DNA of 64,000 bases from Malania oleifera (taxonomy: Eukaryota; Streptophyta; Magnoliopsida; Santalales; Ximeniaceae). Location of the stretch: positions 57,199,889 to 57,263,888 of the forward strand of contig NC_080422.1 of assembly GCF_029873635.1 (NCBI RefSeq), written 5' to 3'. The notes beneath the pieces were generated by a model. The model did no database searches and was not told the origin of the DNA. It saw only the letters and a list, made by a program, of their open reading frames with translations. Within the stretch, counting starts at the first letter, position 1; every line of letters starts with the position of its first letter. Of this stretch, positions 1 through 64,000 are shown piece after piece. The translations under genes were made by a program, and so were the position numbers.

Positions 1-364
1 GGAAACATGGCATTCTGTAAATACTATAATATACAGATCTGAATAAAAACTGTAATATACTAATCTGAATAAAAACTGTAATATACTGATCTGATAAATA
101 TCTGTGTATATCAGTCTATATCTGTATATACTGTATACCATGATATGCTGGAGAAAGCTGTATAAGTTCTAAATCAGATAAATATCTACTCAGGCCACAC
201 AAACATTACAAACTCTTATTCTGTAAAAACTGGATAATGAACTGCTATATGTATATATATAAAATCTCTGATAACATTGTTAAAACTCCAAGCATAGCAT
301 ATTTCCCTTACCTAGTTTATGAAAAGCCCCTTTTTCTGTATCTGGTCCCACACCCGTAGGCTTC
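1..364 (-). mobile_element. Truncated gypsy-type LTR (same family as the solo LTR at 2164-4226)
   Basis: The segment resembles 3180-3720 in the solo LTR just downstream. Both have runs of degenerate CTGTAATAT units and then the block AGCATAGCATATTTCCCTTA followed by a CCCC-rich stretch and a CCCGTAGG/CCCACAGG-like step. The similarity stops near 364, where Athila-type gag coding begins on the minus strand. The U3 end that carries the promoter and motif array in the intact relative is missing, so this is a fragment. Its other end lies outside the window. The boundary is accurate to perhaps 10 bp. Confidence 0.6.
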
Positions 365-2158
365 AAAAGATGGAATCTTGATCTTTACTTGCTTGAAGAT
401 TTCCTTAATTTCATTGTGGCATTTGTTCTTCTAACCAGCTACCAACCTCTGAGGATAGGGTACCACAGGTTGGTACTCCTTATTAGTCTTATCCTCTTTA
501 TTAACTAAATGCTTTGAATTTGAGTTTGCTTCATCTAATTTTTTTTTTACCTCATCTATCTTAGTTGCAATGTTAGGTGTTGGGGCAACTATTTGTTGAT
601 CAATGGGCATCTCAGGACGAGAAACTTCTTTTCCGCTCCTCAAGGTAATAATAGCCTTTGCCATTTCAATAGAATCCCCTGAAACAATATGCACTGGTTG
701 TTGTTGTTGTTGATATACCTAGGGATTAGGCTAAGGCTATGCAGGAAATTTCCCTTTTTCTAAGGTATTCAGTTGTATACTTATCTTATTAATAGTGTCT
801 CTCAGTTCATTGATGGCTTAAGTATTCTGATTGTTGGTCATAACGCGAATTTGTATGAATTTCTGAAACATATTCGCCATCTGCGTCATGCTATCATCAA
901 AAGATTTTTTTGATGGAATATGAGCTAAATTTGGTTGAAATCCTAGAGGTGCATAGCTTTGAGAGATCGATTGTGGTTGATACTGCTGTTGAGGAGTTGC
1001 AACTGGGTGATATAGCGGCTGCGGAGGTGGTGCATAAGATTGAGGAAGTTGCTTAAATAGTGAGGAAGATGGACCAGACTGATCATTCCTCTATGAGAAT
1101 TTTTGGTGATTCCCCTATCCTAGATTATTAGTGTTCGAGAATGGCTGATTTTGAGATTTGTTGACCCAGTTTGCTAACTGCATCTGATCAGATCCACTCT
1201 CCTGCAATATTGGTAGAAGCGGACAATCCTCCACTGATTTCACAGCTTTCACTTTCTCTGACTCCATAACCTCTAGACAAAGTAGCAACAAGAGCTCATA
1301 AATTAGTTTCTTCTTTGACCTTGTATCTACCTCCACCACTGATTGCTCTTAGAGGTTGTGCCGCCATTGGTTCCCGATCATATCGTGTGTTCCATTGTTG
1401 GGCACTTCAGCTAACTAATCAAAGAATGATAAAGCCCCATATGGTTCCTTGCTGAAGAACTCCTTGCATAGTCTGGACAAATTGTTTACATTCAGGGGTA
1501 AGAGCAGCATAAAAATAATTTACTAACCTCCAAGATTCGAATATGTGATGTGGACAAATATTCATCAGGTCCTTGAATCTCTCCCAACAAGCTTGGAAGG
1601 TCTCGTCGCCTTTCTGCATGAACTGATTGATCTACTCCTGTAGGTACTGGGTTCTCTGAAAAGGAAAGAACTTATGTAAGAACTCACACTGCATTTCAGT
1701 CCAGCTAGTAATAGAGTTTGGTTTTAGAGAATTAAACCAAAATTTTGCCTTATATTTCAAAGAAAAAGGAAACAAACAAAGTTTGACATACTCATCATTT
1801 CATATTAATGAAAGTGGTACAGACCAACTCAAAATCTATCAAATGCTGGTATGGACTCTTAGAATCCATCGCATGAAATTGGAGTATCACAGATAACATA
1901 CCATGCTTAATTGTGAAGTTCGGTGCATCTTGTTGTAAAACAATGTAAGAAGGTGTAGAAGTGTGTGTAGGCTGCAAAAAATCTTGAAGTGTACATGGTG
2001 CAGCCATTACTTCCTCAAAGAATTCTTCAAACAGATTACTCAAGTCAATTTCAAAATCACTCGTAAAAGTAACAGGAGAACAATCTGATTCTGTGCTTTA
2101 TGTGTCACTACTGGTGCTAAGTGAGATTTTAGACAGTCTATTCGAAAGATCTCGGACC
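365..2158 (-). pseudogene. gag: Athila/Tat-like gypsy gag, degenerate
   Basis: Read on the minus strand this gives the conserved order of an Athila-lineage Gag. First comes a TLQDFLQPTHTSTPS segment near 1940-2000, then the LFPFSLK-AK-WFNSL segment near 1700-1760. The core FQACWERFKDLMNICPHH lies near 1540-1610, a proline/glutamine-rich stretch near 950-1080, and the C-terminal TLRSGK motif near 630. It ends in an IFKQVKIKIPSFE segment near 365-400. Gag of this lineage forms the cytoplasmic particle that packages element RNA. The frame is interrupted by several stops and frame changes, so no full protein can be made. It belongs to the element whose PBS and 5' LTR lie at 4403-5991; the intervening 2164-4226 is a later solo LTR in the leader. 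Confidence 0.8.
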
Positions 2159-2163
2159 CAATA

Positions 2164-4226
2164 TGTAACGACCTGCTATTTCTTTAATATATATATATTT
2201 ATTTATATATTCATATACACAAATATTCTCTGCCTGTAATATTACTGATAATTTCTCATGCTCAAAGGATCACTGAAGAAACTCTAGGCACCATACATAT
2301 CTACACAGTGGTATATAAGAACTGGGAGCTACTATATACAATACCAGAAAGCTAACCTATTCTGAAATATATAGAGATTTACAATACAAAAATACCCAGT
2401 GACGTCACTATAATCTGAAAACTATCCCAAAACATTGGTATCTCAAAAATACCTACCCTTTCCTATATGGTAGTACAAGCTAATCTCCATCCAAGAGCCT
2501 GATTTGCGAGCCTAACTGGATCTCCTGAAAAATAATAAGTCACTGGGATGAGTCGATGCTCAGTAAGAGGAAATATGCTATTACTAGTGTGTGGCGGCTA
2601 AGTTACACATTTGAAATACTAAAATAATACTGATACTGTAATCTGATAAGCTATACAGAATATGTAGAATATAATTTAAAACATAGCTGTGTATTTGAGT
2701 TTGCTATCTTAAAGTACTTCTAATATAATAGTATAAATTGCTGTCGTGTGATATATCTGTACATAGGAACTTCTGCTATACCCTGGGTTCTATATATCAT
2801 GATATATCCTCTCATAATAGGGTTGTGCAGCCCGTAGGCTGGACTTACTCTGGTTGGCCTATCAGGCAAGTCAATCTAAATCTCCAACATCCGCCAATTT
2901 GTGTAAATCTAGCCTACTACAATCACTCTGTGCCATATCTAACCTTTATCATCGTCTAACTGGCTACCTCAACCCAGAATGCTGGGGAGACTGCAATCTC
3001 TCCTCGCATGGTTAGATGAAATCCACATACTATCTAAGTCATGTGGTTGCACGTGTCTAAAATAGCAACGGTACCGTGCTCTACTGTATATCTCCATATG
3101 TAATATCCACAGGGGTCTGAAACTGTGTAATATAATATACATATATAAATATATAATCATCTTGCTGCTTTTAACATGATTTTAAAACAATCATAACACT
3201 ATAAATCTGAGCTGTAATATCTGAAACATCTATTTGAATTATCTGTAATATCTATTTAAAATATCTGTTTGTAATAACTATCTGTAATAGCTGTAATATC
3301 TGTCTGTAATTTCTGTCATATCTGTCTGAAATATCTATTTATCTGTCTAAAATATCTGTATATCTGTTTGAGTGTTATGGTTTAGAAATCATGTTATTTT
3401 GAGAAACGCTGTAAGTCTCATTCATTGTTATAATATGTATAACTGAATATCTGTAATACTCTAAAATATACATACTATATTGTAATAAACTCATGCCACA
3501 CATTTGGGAAATCAAAATCTCATGCTCAATTTATGTAATTCTATTGTAAAAATAATATTCATGCTATTCTGGAAAAATAATCTAATCTGCATACTTATAA
3601 TACACATTCATAATCTTTTGAAATATATAACAAAATTTCTAGCATAGCATATTTCCCTTACCTAAACTTTGGAAAAACCCCTACTGTACTCTAGCCCTAT
3701 ACCCACAGGGTTCCCTGTTCAATATCCTGAAAACATTATCCCTCAGAACAAAATATCAGTATTTCATTGCATACTACAATTCATATAACTGTGGGAAAGG
3801 TGAAAACTGGATAAAATACCTTACCCTGAAATTAGGAAGAATTTCAAACCATCTCCACCAACGATCAGTTCCGGCAGACTTGTAGAGAACTTTGCCAGGA
3901 GTGTCGTGGTGGCCTTAGATCTTCGATCCAGCAAGAAATGGAGCCGGGATCGAAGAGAGAAGGAGAGGAAGACATTTTAGAGAGAGAAAGAGAGTTTCTC
4001 ACGAAATTTATTGCTGAAAAATCCAAGTTTCAACTATTTATAGGGTTGGCTTCATCGACGAGTCTTGTAGAAAGTTCGTCGATGAACCTACACCCTCATC
4101 GACGAGTTTTAGTCTGCCTTAAACCCTCTCTTGGTATCTTCTCGTTGACGAGGTCCTCATGTATCCTCGTCGATGAATCCCTTGTGTTCGTCGACAAGGC
4201 CCTAATTAATTCATTGGTTTGTTACA
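2164..4226 (-). mobile_element. Solo LTR, gypsy-type (TGTAAC...GTTACA), TSD CAATA
   Basis: The LTR begins TGTAACGACC at 2164 and ends GTTACA at 4226. It is flanked by a perfect 5-bp duplication, CAATA, at 2159-2163 and 4227-4231, and no internal region is present, so it is a solo LTR left by LTR-LTR recombination. Orientation is minus: a TATAAATA box read on the minus strand lies at 4035-4042, with a palindrome array upstream of it at 4051-4198. The reverse complement of the solo LTR at 41940-44035 belongs to the same family. It sits in the leader of the Athila-like element, between PBS and gag. Confidence 0.9.
4035..4198 (-). promoter_or_regulatory. LTR promoter: TATA box with CTCGTCGACGAG array upstream
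   Basis: On the minus strand TATAAATA (4035-4042) is preceded upstream by about six copies of a 10-12 bp palindromic motif, consensus CTCGTCGACGAG. Variants include ATCGACGAG, TCGTCGATGAA, TCGTTGACGAG and TCGTCGACAAG, spaced irregularly by 10-40 bp. The related plus-strand LTR at 41940 has the same arrangement. The position suggests transcription-factor or recognition sites in U3. This is inference. Confidence 0.6.
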
Positions 4227-4231
4227 CAATA

Positions 4232-4425
4232 CATCAAACATCAATTCAAACAGTAGAAATTCACCAACACAGCAATAAACAAGCATGATCAAATTTTTCA
4301 AAATTTTCAAATTTTTTATTTTTTATTTTTTTATTTTTATTTTTTTCATTAAAAATAAAAAATAATTGGAAAAACACAAATTTTGAAATTAAATATGGCA
4401 CTCCCCGACAACAGCGCTAAAAACA
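4232..4425 (-). other. Leader and degenerate primer-binding site of the Athila-like element
   Basis: Immediately inside the LTR at 4426 the minus strand carries a sequence (4403-4419) resembling the TGGCGCCGTTG-type PBS usual in Athila/Tat elements. Here it reads TAGCGCTGTTGTCGGGG, with a 6-nt gap to the LTR. The remainder (4232-4402) is very AT-rich leader with homopolymeric runs and no coding signal. The PBS on the left side of the LTR fixes the LTR at 4426-5991 as the 5' LTR of a minus-strand element extending off the left edge of the window. Confidence 0.65.
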
Positions 4426-5991
4426 TGACTCACTTTAAAAATGAGCAGTTCGGAAGCTATCATAAGTATAAGAGTTCAGTCGTGTAATACTTAGTCCAAG
4501 GGCCAGATTGTCTCCATAGGGAATGCAGTCTAATTCCAAATTTTGCATAATTCCAACAGAAAATAAGAAACCAAAGGTTTACTAAATACAGCTCAGATTC
4601 AGGTTTTCTCGGATATTTGAGATTTTTTTTGACGAATTAAAGCAATGTGAAATTTAAATTATGAGTTCTAACACGCACTAAATTAACAATGAGAAACAAT
4701 CCTATGTCTAATCAGCTAGACAAGAATTAAATCCCGTATTGAATCTTCAAAGAAAAAAACTAAAAATGATAACTTCACTACGTAATTTAAGCATGCAACT
4801 TTAAAAAAGAAACTCAATCAATTACGAACTCAAACAAAAACTAAATTTTTAATGTAATCAAGAATGCAAACTTAACTCTTTAACAATTAAATAATAAATG
4901 GAAACAAAATAAAAATTAAAACTTTAATCAAACTGAAATTTAAATAAATAAAACCCAACAAAAGTTAAATTCTAGAGAAGACAACAAATTTAAATCCTAA
5001 AGAATATATTTTTTTCTTTTTTTTAAGAGAACAAACCGAACTTTAACAAAAAGATAACCCAAGAAAAAACTTAACTCTAATGAAAATATTAATTAAGAAA
5101 AGAAAGAAATAATTAAACTTTAATAATAATAACCAAACAAATATTCAAAAGTTCAAAACTTTAACAGAATTTCAACTGAAAATTAATAATATTCAATTAA
5201 CTAATTAAAAGAAAGAATAAAAAAGAGAAAGAAAGAGAGAAGTGTGGCTTGCCGTGAGTGTTGAAGCAGCAACACAGGCTGTGTAGAGGGGAGTGGCCTC
5301 GGATTGGCTTCCAGTAGCACACACATGGGTCTCGAGTTGCAACTTCAACACAACTACAGCAGCTTCGGGTTTGCAGGAATTGAACGGCAGTAGTAGGAGC
5401 AATGGAGTCTTCTCGGCTTGGCCTTTGGCAACAGCCACACATAGTAGCAGAGCAGAGAGCACACTCGGGAGGAGAAGGGGTTCTTAGGTCCTTTGGTTGG
5501 TAGCACAAAGCAGCAGTTGGGGCTTCAGTCTGAGGGAGTTGTAGCAGCAAGGGAGAAGAAGAGAAAGGAATGAGGGAGAGGAAGAGAAAGGGAGTGCTAA
5601 AGAGAGACGAGAGGGACAGAGAGTTAGAGAGAATAGAAGAAGGAGGTTGAGAGGGAGAAGAGAAAGCAAGAGAAGAGAATGAGAATGAGATGAAGAGAAG
5701 GGAAAGGAAAGTTGAGAGAATTCTCTCGGCTTTCCACAGCATGTTGAATTATCTCGATCGGAGCTCGAATGAGAAAGTTACGCCCAGATTACAAAGTAAT
5801 GTCGACTTGAATGTCCAATAGTTGCCCTGCAATAATAAAATACCAAAAATTCATGACTTATTCAATAAAACCCAAACATTATATATAGAACACAACGTTA
5901 AAATATTGAGTATAATTAGGCATTTAATTAAAAATATAATCCTTAATACATGAAGTTAAACACCTAATTATGTAATTTAGGCCTGTAATCA
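4426..5991 (-). mobile_element. 5' LTR of the minus-strand Athila-like element
   Basis: The LTR runs from TGACTC (4426) to GTAATCA (5991). The last 70 bp closely match the right end of the solo LTR at 38832-40680, including a TATATAA promoter read on the minus strand near 5870, so U3 is only about 100 bp and R-U5 is long. The middle (5200-5740) is a purine-rich plus strand that gives long spurious Leu/Ser/Pro reading frames on the minus strand. No motif array precedes this TATA box, unlike most other LTRs here. It was inserted into an older integrase sequence that resumes at 5992. Confidence 0.75.
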
Positions 5992-6498
5992 CCCCCAAAC
6001 ATCAAAAAGTTCAACCACTAAAATAGGGCTCAAAGGCATCATGTCATGCCGGGAGATGTTCCCGGTCTGTTGACACCGTGAACATGATTTACAAAACTTG
6101 TGAGCATCCCAAAAACGTGTTGGCCCGAAGAATTCACTCTGAAGTACTTTGGCTATAGTTTTCTTCCCACTGAAGTGGCCACCATATTCTAAAGTATGAA
6201 AAAATTACAAAATGATGTGGTACTCACTTTCAAGGACACAACGTCGAATGATTGTGTCTGGGCCTATTTTAAACAGATGCAGGTCTTCCCATATGTATTG
6301 GTGCACTTGGGAAAAGAACTTGTCTTTCTCTCGCCATTTCTAATCATGAGGGATAACTCCCATTGCTAAGCAGTTAGCAATCGAAGCAAACCACAAGAGC
6401 TGGGAAGACATGGTAAAAAGCTGCTCATCGAGAAAGGAATCTTGAGCTGGATAGGGGTCGGTAAACCCCTGATTACGCCCAAAGAGTAATGCGGTAGT
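5992..6498 (-). pseudogene. pol: Gypsy integrase N-terminal (H2C2 zinc-finger) fragment
   Basis: The minus-strand translation shows the RNase H-integrase linker (DSFLDEQLF, then LLWFASIANCL), then WREKDKFFSQVHQYIWEDLHLFK, then the zinc-binding motif GGHFSGKKTIAKVLQSEFF followed by CKSCSRCQQTGNIS. It ends at ...ELFDVWG exactly where the LTR at 4426-5991 abuts. The catalytic core that should follow is absent from the window, presumably displaced left by that insertion. One in-frame stop is visible before the zinc finger. The other edge is cut by the LTR at 6499. It is a remnant of an Athila/Tat-like pol and part of no complete element here. Confidence 0.8.
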
Positions 6499-7801
6499 TG
6501 TTGCATAACTTTAGGGTGTCAATTCCTTATAGAGACAAATTAAAAGAATAGTAGAAGGAACAAAGAAACTAAAGAAAAATATTAAATGATTGATGGTGAA
6601 CAAAGATAAATTTTAAATGCAAATTAAAGTGAAGCAAAGTGACTAACGGAAAAAGTACCCAAATTTGATGAATAGTAAAGCGTCGGGAATCCATTGCACA
6701 AATCCAGTATTTTAATTATTCTTAATTCATTGAATAACTCAATTGGGAACTTAATTCCCAAAATTCCCCATCGGAAGGTATAGATTTATAAACCAAAATT
6801 AAACCAAATGTAACCCTTTGAAAAATCATCCACCACTTTTAGAATAAGTAAATTATTATCCCTATTGAGAAAATCCAACGACAACAATATACTCAAGGAG
6901 CGATGTTACAGCAAAGAAGTAAATCAATATAGATAAATAATTGATCCAAACATAATCAAAGAACTAATCCATTCAATAGAAAAAGCATGACTAAATCCAG
7001 AAACAGAATAAAATTTATGATTATTTGGAGAAGAAAACATCAACAATGAATTGAGAATGATAAAACAAAGGAGTTTAGTAATTAAAAATCAAATACATAA
7101 ATTAAAAATAAATTGAAAATATCATCTAGTATGCAAGTTCATTCTTAACCCTACTTAAGAATTTAGTTCTCCATACTAAGATGAAAGACAAATAATTTTT
7201 TTTAAGAGAAAACCTTCAAGTCTTCAGTCTCTCGCCTCCCCCTTCTTCATAAAAAGTTTTTCTTGTATATGTCCCTCCACAAAACCCTAAAAATGGAATA
7301 ATATAAAAAAAACGCTAAAAAATATCCTCTAGTTTAAGGGCTTGGATTGCGGCCCACGTTTGACCCAGTAAATGTCCTGATTAAAGAAATACTATCTCAG
7401 AATGAATTGTAGCTCTTTCCGTAAGATTTCCAATGCCACTTGAATCACACCAATCCAATATCAGACGAGAGAGTTATGAGTAAAATACGAAAATATGTCA
7501 AGGCTGTCTCCTAGAGAATTTCGGACTTGGACTTCTTGCAATTTCCTTTTGTGTTTTTTTTTTCCTTTCCTTGATCCAAATTGCTCTCAAAACCCATAAG
7601 AGTCCTCCTTTGAATTTGACTGGGATTTGACTTACTTTTTTATAAAATCTGAAATCAAACGTAAAAATCTGCTTAGGAGTATCCCAAAGTAAATAGAAAC
7701 TCAATTCAAGAATACACATTAATTCCAATGATTTCTATTCACATTTTAGCATTTTAATCCAATAATGGGGGTATTTAGAGAGCACTTTCGTACACTCATC
7801 A
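6499..7801 (-). mobile_element. 3' LTR of the minus-strand Athila/Tat-like element
   Basis: Its right end, ...CACTCATCA at 7801, is followed directly by a C-run (PPT on the minus strand). This is the same arrangement as ...CACATCA plus C-run at 28895. Its left end is taken as TGTTGCATAAC at 6499, where integrase coding of the older element stops being readable. Length is about 1.3 kb, close to the 1.35-kb LTRs of the element at 27547-59102. I see no clear motif array. The left boundary is less certain than the right. Confidence 0.65.
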
Positions 7802-9560
7802 CACCCCCAAACTTGCTCATTGCTAGTCCCTAGCAATATCCATGCAAAAGAGATGAAAGAGAGTAAGAAAATAATAAGATAGCTCATCAACTCACATTTT
7901 CCAAATTCACATATCAAAACAATCTTAGGAATTCAATAACCCTATCACAAGCAATCCACCTAAAGCAATCCATAGAGTCTGTGTGTGTTCCAAACTATAT
8001 CCATCTAACCAAAAATCCTGGCATATGCAACATCAAGAACATCTCAAGTGAAAGGTTCAACTCCATAACTCACGAGTATAAAAGTGTTTCGTACGAGAAT
8101 TCTATCTATGGAGTTGACAAGGGGTGTACACACACTCTCATGGGGAATTAGGCAATTATGTACAAGCAACAAGCAAACATTGATCTTATGATAGGAACAC
8201 TAACAAATGAGACTTCCACCACTCTTTCCAAAAGCTTACTTAGGATCTAAATAGTTAACACAAAAGGCTGTAACATGGCTTGGGTTCGAGACTATATGAA
8301 AAAAAAATGGAAAGGATTCAAAAGCTTCCAAGTACATACAAAGGGAATCTTATTAAATATCTCAGTAGACCACACTTCTCACTTGATGTACTCTCCAACT
8401 TTTCAAATAATTGAATAATAATGCTTTTCCTTCTTCTTCCTCCTTTTTTTTTTTCAACCATTTGATGAACAAACACACACCACTTTGGTGTTCTTGCCAT
8501 TGCTACCGAAATTTTCAGATCATCGAATAACAATGATTTTCCTTCTTCTTCCTTTTTTTTTTCAACAATTTGATGAACAAACACACACCACACTTTTGTA
8601 TTCTTGCCATTGCTACCAAACTTTTAGATCATCGAATAATAATGCTTTTCCTTCTTCTTCCTCATTTTTTTGGAATCCCAACACAAGAGAAAGAAAATGC
8701 AAATTCCACACTTAGTATACACTTGGAAGCAAAAAAAGGTAGAAAAATCAATGTATAAGCTACTCTAATGTGGAGAGGCATGGATGGTGTGGGCATATGA
8801 AAATAAAAAGCTACATGTGTTTATTGGCTCAAAGTTGGCTACTAGGAATTTATGATGGAAATGGTTAGCTTGAAAGGCCCAAACATTGATCCTAAGTTGA
8901 CCTTCGTCATATCCTAAGTATATCCACCATCTTACCATAAACCATGTAATGATATTCTCAAAAGAAGTGTCCAATTCAACAGATCAATGAACACTTATCA
9001 CAATTTATTGCATATGTCGGCTCTCAATCCTCTCCAAAACTCATATGAATACTTAAGCAAAAGAGTTCTCTAGCTACATGTGTCAAACCACCATCTTACC
9101 ACAAAACTTGGATGAGTGCATTAGGGGTTCTGTGAATGCTTCAGCAAAAAATGATTATGGTGGGTTTGGTGAATTCACGAAGATAGCTATGAATGAGAAT
9201 GAGTACACATGTGAAAAGAATGCATGTGTGATGCATTTGTTTTTTTTTTTTTTTTAAATTTGACACATGAAAATATGCCACAGAGTTCCAACAAGCACAA
9301 GCATTTTAAAATACTGAATTTGCACCACCTACACACCCCAACTTAAATAAAACATTGTCCTCAATGCTTAAGACTTAAAATTGAATGGGGAGTAGCTAAA
9401 AAAAGGTAGAATACACATGATGAGTGGTGTGGGTAGCTCACTAAGCACCAAAGATGGTAACCTGAAATGAAAAAATGAAGCTAACCTACAAACAAGAACA
9501 AAGAAAACAAAAAGAAGAAGAAAGAAAATAAGGGAAAACAAAAATAAAACAAATAAAGAA
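7802..9560 (-). other. PPT and long 3' non-coding region of the gypsy element
   Basis: Read on the minus strand, 7802-7812 is the polypurine tract GTTTGGGGGTG next to the LTR. About 1.7 kb between the PPT and the integrase shows no convincing coding sequence. It is AT-rich with homopolymer runs (for example poly-T at 9240-9255) and contains a tandem repeat at 8404-8680. Long non-coding stretches between pol and the 3' LTR are usual in Athila/Tat elements. Confidence 0.65.
8404..8680. repeat. About 110-bp tandem repeat, roughly 2.4 copies
   Basis: The block GAATAA(T/C)AATGCTTTTCC plus CTTCTTCTTCC, a T-run, then TTTGATGAACAAACACACACC and ATTCTTGCCATTGCTACC recurs. Copies start near 8411, 8523 and 8632, giving unit lengths of about 112 and 109 bp. 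The last copy is partial. It lies in the 3' non-coding region of the gypsy element. No function can be assigned. Confidence 0.8.
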
Positions 9561-9579
9561 AAACATACCTATGTAGTGT

Positions 9580-10984
9580 GGTCAAGGTTGATAGACCAGA
9601 TCCACAAGTGGAATGTCTTCCACTTACGAAACTTGCCTATCAATTAATACTTTAAGGTGTTGACCATTTACTTTAAAGATTCAACCATCTTTAGGATCCT
9701 CTATTTCTATCACCCCATTTGCAAAAACATTCTTCACTACAAAAGGGCTGGTCCACCTAGACCGAAGTTTTCCTGGGTGCTTATGGAGTTTAGAATCATA
9801 TAAGAACACTTGATAATTAGGCTATAAAGTTTTTCTTAAAATATTTTTATCATGAAATGCTTCCATTTTAGCCTTATAAATTCTATAATTCTCATATGCA
9901 TCATTTCTCAATTCCTCTAACTCGGTCAACTGAAATTTTCTAAGCTTACTTGCTTCTCTTATGTCAAAATTGAATTGCTTGATTGTCCAATAAGCTCGAT
10001 GCTCAAGCTCCACAGGTAAGTGGCAATGCTTTCCAAAAACAAGCCTATAAGGTGACATGCCTAAAGGAGTTTTGAAAGCTGTACGATAGGCCCAAATCGC
10101 ATCAACTAATCTCAAAGACCAATCTTTGCGATTCGGGTTAACCGTTTTTTTTTTTTCTAAAATTTTCTTAATTTCCCTATTTGCAAGTTCTACCTAGTCA
10201 CTTGTTTGGGGGTGGTAGGCAGTAGAGATCTTATGTAACACCCCATATTTTTTCATCAAATCCTCAAAAGAACAGTTGCAAAAATGTGTACCCTGGTCAC
10301 TAATAATAGCACGTAGTGTACCAAATCGAGATAACACATTCTCTTTGAGAAATTTAATTACCATCCTATTATCATTGCTCTTGCAAGCTACTGCCTCTAC
10401 CCATTTTGACACATAATCTACTACTACAATAATATATTGATATCCAAGAGAAGGAAGAAATGGTCCCATAAAATCAATGCCCCAACAATAAAAAATTTCA
10501 ATCACTAAAATTGAGTTTAAAGGCATCATATTACGTCGGGACATAACTCCAAACTTTTGAAACTTTTCATATAAGCAACAATAATTGTTTGCATCCTTAA
10601 ACAAGGTGGGCCAATAAAATCTACCGGTATCTCACCCGCAGCCAAATAATTCACAATATGAGCAAACCATGGTAGAGAAGTAATATAAAATAAATGCTCA
10701 TCGGGAAAATCATCCTTGATTGGAAAGTGGTCAGAGGTTTCCTCAAATGTAAGCCTCAAGAGATGGTCAGCCACTACGCTCTTTTCTCCTTTCTTGTCTT
10801 TGATGGTGATGTCAAACTCCTACAAAAGTAAAATCCACTATATTAGTCACACCTTAGTATCCTTCTTTGTAAGAAGGTACTTAAGGGCTGCATGATATGT
10901 GAAAATAATAATAGGAGAACCAATCAGGTAAGCACGAAACTTATCCAAAGGAAACATTACAAATAGCAACTCTTTTTCAGTAGT
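9580..10984 (-). pseudogene. pol: Gypsy RNase H (end) and integrase, with zinc-finger deletion
   Basis: Minus-strand order: an RNase H fragment TTEKELLFVMFPLDKF...LKYLLTKKD (10810-10984), the linker ADHLLRL...FPDEHLF near 10700-10770, then integrase. The core retains GIDFMGPF (first Asp, near 10460), SDQGTHF (second Asp, near 10285) and YHPQTS near 10215, with the NREIKKI Glu just after. The C-terminal part ends in the usual LRSRW-PFVVK segment near 9740-9770. Near 10620 the sequence jumps from the AGEIP linker straight to RFYWPTLFKDA, with a frame change. This removes about 70 residues including the H2C2 zinc finger. Stops elsewhere confirm that it is dead. The integrase would have inserted cDNA into the chromosome. 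Confidence 0.85.
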
Positions 10985-11429
10985 TGTTGACCTTATGGGT
11001 CATACCCTATTTTGATTATGACAAATACTCCGGTATTTAATGTCTATCAAGTTTGTGTGCAGGTTCATATTAGCTTGATGATTTGATGGCACGTGAAAAC
11101 TTGAAGACTGAAGACCAGAAGATTTATTTTATATTGTAATTCATGTTATATTTTGGGTCTGTAATAATTTCATTTCAAGGGTCTGTAATAGTAACTAGGG
11201 ATATGGTCTGTAATAATCTCTGCATGTCATGCATGTAAGATTTGTAAGCTCAAAATGACTGTAATTTGACCATAGGGTACGGTCGACCGATGTTGAATTT
11301 TTGGGACTAACTTAAAACGGCCTCAATAAGACCATAGCATGACTCTAGGTCCCAATACTCACACACATATCATATAATATATATGAGTGTTAAATCTATG
11401 CTTTAAATTGAACAATTATTAGGAATTTG

Positions 11430-11901
11430 AGAGAGCTCGGGTGACTGAACCCCTGAAGTTCAAAACTCCTCAGGCACTCGAATTGTTGAGAAGTCAACAG
11501 TTGATTTAGGCTCTCGGGCGACCAAACCATTTTGTGCATATTGTCCACAGGAGCCCGAATCCATCGAAAGGGACATTCCACCAACTCAGGCGACCAAACA
11601 CATGAGTTCGGGCCATCAAACATATGGCTGGGCACCCAAAGTTACGAAGCAATGCTACTGACTTTGATTCGGGTTGCCGAAGCATGACACGGGCGACCGA
11701 ATCTATTTAAATATCTCTTATTCCTATGTCTGTTTGGGCGATCGAACCACGGTTCAACCACCTGAACCTCGGCGGGTTAAAAATTATTTAACTGCAATAA
11801 AATTGAGTTAATTTGGGTTAAATGTGCTTAAGCATTTTTGAACTTTTCTAATAATACACAATAGGTCCCAAACGATTATATTTTAACCTTGTCTATAAAT
11901 A
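11430..11901 (+). promoter_or_regulatory. Motif array (TTCGGGCGACCGAA) and TATA box in 5' LTR
   Basis: About nine degenerate copies of an imperfect palindrome TTCGGGCGACCGAA occur between 11430 and 11785. Examples are CTCGGGTGACTGAAC, CTCGGGCGACCAAAC, CACGGGCGACCGAATC and TTGGGCGATCGAACC. Spacing is irregular, 20-60 bp. TATAAATA follows at 11894. An outlying copy GGTCGACCGA sits near 11281. The arrangement matches the other Sirevirus-like LTRs in the window, with a different motif in each. Confidence 0.65.
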
Positions 11902-12774
11902 TGGGTTCATTTTTGTGGATTAAGGAGAGATTAAGAAAAATCATTAGCCAAAATTCTATCAAACCCAAAATCCCTTTTTTGCCTATAATACTTCCAAACA
12001 CTCTCATACCTTCATTCCATTGATTAATCTTAGCTTTGTGAGAGTTCGTGCTTGGTTTATTAATTAGTAGAGGTTGCTAATGCTCTCATTGTTCTTGTTT
12101 GATTGATTGATTTATTTTTGGGGAGTTAGCAAAGTTTATCCTATAGATTTTCATATTATAAATCTTGTGTGGGGATAAACTAAGTAAGCTTAGTGTATTT
12201 GCATCTTTGTTGCAAGTATCCAATAGCTTGGTTTTTGTTGTGCAAAAATTTTTCAAACAAGCAAATATTTTCAAACTAGTATTGTGCATATTTCATTGAG
12301 GAAAACTCTTTTGAACTAGTTTGATTATCTGATTCGTATCTTTTGGAATATTGATTTTCTATTGAAGTACTTTGTTTAGATTCCAAGATATTGCATGTAT
12401 TGAACACTCTTGAGCATATCACTAATTATACCATATTGAGTGTTGTTAGCATAACTATTTGCATCACTGAGCATACATGACCTACATTATTGATGTGTAT
12501 GTGATTGTGCGTATGGGGTACATATCTGTTTTACATGAAAGCATAATCACTGTTTCGTTTGAGTGAACATTTTGTTGTATTTCCAGGCGTAGCCTGAGGG
12601 GGCAGTAATCCAGTCCTGTAAGAATTGTGTAAAGGCTGGGGTTAGCCTTGTGAATTTGACCTAGGGCTTTCTTCGCCCCACAAGAAGAGTATGTAAAGGT
12701 TAAGGTCAGCCCTATACTAAATGATCTGGTTGTATTAGGTGTTGCTCCACCCGTTATGTGAGCTTTAATGGAAT

Positions 12775-12816
12775 TCTCGGGCTTTCGAGCTAGAGGTGGG
12801 GACATAGGCACAGTTG
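12775..12816 (+). promoter_or_regulatory. Conserved leader hairpin plus GGACATAGGC
   Basis: TCTC (12775-12778) pairs with GAGG (12793-12796) and GGCT (12780-12783) with AGCT (12788-12791) around loop TTCG, with one internal G-A mismatch. GGGGACATAGGC and GGCCGAACC follow. The same structure occurs in the LTRs at 31075, 45071 and 51869. Other subfamilies have a different stem sequence at the same place. Confidence 0.6.
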
Positions 12817-13058
12817 GCCGAACCCCAATAACATATTGTGTGTGCATTGTTTATATTTCTGCAATTTATATTTTCGCACGTGTATGCTATAGTGTGAATG
12901 TTGCATATGATTTAATTTCCACATTATATTTATCTATGCGTTTTGGAACTGCATAGACAGACCTTAGGTTGTGAATGAACTGCTGCTATTTAGGTCAAAT
13001 CTATTAAAAGTTTTTAAATTCCAATTCACCCCCTCTTGGGAATACACCAAAGCTAACA

Positions 13059-13076
13059 ATTGGTATCAGAGCCTAG
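13059..13076 (+). other. Primer-binding site, initiator-Met tRNA type
   Basis: ATTGGTATCAGAGCCTAG follows the LTR end. TGGTATCAGAGC (13061-13072) is the standard PBS of plant Ty1/copia elements, complementary to the 3' end of initiator tRNA-Met. It starts first-strand DNA synthesis and fixes both the LTR end and the plus orientation. Confidence 0.95.
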
Positions 13077-13112
13077 TTACACTAGACTTAAATGTTTTTG
13101 CAAAAGATCGCA

Positions 13113-14296
13113 ATGGCTCATATTGGTGTATTCCCATTCGGAGAGAGACAGTCACATACTAGTCCTCCATTATTTTGTGGTGTCGATTACACCACTTGAA
13201 AAATTAGAATGACCATATTTTAAAAATCTATGGACTGGGGGTTTGGCTTGTGACTGCAAAAGGAAAATGGGCACAAATAAATGAAAATGATTTTAACATG
13301 ATTAATTCTAATGCCATGGATTTATTGTACTGTGCTCTAGATATTGATATTCTTCATGAGATTATGGCATGTAGTAGTGCACAAGAAATCTGGGTTGAAC
13401 TAGAAAAGAAATTTGGAGAATCCCAGGAGAAGGAGATCGTAACTCCTCCGAATGCTCCAAGCTCAAATGATTAGAAGGAGGTGAATCATGAGCTAAAAAT
13501 CAACAAGGAGGTATATGATTCTCACTCTAGATCGTTTGATGATTATTGTGATGAATGTTGTGATGTATCATATATTGAATCATCTATTGATAATACTATT
13601 AATGATTCATGCGATGTTTATTATGGAAAATCTTGTGATGAATCATCTGATAGCTCATATGATGTTTTAGCTGAAAATTCATGCATTGATCCATATGATA
13701 ATTCTTGTGTTGAATTGTGTGATGAATCATGTGCTAATTTGATAAATAAAAGCATGCCATTCTACAAAGAACTAGAAAAGGATTTACTTAAAATGCATAA
13801 GCTTCTAGTTTGGATGTCTAAGAAGAAAACAATCATGAAGAAAGAAAATAAAAGGGTGGCAACACAGTTAGACGATCTAAAAGATTATCATGCCACATTA
13901 GAAAAGAAAAAGATTGAGAAAATATTGAAAATTGCCTCCTTAGATGAAGAGATAGATGATTATTCTAAAGTTGCTCCCAACATTAAAGATGAAAAGAATA
14001 ATCATAATAAACCCTTAAGAGTTAAGAAGAGAAATGCTTTCAAAAAGGGTTCACTTTGTAAATCCCATCGTTATAAATTTTTCCATGCCACATCTAGTAA
14101 AAATTGGGTATGCAAGCACAATCTTTCAAATTTATTCAAAACTTGCTTGCACCATAGAATGAAAGGGCACGTTAGTTTTAATTGTCTATTTAGAAGTGCC
14201 CAAGGCCTAGACAAAGAAATGATATGGATGATCATGAAAGCAAACCCCGAAGGTCCTAAGGAAAATGGATTTAAATTAATATTACTTAATTATTAA
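13113..14296 (+). pseudogene. gag: Copia gag variant with Cys/Asp/Ser-rich tract, no UBN2 core
   Basis: The ATG at 13113 begins the MAHIGVFPFGE start shared by Sirevirus-like Gags here (compare 35547, 47332, 63388). Stops replace Trp in the TTW-KIRM segment. The frame then reads MDLLYCALDIDIL...AQEIWVELEKKFGES, and at that point the usual UBN2 core seen at 35940-36190 is absent. It passes instead to a tract rich in Cys, Asp, Ser and Tyr (13510-13740) built on DE(S/C)CD-SY-like units. A Lys-rich coiled-coil-like segment follows (13760-13960). Near 14150 is a zinc-knuckle-like CLHHRMKGHVSFNC in which the second Cys is His. The copy at 47332-48432 has the same unusual architecture. Gag forms the virus-like particle in the cytoplasm. 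Confidence 0.8.
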
Positions 14297-14388
14297 ATGT
14301 TTCCTTAGATCCTAGGCTTAGGTTTAGGGGGTTGTGATGACTGTAGGTTTGGGAAGTGATTGTCGCTTAAAATAAATCTCATGCATCT

Positions 14389-14796
14389 CTCATGAAAGAC
14401 AAGGATTTGAAAATTGAGGAGTTAGAAAAGAATTCGAAAGATAAATCTAAGATTATTTGTAAATTTATAGAAGGTCAAAATAATTTTGAAAAACTCTTAG
14501 GAGCTTAAAGAAATTCCCTAGAGAAGGAAGGTCTTGGTTTTAATGGGAAGGGGAATCTAAAACAGAGACATCTCTACATGGGATATTTATTAAGAGAGTC
14601 AAAATCGTATGTTCCAACTAAAGACTATCATAGAAATATTACATGTTTTAAATGTAAGAGGTTGGGTCACATAAAATTTGACTATCCTTTCAAAAATAAA
14701 GATGACAAAATCAAGAAAGTCTGGAAAGTCAAAGGAGAATCTAGTACTAACCCCCATGGACCCAAGAAAATCTGGGTACCAAAAGTAGCTATCTGA
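14389..14796 (+). pseudogene. gag: Gag C-terminal coiled coil and zinc knuckle
   Basis: The frame continues the Gag-Pol reading with a charged helical segment (DKDLKIEELEKNSKDKSK), then LYMGYLLRESKSYVP and the CCHC-like knuckle CFKCKRLGHIKFDYPF near 14645-14690. The last Cys is Tyr (TGT to TAT). It ends at KKIWVPKVAI, the usual lead-in to the copia protease, then a stop. One in-frame TAA (near 14506) replaces an expected Gln. The knuckle would bind element RNA, and the lost Cys should disable it. The sequence parallels 40686-41466 in the element at 33405. Confidence 0.75.
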
Positions 14797-17700
14797 TTAT
14801 GTCTTGCAGATGTGCTTGAGATTGTCCTCCTCGAAGGACAAGTGGTATATGGATAGTGGATGCTCACGACATATGATAGGAGATAAAGTTAAATTCGCAT
14901 CTATCATATCCAAAATGAAGGATTCAGGATAACTCTAAAGGTAAAATCGTTGGAGTTGGTAAGGTTGGTAAGGAACCTTCACTTTTCATGGATAACGTGT
15001 TATTAGTTGATGGTTTGAAACCTAACTTATTGAGTATAAGTTAACTATGTGATAAAGGTTATAAAGTCTCATTTGAATATGACAAATGCACTGTAGAGAA
15101 CAAATCTAAAAACAAAATATTGTTCACTATTGATCGTCATGAAAATGTCTACACCACTCGCCTTGACAATCTTGCTTCTTAACATGTTACTTGTTTTTCT
15201 TCTATAAATGAGATTAGTTGGATTTGGTATAGGAGACTAGGACATGCAAACATGAACTTAATATCTAAACTTGTTAAGGGAGAATTAGTTAAGGGATTGT
15301 CTAAGACTAAATTCATGAAAGATAAAATCTGCGATGCATGCCAACTAGGAAAATAAACAAGAGCTAGCTTTAAAAAGAAGAAAGTCATCTCTACTACTAG
15401 GCCACTTCAAATGCTACACCTAGATTCATTTGGTCCAAACCCAACTCAGAGTTTAGGAGGAAAATTATACGCATTTGTCATAGTTGATGATTATTCAAGA
15501 TATACATGGGTATTATTTTTAGGTCACAAAGATGAAGCGTGTGAACAATTCATTAAACTGTGTAAGAAAATTCAAAATGAAAAGGGTTATACTGTCACTA
15601 AAATCCGAAGTGATAGGGGTAGAGAATTTAAAAATCAAGGCATGGAAGACTACTGCAATTCATTAGGAATAGCTCATAATTTTTCAACTCCTAGAATACC
15701 ATAGTAGAATGGTGTAGTTGAAAGAAAGAATAGGTCCATACAAGAAATGACCAAAACTATACTTAACGAACATAAACTACCTAAGTACTTATGGGCTGAG
15801 GCAGCAAATACCGCCTGCTATGTTCTAAATAGAGTTTTGATTATACCATCTCTAAATAAGACTCCTTACGAATTATGGAATGACCATAGACCAAACATAT
15901 CATATTTTCATATCTTTGGCTATAAATGCTTTGTGCTTAGAGACAATGAACATTTAGGAAAGTTTGATGTGAAATCAGATGAAGGTATCTTTCTAGGGCA
16001 TGCCTTAGATAGTAAAGCCTACAGTGTATATAATAAACGAACATTAACCGTTATAGAATCCATTCATGTAGTATTCGATGAGTCAGATCCCTTATCTAAA
16101 AGGACTGATGAAGATGAAATTGAGATAAATAAGGAATTTGCAAAACTGACTATTGGAAATGATTCAGAAAAGAGAAATGAAATTAAGGAACAATCTACAA
16201 AAACTAATCAAATTAAAAATGAGATTAATGAACTACCTATAGAATGGAAGTATATAAAGAGTCATCCCATTGATCAAATAATAGGCGAACCATTACGTGG
16301 AGTAGCCACACGATCCTCACTTAGGAATATGATTAGTCATTTTGCCTTTCTGTCTCAAGAAGAACCTAGGAATGTGAGTGAAGCAATTGAGGATGAATCT
16401 TGGGTGATGTCCATGTAAGAAGAGTTAAACTAGTTTGAGAGAAATAAAGTATGGATATTAGTTCCTAGACCTGAGGATAAGACAATTAGTGGAACAAAAT
16501 GGATATATAAGAACAAGAAAGATGAACATGGGATAATTGTTAGAAATAAGGCAAGACTAGTAGCTTAGGGATATAACCAGGAAGAAGGAATAGATTTTGA
16601 AGAAACCTTTGTACCTGTAGCTAGAATGGAAGCCATTTAAATGCTTTTAGCCTATGCTGCTTTTAAGGATCTCAAGCAGTATCAAATGGATGTCAAAACG
16701 CATTTTTAAATGGCTACATAAGTGAAGAGGTATATGTAGAACAACCCCTAGGTTTTGAAAACCATAAGGATCCAGATCACGTTTATAGACTAACAAAAGT
16801 CTTGTACGGTTTAAAGAAAGCTCCTAGAGCTTGGTATGAAAGACTAAACGGCTTTCTACTGGACAATGGATTTATCAGAGGGAGGACAAACACAACACTT
16901 TTCATAAAGTATGAGGAAGATGACATTTTCCTAGTTCAAGTATACGTAGATGATATCATATTTGGAGCAACAAATAAAGACTTGTGCAATGAGTTTGCAA
17001 GCACTATGCAAAATGAATTTGAGATAAGCATGATGGGTGAACTAAATTTCTTCTTAGGACTTTAGATCAAACAAGCAAAACATGGAAGTTTTATAAATAA
17101 ATCGAAATACATTAGGGATATGCTCAAAAAGTTTAATAAGGAAGATGGAAAAATACTAGGGACACCTATGAGCTCTTCCTTGAAATTAGACAAAGATGAA
17201 TAAGGTATACCAGTAGATGTCAAGCCCTATCGTGGAATGATTGATAGCTTACTATATCTGACTGCCAGCAGACTTGACATAATGTTCAACGTATGTTTGT
17301 GTGCAAGATTTTAGGCTGCACCAAAAGAGTCACATTTGTTAGCTGTCAAACGAGTACTTAGATACCTGATAGGAACTATTGAACTGGGGTTATGGTATCC
17401 TAAGTATACATCCTTTGAGATTATTAGCTATTTAGATGCTAATTTTTCTAGTAGCGAAGTAGATAGAAAGAGCACGAGTGGCACATGTCATCTCTTAGGA
17501 CATTTTTTAGTCTTTTGGTTTTACAAGAAGCAAAATTCAGTTGCTTTTTCCACAGTTGAGGCAGAATACATAGCGGCTGGAAGTTGTTGTGCTCAAATGT
17601 TATACATGAAGCAACAACTTATGGATTTTGGATTAAGCTATGAAACAGTTCCTATAAGGTGCGACAATACGAGTGCAATAAACATCTCAAAGAATCCTAT

Positions 17701-17896
17701 ATTATATTCATGAACTAAACATATAGAAATTAGACATCATTTTCTTCATGATCATATGCAAAAAGGAGATGTGACACTTGAGTTTGTAAGCATAGATGAA
17801 CAATGGGCAAACATATTCATGAAACCACTTGTAGAGGATAAGTTTATCCAAATTAGATGTGAATTAGGCCTGATGCATAGTCAAGAAGTTGCCTAG
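14797..17896 (+). pseudogene. pol: Copia pol: protease, integrase, RT, RNase H (degenerate)
   Basis: Domains in order are: protease with WYMDSGCSRHMIG (14843-14880, catalytic DSG); GAG-pre-integrase segment WYRRLGHAN...CDACQLGK (15220-15355); integrase core with VDDYSRYTW (15484), IRSDRGREF (15603) and GVVERKNR (15713), so the D-D-E residues survive; LGKFDVKSDEGIFLG (15955); RT from KWIYKNKKDEHG (16497) with YVDDIIFG at 16943; RNase H with DANFSSSEVDRKSTSG (17434), EAEYIAAGS and RCDNTSA, ending at LMHSQEVA (17896). At least ten stops interrupt it, most where Gln or Arg is expected, plus a frame change near 16695. The order integrase before RT is diagnostic of Ty1/copia, and the sequence fits the Sirevirus lineage. 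Confidence 0.93.
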
Positions 17897-18467
17897 AATT
17901 ATATTAGAAGACATAATTCAGGGGGAGCAACATCACTTAATATTCACAATTGGTTAAAAATTTCAAATTCGGCTCATTTGTTCCCATTTGGTATCACATT
18001 CGTTCACATTTGGTATTAAACTCATATCATGATGAGTGCATGTTAACTGACACATCTTAATCCTCCCATTACCTTTGAACTTTAGTGACTGTTTTTTATT
18101 TATCCATATCTATGAAATTTGACACACAATGTATGTTCACATTGCAATTTAATTCAACAACACAGTTTTTTGCATTAGTAAGGAGGAGAAGTAAATTGAA
18201 TTAACACAGGGAGACATATTTCATATAACATTTTTTTTTTTTAAATCTGGCGGTTGCATATTTTTTTTTTAAAAAAAAATTGAGATTTAATTATGTCTGA
18301 ACCTTTTTGTTGATGTCAAAAGGGGGAGAAGAATATAAGGTTATAACAAAAATATAAGGTTAATCATATTGTTGAATATTTGATTGTGCATTATTTGAGG
18401 GCCTTGTTAGGCGTAACCCATTTTATATTTTTGCTCGTGTATTTGTCATCATCATAAAGGGGGAAAT
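17897..18467 (+). other. 3' non-coding region with three purine tracts, last is the PPT
   Basis: CAGGGGGAGCA lies just after pol (17919-17929), CAAAAGGGGGAGAA at 18317-18330 and CATAAAGGGGGAAA at 18453-18466, abutting the 3' LTR. The last one should prime plus-strand DNA. Multiple PPT-like tracts upstream of the 3' LTR are a described hallmark of Sireviruses. The equivalents in the element at 45071 are at 49842, 50719, 51730 and 51855. No coding sequence is seen here. Confidence 0.75.
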
Positions 18468-18604
18468 TATTGACTCTATGAGTCCAATCCTATTTTGATA
18501 ATGACAAATCACTTGGTATTTGATCTGTGCATTGAGATTGTGAATAGGAACAATATTTAGCATGCATGGTAGGTGATGAAGTCATGGAAACCACGAGGAT
18601 TAAA

Positions 18605-18606
<2 letters not shown>

Positions 18607-18642
<36 letters not shown>
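18607..18642. repeat. AT microsatellite
   Basis: An ACACACAC run passing into (AT)n within U3 of the 3' LTR at 18468. Similar runs lie at 19625-19652, 22965-22982, 46499-46520 and 51064-51085, all inside LTRs or element interiors. Confidence 0.9.
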
Positions 18643-18644
<2 letters not shown>

Positions 18645-18949
18645 ACACCCTGGCACAAGCTATGAAACTAAGAAGAGTAGAATAATGAAGATGCAAGCAT
18701 CTTATGCAAGCATCAAGTTCAAGATCGTCATGGGAATGGGTATTTAGAATTGATGTATGTGCATATTTTTTATGATATAGGTAGAAGCTCAAAATATATA
18801 CACATGCATCTCATGAAAACCTTCTAGGGTTAAATATGGATTTAGAGAACTTATTTTTAAACCTTGGAAAATGTTTTAGAAGAGGTTAAAGCAAGAGAGC
18901 TCAAATGGTTTTTGAAAACAAAATAAAAAAACTGAAGTTGGACTGCCCA

Positions 18950-19322
18950 TACGATTGAGGATTACCCTTAGAAGTGTAAAGATGCAACTTCAGACAACTG
19001 AAGAATTAGTTCAGAAGTCTGAAGAATTAATTTTGAAACACAGAACAAACATAACACCTTCAGACGTCTGAACCTTAAGTTTAGTCTTCTCAACTAGGGA
19101 CTTCAGAAGACTGAACCCTCAGTTCAGTTGTCTGACCCTGTGTCCAAACTTAAATTTTCAGTGCTTTAAAGAACATCAAACGTCTGAACCCGAATCTTCA
19201 GTCATCTGAACCTGCGGGAAGTTTAAAAATATTATCTTTAGTGAGAGAACACGCAGGTTATACACTTGATCAAATTGATCCAATGGTCAAGAATTATCCT
19301 AAGGCCAAGATTACCTATATAA
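18950..19322 (+). promoter_or_regulatory. TTCAGACGTCTGAA array and TATA box
   Basis: Variants of the 14-bp palindrome TTCAGACGTCTGAA recur: CTTCAGACAACTGAAG (18989), AGTTCAGAAGTCTGAAG (19008), CTTCAGACGTCTGAAC (19049), CTTCAGAAGACTGAAC (19091), AGTTCAGTTGTCTGAC (19112) and AAACGTCTGAAC (19177). The TATATAA-like box is at 19316-19322. The placement relative to the TATA box is the same as in the other subfamilies. Confidence 0.65.
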
Positions 19323-19621
19323 TCAACCTCTAAACCCTAGTGCCTCAACTTTTGGCATGAGATTGAGTGTCTTGAACGTTTAACACAACTTGGGAGTGCA
19401 TTGAATACACTGCTGAATTCTTGCTTGGGATTTCAAAGCATATACGTCAAATCTGAGCTAAGGCTACATTGATTTTCAAAAGGCATTCTAGCGATTGTTG
19501 TGCATTCAAATTGGTATTGAGGTTTGGTAAATCGATTTATTTGTTACTACTTATTCTCAAAGAGTTTTCCATCTAAAAAATTTATCATTGAATATTATTT
19601 GAGAGATTGATCTTGAGTGTA

Positions 19622-19656
<35 letters not shown>

Positions 19657-20280
19657 TTGAAAAGATCACTACTTGAGAAATGTTTTTCCAATGGTTGAAT
19701 ATTTTTTATTCAAGTGTTTATTCATTTAAAGACTCGATATTTTCGATATTACAAAACCACTTGATTGAATATCCTAAGAGCTCATAACTATATATATTAT
19801 TGAGGGTTATTTTTTGAAAAATGTTATATTAGGTTTTTGATCTTTGGAACACATATTATATATGTACATATTCATATACAAAGATTATATTATGTTTTGG
19901 ATATTTGGAATAAAACTTATCGATCTAGATTTTTAGAGCAAAATTGAATTACATATTTGTATTGAGATCATTTGGTTGGATTCAATATTTGAAGCGGAAT
20001 AGTCATATTCTTTTAAACCAAAGATTATTAAGAGATTTTATTGACCACATGGCATACACTCATTGAGCTTCAAGTTTTTATCATATGAATATGTGTTAGG
20101 AATTTCCATTGTACTCACTAGCTTTATTAGAAGCAATATTGAGTTTTTGCAAATTTGAAAGTTTATATTGTAATCATGGTTCGGGTTGTGAACCGGGTAA
20201 GGAGAAAGCTGTGCCTCTTATAAGCAACGGACTGTAAGGGAAGCTCCGTCCCGGTTAAAGGAGCAGGGATTTAGTGGAGT

Positions 20281-20314
20281 CCTTGAGTGGGTTGCTCAAG
20301 GTAAGGACGTAGGC
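20281..20314 (+). promoter_or_regulatory. Conserved leader hairpin (stem CCTTGAG/CTCAAGG)
   Basis: CCTTGAG (20281-20287) pairs perfectly with CTCAAGG (20295-20301) around the 7-nt loop TGGGTTG. GTAAGGACGTAGGCCGAG follows. This is the third stem version of a hairpin found at the same place in all Sirevirus-like LTRs here. The base changes on the two arms compensate each other. Confidence 0.65.
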
Positions 20315-20605
20315 CGAGTTGGCTGAACCTCGAAAAATCGTGTTTTCCTTCTCTCTTCCCTTATCTTTTTAATTTCCACTTGCATTTCATTATCAGCTTT
20401 TGCATGTTTGTATGTCGATTTATATTATACACACTTGATAATTAATTGGGTAAAATAGAATTTATTGAGATAATAATTTGAATTAATTTCAACCCCCTGC
20501 AATTAATTTGTTAAATATTGAAATAAGGATTAAGTGGTAAAATAAACTTAAATATTTTTAAAATACCCAATTCACCCCCTTTTTGGGATTACACCTGAAT
20601 TAACA

Positions 20606-21001
20606 GTATTATGGGAGCCAAGGTAAGCTTGCCAATTAGCGTTTTAAAAGCCTCTTGACAAGCTTGTGTCCACTTAAATGGGGCATCTTTAGCTAGGAGG
20701 TCACATAGTGGTATAGATACGGTGGAAAATTTCTATATAAACCTCCTATAAAAGCTCGTATGACCAAGAAAGGATCTCACATCCTTTACTGTCTAAGGTG
20801 TAGCCAACTTTGAGATTAATTCAATCTTAGATTGATCGACCTCTATCCCCCTAGATGAAATAATATGCCCTAAGACAATACCTAAAGGTACCTTAAAGTG
20901 GCATCTTTCCCAATTCAAAACCAATTCCTTCTTCTCACAACGAGTCAACACTATCTCTAAATTAAAAAAATATGCATAAAAAAAAGATCCAAAAACAATC
21001 A
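20606..21001 (-). pseudogene. pol: Gypsy reverse transcriptase C-terminal part
   Basis: The minus strand reads FNLEIVLTRCEKKELVLNWERCHF...GIVLGHIISSRGIEVDQSKIELISKL, then a stop, then GHTSFYRRFI-like and FSTVSIPLCDLLAKDAPFKWTQACQEAF, ending LTLAPII at 20606. This is the part of RT after the YxDD motif and the connection to RNase H of Athila/Tat-like elements. YxDD itself was cut away by the LTR that starts at 21002. It continues, after a gap of about 50 codons, into the RNase H fragment ending at 10984. Confidence 0.88.
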
Positions 21002-21592
21002 TGTTGGCCTTACAAGGATTAAAATCTTGTTTTGATTATAAAAAATAAGATGAACTTAACATATTTGGTTAAGTGATGATATTTTAGGACTCAAGTGTGT
21101 GAATACAAAGTCAAATGCTCATAAGGATCATTCAAAGCTTATACTTCAAAGAAAGATGAACAAATGAAGCTTAAAGAGTCAAGGCATGGATTCAAAGATG
21201 TCCTATTAAAGCTTGAAAAATATGAGAGCATGGATGTTAAAGAGGACTTGCTAAAAAGCTTAAAATATATTAAAACTTGAAGACAAGATGAAACCAAAGA
21301 AAGACAAAGCAAGAGAGCTCAAAGAAAGACAAGCATGAAGACTTAAGTGATTAGAATGTCAAACGTCCTAAGAAGTCTTTACGTAAGTACTTCATATTTA
21401 AATATTTTGTGAAATACTTTTGAAGCTCTTCTAGGATTATTCATTGACTTAGAGACTTTATTTAAAACCCCAAAAAATGTTTTATGAAGAAGCAAAGCAA
21501 AAGAGAAAAAATGTTTATTGTTTAAAAAACAAAACTTAAGAAACAGGATTTGGTTTGCCCAGCCGTCTGAGGTGTACCCTCAGACGACTGAA
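21002..21592 (+). mobile_element. Truncated Sirevirus-like LTR (U3 part)
   Basis: It begins TGTTGGCCTTACAAGG, as does the LTR at 33405, and runs through U3 to a short array with CAGCCGTCTGAGG and CCTCAGACGACTGAA near 21560-21590. There the gypsy LTR at 21593 cuts it. The motif is intermediate between those of the LTRs at 33405 (CAGCCGACTGACC) and 18468 (TTCAGACGTCTGAA). TATA, leader and U5 are absent. Confidence 0.8.
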
Positions 21593-23824
21593 TGTAACGC
21601 CCCGACCCGTCATGTGGGGCCCGAGGTGCTCCTTTAGTGATGTCTGTGTACCTGATACCAAACTCATCATATAAAATGCAGTGAAAATAAAAGATACAAT
21701 CTCCAAAAATCCATTACCAGAGTTCTATACTACCTTTATACACAAATAAATCCATTTTCTCATAATTACATCCCATAAAACTAAACAAAAATAAAATCTC
21801 TATCTATACATACTACCTACATAAATTTACTCAACTAGCCTGACTCCTCTAGCCTACTAGACCCGATCTTTAGGATTTCCTGAAAAGACAGTTTGAAAAG
21901 TAGGGGTGAGGCATAGCTTAGTAAGGGAAAATCTAACTTAATGTCAATGTGTGACCAACATGCATTTAGTGTACAGAAAATAACATGTTCACTAAGTAGA
22001 TAAATACATTTATGAAATCATTCTTATTTTTTACCCACACAGACAATTAGCCGAGGATAAGGAAGATTACCCGCCCATACAAGTATCTTCCCTCTACTCT
22101 AATACCATTACTGCTACTAGGGCACTCACCTTTCTCAGTAAGCCCTCGAAGTTATCTTGATAATTATCTGTGTTTATATAAATTAACAAATATGCATATA
22201 AGACAATCCTTGTGACAAACACGCCATTTACTTCCCCCATGGCATGGGTTGTGCAGCTCGAAGGCTGGACTAAGCCTGGGTGATCAACCCAAACAAAGTC
22301 AAAAAAACCACATCCTCTGCAAGCACGTCTGTAGGCATTCACAACAAAGCTGTAGGTCCAACGCCCTTACTTCAACATCATGTAGGCAGTTGGCTGGGAC
22401 CCCCTACACTTCTATTTGGAATAGTGTGGGTGCATATGGTCTAACTAGTAGCGGTACCGTGCTCACAATACACTGGTCCCTAAGGTTCCTAAAGCATATC
22501 ATGCAATTTAGATAGTAGAAATCACCATTTAAAATATCAATTCACTTATATTTCCTGTTATTCCAAAAACCTAGCCCCCGACCACAAATACAATCCGGCA
22601 TATAGCTGTCAATTAAAATTCGGTCCTCGGCCATCAAATAATAATCCTGACCCTTGGCCAATCAAACAATACCTGGCCATTGGCCGTTATTTCAAACTTC
22701 AACATTTCATAATCAGTTCTAGTATTTTCGCAAGCATTTCTAGTATTTCTCAAACAATTTTGTATTTCAAAATCCCAAATCCAGATATACTAATCCATAC
22801 CAATTAAATCATCCACCACACAATTTTCCACATTTTAACATAACCATATAAACAAACAAGCTTTCCACATTCATTTTATTCAAAAATACCATACTAAATA
22901 TCCTAGATTTGTAAAATTCATTTCGAACGGTGGGTTTTCAAAATAACCTTTAATTTCTTAAATAAATATATATATATATATAACAATTTAATAAATTCAT
23001 GTTTAATAAAATCCTGACTTAACTTAATCTCCTTTATTTGATTTCCTAAAAAGCCTAATACAACTCCGACCTACGCCTCATGGTGTTCAAAACCCCTGAA
23101 CACTGAAATTCAAACTTTACAACATTATTCAACACAATCCCCAGAGTAACTTTTTCTAAAATCCCTTTAAATTCTAAATACCCTAGATAGCCTATTAAAA
23201 GCCTAAATTGTTAAACTTACCCTCGATTTAGGGTTGGTGCCCTGGAGTTCCAACTCGAAAACCCACTCCAGCTAGATTGTAAAGATTCTCCCCACGAATC
23301 TCTTGGCAATTTACGTTCGTCAATTGGGCTTAAGATTTAAGAAAAATTGAGGTAAGAGTGAGAATTGTCCATACCCCAGGAGATATACCTACATATCTCC
23401 CACGACAAATCCACTCCGATGGGAATGTCGGTGGCGGAGATAGGAACCCAACGATACTTTCCGTTTTCCGATAGGCCAAGTATTGGAGAAGAAATTGAGG
23501 AGTGTAGGAGAGAGAAAATGAAGAGACGAGAGAGTGAGCGTGAGAGATACAGAGAGGGGTGGGGGTTTTAGCTTCTCTGCAGGAAATGTTCCTGAAGGAT
23601 CTTTTGATCCTTGAGGATCCTTTTAACTTATATTATATATAATATATATTACTATAATAATAATATTATTATTATTATATTATATTATTTAATTAATAAT
23701 AATTATTTAAAATTTAAAATAATTAATTTTAAATTTTAATTTTAATTAAAATTTTTAATTATTTTTTTAAATTTAATTTCATTTTTTTTACACTTCCAAG
23801 CATATCATTTTCCAAGGCATTACG
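21593..23824 (-). mobile_element. 3' LTR of a minus-strand gypsy element (TGTAAC family)
   Basis: The left end is TGTAACGCCCCGACCCG and the right end GGCATTACG (expected TACA). TTCTCCCCTCAT, a polypurine tract when read on the minus strand, follows immediately. This fixes it as a 3' LTR with its internal region to the right. An AT-rich stretch with TATATAATATATA near 23625-23650 may include the promoter. The 23640-23760 segment is nearly pure A/T. No motif array is evident. Confidence 0.75.
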
Positions 23825-24582
23825 TTCTCCCCTCATAAAAAATTTTGTCCTCAAAATTTGTAGAATACAACCCCAAGTAAAATCCATCATTAACCTAATA
23901 AGTTTGGAGTTAATCTTGTAAACAACTCTACTAGAACAGGTAACTAACATAAATTGATGGAATTATACACCCTGTCCTAATACACCTTGCTTCAGCACGA
24001 ACACTCAACAACTTCAATTCTTATCTCCAGTCTTCCAAAGTTCTAATACCAACATTTCCTGTTTAACATAAAACTGATGCGCTCATAATGTTTGTAAAAT
24101 TAATCAGAAATGTTGTTCATGCTCTTCTTGAGTCTTTGAATACCCCCCCCAAAAAAAAAAAAAACATCCATAAAAAATTTATAATGAAATGATCCAAGTA
24201 TGGTTGAATAACTTGATTCACTATATCCATGAAAATGTAGGGTGCATTGGTAACCCCATTTGATAACACCAGAAACTTATAGCGATCTTACTGTGTACTC
24301 AATTTTGTCATTGAGATGTGTAATTCCCGATTCTTAATTAGTGATAATTTAATTGCAAATAAATCTTCAAAAATTTTGGGGTTCTACCAATTAATAAAAT
24401 AATCCACCAATCCCTAGTAGTTGATATCAATTCTTAATGTAACATGATTCAACTTCCAATAATTAATGCATAACCTCAAGATCCCATTATGTTTCTTAGT
24501 GAATAACACAAGTGCAACCTATGATGATATACTGGGTCGAATAATTCTTTGGGAAGAATATCTAAAAATTCATCATCCATGG
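23825..24582 (-). pseudogene. pol: Decayed gypsy reverse transcriptase remnant
   Basis: After the PPT, minus-strand translation with frame changes recovers pieces of a gypsy RT: LVLFTKKHNGILRLCINYWKLN (about 24400-24500), YKFLVLSNGVTNAPYIFMDIVNQ (about 24210-24290) and FNHTWI/QPYLDHF near 24180. These correspond to the LFVKKKDGS-RLCIDYRELN and FGL-NAP-FM blocks. Stops are frequent. RNase H and integrase, expected between RT and the PPT, are missing, so the internal region is deleted. The right end is cut by an LTR fragment. Confidence 0.7.
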
Positions 24583-25618
24583 GTAAAGAAATTTAGGGAT
24601 TTGTTAACTTGTATCCTTGCTAATTATTGCAAATGAACATGTATATATAGGCAAGGTGGAAATTTTGACCATTGGGGACTCAATGGGGATAATTAGAAAA
24701 GTTTCAAACAAGTTTAGAAAAAATAACCCAGTTTGCCCTTTTCAATTTTCAGTAAAAATTAATTTAACTTAAGAGATTAGGGTGCCCGGTTTGAGGTTCG
24801 GGTGTCCGAATAGAATCATTCAAAAAATTAACTTTTAACGGCTCGAGTGCTCGAAGTTAGGGTCGGTTGGCTAAACAAAAGTCATAAGCATTTTGTCTGA
24901 GGTTCGGGTGCCTGAAGCTAAGTTGGCTAACCGAACTAGCAAGTTCGGTCACTGGAAGTCTTTTTGAACGCAAAGGTTCGAGCACCGGGGTTGGTGAAAA
25001 GTGCTCTGACATGGATTCGGGTGACCGAGGAAGATATGTTCAAATTGGTTCGGTCTGCCAAACAAGAAGTCAACAATTTGACTTTGTCTGGGGTTCGGTC
25101 ACCCGAGGCATTTTAAACACCACAGGTTCGGTTGCTTGAGCTCTCTCAAGATTTTCAATTAAAGTCCAATTTTGCTTTATTTAATTCCCCTGATTATGTA
25201 AATGATATGGGGACTGTTTGTGCATTTTTTTAGGGACCTAAGGACTTTCTATCCTACCCAAAAAATTTGGCGTCGGTCGACCAAATCCCTAAGATCTTTC
25301 TATGGTCTTTATAGGTACCTAAATTCCAACTAGGGTCGATTTGAGCATACCTACCTATCATGCATGATGCAAATTATGACAAGCCATAGGAGTGTAGAGT
25401 CCATAATGAAGTTACATTCAAAAATGAAGAAAATGAATAATAATTACAAATACAACATAGATTTCTTCATTGTTCTACTTGATCACCATACTCCATCATG
25501 ATATGTCTTTCAGTTCGAGTACACACGTAGGCTGAACCTGCATGCAAGCCTTAGTGCAACCATCAGTACCAAAAATATTTATCATTATCAAAACTGGGTG
25601 TGACCTATCAGGTCAACA
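24583..25618 (-). mobile_element. Truncated Sirevirus-like LTR (U3 through TATA)
   Basis: Reverse complement of the LTR family at 10985 and 31075. The start TGTTGACCTGATAGGTC lies at 25618 and homology runs leftward to just past the TATATATA box near 24640, where it abuts the gypsy RT remnant. The array of GGTTCGGGTG-CCGAA-like motifs (24780-25150) is well preserved, for example TTCGGGTGACCGAGG and TTCGGTCACCCGAGG. Leader and U5 are missing. Confidence 0.8.
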
Positions 25619-27546
25619 ACTCTCTTCTAGGTTGAGTATTAGAGTTATTCTACTTGGAATTGAAATTGGGTGGATTTGAAGTGTTGGCTAGTTGATTGGA
25701 AATTATTGAGTTGTACAGGTGCAAATGGCTTGGTTTGTTTGATTTTGTCCTTTTTCTTCAGACATGACACTAAATTCCATTTCTTTCTTCTCTTTATTGA
25801 TGAATGTCTTCTTTGTAGCGACTTGCTTAACTATTTTTAGTGCAGTATGATCAATTTGCTTTCTTGATTTCAAATAATTTCAATTCTCTCACCAATTGCC
25901 ACAACTTTTGTGAAGTTGGATAATCTTTGTTGAATTAACTTATTATAGTACATTCCCTTCAATGTCCCAACAAAGGTGCTCACTCTCTCTATCTCAGATA
26001 ATGGTGGATTCACTTGTGTTGTATCCTCCTTCCCTCTTTGTGCATAATACTTGAAAGTTTTAGATCTTCTATTCTCCATATATTTCAAACTTATCTAGTC
26101 TATTTCCATATTTGCACTAATTGATATTGATTTAAAAACATGTAAGCAAAGCCCCTCCATTTCTAGATCTTGCTTTTTTCTAGTGAGGCACACCACCTTG
26201 ATGCAAGTTTGGTTAGACTTTCGTGGAAGATATGCATGACTAACTTCTGATTCTTTAATTATGGTGCCATTTTTATTGCATATATTTGCAGATATATCTT
26301 GGGACAACTCATGCCATTATATTTGTCAAATTTTAGAGCCTTAAACTCTTTTGGAAGTACCACATTGATGGAGGGACAAAGAATTTTAAAGTCACGCACT
26401 CCTTCATTTTGTATTCCTTAGAAAAATCATAGTTTCTCATTAGTATATACCATATGATCCTTATCTCCTTCCAACTTATTCTCTACTTCTTTAGTCTTAG
26501 TTGGCTTTGATAGCTCAAAGTTGGTTCGTTTCCTGATTATGATTATGAATATTGGTTCTTGTGAAATGTGTTGAGCAACTTGAGTTTTATCAATAAAGGA
26601 TTCCTTACCCATTGTAAGTTGAACTAGGTCCACTATCGATTTTCCAAAGCCTTAATTCTCTTGTCCATTAGAGACTCTTTTTGATGGCTAGATTCTAGTG
26701 TCTTCATGCTTTGTGATCAAGCGCTTGTAATGATTGGATCATCGGTTGCTTGATATTTTTATTAGGTTATAGGTTGCTTGATATTTTTCCTTCATTCATT
26801 GAACTTTGATTGAACTTGTTCAGCATATGATATAAATTAATACATGTGCAAAGAGAAAGAAAATAAAACTTAAGGCACACAACATATAGAACTGAATTGC
26901 ATAATGGACATAGCCAAGTGGGTCCCTGATTTGATAAGAAGAAAATGCCATTTTATTCCATCAGGAATTCAAAATACAATTATTCATTAGTGGGGAGTGA
27001 TTTTTCCTTCTCTTCCTTATATTCATCCCTAGCCTTCTTGAAGTATGCTAACACATAAGTCATTACATCATAAACATCTGGAGACCTACTCTGGATCATT
27101 CCGTCTAGCACACCCTTAACCATAAGGTAAAGCTTTTGAGGCTGACTTGCCAATTTACTAGAGGATGGGATCTAAGGCAAGCAGTCTTTCCTAAATGGCA
27201 TGATAAACTATAATTATGATCTAGAGCTTGTCCTAAGACTCCTCCTCATATGCCTAATTACTGAGATAGTTGCTTGTCCATATTTATGATGATCCACTTT
27301 AACTCCTGCATGCATTTTTCTATGCTGCCATTTCCTCTATCTATCCATGAACGTTTGCCTTAGCTTCCCATAGCTTGTTCCCCTAGTCTTGGTTCAAAGC
27401 TAGGAATCTATGTATTTTCCTTTCTAAGTCCTTTATTTTGGATTCTTTCTTTACTAGCTTATACTTTTCTGCTTCCTACTCAGTTTATGTTTTGTTTAGC
27501 TCTTGGTTTACCTCGATTAATTCATTCAATTCATCTCGAAGCTTCC
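25619..27546 (-). pseudogene. DUF7745/gag-type element, 3' half (coiled coil and gag-like)
   Basis: Minus-strand pieces read consistently. A charged helical segment rich in Lys/Glu/Asn lies near 27370-27546. SKLASQPQKLYLMVKGVLDGMIQSR leads into YDVMTYVLAYFKKARDEYKEEKEK near 27000-27150. A gag-like block, RGKEDTTQVNPPLSEIERV then FVGTLKGMYYNKL then FTKVVAIGERIE, lies at 25870-26060. The last block matches the QRWRDLA-QV-PPL-E-E...FADLV-AGERIE pattern of plant gypsy gag proteins that follow DUF7745-like domains. Stops and frame changes are numerous. Its upstream half is at 59103-60480. The 31.5-kb element between them was inserted with TSD CTTCC. Confidence 0.65.
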
Positions 27547-28895
27547 TGGTAGGCTTGCCAAGGCTTGGGTCCTGAACTAGCGAAGGTAATATTTATAAAC
27601 CTAACTAATCCTAAGTTCAGTAGAACAATAAGTAAGTCTAGTATCGATCTCAAGGACTAAGTGCAGTAGCTTACCAAGTTAACTTGGTTTACTATTCTGG
27701 AACAAGAAGAAAAGATGGAATTTGGGTTTTTATATTAAACTACGAAAGCAATTAAAATTGAATCGAATTCATATGGAAAATCAAGTCTTTGGTTATGAAT
27801 CCACCTTGGTTGATACACGATAACTAGATTCGTTCAATTATCCATACTAGGGTTTCAACGGCCAAGGTATCTACTCGAGTAGCATAGCGTAGCCCGGTTC
27901 GCACCAATTGTATGGAGCATGATTGGGAGAATGGGGTATACCCTATGTAGAGAACATGGATTCTTCTCTAAGAATAGTACCCTATTATGCAAAATTAATT
28001 GAATCCTAGCTATGCTGCTTTTACCTAGGGTTTTATCACAACCAAAGAAGTAGAGAAATTAGCTACCTATAGTGCATGAAATCAAAAGTAAAGACAAGTT
28101 ATTGAAAAAAAAATTGAAAGCATGAATTTTATTGAAATTCAGAATTGAATCAAAGCAAGAATTGAAATACAATTGAAATTGCAGCTTGAAATTAAACAAA
28201 GCAATGTAAATAGAGAAGTAAAAGAAAACTAATCTAATTGGCTCATAACAGAACTGGAGGGACTAGAGCGACCAAAGAGGAACCAAAGAGGAACCCCTAA
28301 TCATATGTTTGAAGTTTTATTTTATACCCATTATGGTTTACACACGATCGAATTCAAATCAAAAAACTTTTGCCCAAAATCTCGAGCAGCAGATTTTTGA
28401 ACTCGATAATAATTGACCTGGTCGCACCCCAAGTTCTCCTGGTCATGCCCTAGTCAAACAATTCTGGAAAATCTTCAATTTATTCATTTCTTCTCTTGAT
28501 GGCATAGTAGACAAGGTCGCACATCCAAGGTATCTGGTCATGCCCTGGTCAAGGCATTTTGTGAATCTTGCTTCTTAGTCAGTACTTTGGAGTCTTCTAG
28601 CAAGACCGAGTCGCCCCTTGGCATTGTCACACCACATAGTCAAGCAGGGACATGCTGCTGTAGTTGAATCAAGGCCTTGGAGATATGGCCAAGCACTTAG
28701 TCGAGCCTTGTGCTTCCAAGTTTCTCCATTCACTCCTTGCACTACTTAACTCCTTGATTTAAGCTCCAATTTCCCAAAACATCAAACACACAACGTGTAA
28801 CTCTGAACAATGATAAGAAGGGGTAATTACAAAGTAAATAAGAATATCACATAGGTAAATAAGGGCCTAAAAGAACATATTTAAGAAGCACATCA
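27547..28895 (-). mobile_element. 3' LTR of the Athila-like element
   Basis: Matches 57740-59102 along its length. On the minus strand a TATAAAATA box lies near 28318-28330. Upstream of it (28385-28690) is an array of GGTCGCACC, CTGGTCATGCCCTGGTCAA and GTCGAGCC-like units. The left end TGGTAGGC and right end CATCA are identical in both copies. Confidence 0.9.
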
Positions 28896-30439
28896 CAACC
28901 CCCAACTTACACTTTACTAGTCCTCGAGCAAAGAAAAACTAAAGAAAAAACCTACAAAAGAGAAATAAATTCCTAACTATGTCCTCTTTCATGGAAACAT
29001 GATTGCATTTACCATATGCAACAAGGCTTTAAACCCCTAGGTGCCCCTAGTGGAGGAGTTAGAGTCTCGTGAGGGTTTCCAGGGTGATACCCACAAACAC
29101 CTATCCCAATGAAGAGCAATCCTAAGCTCAAATAAGTAATACAACTATAACACTTCACATAAAGATATATAACATCATTACAAACATGCTCCTCTACAAA
29201 TAAATTTGTTATAAATACAAATCCAAAGAAAATAACCCATACATGACTCAACAAGATATAGTCATCAAGAAATCATAACCCTCAGAGAATCAATCATTAA
29301 TTCATATTCATAGTTAATGTCATTATATAAATATTAGTATAAACAAGCATCATCACAAGGCATGTGTAAAGTGAATGACTCATTTCACTTAGATAATCCT
29401 AGAACACCTATAGAATGGTTGTCTTGACTCAGCCTTGCTGATATACTCTAAAAAACATTCGTGGAAATAGGGTCACTCTCGTATGTGAGGAAAAACTTGC
29501 ATGGTCAAACATCTCACATACATCAAGGAACCTATGAAGAAAATGGAGCAAACTAGTCTCAAGAGAATGGAATCTAGCCTAATATCGAGGTGTTGGGTCC
29601 TTCACCCTAGTGCATTATCACCTACTCACCACATCCTACCAACACAACCCTAGATCAACAATTGACAAACAACATGTGATACCATCCATATGCATCAGAG
29701 CACCCTGAAGATACTTGATACTTGCAGTAATGTGATGTCACTAGCTTGGCCATTCTATTTTGTTTTTATTCTTTCTTTTGTTTCTTGGAGCAGACATCTA
29801 TATTATTTTTTCATCATTTTCTTTTTTTCCCTTTCTTTTCTGCTCATCACTTTTCTCTTCTTTGTTTTTCTCTTTCATGGCCAGCAAGGACAATCAATAC
29901 AATTTTATATGATCTTCATGCTACCGATAGGAGACTAAACTTGAAAAGAGAGTTCATGAATTATGCTTATCTCTAGGGGTGGCTTAATATTCATGTATTG
30001 AGTAGACTACAAGACCTAGGTTTATATCTCCCCACTAGACATCACCTCTAGGCTAGAAAATGCAAATATTGAGACTAGCATACAAAGAGTATCCTAAGAA
30101 GAATGGTTGAGTTTCATAAACTCAGAGTTCATGTAAATAAATCTAAAAAAAAAATGAAAGGCTCAACAAAATCCTCACAAGGTGTCATAGTAACCATATT
30201 TGTTCTCTCAGTACTCACAAGGAAACCTAAATAAAACAAATCATGTGTAAGTGTGACTAAGCTTCGTAATATACCATGTAAATACCAAAACTTATATAAC
30301 CAAACTAAAACTTAATGAACTACCATTTAACTCTCATTGAGTTTCCAAAAAAGGAAAACTGACTATACCTCATGAAACTATGCGCAAACAGTTCACTTTA
30401 TCATCAATGGCCATAATAAAGCCATATATTATGCCTACA
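28896..30439 (-). other. PPT and 3' non-coding region of the Athila-like element
   Basis: 28896-28908 reads AAGTTGGGGGTTG on the minus strand and abuts the 3' LTR, so it is the PPT. The next 1.5 kb has no coding signal that I can defend. It includes a T-rich plus-strand stretch at 29740-29880 which gives hydrophobic spurious frames. Protease coding starts at 30440, so RT, RNase H and integrase are absent. Confidence 0.7.
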
Positions 30440-31069
30440 CTAGATGCATGCATTAACCATGGCTAAGAATGGTCGACCCAGGAGGACAGGGATCTATTTT
30501 TTGGCTGGGTCAATAGGTTCCATGTCTAAGACAACAAAGTTAACTGGAAAAAAGAATGTATCGACCTTCACTAGGATATCCTTGACAACACCCCAGGGTA
30601 CTTTCACAGATCGATTAACGAAGCTCAAAGTGACTAGGGTAGGCTTAATCTCTTCTAGACCAAATTGTTTGTAGACTGACTAGCGAAAGAGGTTCACACT
30701 CACTCCCAAATCTAGAAGGGTCCTATTGATGGTGTAATCGTCGATTGTACATGTGATGGTGGCAGTGTTGGGGTCCTTAAGTTTTTTAGGATTGTGACCT
30801 AAAAGAATGGAGCTCACATTCTCGGTCAACCTGACTTTCTTATTCATATGCACTTGATATTTGACTTTTCAATACTTAAACATGTCCATCATGGACTCTA
30901 CATTTGCTTCCTTCTTGGACTTGGAGTTCAAGTTAATAGTTGCACGATATTACACTACATGAACATTGTGGGGCAATGCTCCATCATTGGAGTAGGTGGA
31001 CATCACAAGATTACTCACTGGATTGGAGTAATAAGGGTTGAATGGTTCAACAATAGGCTCTACCCTAAT
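30440..31069 (-). pseudogene. pol: Aspartic protease of the Athila-like element
   Basis: On the minus strand TENVSSILLGHNPKKLKDPNTAT leads into TCTIDDYTINRTLLDLGVSVNLF, with the retropepsin active site DLG-(V)-S near 30695-30715, where Athila relatives usually have DLGAS. It continues through YKQFGLEEIKPTLVTLSF and the flap-like region to PVLLGRPFLA near 30455-30490, the conserved second half of the fold. It would cleave Gag-Pol inside particles. Stops are present and the frame ends just after GRPFLA-VNACI, where RT should follow but does not. Upstream, Gag continues at 33137-33404 and 56177-57657 once the nested insertions are removed. Confidence 0.82.
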
Positions 31070-31074
31070 CTTCT

Positions 31075-33136
31075 TGTTAGCTTTGGTGTATTCCTAAGAG
31101 GGGGGTGAATTGTGCATTTAAAAATTATTGCCTTGGTCAATCGGTTTAACAACAGTATTACTCAACCTAGGGTCTATCTATACAATTATAAACCCAATCA
31201 TTCACAATAGTAAAATATAAACATTCATGTGCTGGAATTTAAAATGCGAAAATTAAAAGCGTGCACAAGAAATGTTATCGGGGTTTGGCAAACTATGCCT
31301 ACGTCCCCACCTCTAGCTCGTAAGCCTAAGGATTCGACTAATGCTCACTTAACGGGTGGAGCGGCACCTAATACAACTAGGTCAATTAGCACAGGACTGA
31401 CCTCAACCTTTACAAATTCTCCTTGCGGGGTGGAGAAGGCCCTAGGTCAAATTCACAGGGCTGACCCTAACCTGATCCTTCCGGGCTAGATCAAGCCCCC
31501 TCAAGCCACGCTTGGAAATACAGCAGTATTTTTCACAACATAACTAGTACAGTGATTATGCTTCTTAAGTAAAGTAGATATGTACCCCAATACACACATT
31601 ATACTCAATCAATCACACATAAACAATATAGGAAATGTAAGCTCAGTGATGTGATTTTATGCAAGCAACACTCAACAAGGTATTATCACTAATATGCTCA
31701 AGAGTGTTCTAATCAAGCTATTTCTTTGAAATAGTAAACATCAAATCTCAATAATGAATTAGAGTTTCAAAGATGCTAATCAAATATTCAAGCTGACTCA
31801 AAATATTTTCCTTAAATGAAATAGGCACAAGAGTAGTTTGAAAATTTTATAGCTTTGTAAAAATATTTTTGCACACAAAATATAAGCTCTAATGAGTCTT
31901 GCAATGACAATGCAAAGACCCACTTAGTTATAAGAGTTTTCCCACACAAATATTTATCAAATAAAATCGGGGGAAAAATCAAGCTAAACCCTCAATATGA
32001 AAATCACAAGCATAAGAGCAAGTAAGGGTTTTTAGAAAAATGGAGTAATTAATAAAACACTCACAAAGCAATATTTCTCAAAGGAATGGAAGTATTATGA
32101 GTGTATGCGGTTGGAATGAACAAATAGGGTTTAGGAAATTTGAGAGAATTTTTGGCTAATCCTATTTGCTAATCATGCCTTAATTTTGCAAATGAAGAGA
32201 TATATATAGGCATAGGCAAAAGTATGACCGTTGGGGACACCAAGGGTATTCTTAAAATTTTTTTAAAATGGTTTAGGAAAATAAACCCTGTTTAATTAAA
32301 TTCAACCCCGGTAAAAAATAATTTAACCCGCGAGATTCGGGTTCCTGGTATGAGGTTTAGCTGCCCGAATATACTTAGTCAGAAATTCAATTTTTAAACG
32401 TTCGGGAGCCTGAAGTCAGCGTTGGTTGGTTGAACCAAAGACAGAAACATTTTTTCTGCAGTTTAGGTGCCCGTAGCTGAGTTTGGTTATCTGAACTAGC
32501 AAGTTCGGTCACCTGAGGCCTTTTTGAACGTGAAGGTTCAGGTGCCCGGGTTGGTGAAAAGCACTCTGACATGGGTTTGGTCGACCGAGGGCGATGCGCT
32601 CATTTCTGGTTCCGTCGCCCAAAACTAGGTCAACCCGTTGACTTCGTAGCGGTTTGGGAGCTCAAGGTGTTTTGAACACGATGGGTTCGATCACCGGACC
32701 TCTCACAAATTTTTGCCTATTTAGTCCATTTTTAAGCCAATTGATTCCCTTGATTATGTAAGTGATATGGGGACTATTTGTGCATTTGTTTAAGGACCTA
32801 AGGTCTATCTATCCTACTGGAAAAATTCGGCGTCAGTCGACCGAAGGTCATTCGGTTCTTATGGTCAGTCTATGGCATTTCTGAGCTTACAAACCTACAT
32901 GCATGACATGCAGAGATTATTACAGACCATATCCCTAGTTACTATTATAGACCCATATTACATTATTTGACTTTACAATATGAAGCAGAATCTTTAGGGT
33001 CTTTAGGCTTCATTTCAGGTTGCCGCATGCCATTATATGAGTATTTGCCAATAAGAACCTACACACAAATTTGGCAACCATTAAATACCTGAGTATTTGT
33101 CATAATCAAAATAGGGTATGACCCATGCAGTCAACA
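31075..33136 (-). mobile_element. Solo Sirevirus-like LTR, TSD CTTCT
   Basis: Minus-strand LTR from TGTTGACTGCATGGG (33136) to ...ACACCAAAGCTAACA (31075), flanked by perfect CTTCT at 31070-31074 and 33137-33141. It is the same family as the 5' LTR at 10985. A TATATATA box lies near 32201-32208. The array with consensus TTCGGGTGCCCGAA/GGTCGACCGA is at 32330-32710, the leader hairpin at about 31313-31334, and GGACGTAGGC on the minus strand near 31300. There is no internal sequence, so it is a solo LTR inside the Athila-like gag-pro region. Confidence 0.92.
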
Positions 33137-33404
33137 CTTCTCCTTACCCTTACCTTGGTCCAACTTTTCTCCGATTTTGTTATCTACCATCCTACCACTC
33201 CTAAGAATGGTCACGGCTTAGGTCGACTCAGGGTAAGCCGAATGACTAGAATTTGGCTCATTTTTTACACCATATTGGCCTTTTAGATTAACAAGGGGCT
33301 GGCTCGCCAACTTACCCTCATCCCGCTGACTCAAAGATGTAGCTAGTTGGCCCATGGTGGCCTCTAGCTTCGCTATGGATTGAGAGTGGGAATGGATTAA
33401 TTGC
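33137..33404 (-). pseudogene. gag: Athila-like gag, C-terminal segment
   Basis: The minus strand reads HSHSQSIAKLEATMGQLATSLSQRDEGKLASQPLVNLKGQYGV and then TILRSGRMVDNKIGEKLDQ. This is the conserved C-terminal segment of Athila-lineage Gag before the protease (compare TLRSGK near 630 in another element). It is the 268-bp bridge between two independent nested insertions, and its reading continues on both sides when these are removed. One stop interrupts it. Confidence 0.85.
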
Positions 33405-33925
33405 TGTTGGCCTTACAAGGCTTAATATCCTATTTTGATTCTAACAAATAAGAGAAACTTAACATATTTGGTTGAGTAATTGTATTTCAGGACTCACAAG
33501 GATCAAGCATGTAAAAGCAAAGTCAAGGATCCATTACAAGCTTATACCTCAAAGAAGGATGATCATATGAAGTTTAAAGCATAGATTTCAAAATGAAATT
33601 TTAAAGCTTGAAGAATATGAGACAAAGCTTAAAAGTATATCAAAGCTTGAAGAAAAGCAAAAGAGACAAAAGAAAGCAAAACAAGAGAGCTCAAAGAAAA
33701 GACAAGCATGAAGACTCATGCGCCAAGAATGTTCAAAGTCTTAGAAGTCTTTATGTAAGTGCTTTATAATTTAAATATCTTTTGAAATATTATTGAAGCT
33801 CTTTAGGGGATATTTATGGACTTAGAGACCTATTTTAAAACCCCGAAAAATGTTTTATGAAATATCAAAGAAAGAGAGCAAAACAAATTTTGAAAACTAA
33901 GAATGAAAAACTAGAAAAATGAACT

Positions 33926-34336
33926 GGTCAGCCGACTGACCAGATTACACTGGGTTTACTCAGCCGACTGACCAGAATACAATAATTAAATAAATTGCCC
34001 AGCTGACTGACCAAATGTACTAACTTTACTGTGCCGACTGACAAGTCCAGCCGACTAACATTTTTGAACGTGGTTGAGTTAGCTGACTGATGTTTTAATG
34101 AAATTAATTTCTGGCATACACAAAGGTATCAATTGCCTGTCCAGCCAACTGACCCTATGAAAATTGCCTACTCAGTCGCCTGTCCAGCCAACTAACTTTA
34201 TGAGAATTTGAATTTTTGAACTTAAATGGGAAATTTCTAAAAATTAGTTTTTCAAACGTAAATGTTATAAAAACTTGGGGGACACTCCAAGCAACGTGGA
34301 GAATAAGGAAAATCTTCCTAAAAAACTCTATAAATA
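33926..34336 (+). promoter_or_regulatory. GGTCAGCCGACTGACC array and TATA box
   Basis: The first unit, GGTCAGCCGACTGACC (33926-33941), is a near-perfect palindrome. Variants follow at 33961 (CAGCCGACTGACC), 33999 (CAGCTGACTGACC), 34033 (GCCGACTGAC), 34050 (CAGCCGACTAAC), 34079 (TAGCTGACTGATG), 34142 (CAGCCAACTGACC) and 34173-34197 (two units). TATAAATA is at 34329. The same 16-mer occurs again in the internal region at 41711. Confidence 0.7.
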
Positions 34337-34842
34337 CATGGTTTTATATATTAAACTACACAAAAAAGAGCCAAAAAATTAAAAAATCTACTGAAAGTTA
34401 TCTTGCAAACTGGCTGTTCCCTATTGCTTAAATCCTTGCCCAGCTGATATTGTTGAATTTTTGAAAAAGCTGATCTTCCTAATTTATTCCTATTGCTAAT
34501 CCTTATCTAAGAAGAATATTGATGAATTCTCTACTTGAGCTTCAATTCTATTTCATCTTCATATTTTATTCTTGAAGTACATAGTGTTGAATTTGTACTA
34601 ATCTATTCTATTTTGAGAGTGTTCTTGTACACAGTGTTTATGTCATATATTTTGTAATTATTGGATGAATTGAGGTGTTTGGATCATTGGCTAAGCATGG
34701 GGTATCGCTTAGAGAGGTGCTGCTCTAGCCTAATTGAAAGAGTGACCGAGTGAAGGATATCACTTGGAGAGGCTGGCTCTAGCCTACTGAAGGAGTACGT
34801 TATGGTGTTGTTCTGCTCGGAAAGGGACTAGTTTTAGTGAAT

Positions 34843-34876
34843 CCTTTGGTGGTTTTCCTAAGGCGAGGACGTAGGC
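34843..34876 (+). promoter_or_regulatory. Conserved leader hairpin and GGACGTAGGC
   Basis: CCTTTGG (34843-34849) pairs with CCTAAGG (34857-34863) with one T-T mismatch, then GCGAGGACGTAGGC. In the solo LTR of a relative (36912-36933, minus) the stem CCTTTGG/CCAAAGG is perfect. The 3' LTR copy (about 55518-55538) keeps pairing with G-U pairs. Confidence 0.55.
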
Positions 34877-35500
34877 TGGGAATAAGTTGAACCTCATAAA
34901 AATCTGGTGTCTCTCTCTTTCCCTTACTCTCTTTACTTTCAACATATATAAACTGTGTGAATGCGTTAAACTCTATAATCATATACACTACGTGGATTAG
35001 ATATTAAATAAACTTAAGCTTAATTTGTTTTTGGGATTGCTGAAATTGAAAGGGAGTATGTTGGTTGATCCATACTTTGCGGAAACCGTAAGGGAGTATG
35101 TTGATTGGTGAAACACCCAAAGACTCTTTAACTGAAAGTTTATTTAATGCCCAAGCTTTTGGAAAGAGTATTGGATTTTATATTGCACTCCATTTTGAGA
35201 AAGAAAATTCATTATCACAGGGCTTGCATTAATCATAGGGCTTGAATAAAACTCTCATATATATACAGGGCAGCAAGCAAACAAAAGCTGAATCGTATAT
35301 CTTGGTTTGGATATTGTGGTTGATTGATTGACTGATTGGTTAAGTACTTTGTTGGTATATGGTTGTGGATTGAATATTGTTTTAAAGTATTTATTGTGTA
35401 TTTGATAAATCAATAAGAAGTCAAGAATTTATTAAAAAGAAATAAAAGAAAATTTTAAATCCAATTCACCCCCCCTCTTGGGACTACACCTTGGTTTTCA

Positions 35501-36197
35501 AGCGAGGTTATTACAAATCCTAACACGTAGTTATATAGAGATCTTAATGGCTCACATAGGCGTAGTTCCCTTTGGAGAAGGACAATCCTTAACTAGGCCA
35601 ACCATCTTTTGTAGATTAAATTATACATTTTGGAAAAAAAATGATGAGAATATATCTACAAACCATGGATTGGAAAGCTTGGAAGGTTGTCACTCATGGT
35701 GACTTAATTCCTACTAGAATAGTAGATGGCAAGGAAATACCCAAGGAAGAAAAAGAATAGACCAAAAATGATCATAGGATGTTACAAGTAAATTCTAGTG
35801 CTATGAATGCTTTATATTGTGTTGTGGACATGAATGAATTTAATAGGGTTATGACATGCGAATCAGCCAAAAAGAGATTTGAGATAAATTAGAAGTAACT
35901 TATGAAGAAACCATTGATGTAAGAGATAGTAGAATACATATGCTCACAAGTGAGTATGAAGCATTCAAGATAAACCCAGATGAATCAATTACAAACATGT
36001 ATACAAGGTTCACCCACATAATTAACTCCTTCAATGCCTTAGGAAAAACATACACCACTTATGAAATGATTAGAAAAATACTTAGAAGGCTGCCACCTAT
36101 ATGGGAACCAAAAGCCACTACAATAACCAAAGGAAGAAATTTGAAAAATACCTTCTTAGATGAACTTATTGGTTCTCTCCTCACATATGAAATTTCA
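35501..36197 (+). pseudogene. gag: Copia gag, N-terminal and UBN2 region
   Basis: ATG at 35547 begins MAHIGVVPFGEGQSLTRP. After a frame change the sequence reads TMDWKAWKVVTHGDLIPT...NALYCVVDMNEFNRV. From 35940 it gives the UBN2-type core EYEAFKINPDESITNMYTRF then INSFNALGKTYTTYEMIRKILRRLPP, ending LLTYEIS at 36197. There the solo LTR at 36198 interrupts it, and coding resumes in frame at 38366. UBN2-type Gag is the particle-forming capsid region of copia elements. Stops and frameshifts make it non-functional. Unlike the gags at 13113 and 47332 this one keeps the UBN2 core. Confidence 0.85.
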
Positions 36198-38358
36198 TTG
36201 AAATTAGGATAGCTTCCCAAGAGGGGGGTGAATTGGGAATTTAAAAACTTTCTTTTTAATCCCTTTTAAGAATACTTAACTTCTTTTATTATTTATCTAA
36301 TTCTTTTACTTGTTTGTTTAATTTGTCAAACACACAATAACTTGGTTTCTTTTATACATTCAACAACACAAGCACTTAAACAACTAAATCACCAATCAAC
36401 CTTTCAATTAATCACACTATCCAAACTAACCAAACACAATTTGAAGGCAAACAACCAAACCAAAATTAAGATATACAGTAGTAAGAAATTAGGATGGTTG
36501 TTTGTTTATGTATGCCTTATAAATATGAATCAAGCCTTGTAGTTGAATGATATGCTTGTTAAAATAAATTTGCTTCTTTCATATGATTTACCACCACACA
36601 TCCACACTCTTCCCAAAATTCAGAATTCAAATAAACTCTTAGTTAATTTTCTTTAGGTGTTTTAAACAAGTAACGTACTCCCGTATGGTTTCCGCAAAGT
36701 ATGGTTTAACCAACGTACTCCCTTTCGATTTCTGTAACCCAAATCAAAATTAAACTTTAAGTTTGTTTGATTTCCAAATAAACGTAGTGTATATGATTTC
36801 AAATTTAAACCATCCACGCAATATAAATATGCTGAAAATAAAGAGTAAGGGAAAGAGAGAGTGAGACACAGGATTTTACAAGGTTCGGCTTCAACACAGC
36901 TTAAGTCCTCGCCTTTGGCAAAACCACCAAAGGATTCACTAAACTTGTTCCTTTACTGGGTGGAACAATACCTTTATACACTCTTTCAGAAGGCTAGAGC
37001 AGCACCTCTCTAAGTGATAATCCCTCACCTAGCCAACGATCCAGCAAACCTAGAATCGTCACAATCTACAAGAATATAATATAAATTCTGCGTACAAAAA
37101 ATACTCCCAAAATTTAGAGCAGGTTGTACAAATTGAAATGTAAATTGTACTTCAAAAAACCAAAGCAAAATAGAATATATGAAGCTCTAAAGTTTTTAGA
37201 AGTCACCAATGGTTCGCTTAAAAGAGAAATGGAATTACAACCTGGAACCGAACTTTGATTTTTTCAATCTACCAAAGTTGTAGAATTCCTCTCCAGCAAA
37301 AGATGTGAGCAAAGAAGAGCTTCAGAAGAATTTCAGCACAAGATGAATTTCAAATTTTTTCTGATTTCTCTCTTTTCTTGTGTTTTCTAGTATTGTGTTT
37401 TTTTCATTACCCAAAGAGGTATTTATAGGTAATTTAAAAGATCAACTTCCACATCAAATTAGGTATACTTTGAAAAAATATTTAATTTTGAATTTCAAAA
37501 TTTTGAAAGATCAACATTCACATCAAATTAGGTAAACTTTGAAAAAACATTAAAATTGTTGACTAAATTTTGAAATTCAAAATTTTGAAAGATGTTGTCC
37601 ATATCAAATTAGGTAAACTTTGAAAAAACATTAAATTGTTGATTAAGTTTTGAAATTCAAAACTTTGAAAGATGTTGTCCATATCAAATTAGGTAAACTT
37701 TGAAAAAACATTAAATTGTTGATTAAATTTTGAAATTCAAAATTTTAAAAGAAGCTTCCCTTTGAAATTTAAAATTTGCTCCACGTGGCAGTCGTCTGCC
37801 ATGACATGGCAGTCATCTGTCATAGTTAAAATTTAAACCCAAAATACTTTTATTAAACCCTTTAACTTGCCAGTCATCTGTCCATAGACAGACAGTCATC
37901 TGTCAGGTGCACTGCTTATCAGAAATTCATTTTTTATTTTGAACACTTTCCTTCCTTTAAGACCTTTGTTACTTTAATTTCAAAAACATGTTTTAAGCTC
38001 TTTAAAACAAAGTGTTTCTTAGTTTCTTTTGTTTTTATAAGAGCTTCACATATCTAAATGACATTTGGTTTTGAAGTACTTACAACAGTTCTTCTAATTA
38101 TGGTCTTCTTAAATCCTTCAGCCTCCTTCAACCTTTTGAGGTTCACTTTTGACTTTGAGTTTGCTTGCCCTTATGCTTCTTCATTTGTTATTCATTGCCT
38201 TCAATATTCAGAGGCGCTTTCACTAGATTAACATTGAGCTTCAATTTATCAACCTTAAGAGTTCTTTTACCTAAAATGCATCACTTAACATTATATGTTA
38301 AAGTGCTCTTCATTTTGTTATCATCAAAACAGGATTGAAAAGTCCAGTTAAGTCAACA
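36198..38358 (-). mobile_element. Solo Sirevirus-like LTR inside gag
   Basis: Minus-strand LTR from TGTTGACTTAACTGG (38358) to ...CCCCTCTTGGGAAGCTATCC-TAATTTCA (36199). The 7-mer AATTTCA occurs at 36191-36197 and again at 38359-38365, so the TSD lies within it. Gag reads YEIS|MNERNGK once the LTR is removed, which proves the insertion. A TATAAATA box on the minus strand is near 37420. CAGACGACTG-like motifs lie upstream of it (37785-37910), and the leader hairpin is at 36912-36933. Repeated 85-bp-scale blocks with GATGTTGTCCATATCAAATT occur at 37460-37740. Confidence 0.85.
37460..37745. repeat. Tandem repeat within the solo LTR
   Basis: A unit containing CAAATTAGGTAAACTTTGAAAA, an ACATTAAATTGTTGA-like segment and TTTTGAAATTCAAAATTTTG recurs about four times with starts roughly 70-90 bp apart (near 37460, 37525, 37604, 37684). 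It lies just upstream of TATA on the minus strand, between the promoter and the short-motif array. Copies differ at a few positions. Confidence 0.7.
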
Positions 38359-38831
38359 AATTTCAATGAATGAAAGGAATGGAAAATCTAAAGCCCAAGA
38401 ATCTATAGCCTTTAAAACTTCAAACAAAAACTATAGTGATGAGGACAAAGATGAAATGGATAAAGATGAATTAGCCTATATATCCAAGAAGCTAGCAACA
38501 ATTCTTAGAAGAAAGAACAAATTCAAAAGAAGAATCCAAAACTCAGAATCAGATGAAGAAGAAACCAATACAAAGAAATCAAAGAATAAAATACCCACAT
38601 GTTATAATTGCAAGAAGGATGGACACATAAAACCGGAATGTCCACTACTTAAGAAAGATTTTAAGAAGAAAAAGTAAAAGGCAATGAAAGCCACTACTTG
38701 GGACAATTTGAGTATAAGTAGTTCCGATAATGAATCAAGTGGCCAAGAGGTTGGTTATACTTGCTATATGGCTTAGGAGAATGAGGAAAGTTCCTCATCT
38801 AAATCCTTGAATAGTTCTTGTAGTGATTCAT
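38359..38831 (+). pseudogene. gag: Copia gag, middle part with zinc knuckle
   Basis: The frame runs from MNERNGKSKAQESIAFK through an acidic stretch (NYSDEDKDEMDKDELAYISKK) to the CCHC knuckle CYNCKKDGHIKPEC (38599-38640), which keeps all four ligands. A stop follows KKDFKKKK, then the frame continues with the usual acidic Sirevirus segment SSDNESSGQEVGYTCYMA and EESSSSK. It is interrupted at 38831 by a solo LTR. The knuckle binds element RNA during packaging. Confidence 0.85.
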
Positions 38832-40680
38832 TGATCGGTGCAAACTGCAAGTGCACAGTATCATAGTTTTATAGTATAATGATGTGTAGAGTATCGTCCT
38901 CAGGGATTGATGTCTTAATTTCACCAAGTACGGAGTTTATAATAACCTTGATTTATTTAGAAAAATTAATAATTTTGGATTGCGAAATTTAAAAAAAGCT
39001 ACTTTAAATAAACTATTCAAGAGAATTTAAAACTGGACGCCGCGTATCAAATTACTAATGGTGAAAACTTCTAGGAAACTGATTTCACATAATTTCTCAC
39101 TATGCTTTACTCATTTAACTAATTCGACTTCATTTTTACTGTTTGTTAGCAAATCGCCAATTTTTCCCAAAGCCTCTTTCGATAGTCAATCAGAACATAT
39201 TCTTGTTTATTATTTAACATAAGAGTATGCAAATTAATAACGCAAGAACGCAATAAGACCCTCGATTTTTTAATGCTACGTAGGTTCATACAAGTCTTTC
39301 GATCTCTATATTTACCTATGCTAAATTATCCAAGATCTTTCCTATAATCCCCCCTTTCGGTAGTGAATCACAAGACTAATATCATTTAATTAATGGTCAG
39401 TTAATTAAAAGCATTAAGCGCAAAATAACTCAGACAAACATAAATGAAAACTACTTCAGATTAGCATCAAATAGCAAGCATAGTTCGAAACTGGCTACAT
39501 CGTTTTCCTAGAATAAAAAAATTAGTTCATTCCAAAAATTAAATCCAACAATAAAGATTTCACCATGTTTTCTTCTATTTGGACCATACGAGAAAAATCA
39601 ACACTCGTCGTACTGCCGTCGCGCGTCGCAAACACCCCGAGCACCGCCGTTGTTCGCCACCTTCCGATTCCAAAAAGATTTTATTTTTCTATGGCGCAAG
39701 CTCTCCTTTTACCATTGTTCATGCTGTTTTTCAATGCAGCGCAACCTCTCTAAGAATCCAAGAAAGACACCAAAAAAGTCTCATGCTCACCGCTGCCTCT
39801 TTGCCCCCCTCTTCCAAACCTTCTACCTCGCTCCCCCCAGAAAACCTACCTTTCTTTTATTTTCTATTTTTCAATTCCCATCCTACCCATGTATGCCCCC
39901 AGCGCTACCCTAGGCCACCTCACGTGCATGCTTAATGCACTCACCTTCCAAAAAACTAAAAGGCTTCTTTCCTTTTGACTTTTCCAAAATCTCCTTTTTT
40001 TCTTTCTTTCCCTTTCTTTCCTTTCTTTTGTACCAAGCACCTCACCTAGAAATTTCTAAGATGACCCGGCTGCATGGCTGGGTCACATCTCGCCTTTCTT
40101 TTCTTTTTTTTCTTTTTTTCTTTTTTTCAAAGGCACGCGGTCTACCCTTTTCCTTCAAGCCCAACTTCGACCCTCCTATAGTTCATAAATCTCAAAGCCC
40201 AAAACATAAAAGTTGTAGAACTCTTTCTATGCTTTCCCCAGAAGTTTGAATCATCTTGATTGGAGCTTGGACAAGAAAGTTACGCCTATATTACGAAGAA
40301 TTGTCAAAATAGTCCATAAAACAGCGTATGGTAACTTCACATCGGATTTTGACCTTGATACAACTAGTATTTCGCAAAATGAAAAACATGAAAATTGTAG
40401 AATGTTTTCTTATCTTTCTATAGCATCTTGAATCATATAAATCTAAGGTCAGATGAGAGAGCTACCCATAGATTGAAAACTATCATCGGTTTTTAGCTTC
40501 CAATAGTTGCTCTGCAATAAAAAAAAAACACCAAACTTTGATACATTACTCAATAAAACCCAAATTTTATAAATAGAACACAATGTTAGAATATTAAGAG
40601 TAGTTAGGTATTTAAATAAAAAATATAATTTGTAATACATGAATTAAAGCACCTAATTACGCAATTTAAGAGCGTAATCA
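38832..40680 (-). mobile_element. Solo Athila-like LTR, TSD TTCAT
   Basis: 1849 bp from TGATCGGTGCAAACTGC to GAGCGTAATCA, with perfect TSD TTCAT at 38827-38831 and 40681-40685. The right 70 bp, with TATAAATA on the minus strand near 40575, match the LTR at 4426-5991. The left ends of the two differ, so they are related subfamilies. Orientation is minus. The centre (39560-40140) has T/C-rich tracts that produce spurious plus-strand frames. There is no motif array: U3 is only about 100 bp. Confidence 0.92.
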
Positions 40681-40685
40681 TTCAT

Positions 40686-41466
40686 CTAATGAATCCAATG
40701 ACGAAAGCATGCCATCTTATGAAGAGTTACAAAATGATCTATTCAAAGTGTATAAGATGTTAGTCAAAGTAACTAAACAATACACATCGTTGAAAAAAAA
40801 GAATGAAGGAGTGATAAAAGAGTTAGAATCTCTCAAACTTGTTGAAAAAGAAAAAACTCAAAAATCAAGAAAATAGAAAATAAGAATGAAGCTGTGATGA
40901 ATGAATTAGAGTCTAAAAATCTTGCTAAAAAAGAAAAAGATTTGAAAATCAAGAGATTAGAAATCAAGAATGAAAATTTGATGAAAGAAATAGAAGAGCT
41001 AAGATCCCAATCCTCTGTGGAAGAAGAGAAAGACTTATATATTTCTAAATTAGAGGATAAAATTACTAAGATGTCTAAAAACCAAGAAAAGGGTAAAAAT
41101 GTAGAAAATTCTGAAATTTATGATCTTAAGAAAGAAATTGAGGATCAAGCCAAAACCATTTACAATTTTACTAGAGGAAAATAAAATTTTGACAAAATGA
41201 TTGGCTCACAAAGAATGTCTTTAAACAAAGATGGCACAGGATTCAATGGAATTGAAAATAAAAGGAAAAATAATCTTTACATGGGATACTTTACAAAAGA
41301 ATCTAAAGATTATGCTAGCACCTCTTCAAATGCCTACACATATACCACATGTTTTCTATGTAATAAAAAAGGGCATGTTAAGTTCGAATGTCCATTAAAG
41401 AGGAAAGGTGTGAAAACAAAACAAGTTTGGAGAATTAAAGAAACATCAGTTATACAAGGAGATTGA
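40686..41466 (+). pseudogene. gag: Copia gag, coiled coil and second zinc knuckle
   Basis: It resumes the frame with YEELQNDLFKVYKMLVKVTKQY, then a long Lys/Glu heptad-like stretch (40790-41180) with one frame change and stops. LYMGYFTKESKDYAS and the knuckle CFLCNKKGHVKFEC (41350-41391, all ligands kept) follow, then KTKQVWRIKE, ending at a stop at 41466. In complete Sireviruses protease and pol follow. Here the sequence turns non-coding at once, so pol is missing. Confidence 0.82.
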
Positions 41467-41710
41467 ACAAAATTGAAATAGAGAATAAGGATAGAATTCT
41501 TAAAGTTTATTAATGCTTATCCTATTGAAACTCGTGAAAATCGTAGGCCTTAATCAATGAATAAATCATACAAAGCTTAAATTAGAAAGCATGAAGATAC
41601 ATAAAGTTTGGATGTCTATATAAAATCAAAAGAAAAGCAAATCTGAAACAAATAGATCTTGTTGCATAAGTAGTTTGACAAAGAAGAATGCTTGGCTGAA
41701 AAATTGTGAA

Positions 41711-41813
41711 GGTCAGCCGACTGACCACAGGCTTAGCTGACTGACTGAGCAAATATCTTAAGGAGAAAGGATAGGTCAGCCGACTGGTCATAAGCTCAGT
41801 TGAATGACTGAAG
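41711..41813 (+). promoter_or_regulatory. Internal copy of the element's own LTR motif array
   Basis: GGTCAGCCGACTGACC at 41711-41726 is identical to the first LTR unit at 33926-33941. It is followed by TTAGCTGACTGACTGAGC, GGTCAGCCGACTGGTC (41774) and CTCAGTTGAATGACTGAAG (41795). The surrounding 41467-41934 is otherwise non-coding, and I do not recognise it as LTR sequence. A minus-strand TATATAG-like site lies about 90 bp away (41616), so an eroded reverse-oriented LTR piece is an alternative. Confidence 0.6.
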
Positions 41814-41939
41814 ATGAAACTGTTAAACACGTTTGAAATGAAATACTTAAAACAACATAAGAACAATCTAAGCAAAAGTATAGTACAATTTACATGATAA
41901 TAATATACTCCATGCTTATATGATATGCTATATGCTACA

Positions 41940-44035
41940 TGTAATGACTCGAAGAATAATGGTATTTAAATAATAAAGAGAGAGGAAAATGGAAATTGTA
42001 AAAAGGGGGTGACAACAGACTTCGTCAATGAAAGCGATGTGGCATTTTGGGCTCGTCGACGAGGGTACCTTTCGTCAACGAGAAGATATTGAGAAGCTAT
42101 TTTTTTCAGCTTTGAATTTCATCGACGAGGAATAGCATTTGTCGACGAATTTCCTTCTTGACCTCGTCAACGAAGTGACGTAGCATGTCGATGAAGGCCA
42201 ATATATAAATAGGCCTAAACCTCATTTTTGGTCGGAAAATTTCGTAAGAACTCCTCTCTCTCTCTCTCTCTCTCTCCTTAATTCGTCCCTCCTCCCTTCT
42301 CTCTAAGATTTTGGGTCGGATTCTCGTCGGTTCGACAATCTAAAGCCACCACGACACTCATGGGAAAGTTCTCTGCAAATCAACTGGAGTGGATCGTCAT
42401 TGGGGTTGCCTTGAAATTCATCCCAAATTCAAGGTAAGACTTTTTATTCGAAATTTTATTTTCCTATAATTATAGGAAATGTTGTACATGAAGAAATACT
42501 AAAGTTTAGTTATGAGAGATGTTGTTTTCAGGGTGTTGAACAGGGAACCCTATGAGTGCAGGACTAAATCTTATAGGGGCTTTCAATTGTCAGGTAAGGG
42601 AATAAACTAAAGCAGTGATTTTTTCATTAAAATTATTATGAAATTATTAGTAAATTTATGTTCAGGGAGCATGTATTATATGTGAGTATCACTGAGAAAA
42701 TGCATATTTGGGAAAATATTGTTGTTACACTATAATGTATGTTTTTAATATAAAATGCTAGAAAATATGATTTCATAATAGAAAGTATGATTTAATTCAA
42801 CATTGTGTGTCATGAATATTATTTTTACGCAAATTATATGATGTCAAGGTAACTTTGGAAATATATTTCAGTGATTTTTGAAGATTATGAAATAATGTAG
42901 TACATTATGATTATAAAATACATGATAAACGAATTATTTATTCAAATTGATATGTATGAAATGTTCGGAGCAAGGCCATGATTGATAGCCAGCGCAAGGC
43001 CGTGTAAGATGTATGATTTCGGTGCAAGGTCGTATATATGTATGATTTCGGCGCAAGGCCACATATATGAAAGTAAACAGCGCAAGGTCGTATGTATTTA
43101 TGATATTACAAAAAATGTTATCAATCTAGTTACATTAAACAGTATATTATCATGTATTATATGTTATCAGAACCCAGATGATAGTTTAGTTCAGTTTCAG
43201 GAGCACAGTACCGTAGCTATACAGATCAGATTATTACAATTCAGACTTGTGCTAACCGCCCCCGCAAGTAGAGGGGGTGGGAGATGGATAGTCGATGTGG
43301 CTTTTAGTGTAGAATTGTATATGTCCACCTGATAGTCCAGACCAGGGTGTGGTGGGCCCATTGTACTTACATACATTTTTGATCCGGCAGTAGTCGGTCA
43401 GCCATTGTCGGGTCCTACCTTCGAGCTGCACAATACGTCATGAGGGGTAATACATGACATCAGCTAGCTATATATCCTGGGTAAATTTCAGTAATATTAG
43501 TTATATCAGACAAATCATGAGTAGTATGATTTATTAGAATTATGAAATTATATGTTTACTCAGCTATGTTATGATCAATGTTTTCTTGTATGTGAAATGT
43601 ACTGTATATCTACTATAGCATTAAATATTCATGTTGTCACACAGTTGTATTTAGTTTATTTTCCCTTACTGAGAGGTGTCTCACCCTAGCTTCAATAATT
43701 TTCAGCAAAACCCAAGTAGACCGGCAGACCGAGGTCGCTGCTGAAGCAGTAGTTGTTACCCCACTAAGAGGGTAAGTTTTGGACTAGGATCAGGGAATTT
43801 TTGTTGTGAGATCCTAGGTATATTTTTTATGTTTTGGGGATTATATATAAACACAGTATTATTGTGGACTGTAGTTAACTCTATTATTATGCACTATATG
43901 GTTTGGTGAATGTAATTTATTTTGCTGCTGCTTAGGTTTCCGCTGGGTATGACAGGTGTGTCCTCGTTATCCACGGGTTCGGGTTGACTATATTAAATGT
44001 GATTTATTATCTAGTAAGTTAAGTAGGTTGTTACA
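41940..44035 (+). mobile_element. Solo gypsy-type LTR, TSD CTACA
   Basis: 2096 bp from TGTAATGACTCG to GGTTGTTACA, perfect TSD CTACA at 41935-41939 and 44036-44040. It is the same family as 2164-4226, opposite orientation. About seven copies of CTCGTCGACGAG-like motif (42020-42195) precede TATATAAATA (42202-42211), so U3 is short (about 260 bp) and R-U5 long. A 29-bp tandem repeat is at 42966-43090. There is no internal region. Confidence 0.92.
42966..43090 (+). repeat. About 29-bp repeat based on GCGCAAGGCCGTATATATG
   Basis: GCAAGG(C/T)C recurs near 42970, 42995, 43024, 43054 and 43083. It is usually preceded by GATTTCGG(C/T) and followed by a TATATATGTAT-like spacer, giving a unit of about 29 bp. 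It lies in R-U5 of the solo LTR. No function can be assigned. Confidence 0.75.
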
Positions 44036-44040
44036 CTACA

Positions 44041-45043
44041 TGTGTATATATTGAAATTGGTATCTTGAAATCTCTAAAGACAATGAAAATGATTGATGAT
44101 TTGATGGCTCACTATGTATTGAAAATCTGAGCATGGAATTATTAAGTATGATTTTGAAGCATGAATTGAATTGATATATGAATATGAAAATAATGCTTAT
44201 GATGGGTCAACATGGATAAATGGAAAAATTTGCATCTAAAAAATTTAGTATTCATGAACTGTGCATAAGGTGACATTAGCATTGGTATCTATAGAGTATA
44301 TTAGTATCCATGAATATATAAATTGGTATTTAAGCATGACAAAATATAATTATATCCATGAGTATGTTGTGACATTGATATGATATTGGTATTTGATATT
44401 TGATAACCATGAGCATATACATGATATGAATCAAATGTTTGAAACATGGACAATATATATGGAAAAGCAAAATTGGTATCAAATCTGAATGTATTAAATT
44501 CAGGGGGAGCATTATGATTCATTACTTGATTTTATCCTAATTTTTAAATTGGCATCATGAATTATTTTTTGATTGGTATCATAAACTTTCAATTGGTATT
44601 AAAAAAATTTAAAAGTTCAATTGGTATTAAGATTAATGAAAATCTCAATTAATATCATATGCTTGATATGCATGTTTGATATTCATATGCTCAAAATATG
44701 TTTTATTTATTTATTTTTTATATCCTACTTTTTTGATTGATGCCAAAAGGGAAAGAAATTTTGAGCAAAAATTGAGCTTGGTATTGAAAATTTTGAAATT
44801 TTGAACATGATATATGTAGAAAAAGGGAAGAAGTATTTGATAAAGAAGGAGAAGTATTTGACATTGAATGATCTTAAACTTAAATGATGTGATGAGCATG
44901 ATATAGAATGATATTAAAATTGGTATTGATATTAATCTTCAAATTACAAATATTGTTAAGATAATGCTTATTGTAAATGGGAGTCTTTTTAAGGCTTACT
45001 CAAATTTTTGCTTATTGTTTGTCATCGTCAGAAAGGGGGAGAT
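44041..45043 (+). other. 3' non-coding region and PPT of the element at 33405
   Basis: No pol coding is seen. CAGGGGGAGCA (44501-44511), a weakened CAAAAGGGAAAG (44744) and GAAAGGGGGAGAT (45031-45043, abutting the 3' LTR) are the usual three purine tracts. In complete relatives the first of these comes right after pol. Repeated ATTGGTAT words at 44280-44640 are a low-complexity feature of the region. Confidence 0.7.
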
Positions 45044-45070
45044 TGTTGGCTTACAAGACTTAATATCCTA
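45044..45070 (+). mobile_element. First 27 bp of the interrupted 3' LTR
   Basis: TGTTGGCTTACAAGACTTAA...TCCTA corresponds to the first 27 bp of the LTR at 33405. Its continuation is at 54108, beyond the element 45071-54102. The TCCTA at 45066-45070 and 54103-54107 is the TSD of that later insertion. Confidence 0.92.
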
Positions 45071-45509
45071 TGTTGACTTTATAGGTCACGCCCGGTTTTG
45101 ATTAATGACAAATACTCATTGTATCTAATGGGTGCTTGAGGCTTTGTGCAGGAACTTAAATTGACAGATCATAATGCACATGGAGAGAGTGAAGCTTGAA
45201 GACTAAATTTCTATTGAAGGCCCAATCTCTCTTGTTGTAATATATTTCATTCATGTAAAGGGTCTGTAATAGTAATTAGGGCTTTGATTGTAATAATTGC
45301 ATGCATCACCTGCATGATGTAATGTGTAAGCTCAAAATGAGAATGACCTCAGAAACCTTAGGGGTTACCCTTCGGTTGACTAAATTTTTTTGGTGTCTTC
45401 AAAAGGACCAAGAAATAACCCTAGGAAACTCACCATTGCACTCATATATGTTAGGCACTTGAATAGGGTGCTTGTGAATCAAAATAAGACCGAAATGCAC
45501 ACTTTGTGC

Positions 45510-45957
45510 ACTTTCGGTCGATCGGCCTATGCAGTTCATTCTGCCCCGGTCGACCAAATCCAGTCTGGGTCAACTAGTTGACGACAATTGGATCAACCGA
45601 ACCTTTACAATTCAATTGACCCTAGTCGACCGAACTTCCCAAGAGTCAACAGTTTGACTACCTGGTCGACCGAATCATGAAGTTCAAATATCCCTGGCTG
45701 ACCGAAGCATGGTCCTTTCAAAAATCGCTCATCCTGGTTGACCGACCCTGAAGTTCAAAAATTTCCCGATCGATCGAGCCATATGAACTTCGGTCGACCG
45801 AAAGTATTTTGGTCGACCGGGTCACTCCAGTTGCCCATAATTTTTTACCACGGTTAAATATTTAAAACGGGGTTAATTGCGTTAAAATGGTTTAAAATGT
45901 TTCTAATAATACCCAATAGGTCCCTAATGGTTATAACTCTTCCCATGTCTATATATA
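45510..45957 (+). promoter_or_regulatory. GGTCGACCGA array and TATA box (5' LTR)
   Basis: About eight to ten units around the palindrome TCGGTCGACCGA: GGTCGATCGGCC (45516), CGGTCGACCAAATC (45548), GTCGACCGAAC (45613), GGTCGACCGAATC (45663), GCTGACCGAAGC (45695), GGTTGACCGACC (45736), CGATCGATCGAGC (45767), CGGTCGACCGAAAG (45792) and GGTCGACCGGG (45811). The TATA box is at about 45950. Confidence 0.7.
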
Positions 45958-46990
45958 TGAGATCATTTGTGAAAATTAGTAAGGGATTAGCCATTTTGAT
46001 TAGGAGAGATTCTCTGATATTCCTAAAATCTATAATACTCTTCTAAGCCCAAACCACTCATACTTACCTTCTCTTATTGCCAAAAGTCTTTTCTAAGTTG
46101 ATTGAGTGATTATTCTTAAAGGTTTGATCTCCTTGTTTGTTTGATTGAAACAATTTTCTTGAGAGCTAAACCTAAGTTTCCTTAGGGGGCTTTGATAATA
46201 AGCCTATCCTAAGAAGACTTACATTTAGCTTCTGAGTATTGCATTCGTGTTGCAATATCTTAGAAAACTTGTATTTGTTTTTGGGTTGCAAAAAGGTTTT
46301 CAAAAACATTCTCAAATATCTCTTGGGATTTACATTGATATATTTGTGAAAAGATATTTGTGTTTGCGATATTGATCTTTATTGTAATATTTATTCACTT
46401 ACATATCATTTTATGAATACAAATATCATATATCTTTTTGCAAACCAAACATATACATTACTTGAGCATCATACGATTGAGAAAATCTGCTGATTGAAAT
46501 ATATATATATATATATATATGTTGTTTGGCTGATATCTTTGTATGAGCACTTAGATTGAATACATCTTGTGATACAAAGATCATATAGGTTTGCACTCTC
46601 ACGCACTCATTACATAGATAGTAAATATATTTGAGAGTTGAAATAATATACCACACTAGCTTACATATTAAATCACTTGTGGTGTATGTGACTGAGCGTA
46701 TCTAGGTACACATCTGCTTTACTTGAAAGCATAATCACTATACCATTTCATTGATTGAGCAAAACGGTTGTATTCCAGGTATGAGCTTGAAAAGGGAGAC
46801 TAGCCCTTTGAAATAGTCCTGGATTGACTTAAACCCGGTTAGGAAAGCTAGGTGCACCATCCTGTTAAGGCGTGTAGGTTGAGGTCAGCCCCGTTAATTG
46901 ACCTAATTTTAAAGGTCGAGGTTAGCCCTATGCTAATTTACCTGGTTGTAATCGGTGCCGCTCCACCCTTAAGTGAGCCTTTAGTGGAAT

Positions 46991-47025
46991 CCTCAGGCTT
47001 GCGAGCTAGAGGCGGGGACGTAGGC
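46991..47025 (+). promoter_or_regulatory. Conserved leader hairpin and GGACGTAGGC
   Basis: CCTC (46991-46994) pairs with GAGG (47009-47012) and GGCT (46996-46999) with AGCT (47004-47007), loop TGCG, with one A-A mismatch. CGGGGACGTAGGC and GGCTGAACC follow. An almost identical copy is in the 3' LTR near 53818-53839. Confidence 0.6.
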
Positions 47026-47276
47026 ATAGTTGGCTGAACCCCGATAACATATCATGTGTTTGTTTATATTTTCACACTCTATATTAGCCACATGTGTATG
47101 TTATGGTGTGAATGATGCGCATGATTTTAATTTCCATACATTATATCTACCTGCGCATTTAGGATTGTATAGAAAGACCCTAGGTAGCTAAATCATATTG
47201 ATTTCTGATTTAACCTAGGAGAAAAGTTTTAAAATTCAAATTCACCCCCCCTCTTGGGAATACACCAATTCTAACA

Positions 47277-47292
47277 ATTGGTATTAGAGCCT
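47277..47292 (+). other. Primer-binding site
   Basis: ATTGGTATTAGAGCCT follows the 5' LTR. TGGTATTAGAGC differs by one base from the standard TGGTATCAGAGC initiator-Met PBS. The change is C to T, in line with the general decay here. Confidence 0.92.
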
Positions 47293-47331
47293 TGTTGAAC
47301 TTGACTTAAACGTTTTTGAAAAAAGATCGCA

Positions 47332-48650
47332 ATGGCTCAAATTGGTGTATCCCAATTCGGTGAGGGACAGTCACTTACTAGTCCTTCATTATTTTGTGGT
47401 GTCGATTACAGCACCTAAAAAATTAGAATGAGCATATTTATAAAATCGATGGACTAGATGGCTTGGTGGGTGATTGTTAATGGGATTCGTGTGCCCTTGA
47501 ATGAAAATGATATTAGGTTAATGCATGGGAATTCATATGCCATGGACTTATTACATTGTGCTTTAGATTCTAATATTCTACGTGAGTATGTGGCATGTCA
47601 TAGTGCACAGGAAATATGGGATGAACTAGAAAAGAAATATGGAGAATCCCAGGAGAAGGAGATCGTAACTCCTTCAAATGCTCCGAGCTCAAATGATCAG
47701 GATGAGGTAAATAATGAGCTAGAAATCAACGAGGAGGTATATGATTCTCACTCTAGCTTGTTTGATGGCTTTTGTGATGAATGTTGTGATGTGTCATATA
47801 CTGAATCATGTATTGATAATACTGTAAATGGTTCATGCGATGTTTACTATGAAAAATCTTGTGATGAATCATCTGATTGCTCATATGTTGTTTATTGTGA
47901 TGATTCACGTGCCAAATCATGTGATGTATCAAATGCTGGATCATTTATTGAATATCATAATAATTCCATTAATGATGTATGTGATGATTCATATATTGAA
48001 TGCTGCAATATATTATGGAATGAATTATCTATTGCATTTTGTGATAAACTTGTTGATGATGCATGCAATAATATTTGTGAAAATGATTGTATTAAATCTT
48101 TTGTTGAATCATGTGCATCAAATTTTGGAAGCATAACATCTTACGAAAAACCGAAAAGGAAAATCCTTAATGCTCATAAGATTACAGTTAGGATGTCTAA
48201 GAAGAAAATCTTTCTGAAAAACAAAAGTAAAAAGTTGGCTACACAATTAGAAAATCTAAAAGACTATCAGGCCATCTTAGAAAAGAGAAAGATTAAGAAG
48301 ATCTTAAAAACTATCTGCTTAGAAGAAGAAATGGATGATTATTCTAGAACTACACTCGATGTTATAAATGAGAAGAATAATCATAATAAATCCTTAGAGA
48401 TTAACGAGAAAATCTTTTCAAAAAGGATTTAGGACTATCACATAATTCCCACTATCATGTCTCTACAAGCAATCATAAGAATTGTAAGCATATCTTTTCA
48501 CGCATTTACAAAACCTGCTTGCATTATAAAAGAAAGGGGCACAACCGATTTATTCCCTCATCCAGAAGTGCCAGAGGGTTAGAAAAAAAAATGATGTGGG
48601 TAATCATGAAAGCAAACCCCATAGGACCTAATGAAAAAATGGATTTAAAT
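47332..48650 (+). pseudogene. gag: Gag variant with long Cys/Asp/Ser-rich tract
   Basis: ATG at 47332 starts MAQIGVSQFGEGQSL. Two stops replace Trp (near 47419 and 47456), then 324 codons are open (47458-48432). The N-terminal part ends AQEIWDELEKKYGES. The UBN2 core is absent. A tract of about 140 residues (47730-48130) rich in Cys, Asp, Ser, Asn and Tyr follows, built on DE(S)CD-SY and SCD-S units; its DNA repeats TGTGATGA-TCAT words. A Lys-rich helical region (48140-48320) follows. After a frame change a degraded knuckle CLHYKRKGH appears near 48520. The gag at 13113 shares the whole plan, so it is a subfamily trait. The tract's function is unknown. Confidence 0.8.
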
Positions 48651-51600
48651 TGAAATTATTTTCTAGTTAATCTTTCCTTAGTGTTTAGATTTAAGGGTTG
48701 TGATGACTGTAGGATCGGGAAGTGGTGCGTGCTTAAAATTCCAAATCCTAGTATATGCATTCATTGTACACCATATTGAATACTAAGATCATTAGAAATT
48801 CAAGCAAATATGCAAATTCAAGCAAGATATCCAATATGAACTTAATTCATCTATATCATGATGATTGGATAAAATATGAAAACATTGGTTGTAGTATACT
48901 TGAATGAAAATCCACTTCAAAATGGACAAAGCTTTGTTGTTTAGGGAATCCATCTCACACTATATATATCATATAATCCTAAACCCATCCTTGAACTTTA
49001 TAGCCTTGAAAAAACAATAGTCATCACTCTAGGTGTAAGCACAAGTTATTAGAAATTCCTAATATGATAAGTGCTTATTATAAGATATCCTCTCAAAATC
49101 AAAATTAGAGGCATCCTCTAGGGAATTCATATTTTATTATTAAATCAAATTATTCCCTTTGATTTTAATATTTAAATCCTCTAATCTTGATTCACCTATC
49201 TCCTTCATAGGAAATCCTTACCAAACCACGTTCATATTCGGTAAGGTCTCTTCTACTCACTAGTTTTATCCTTGCTTCATAATTATAATTATATCTAAAA
49301 GATACATACCACTGTCCAAAGAGTTGTGTTCAAAAATTCATATACTCTTAGCTATTATTTGTCAAAAAGGGCGTGGACATGATTACTAAGCACGAAAATA
49401 ATTTTGAATAATGTCCACTCATTCTAAATACTCTTATGAACTAAATGTTAATTTAACTTTAAGAGTATTCATTTTTAATTCACTTCATAAGCTCTCAAAC
49501 ATTAAATCAAATTTTTTAGAGCTTAACTTTATCAGAATGATGTGAACGGCTAAAATTATTTGCACTAGGTTTCAATTCTAGATTATAACATGAAATTTGA
49601 AAGAAACCTATGCATGATGAGTTAAATTTAAAAGTCATTGAAACTCATGCCTCTCACATTTTGAAGATAATAAGAAAGAGGCAGTTATAGGCTTATCACA
49701 CTCAAACGAATATACATTGTGACCTTTTGGTCCAATAAGCCTAAAGCATTTATGCCAAGTCTAAATCCATTGAAAATCTTTTAACTCTCGGCTAAAGAAA
49801 TTAGAAAATGAAAAAGGCATTAAATGAGTTGAGTACATAACTCAGGGGGAGCATTTCTTTTGTAAATGTCATGACTCTTTTGAATGCTCTCATTATTATA
49901 TTTTCATATGCCTTTATCAAGAGCAACATAACACCAAAGTCATAACTATCCACTGTTGTTCATTGTTCAAAATTATATCTTGATGGATAGTGATTTGTGT
50001 TTATCTAGTATTGTGAACTGTTATTGAATACATCATTTGATAATACTGGATTGCATGGAACGCCAACTGCATGGCTGATGTAGTATGTTGTGTATTGCCT
50101 GCTGGTAGTAGATATAGGTTCTTGTGTTCCTTGAACTTAATTATAAATTGCTTAGTTGAACCTATCAGGTGTAGGTTTTGTGGGAAAATGTTTGATTTAC
50201 AGATGGCATGGGGCCAAAATTTTGAAAGGATTTTTTCCAAAATAAAACCTTGTGCTAAAGATGATTATAATAAAATTAATGTTAAAACATTCTATAAAGG
50301 ATGAGTGAAACCAAATAGATTATTAAACTTCATCCTAACGTAATCATCAACTGTTTAGAAAGACTCGGATCCATCCCTATAGGAAGCACAAAAATGATCC
50401 ATATGTATCACTTTCATTTATTGAATATCGAGGCTCTTAAGAATACCCTAAACATTATATCCAGCACTTAAAGTTTTATGGTTTGATATGGAATGTTCTT
50501 GGGTCATGAACATTATTGCATGCCTTATTATATATCTTTTGGTGCATCCATGGCGTATAGGGACAACTATACTAATCAAGTGATAAACGTAATTGACAAA
50601 TACTTAGTATAGTTAATTTTAAAAGATTTGGATTGATGGCTTATACTACTAAGCATAATGAAATTAATCTTTGATTAGTATAATTAGTTAAAGAATCTAA
50701 GCACATACTCAAATTGATAGGGGGAGCATCTAAACATAAATTTCTATCTTGTTTTACTCACCAACAATTTTGTCTTAGATTAGTTTGTTATTCATTGTGG
50801 CATGTGATTGAATGAAATGTTTATGGAAATTCATAATATGAAGCATATCTATATTGCTACAACTGTTTGTGCTTGCCATGTGATCATGCATGTGATTGTT
50901 GAATTTTTAGGATCATTATGGTTTTGGTTTTCTGGTTATGTTATGAATGTACTTAAATGCTCAAACCAGAAAAATGTTACTTGCTTGCTTTAAATTAAAA
51001 TCTTATTTTTCCTGCAAGCAACCCCAATACTTCTTGCAAATATCAAAAGGGGATATATGTTTATTTATATATATATATATATATACATATATATTTATCG
51101 TAATACTTTATGGCAAGAACTTATTTTAAAACTATAACTTTTTTCCTTCTTGCCTCATTATTATTATTATTATATACATATGAGTTATAAAATTGCATAA
51201 TTGGTTCAATAATTTCATATGAAAATGCATGCGAACTTGTTAGACCATTTTTATGCTCAAACCTTCTTTTTGGTATCATATGTCGTATGTCTTTAACTCA
51301 AATCTTCTACGGATCTTATAATGTGTTTCAATTGCAAATGGTTTGTGTATGCTTATGGTCTAACCTTGTTTTCATGTCATTTAAATCATTTAAATGACCA
51401 GTTATATTATTTATGTGCTAAATTGCTCAGGTTATCTTAGTAATTCATTTTGCATTGTATGGATATTCTATCTGTTGAATGACTAAAAGCTATACCTCTA
51501 ATTTCATGTGTTGATCACACTGAACTGTTTGAGTAGTTGTGGATAAACTGCTAGGATTTATAAACTCAAACAGGTTACTATTTATACCAGGATATGTTTT

Positions 51601-51868
51601 GGAAAGTCTGGTTTTCAAACGGCACTCTGTCAAAATTTTTCTAAAACTTTCCAAAACTTATTATGTATAAATACTATACTCACCCATTTGCCTTGAGCTC
51701 TTAATGCTTATAGCCCTTTTTTCTATTGCCAAAAGGGGGAGATGGAAATGGAATGGCAAAAATAATGGAGTTAGACTTTCATTTCATGCATATTGATAGG
51801 AGGAGCCTTCTTAGGCTTAACCCTACATTTTTGCTGATCGTATTTGTCATCATCAAAAAGGGGGAGAA
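48651..51868 (+). other. Long non-coding internal region with four purine tracts
   Basis: About 3.2 kb without recognisable coding. CAGGGGGAGCA (49842-49852) and TAGGGGGAGCA (50718-50728) resemble the tract that follows pol in other Sireviruses. CAAAAGGGGGAGA (51730-51742) and CAAAAAGGGGGAGAA (51854-51868) are the two tracts next to the LTR, the last being the PPT. A TA microsatellite lies at 51064-51085. The two post-pol-like tracts suggest duplication of the 3' non-coding region. Confidence 0.7.
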
Positions 51869-54102
51869 TGTTGACCTTATAGGTGACGCCCGGTTTTGAT
51901 TAATGACAAATACTCATTGTATCTAATGGGTGCTTAAGGCTTTGTGCATGAACTTAAATTGACAGATCATAATGCACATGGAGAGAGTGAAGCTTGAAGA
52001 CCAAATTTCTATTGAAGACCCAATTTCACTTGTTGTAATATATTTCATTCATGTAAAGGGTCTGTAATAATAATTAGGGCTTTGATTGTAATAATTGCAT
52101 GCATAACCTGCATGATGTAATGTGTAAGCTCAAAATGAAAATGACCTTAGAAAGACCTTAGGGGTCACCCTTTCGACCGACACCGAATTTTTTCGGTGTC
52201 TTCAAAAGGACCCAGAAATAACCCTAGAACATTCACCATTGCACTCATATATGTTAGGCACTTGAATAGGGTGTTTGTGAATTAAAACAGGACCAAAATG
52301 CACACTTTGTGCACTTTCAATCCATCGGCCCATGCAACTCATTCTGCCTCGGCCGATCGAATTCGGTCTGGGTCAACCAATTGACCACAGCCTGGTCGAC
52401 CGAACCTTTATAGTTGAATTGACCCCGGTCGACCGAACTTCCTAAGAGTCAACAATTTGACTACCTGGTTGACCAAGCACAGAATGAACTCCAATGCTCT
52501 AGTCGACCGAGGGTCCTCGGGAGAAGTCCCAATGGTCTGGTCGACCGAATCATGAAGTTCAAATATCCATGGTCGACCGAACCGCGGTCCTTTGAAAAAT
52601 CGCTCATCCTGGTCGACCGAACCTAAAGTTCAAAAATTGCCCGATCGACCGAGCCATATGAACTTCGGTCGATCGAAAGTGTTTTGGTCGACCGAGTCTC
52701 TCCGGTTGCATTGAATTTTTTACCGCGGTTAAATATTTTAAACGAGGTTAGTTGTGTTAAAATGTTTTAAAACTTTTCTAATAATACCCAATAGCTCCTT
52801 AACGATCACAACTCTTCCCATGTCTATATATATGAGATCATTTGTGCAGATTAGTAAGGGATTAGCCATTTTGATTAGGGGAGATTCTCTAAAATTCCTA
52901 AAATCTATAATACTCATTTCTAAGCCCAAACCACTCATACTTACCTTCTCTTATTGCCAAAAGTCTTTTGTAAGTTGATTGAGTGACTATTCTTAAAGGT
53001 TTGCTCTCCTTGTTTGTTTGATTGAAATGATTTTCTTGAGAGCCAAACCTAAGTGTCCTTTTGGGGCTTTGCTAATAAGCCTATCCTAAGAAGACTTACA
53101 TTTAGCTTCTGAGTATTGCATTCGTGTTGCAATATTTTAGAAATCTTGTATTTATTTTTGGGTTGCAAAAATGTTTTCAAAAACATTCTCAAATATCTTG
53201 TGGGATTTACATTGATATAGTTGTGAAAAGATATTTGTGTTTGTGATATTGATCTTTGTTGCAATATTTATTCACGTACATATCATTTGTTGAATACAAA
53301 GATTATATATCTTCTTGCAAACCAAACATATACATTACTTGAGCATCATACGATTGAGAAAATCTGCTGATTGAAATATATATATGTTGTTAGGCTTATA
53401 TCTTTGTTTGAGCACTTAGATTGAATACATATTATGATTCAAAGATTATATAGGTTTGCACTCTCACGCACTCATTACATAGATAGTAAATATATTTGAG
53501 AGTTGAAATATTAGACCACACTTAGCTTACATATTAAATCGCTTGTGGTGTACGTGACTGAGCGTATCCGGGTACACATCTGCTTTACTTGAAAACATAA
53601 TCACTGTACCTTTTCATTGATTGAGAAAAACTGTTGTATTCTAAGCACGGGCTTGAAGAGGGAGACTAGCCCTTTGAAATAGTCCCGGATTGACTTAGAC
53701 CCGTTTAGGAAAGCTAGGTGCGCCATCTTGTTAAGGCGTTTAGGTTGAGGTTAGCCCCGCTAATTGACCTGGTTGTAATTGGTGCCGTTCCACCCTTAAG
53801 TGAGCCTTTAGTAGAATCCTCGGGCTTGCGAGCTAGAGGCGGGGACGTAGGCATAGTTAGCCGAACCCCAATAACATATCGTGTATTTGTTTATATTTCC
53901 GCACTCTATATTTACCACACGTGTATGTTATAGTGTGAATGATGCGCATGATTTTAATTTCCATACGTTATATCTACTTGCGCCTTTGGGATTGTATAGA
54001 AGGACCCTAGGTAGCAAAATCATATTGATTTTTGATTTAACCTAAGAGTAAATTTTAAAATTCCAATTCACCCTCCCTCTTGGGAATACACCAATTCTAA
54101 CA
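51869..54102 (+). mobile_element. 3' LTR of the gag-only element
   Basis: Close match of the 5' LTR, with TGTTGACC start and TTCTAACA end. The array (52165-52710) has about twelve units and includes a segment of about 70 bp (around 52474-52545) absent from the 5' LTR. TATATATA lies at about 52824, the hairpin at 53818-53839 and GGACGTAGGC near 53843. Confidence 0.94.
52165..52833 (+). promoter_or_regulatory. GGTCGACCGA array and TATA box (3' LTR)
   Basis: The clearest array in the window. GGTCGACCGA occurs near 52393, 52428, 52538, 52571, 52609 and 52685, with variants GTCGACCGAGG (52502), GATCGACCGAGC (52641), GGTCGATCGAAAG (52667) and GGTTGACCAAGC (52467). Spacing is 20-45 bp. TATATATA follows at about 52824. 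Confidence 0.75.
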
Positions 54103-54107
54103 TCCTA

Positions 54108-56176
54108 TTTTAATGCTAGCAAACAAGATAAACTTAACATATTTGGTTGAGTAATTTTATTTTAGGACTCACAAGGATCAAGCATGTAAAAGTAAAGTCA
54201 AGGATCCATTACAAGCTTATACCTTAAAGAAGGATGATCATATGAAGCTTAAAGCATGGATTTCAAGATTAATTTTTAAAGCTTGAAGACTATGAGAAAA
54301 ATCTCCAAAGTATATCAATGCTTGAAGAAAAGCAAAAGAGACAAAAGAAAGCAAAACAAAAGAGCTCAAAGAAAAGACAAGCGTGAAGACTCAAGCGCCA
54401 AGAATGTTCAAAGTCTTAGAAGTCTTTATGTAAGTTCTTCATATTTTGAATACCTTTTGAAATATTATTGAAGCTCTTTAGGGGATATTTATGGACTTAG
54501 AGACCTATTTTAAAACCGTGGAAAATGTTTTATGAAAGATCAAAGAAAGAGAGCAAAACTAATTTTGAAAACTTAAAATGAAAAACTAGAAAAATGAACC
54601 GGTCAGCCAACTGGCCAGATTAAACTAGGTTTACTCAGCTGACTGACATGAATACAATAGTTAAATAAACTACCCACCCGACTGACCAAATGTATTGACG
54701 TTACTCAGTCGACTGATAAGTCCAGCCGAGTGACATTTTTTAACGTGGTTGAGTCAGCTGACTGATATTCTAATGGAATTAATTTTTGGAAGATAGAAAG
54801 GTATAAGTCACGTGTCCAACCGACTGACCCTGTGAAAATTTCCTACTCAGTCGCCTATCTAGCCGATTGACTCTATGGGAATTTGAATTTTTGAATTTAA
54901 ATGGAAAATTTCTAAAAATAAGTTTTTCAAAGGTAATTGTTATAAAAACTTGGGGGACACTCCAAGCAACGTGGGGAACAAGGAAACTCTTCCTAAAAAC
55001 TCTATAAATACATGGTTTTACAAATTGAACTACACAAGAAAGAGCCAAGGAATTGAAAAATCTTCTGAAAGTAATCTTACAAACTGACTGTTCTCTCTTG
55101 CTCAAATCCTTGCCCAGCGGGTATTGTTGAATTTCTGAAAGAGCTGATCTTCCTAATCTATTCCTACTGCTAATCCTCATCTAAGAAGAATATTGGTGAA
55201 TTCTATACTTGAGCTTCAACTCTATTTCATCTTAATATTTAATTCTTAAAGTACATAGTATTGAATTTGTACTAATCTACTCTGTCTTGAGAGTGTTCTT
55301 GTACGCAATGTTTATGTCATATATTTTATAGTTCTTGGATGATTCAAGGTGTTTGGATCATTGGCAAAGCATGGGGTATTGCTTAGAGAGGTGTTGCTCT
55401 AGCCTAATTGAAGGAGTGACCGAGTGAGGGGATATCACTTGGAGAGGCGGGCTCTAGCCTACTGAAGGAGTGTGTTACGGTGTTGTTCCACCTGGAAAGG
55501 AACTGGTTTTAGTGAATTCTTTGGTGGTGTGCTAAAGGTGAGGACATAGGCTGGGAATAAGACAAACCTCGTAAAAATATGATGTCTCTCTCTCTTTCCC
55601 TTACTTTCTTTACTTTCAACATATATAAACTGCGTGGATGCTTTAAACACTTTAATCATATACACTACGTGGATTAGATATTAAATAAACTTAAGCTTAA
55701 TTTTTTTTTGGGGTTGCGAAAACCGAAAGGGAGTATGTTGGTTGATCCATACTTTGCAGAAACCGTAAGAGAGTACGTTGATCGGTGAAACACCCAAAGA
55801 CTCTTTAACTGAAAGTTTATTTAATTTCTAAGATTTTGGAAAGAGTATTGGATTTTATATTTCCCTCCATTTTAAGAAAGAAAATTCATTATCCCAGGGC
55901 TTGTATTAACCACAGGGCTTGAATCAAACTTTCATATATACAGGGCTGCAAGCAAGCAAAAGCTGAATCATATATCTTAGTTTGAATATTGTGGTTGATT
56001 GATTGACAAATTGGTTAAGTACTTTGTTGGTATATGGTTGTGGATTGAATATTTTTTTAAAGTATTTATTGTGTATTTGATAAATCAACAAGAAGTCAAG
56101 ATTTTATTTAAAATAATTAAAAGAATTTTTTAAATCCAATTCACCCCACTCTTGGGACTACACCTTGGTTTTCAAT
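54108..56176 (+). mobile_element. Remainder of the interrupted 3' LTR
   Basis: Continues the LTR begun at 45044. Array of CAGCCGACTGACC variants 54600-54870, TATAAATA at 55003-55010, leader with GGACATAGGC near 55540, end ...GGACTACACCTTGGTTTTCA-AT. Together with 45044-45070 it makes 2096 bp, the same as the 5' LTR. TSD ATTGC follows at 56177. Confidence 0.92.
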
Positions 56177-57657
56177 ATTGCCAATCAACCTAACGATCGG
56201 CCTCGATACCCTTAAGGGCTTTTAACATCATATCCAATAAAGGAGCAATCATATTGAGACTGATGAGGAGGTGGTGGTTTATAAGCTAGTTGATGGGGTG
56301 CAGGCATGGAAGGATTTTGCTGATTTTAGTTTTAAAATATTCAAGAAGGTGGAGCATTTGGTGATTGCTGAGGTCTTTGGGATAGAAAATCCAAAGCTTG
56401 TGGCCTCCAGGAGAATTTAGGATATCTACTCCACCAAGGATTGTACTTACTAGAGTATGGATCATTGGCTGGTATGTCACACCAATTATAGGTGGGTTTA
56501 ACTTCTTCCTGCACAAACTCAAGTGTGAGAGGCGCATGGGGGTAGGTATAGTAGGTGTGAGAGGGATCGAAGCATATGACACACGACACTACACACGCCA
56601 CCAACTAAGGTGGTTGTCCTAAGGACAAGACCTAATCAAGTTTCTTAACAATGGTGTGCAAAGTGGGTGCAAGGTAATGGTTGGTGGTTAGCTCGTAAAA
56701 TCCCTTAGAATTGGAAGAAGAAGCTTCATAAGGACTATGAGCAGTGACAGTATGCTGCTAATAATTCATGGTGAGGGTCTCCATGAGAATCCAAGCCTCA
56801 CTCTCATGCTTTATGAGGAAAGTAGCCCCACATGATGCATCGACCTTGGATCTATCATGCTCAGCTAATCCCTCACAGAATGTTTCAACTAATTGCCACT
56901 TAAGGACTTGATGATGTGGGAATTTATGCAAAAGGTCCCTAAAACGCTCCCATGTCTCGAAAAAGTGCTCACTATCTATCTGTGAGAAACTGGTGTTAGT
57001 ATTCCTAAGCTGGTTAGTGTTCCAAATGAGGAAGAACTTTTTGAGGAATTCATGTTGCATGGTGGCCCACGTGGTCACCGAGTTCAGCTCTAAAGAATTA
57101 AGCTATCATTTAGTTTTGTCCTTTAGAGAGAATGGAAATAGCCTAAGGTGGAGGGCATCGTCACCAAAGTTGGATATGCGGATGGTGGAGCGAATTTCAA
57201 GGAACTCATCAAGATGATTATATGAATTTTTAGTTGAATTCCCAAAGAAGTTAGGAAGCAACAAGATGGTTGAGGTCTTGAATTCGAATTGCATTGCCTC
57301 GACATCTAGGAACTGGATGCAAGACGGCAAAGTGTAAGCATTGGATGCGAAATAGTCCCTAAGGAGCCGAATAGGTTGCTCTTCCTGTGCAAGTCGACAA
57401 GTATCAAGAGGTTCCAAATTTTGGTTTGGATTATGGAAAGTGGGAGCCGATTGGTGTTCGACCATGGCTTTAGAATCAGAGGACTTTACTAATTCTGGAC
57501 TAGAAGTAGATTTCCTAATCGACCTATGGGATCTATCAATCTCAGGGTCTATAGGCACTAGTTCGGGATCTAGAGATCCCAAACCCTGCATACATAATTT
57601 AGCACAAAATCTCAAGACTTCAAATATCAAACAAAAATAAAAACAAAATAAAAACAA
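56177..57657 (-). pseudogene. gag: Athila-like gag, main part
   Basis: Minus strand, from N- to C-terminal: LLRDYFASNAYTLPSCIQF near 57330-57390; FEFKTSTILLLPNFFGNS and HLDEFLEI near 57190-57290; then DDALHLRLFPFSLKDKTK near 57110-57165. After a stop and frame change it continues TTWATMQHEFLKKFF, ETWERFRDLLHKFPHHQVL and FCEGLAEHDRSKVDAS (56820-57080). A Cys-containing knuckle remnant and a Pro/Gln/Tyr-rich segment with NDPYSSKYNPWW follow (56286-56600). It ends at the insertion of the Sirevirus-like element, and its C-terminal continuation is at 33137-33404. A capsid protein of the Athila lineage, broken by several stops. Confidence 0.88.
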
Positions 57658-57717
57658 AAGAAACTAAAAATCATGTAGTAAACTATAGTAAGATTTGGTT
57701 CACTACCGTAACTATGT

Positions 57718-57739
57718 CCCTAACAATGGTGCCAAAATT
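57718..57739 (-). other. Athila-type primer-binding site
   Basis: On the minus strand, 5 nt inside the LTR, TGGCACCATTGTTAGGG (57718-57734) resembles the TGGCGCCGTTG-type PBS common in Athila/Tat elements. It marks the adjacent LTR as the 5' LTR and confirms minus orientation. Confidence 0.8.
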
Positions 57740-59102
57740 TGGTAGGCACACCAAGGATTGGGTCCTTAACTACCAAAGATAATATTTATAAACCTAACTA
57801 ATCCTAAGTTCAATAGAACAATGAGTAAGTTGGGTGCTGATCTCAGGGACTAAGTGTAGTGGTTTACAAGTTAACCTAGTTTACTATGCTATAACAAGAA
57901 AAAAAAAGATGGAATTTGGGTTTTTTTTTTTTATTAGACTATGAAAGCAATTAAAATTGAATCGAAATTCTTATGGAAAAGCAAGTCTTTGGTTATGAAT
58001 CCATCCTGGTTGATACGCGATAACTAGGTTCGGTTAATTATCTATACTAGGGCTTCAACAGAAAAGCAATCCACTTGAGGAGCATAACATAGTCGAGTTC
58101 ACCCTAATCATCCGGAGCATGATCGAGAGAACGAGGTATACCCTATGTAGCAAACATGGATTCCTTTCTATGAACTATACCCTATTATGCACAATTGACT
58201 GAATCCTAGCTATGCTGTTTTCATATAGGCTTTCATCACAACTCGAGAACTAAATAAATTAGCTACTCATGGTGCGTGAAATCAAAAGTAAATACATGGT
58301 ATTGAAAAATGAAATTGAAAGCATTACTTTTATTGAAATTCGGAATTGAAACAAGGTAGGAATTGAAATGCAATTGAAATTGCAACTTGAAATTAAACAA
58401 AGCAATGTAAATGGAAAAGTAAAAGCAAACTAATCTAACTAGCACCCAATAGAACTCTAGGGACTGAAGGGACCAAAGAGGAACTAAAGGGGAACCCCTA
58501 ATCATCTATTTGAAATTTTATTTTATACCCATTAGGGTTTACACATGATCAAATTCAAATCATGAAACTTTCAACCAAAATCTCGCACAGCAGATCTTTG
58601 AACTCAGTAACAGTCGACCTGGTCACACCCCAAGTTCTCCTAGTTGTTCTTTGGTTGAACCATTATAGAAAATCTTCAATACATTATTTGTTAAGCTCGA
58701 GGCATCATCAACCAGGTCGCACATCCAAGGTCTCCTGGTCATGCTTTGGTTGAGGCATTTTGTGAATCTTGCTTGTGAGTCAGTATTTTGGAGTCTTCTA
58801 TTTGGACCTGGTCATCCCTTCTGATTGCATGGCCACACCATATGGTCGAGCAGGGACATGCTGCTATAGTTGAATCGAAGCCTTGGAGACCAAGTCGAGC
58901 ACTTGGTTGAGCCTTGTGCTTCCAAGTTGCTTCATTGACTCCTTGCACTACTTAACTACTTGATTTAAGTTCCAATTTCCTAAAACATCAGACACACCAT
59001 GTGTAACTCTAAATAATTGATAAGAAAGGATAATTACAAAGTAAATTAGAACATCACATAGGTAAATGAGGGAAAAAAATAACATATTTAAGAAACACAT
59101 CA
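57740..59102 (-). mobile_element. 5' LTR of the Athila-like element
   Basis: Pairs with 27547-28895. TGGTAGGC start, CACATCA end, followed by TSD CTTCC. A minus-strand TATAAAATA box is near 58520. Array of CTGGTCACACC, GGTCGCACATCC and GGTCGAGC-like units is at 58610-58915, upstream of the promoter. Confidence 0.92.
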
Positions 59103-60480
59103 CTTCCTCTTAGCCATCTTGTACTTCATCATATTTGCAACAACTTTCTCCAATCCTTCAATGGACCATTAGCTAACATTTCTAGCTCAAAGGATTGAGC
59201 TCGTAGAACTTCCCTTCTTTGTCTTCCTTCCTTAGAATTTTAGCCATTTTTCTATTTTATTCATTCAGTCAATTCACCTTTCCCTTCCACTCTTCATGGT
59301 AGTGTTGTTGCTAAGCCTAGAATACTTCATAATAGTCTTCTAACTCATTAGGGTGAAGTATACGTTTACCTAGTCCCTGAGCATGTGGGACTTTGTAATG
59401 CCTGCCTCTAAACATAGCCAAGCCCTTTTATTTTTCTTGATGAAGAGGTTAGTTGAACTTTTCTAGAACCGATAATGGAATTGATCAAGTCCCACCGTTT
59501 GAGGTACATACTGGAAATGCCTAAGCTGGCATAAAGGTAAGGTAGGTGTATAGCTTATGCATTTCCTAACTCCAAACAATAGGGTCTAGGGCATGTCTCA
59601 ACACAGCAAAATTTTGGACCAGAAAGACATCGACTTTGCTAGCATCAAATTTCCTTCCCTTCCAAGCTCTCAAGAACAACTGCTATGTCTACCTTTTGGT
59701 GCCAAGTTGCATTATCAACCAACGAATCCTTCCTTTAATGAAGTCACTTTGAAACAGGTGGGGAGCTACATAATTAAGAAACCATGTGTCCAAAAGCTTC
59801 TTGAAACAAAGTAACGCACATTTTCCTTTCTCCTGATGAAAGTTAAGCGATGATAGGATCTTGGCAATGATAGTAAGAACCAGCCCTTTCCTTTTATACT
59901 CAATCTCTATGAAGACCATAGAAGCTCCATGATCTATGATATGTGTAGCTGAAAGAAGAAGAACATGTCCATAAATTGCAACGACTAGTAGTTCAAGTAT
60001 GAACTTTAAATCTGGGTCATCTTGATGCCTTTTGAAGAGCTTCTCCAAATCATTCCAATGCTAACCTTTAGTCTCACCCTTCTTTCGTGCTTTACCATCT
60101 AGTTAAACATTAGCTTCCATGGATCAAAGTAATGCATAGGCAATACTAGAATTTGGATCATGCATGAAGAATTTGTCATGAGTGGTCTTAAGAACTTGAG
60201 GTAATTTGTCATGCTCCTCAATAAGGGGGACCATGTTGGTTATTCCAAATGTGAAGCACTAGTAGATTAGATCCCAATGTTGAATATTAACATCTAAGAC
60301 CTTCCAATCTAGATCCACTTTAAAAGCATCTATGTTGCACTCAAATAACATAGTGAACTTTGTTTTGTCTGCCTCCAATAGGTAATTCCAACACCTCAAT
60401 ATCCCAGCCACATCTTGTTTATTCACTCACAGGTTCATCTTGTTTGGTACTGTACTTTGAAAATCGAATGGAATGGGATA
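59103..60480 (-). pseudogene. DUF7745-like (plant-mobile-domain-like) gene, 5' half
   Basis: On the minus strand: VDLDWKVLDVNIQHWDLIY then CFTFGITNMVPLIEEHDKLPQVL (60195-60330). This is the RCFTFG--DL-PTIEEY-like motif of DUF7745-type proteins. Then MEKLFKRHQDDPDLKFILELLVVAIYG (near 60000-60048), a hydrophobic LAIYGL-like helix, and ILSSLNFHQEKGKCALLCFKKLLDTWF (59770-59870). Further short pieces continue to 59103, including KDEKEGKF-like charged stretches. Many stops and frame changes are present. Removing the 31.5-kb element joins it to 25619-27546 in the same orientation. The role of DUF7745 proteins is not known. They are often found in plant gypsy-like elements, and I treat this as part of one. 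Confidence 0.6.
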
Positions 60481-61450
60481 CCTTTATATGGCATGTTCTT
60501 TTATTCAAAGGTAAGACTTTCCTATTATAATGATTTGTTTTACTGGCATATTGTATAACTATGCAATTCAATTTGAGAATAAAACATGTTAGCATACTCT
60601 TATGGATTATGTTTATGGATCTTGTGTCTTAGGATTCTTGTTCATCACCAAAAACCATGAAAAAACTTTATCCTACTCTAAAGGGTCTTGAATTGTCTTC
60701 AAAGAGAGCAAACCAAATGAATGAATTTCTCATGATGCCTACATGGAAGACAAAGCCCCATGAAGGTCCTTACATCTCCTTCCTTCTCCTATTTCCTACA
60801 AGGTATGCATAAATAGTTATTTTCTACCCAAATAATTTTAACTCAAATGAGGATGTCAAAATTCTAAGAAAATAAAGAGAAAAACTAGAAATTTCAACTA
60901 GGCGGTCAACCGGCCACTAAAGACGGTTGACTAGCCTTCCGTCCAAATCTACTTGCCAACATCGGGCTTTATGGACTCACTTGGGTTTCCAATATTTGGC
61001 GATCATTTCAAAACTAAAAAAGTATAAAGAACCTAACCATTGATTCATCTAGCTTGTCCTTTTTATTTTGGAAAATAGAGTCACTACTTTATTTTAATTT
61101 TTGAAAATTCAAAATAAAGGAAAACCGTTTTAAGGAGATTAGGTTTTGGAGTACATTTTGGAATAGAAAATCTAATACTATAAATTCATTCTAATTAGAA
61201 TTCAAAGCATTAACACCCTAGATCACCCATTCCATTGAATGGTTACTATGCTTACTTAGTGTCTGTGAATTTGTACATCCCATTTTGAAATAATTTTCTC
61301 AAAACAAGCATTTGGAGTTTTGTAAAAATGAATTTAATTTTGAAAACCAGGAGGTCAACCACCTACAAAGGTCGCTCGACCACTAAAGGCGATTGACTAG
61401 CCTATCAACTTGCTAACATCGAGCTTTATGGACTCACTTAGGTTGCCAAC
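60481..61450. other. Non-coding segment with a direct repeat of about 100 bp
   Basis: No coding is seen. A block with GGTCAACC, CCACTAAAG-CG-TTGACTAGCC, AACATCG-GCTTTATGGACTCACTT and GGTT-CCAA-TATT occurs at 60902-61000 and again at 61352-61456. The first block sits about 250 bp upstream of a CTATAAATT box (61187), as do arrays in LTRs. It is probably LTR U3 material of another subfamily, but I cannot find LTR ends. Confidence 0.5.
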
Positions 61451-63329
61451 TATTGGCCTAACATGGATTTCGAATCTTATTTTGATGGTAACAAAGAAAG
61501 GTAAATGTAACATGTGGTTTAAGTGATGATGTTTCAGGAAATCAAGTATATGAAGTTCAAAAGTTCAAGTATCTTGAGTTCAAGATCACAAGTGTCATTA
61601 AATGTTCATACTCCAAACAACAAGTGATCAAAAGGAAGCTTAAAGGGACAAAGACGGACAAACCTTATGAAAGCTTAAAGGATATTGAAGCTCAAGACAA
61701 AATGGACTCAAAGCAAAGATATACAAGAAGACTTTAAGTTTAGAAAGTTTTAAAGTCTTAAGGAAGTCTTGTGTAAGTACTTATTTAAATTTCAAAATGT
61801 ACTTATTTAAATACCAAAATGAATGCTTTGAAACTCATTAGCGTTATTCATGGACTTAGAGACCTTACTTTGAAAACCCTTGAAAATATCTTTCTAAAGT
61901 ATCAAAACAAGTTGACAAGAGTTTTTAAAACAAAATATTAAAAAAAATAGTGTTCCAGCTGTTCAGGTGATTGATTCGTGTCTAATCAGGCGACTGACAA
62001 TTTTGCTGAATTAAATTTGGATGATAGTATAGGCTCAGGTGATTGACCGCTCTAAGATCAGGTGACTGACCCTGTGCTGACCTTGAAATTATGTTGTATT
62101 TAGAGATCAGGCGACTGACCTCGATGAGTTCAGGCGACTGACCTTCGTAATGGCCAGTTTAAAACGACGTTTAAATGTTTCCAAAATGAGTTGTTTGTGT
62201 TCCAAACTTTATCAAAACTTGGGAAACACTCCAACTAATTTGGGCAACATGAAAATATGACTGTTTACCTCTATAAATACATGATTTCTCAATTTGAATT
62301 GATTAACCAAGAATTGAAAATATGATTTCAAGCCTATATTGCTCATACTCTCTCAAAGCCTTCTTGCACACATATACTTGCTGATATTTTCTGAGAATTA
62401 CTGAGTTATTGTTCACTGATCTTTGAGCACAACTTATGAGTTTTGAATCAATCAAAGAAAGATCCCAGTGATATACTCTTTGAGCTTCAATTCTATTCTT
62501 CATTGATATTTACATTGAAGTATTGATTAGTTGTGCTAAATCTTGTACTAATATGCTCTATTTGAGAGTAATTCTTCTATGCAAGAAATTGTTCTTGTTT
62601 TCTTGTACTCTTGACTATTTAGGGCTGTTCAATTGTTGTACTAAGCGTGGGGTATCACTTGGAGAGGAGGGCTCCAACCTATTGAAGGAGTGTAGTAACA
62701 GTTTGCTCTGCCCGAAAATGAGTGTTATAGTGGAAAACATAGGTGGCATCCCTAAGGCAAGGATGTAGGCGGGTAGAGCCGAACCTTTTAAAAACTCAGT
62801 CTCACTATCCTCCCTTACTCTTTAATTTTCTGCATATATAAACTGTGTGGTTGTTTATTTAACTGCAGGAAACTAAATTGATATTAGGATTGAGGAAACT
62901 TTAATTAAAGGGAGTATGTTGATTAATCTTTTACAAAAACCTTAAAAGGAGTATGTTGATAAATTGTTTGCAGAAACCTTGATTAAAGGAAGTGCATTGA
63001 TCAAGGAACCTAATTGACAATAAAGATTGAATCTTCAAAGTACTGTTGTAATTCAAATATTATTTAAGTAACTTGTTGATTGTGTTGATATATTGGTTGA
63101 TTGATTGATTGGGTGTTGGTTTAAATTGCTGCAAGATCAAGTTGATACACTTTCCAATTATGATTTAAAAGTGAATTTGATTTTCAGCTGAATATTATAA
63201 TTGAAATTCTAACCATCCTTTTGTGATTGCTAAGAATAAAATAAGTTATGAAATAATTTATTAAAAGAATACAAAAAAATTTGTATAAACCCAATTCACC
63301 CCCCTCTTGGGACTACACCTTACTTTTCA
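61451..63329 (+). mobile_element. 5' LTR of a Sirevirus-like element (TGTTGGCC subfamily relative)
   Basis: Starts TATTGGCCTAACATGG (expected TGTTGGCC) and ends CCCCCCTCTTGGGACTACACCTTACTTTTCA, directly followed by a PBS. Array 61966-62150, TATAAATA 62272-62279, leader with a short TAGG/CCTA stem and GGATGTAGGC near 62760. Clearly a relative of the LTR at 33405 with a different array motif. Confidence 0.85.
61966..62279 (+). promoter_or_regulatory. GATCAGGCGACTGACC array and TATA box
   Basis: Units: GTTCAGGTGATTGATTC (61967), AATCAGGCGACTGAC (61984), GCTCAGGTGATTGACC (62034), GATCAGGTGACTGACC (62056), GATCAGGCGACTGACC (62105) and GTTCAGGCGACTGACC (62128). TATAAATA is at 62272. The motif differs by one or two bases from those of the LTRs at 33405 and 10985. 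Confidence 0.7.
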
Positions 63330-63345
63330 ATCGGTATTAGAGTAA
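63330..63345 (+). other. Primer-binding site, decayed
   Basis: ATCGGTATTAGAGTAA follows the LTR. TCGGTATTAGAG corresponds to TGGTATCAGAG with two changes. Confidence 0.8.
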
Positions 63346-63387
63346 GGTTGTAGCGAATCTTAACCTAGTAGCTACACAAAGATCTTT

Positions 63388-63737
63388 ATGGCACAACTAG
63401 GCATAGCTCCCTTTGCCGAGGGTTAATCCTAAATTAGGCCTCCTATCATTTGTGGTTTTAACTAAACTTTTTGGAAACAAAGAATGAGAATCTACTTTCA
63501 AACTATGGATTGGAAAGCAAGGAGGGTTGTCACACATGGCGATCTTATCCCTACCAAACTTGTAGATGGAAAAGAAGTACCCAAAGTAGAAAAAGACATG
63601 ATCGAAAATGATCATAAGATGTTGCAAGTTAACTTAAGTACTATAAATGCATTATATTGTGCCCTTGATATAAATGAATTCAATAGGGTCCATGGCATGC
63701 AAAACAACCAAAGAGATATGAGGCAAACTAGAGGTAA
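63388..63737 (+). pseudogene. gag: Copia gag N-terminal part, truncated
   Basis: ATG at 63388 begins MAQLGIAPFAEG. Stops occur at two expected Gln positions and one Tyr. From 63484 the frame reads MRIYFQTMDWKARRVVTHGDLIPTKLVDGKEVPKVEKDM, then NALYCALDINEFNRV. After a frame shift the KEIW-KLEV segment precedes UBN2. The LTR at 63738 cuts it there. It parallels 35547-35900 closely. Confidence 0.83.
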
Positions 63738-64000
63738 TGTTGGAATTGGTGTATTCCCAAGGGGGTGAATTGGAATTTTAAAAGGTCTTCCTACGTTAAA
63801 CCAGATATCAGTAATACACAACCTAGGGTCTTTCTAAGCATATACCAATTGCGCAGATAAAAGTAATATGTGGAAATTAAATCATGCACAACATTCACAA
63901 TATATCAAGTATAACATACATGTGTATAAATATAAAGTGCTAAAAAGTTATAGCAGACACACGATATGTTATTAGCGTTCGACCAATACTGCCTACGTCC
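63738..64000 (-). mobile_element. Sirevirus-like LTR, partial (runs off the window)
   Basis: Reverse complement of an LTR end: TGTTGGAATTGGTGTATTCCC followed by AAGGGGGTGAATTGG. The U5 matches the family at 45071 (ending ACACCAATTCTAACA). At the window edge GCCTACGTCC is the reverse complement of the leader motif GGACGTAGGC. It is inserted in the gag at 63388. Confidence 0.85.

What the first reader, a model, noticed from the sequence alone, without database searches (positions are those of the whole stretch)
11430..62279. Each LTR subfamily carries its own version of one dyad-symmetric motif, arrayed just upstream of the TATA box
In at least eight Sirevirus-like LTRs, 6-12 copies of a 12-16 bp dyad motif lie 100-450 bp upstream of a TATA box. 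Aligned, the motifs form a near-continuous series: TCGGTCGACCGAA (45071, 51869), TCGGGCGACCGAA (10985, 24583, 31075), TCAGGCGACTGAC (61451), TCAGCCGACTGAC (33405), TCAGACGACTGAA (21002) and TCAGACGTCTGAA (18468), with CAGACGACTG in 36198. All fit TC(R)G-N-CGAC-YGA with one or two changes between neighbours. The surrounding U3 sequence is otherwise largely unalignable between subfamilies. Palindromic motifs near the LTR promoter are a described Sirevirus hallmark. The graded, subfamily-specific variation within one locus looks like co-evolution with a diversifying DNA-binding partner. Precedents in kind are VANC proteins of Arabidopsis VANDAL transposons, each binding arrays of a family-specific motif. 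A host factor is equally possible.
Basis: partly seen in the sequence, partly recalled or inferred. Interest (0 to 1): 0.88.

Follow-up and report, generated by a model that had tools for sequence, protein, structure and literature searches.

The report
Sirevirus promoter palindromes differing by lineage
Old plant retrotransposons in this stretch carry rows of a short near-palindromic DNA word just upstream of their promoters, with different spellings in different lineages; such rows are a published feature of this retrotransposon group, but the way the spelling differs in step across the copies of a row is a useful lead to the unknown factor that reads them.

Summary
The arrays are real. TCRGNCGNCYGA (at most one mismatch) occurs 41 times against 1.1 expected; 38 of 41 lie in LTRs. 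A consensus-free dyad scan puts six of the ten arrays among its top windows. The LTRs are Sirevirus-type and the arrays fit the published 'RM boxes' (Bousios 2010, PMC2829016), including element-specific spellings. So the kind is known. I find six versions; motif distance follows LTR distance (Mantel 0.87 upstream, 0.59 downstream), firmly only for the A versus B/C split. Three results go beyond the parts of that paper I read: (1) B/C arms are CAG/CTG instead of CGG/CCG: 64 of 82 arms CAG, none CGG or TGG (56 of 74 without B4, whose copies were picked by a CAG pattern). (2) Copies of one array share about 14 bp; flanks are near chance. (3) The last copy ends 128-133 bp before TATA in 8 of 10 LTRs. 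Best explanation: promoter-proximal sites of a dimeric, probably host, factor whose preferred spelling diverged by lineage. No partner was found; the own-genome search did not complete. The VANC analogy remains open.

The parts
10985..13058 (+). LTR A1 (class A125), followed by PBS
   Evidence: TGTTG start; PBS ACAATTGGTATCAGAGC at 13056; integrase signal 13029
11436..11766 (+). A1 dyad array, 10 copies, CTCGGGCGACCGAA
   Evidence: TATA starts 128 bp after last copy
11894..11902 (+). A1 TATA box
18471..20606 (+). LTR C1, a 3' LTR preceded by PPT at 18456
18989..19210 (+). C1 dyad array, 8 copies, TTCAGACGTCTGAA (centre variable)
   Evidence: TATA 106 bp after last copy
21002..21600 (+). LTR fragment B5 with 2 motif copies (21558-21592)
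24621..25617 (-). LTR A5 (class A125), low end uncertain
   Evidence: BLAST to A2, 71.6% over 777 bp
24777..25140 (-). A5 dyad array, 12 copies, TCGGG, loose centre, CCGAA
31075..33136 (-). LTR A2 (class A125), looks like a solo LTR, AGAAG at both ends
32336..32699 (-). A2 dyad array, 12 copies; most copy positions homologous to A1 and A5
33405..35499 (+). LTR B1, 5' LTR
33927..34196 (+). B1 dyad array, 10 copies, TCAGCCGACTGAC
36223..38356 (-). LTR B4, inserted in the B1 element's gag
37787..37904 (-). B4 dyad array, 4 copies, CAGAYGACTG
   Evidence: TATA 360 bp away, with an 80-bp minisatellite between
41712..41808 (+). D1: 4 copies of the B1/B2 version outside a recognisable LTR
45071..47276 (+). 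LTR A3 (5' LTR of the A3/A4 element)
   Evidence: TSD TCCTA; PBS at 47274
45513..45821 (+). A3 dyad array, 11 copies, CCTGGTCGACCGAA
51869..54102 (+). LTR A4 (3' LTR of the same element), PPT at 51857
52348..52696 (+). A4 dyad array, 12 copies, CCTGGTCGACCGAA
54103..56171 (+). LTR B2 (main part; its first bases lie at 45045-45070, split off by the A3/A4 element), PPT at 45032
54602..54871 (+). B2 dyad array, 9 copies, TCAGCCGACTGAC
61451..63340 (+). LTR B3 (end approximate)
61962..62142 (+). B3 dyad array, 6 copies, TCAGGCGACTGAC, three pairs at a 72-bp period
62272..62280 (+). B3 TATA box, 130 bp after last copy

Best explanation
These are the repeated-motif (RM) boxes of Sirevirus (Ty1/copia) LTRs: arrays of a roughly 14-bp near-palindrome, about TCRG-N-CGA-CYGA, acting as promoter-proximal binding sites for a dimeric sequence-specific factor, most likely a host factor, that drives or gates transcription from the TATA box about 130 bp downstream. 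Shown: arrays, position, TATA distance, spelling that goes with LTR lineage, sharp motif borders. Inferred: that a protein binds, that it is a host protein, and that divergence of spelling reflects selection for different partners or different forms of one partner.
For: Enrichment and location. Sirevirus hallmarks: PBS at A1 and A3, PPT at A4, B2 and C1, C-rich integrase signal, gag PF14223, rve, SH3, RVT_2. The published RM description matches. Copies within one array are 0.56-0.87 identical while flanks are 0.19-0.38, with chance at 0.25-0.27: little beyond the 14-mer is kept. Last copy to TATA is 128, 128, 129, 129, 128, 133, 132, 130 bp in A1-A5 and B1-B3 (six independent insertions), although A and B LTRs are 41-50% identical; C1 106, B4 360. 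Leave-one-out assignment to 6 versions: 87 of 94 LTR-refined sites (B4's four taken by pattern), 82 of 100 unrefined sites, against permuted mean 0.19, max 0.32 for the unrefined. B/C arms: 64 CAG, 0 CGG, 0 TGG of 82; without B4 56 of 74; A arms 49 CGG, 23 TGG, 11 CAG of 114; centre CG kept in 19 of 41 B/C copies.
Against: No binding, expression or partner data. At homologous positions motif bases are not consistently better conserved than the rest of U3 at non-CpG sites: motif / spacer / 5' U3 are 0.68/0.55/0.71 for A1-A2, 0.59/0.53/0.59 for A1-A5, 0.74/0.77/0.64 for A2-A5, 0.85/0.90/0.94 for A3-A4, 0.85/0.84/0.93 for B1-B2, 0.64/0.51/0.60 for B1-B3; post-insertion decay would hide a difference. 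Helical spacing is only suggestive: R 0.45 at 10.5 bp over 46 spacings, but the peak is broad and the shuffle control (mean 0.26) reaches 0.71. All 29 refined copies of the asymmetric B versions (B1, B2, D1, B3) point the same way, which a symmetric dimer does not require and common descent would explain.
Confidence: 0.6

Rival explanations
1. Concerted evolution without selection on binding: duplication, slippage or conversion in the array spreads one spelling through each lineage.
For: 72-bp two-copy periods occur in A4 and B3, and A3 lacks 72 bp (two copies) that A4 has. Copies of the B versions share one orientation.
Against: Spacers between copies of one array are near chance identity, while A1, A2 and A5 share 9 of 10, 9 of 10 and 11 of 12 copy positions pairwise; homogenisation that copies about 14 bp and leaves spacers alone is hard to get neutrally.
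Confidence: 0.2
2. RNA or siRNA reading: the palindromes matter as hairpins in element RNA, or as small-RNA hot spots, not as protein sites on DNA.
For: Arrays fold better than dinucleotide shuffles in 6 of 7 tested (z -2.1 to -6.5; B3 -0.08; A3, B2, B4 not tested). Bousios 2016, as reported in passages of PMC10760457 and PMC5311732, links maize Sirevirus palindromes to small-RNA mapping.
Against: Hairpins need self-complementarity, not the same spelling in every copy nor a constant distance to TATA. B3 has six clean copies and no excess fold. The test cannot exclude pairing between copies.
Confidence: 0.1
3. An element-encoded, VANC-like anti-silencing protein recognises each lineage's version.
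For: Kind of pattern: VANC targets are short motifs in arrays that differ between related VANDALs (PMC5735166 passages).
Against: No DNA-binding Pfam family above its cut-off other than zinc knuckles and integrase in 30 of the 58 listed open stretches (20 of 26 in element interiors). Coding regions are decayed and no VANC model was singled out, so absence is weak.
Confidence: 0.06
4. The graded series is only CpG decay of one ancestral CGG-CCG motif.
For: CGG to CAG and CCG to CTG are CpG transitions, and A arms show TGG and CAG besides CGG (though TGG on the left arm of A3/A4, 12 of 23, looks like a fixed spelling).
Against: Decay should give TGG as often as CAG and spare some CGG; B/C arms are 64 CAG, 0 TGG, 0 CGG of 82 (56 of 74 without B4). 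Centre base 5 differs by transversions between versions.
Confidence: 0.04

Closest known systems
Sirevirus RM boxes (Bousios et al. 2010, PMC2829016; abstract, passages, sections 9 and 11 read)
   Same: Palindromic, high copy, 200-400 bp into the LTR, upstream of a conserved TATA, CpG-rich, one consensus per element; Vitis CGGTCGACCG occurs in copies of A3/A4; Usier GTCGGACGTCCGAC has the centre of C1.
   Different: B/C versions have CAG-CTG arms; 12 of the 13 listed have a CGG-CCG core (Tnd-1 excepted). Several versions in one locus. A fixed 128-133 bp from last copy to TATA is not stated in the parts I read.
Maize Sirevirus palindromes (Bousios 2016; not held, seen only as cited in passages of PMC10760457 and PMC5311732)
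   Same: Palindrome clusters in the LTR cis-region, described as highly variable and rapidly evolving.
   Different: CACCGGACNNNGTCCGGTG; small-RNA link not testable here.
Tnt1/Retrolyc1 U3 subfamilies (PMC1838419, abstract and passages)
   Same: Subfamilies told apart by the regulatory U3, read there as escape from or adaptation to host control.
   Different: In the passages seen: divergence of U3 as a whole, not graded spelling of one dyad.
VANC targets of VANDAL elements (PMC5735166, passages)
   Same: Arrays of a short motif, differing between related families.
   Different: Partner is element-encoded and shown to bind; motif YAGTATTAY, not this dyad; VANDALs are DNA transposons (recalled).

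Membership tests
Sirevirus (Ty1/copia) | LTR/PBS junction with TGGTATCAGAGC | tested here: met
   13056 (2 mismatches to the 17-mer used) and 47274 (3); not seen after B1, which reads AGCGAGGTTATT there
Sirevirus (Ty1/copia) | PPT AGGGGGAG joined to AT/TG at the 3' LTR | tested here: met
   45032 (0 mismatches), 51857 (1), 18456 (2)
Sirevirus (Ty1/copia) | C-rich integrase signal at LTR 3' end | tested here: met
   13029, 20576, 35471, 47247, 54073, 56145, 63300 (+); 31104, 36227, 63767 (-), 0-6 mismatches to a pattern taken from this window; 3 further hits at 5-6 mismatches lie elsewhere
Sirevirus (Ty1/copia) | copia-type gag and pol | tested here: met
   A1: PF14223, rve, SH3, RVT_2; A3 and B1: PF14223, all above cut-off. 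No tblastn hit in A3/A4 or B1/B2 interiors with the 120 listed of 1057 proteins, mostly integrase/SH3 with some RT start
Sirevirus (Ty1/copia) | RT phylogeny inside Sirevirus | not tested
   one RT stretch with a Pfam match among those scanned (16667-17062); no tree made
Sirevirus RM boxes | Dyad repeats, at least 8 copies, upstream of TATA | tested here: met
   8-12 copies in A1-A5, B1, B2, C1; B3 (6) and B4 (4) fall short
Sirevirus RM boxes | CGG-CCG core | tested here: inconclusive
   met in A; not met in B/C (0 CGG of 82 arms); the paper itself has an exception, Tnd-1
Sirevirus RM boxes | CpG-rich cluster | tested here: inconclusive
   array CpG o/e 0.87-1.30 in A against 0.31-0.63 in the rest of the LTR; B/C 0.23-0.78, with C1 and B4 below the rest
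VANC/VANDAL system | Element-encoded VANC protein binding the motif | tested here: inconclusive
   no such Pfam match in 30 of 58 listed open stretches; coding regions decayed
VANC/VANDAL system | Loss of DNA methylation on binding | not testable with these tools
   needs plants

The most novel reading that the evidence does not exclude
Sirevirus lineages carry a lineage-specific address for one diverging regulator family: across an array both arms (CGG-CCG or CAG-CTG) and one asymmetric centre base (mostly T in A3/A4, G in A1 and B3, C in B1/B2, A in B4 and C1) differ together between lineages, while the CG next to it, the TATA distance and, within A125, the copy layout stay. The B/C spelling also has one CpG per site instead of three, so it may be an escape from methylation of the promoter sites.
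Probability: 0.25. Interest if true: 0.72.

Novelty: new variant of a known kind. Interest (0 to 1): 0.45.

Why it matters
The 2010 paper could not name a factor for Sirevirus RM boxes, and none turned up in my searches. A set of natural spellings in one locus, matched to LTR lineages and placed at a near-constant distance from TATA, gives ready-made competitor probes to find it, and a way to ask whether promoter specificity of retrotransposons splits by lineage and whether CpG loss in the sites buys freedom from silencing.

Tried and rejected
Searching for outside Sirevirus LTRs failed: a PPT/att pattern in viral contigs gave 14 loci with no PBS and no tblastn hit to the five proteins tried, so chance; a pol protein found no relatives in viral or genome contigs. 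The gag ORF 47458-48432 found no homologue at E 0.001 among 1208 candidates.

Simple seed counting (12-mers, 3 mismatches) has the motif as top word in 7 of 12 regions (A1-A5, B1, C1), but only A4 is far above its 15 shuffles (13 vs max 8); A2, A3, A5 and C1 exceed the maximum by one or two, A1 equals it (9) and B1 lies below it (10 vs 12); in B2, B3, B4, B5 and D1 other words win. Kept as a weak result; the dyad-restricted scan is the stronger one.

Eight-group classification was rejected: A1, A2 and A5 copies are right in 10 of 34 (all groups 0.72), so I speak of six versions. LTR-refined sites make classification partly circular, and B4's four were taken by the pattern CAGANGACTG after refinement ran on wrong coordinates, so its CAG arms and centre A are partly by construction; the unrefined scan shows the same four. 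With transitions removed (R/Y code, eight groups) accuracy is 0.61 against a permuted mean of 0.13, max 0.26.

Helical phasing was considered and left as suggestive. CpG decay as cause of the B/C arms was rejected. A DREB-like GCCGAC in the B1/B2 version and other factor sites came to mind from recall only and were not tested.
Full report
What is there. The window holds at least ten Sirevirus-type LTRs with arrays, several nested. A1 (10985-13058) is a 5' LTR with PBS; A3 (45071-47276) and A4 (51869-54102) are the two LTRs of one element (TSD TCCTA) that sits inside LTR B2; B1 (33405-35499) and B2 (45045-45070 plus 54103-56171) are 90% alike over 2082 bp and B2 follows a perfect PPT, so they are very probably one element's LTRs; A2 looks like a solo LTR; B4 interrupts the B1 element's gag; C1 follows a PPT; A5 and B3 are further copies and B5 a fragment.

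Is the motif more than chance. TCRGNCGNCYGA with at most one mismatch occurs 41 times; 20 dinucleotide shuffles of the window give a mean of 1.1 and a maximum of 3; 38 of the 41 lie in the LTR intervals used, 2 in D1 and 1 at 9922. A scan that knows no consensus and asks only for repeated dyads finds 22 of 637 overlapping windows of 350 bp with four or more copies, none in one shuffle (maximum 3); 17 of the 22 lie on the arrays of A4, C1, A3, A5, B1 and B3, and 5 on a second promoter family. A1, A2, B2 and B4 do not reach four copies in that scan. A looser pattern is barely enriched (459 vs 426), and plain seed counting is weak.

Versions. Refining a 14-bp profile from a neutral dyad start gives A1 CTCGGGCGACCGAA, A2 and A5 TCGGG with a loose centre and CCGAA, A3/A4 CCTGGTCGACCGAA, B1/B2/D1 TCAGCCGACTGAC, B3 TCAGGCGACTGAC and C1 TTCAGA.G.CTGAA; B4 GACAGAYGACTG was taken by pattern after the refinement had run on wrong coordinates. 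Leave-one-out assignment to six versions is right for 87 of 94 refined and 82 of 100 unrefined sites; permuted labels on the unrefined give a mean of 0.19 and a maximum of 0.32 (D1 and B5 left out there). Held out as whole LTRs, A1, A2 and A5 copies fall in the A125 version in 9 of 10, 10 of 12 and 11 of 12. In eight groups the accuracy is 0.72 and A1, A2, A5 are confused.

Does the version follow the lineage. Over eight independent LTRs (A1, A2, A3, A5, B1, B3, B4, C1) profile distance correlates with LTR distance: 0.87 (p 0.0005) for sequence before the array, 0.59 (p 0.0035) after it. Permuting only within A and within B/C leaves p 0.005 before and 0.11 after the array; using only within-class pairs (n 12) the correlation is 0.58 before and -0.03 after. 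So the A versus B/C split is firm; finer tracking is supported by one side only. Nucleotide similarity of the interiors agrees in part: A1 and A3 align at 68% from LTR into gag, A1 and B1 there only over 248 bp.

Duplication or selection. Aligned on the motif, copies of one array are 0.56-0.87 identical inside the 14 bp and 0.19-0.38 outside, with chance at 0.25-0.27. A1, A2 and A5 share most copy positions (9 of 10, 9 of 10, 11 of 12) although their LTRs are 50-70% alike, so these arrays are old blocks. Yet A4 and B3 show 72-bp two-copy periods and A3 lacks 72 bp present in A4, so some copies come and go by duplication or loss. The keeping of little more than the 14-mer over such time is the best argument for selection on it. 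Against this, at homologous positions non-CpG motif bases are not consistently better kept than the rest of U3 (figures in the Against line); these are dead copies and much of their difference arose after insertion.

CpG arms. In B/C arrays (41 copies with D1, without B5) 64 of 82 arms read CAG, none CGG, none TGG; leaving out B4, whose copies were picked by a CAG-bearing pattern, 56 of 74. In A arrays (57 copies) 49 of 114 read CGG, 23 TGG and 11 CAG, with 12 of the TGG on the left arm of A3/A4. Decay of a methylated CpG is expected to yield TGG as readily as CAG (established knowledge), so the B/C arms are an inherited spelling. The central CG is kept in 19 of 41.

Centre base. In refined orientation the first centre base is T in 21 of 23 (A3/A4), G in 10 of 10 (A1) and 6 of 6 (B3), C in 17 of 23 (B1/B2/D1), A in 7 of 8 (C1) and 4 of 4 (B4, by pattern); A2 and A5 are mixed, G in 9 and 7 of 12.

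Promoter geometry. The TATA box starts 128, 128, 129, 129, 128, 133, 132 and 130 bp after the last copy in A1-A5 and B1-B3 (B1 and B2 also have a TATAAA at 70, A1 another at 391), 106 in C1 and 360 in B4, where an 80-bp minisatellite (37480-37752) lies between. The distance from LTR start to TATA varies from about 822 to 969 (from figures, B2's truncated start included). Adjacent copies in eight LTRs favour 19-24 bp (25 of 66 spacings) and 31-34 bp (15 of 66) (A1, A2, A5 are homologous arrays); phasing at 10.5 bp is suggestive only.

Mechanism. Best: binding sites of a dimeric factor near the promoter, version-specific by lineage. The 2010 paper already proposed regulatory function and that small changes may bind different factors. 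Rivals are neutral turnover, RNA structure or small RNAs (arrays fold well in 6 of 7), and an element-encoded factor. No partner could be looked for outside the window because the own-genome search did not complete (12 calls).

Literature basis. PMC2829016: abstract, passages, sections 9 and 11. PMC1838419, PMC10760457, PMC5311732, PMC5735166, PMC4029996, PMC9073684: passages only. Bousios 2016: not seen, as cited. That the CAG-CTG arms and the constant TATA distance are unreported rests on searches of open-licence papers and on the parts read; supplementary files and subscription papers were not seen.

Changes on checking.

Noticed in passing
4051-4198 (-) and 42052-42174 (+): A second, different promoter family has its own dyad array, CTCGTCGACGAG (6 and 5 copies), directly upstream of TATA boxes at 4043 (-) and 42203 (+); it shares the GTCGAC core with A3/A4.
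   Followed up: partly
10985-20606: A gag-INT-RT-PPT internal region lies between a class A 5' LTR and a class C 3' LTR that are only 48-49% identical; flanks GTAGT/GTATT match 4 of 5. Possibly a recombinant of two elements.
   Followed up: partly
45071-54102: The A3/A4 element has a gag-like ORF but no integrase/RT hit with the 120 proteins tried; perhaps non-autonomous or deleted.
   Followed up: partly
41712-41808: Four copies of the B1/B2 version shortly after a gag zinc knuckle (41185-41463), outside a recognisable LTR; compare extra RM boxes in the internal region of some published Sireviruses.
   Followed up: partly
37480-37752: 80-bp minisatellite (3.4 copies) between array and TATA in LTR B4.
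   Followed up: no
54219-54595 and 21166-21430: B-type LTRs have a second repeated word, AAGCTTGAAGA-like, before the dyad array.
   Followed up: no
25140-24777 and 32699-32336: Between A2 and A5 the array with its spacers (0.74-0.77, non-CpG) is better conserved than the LTR before (0.64) or after it (0.54).
   Followed up: no
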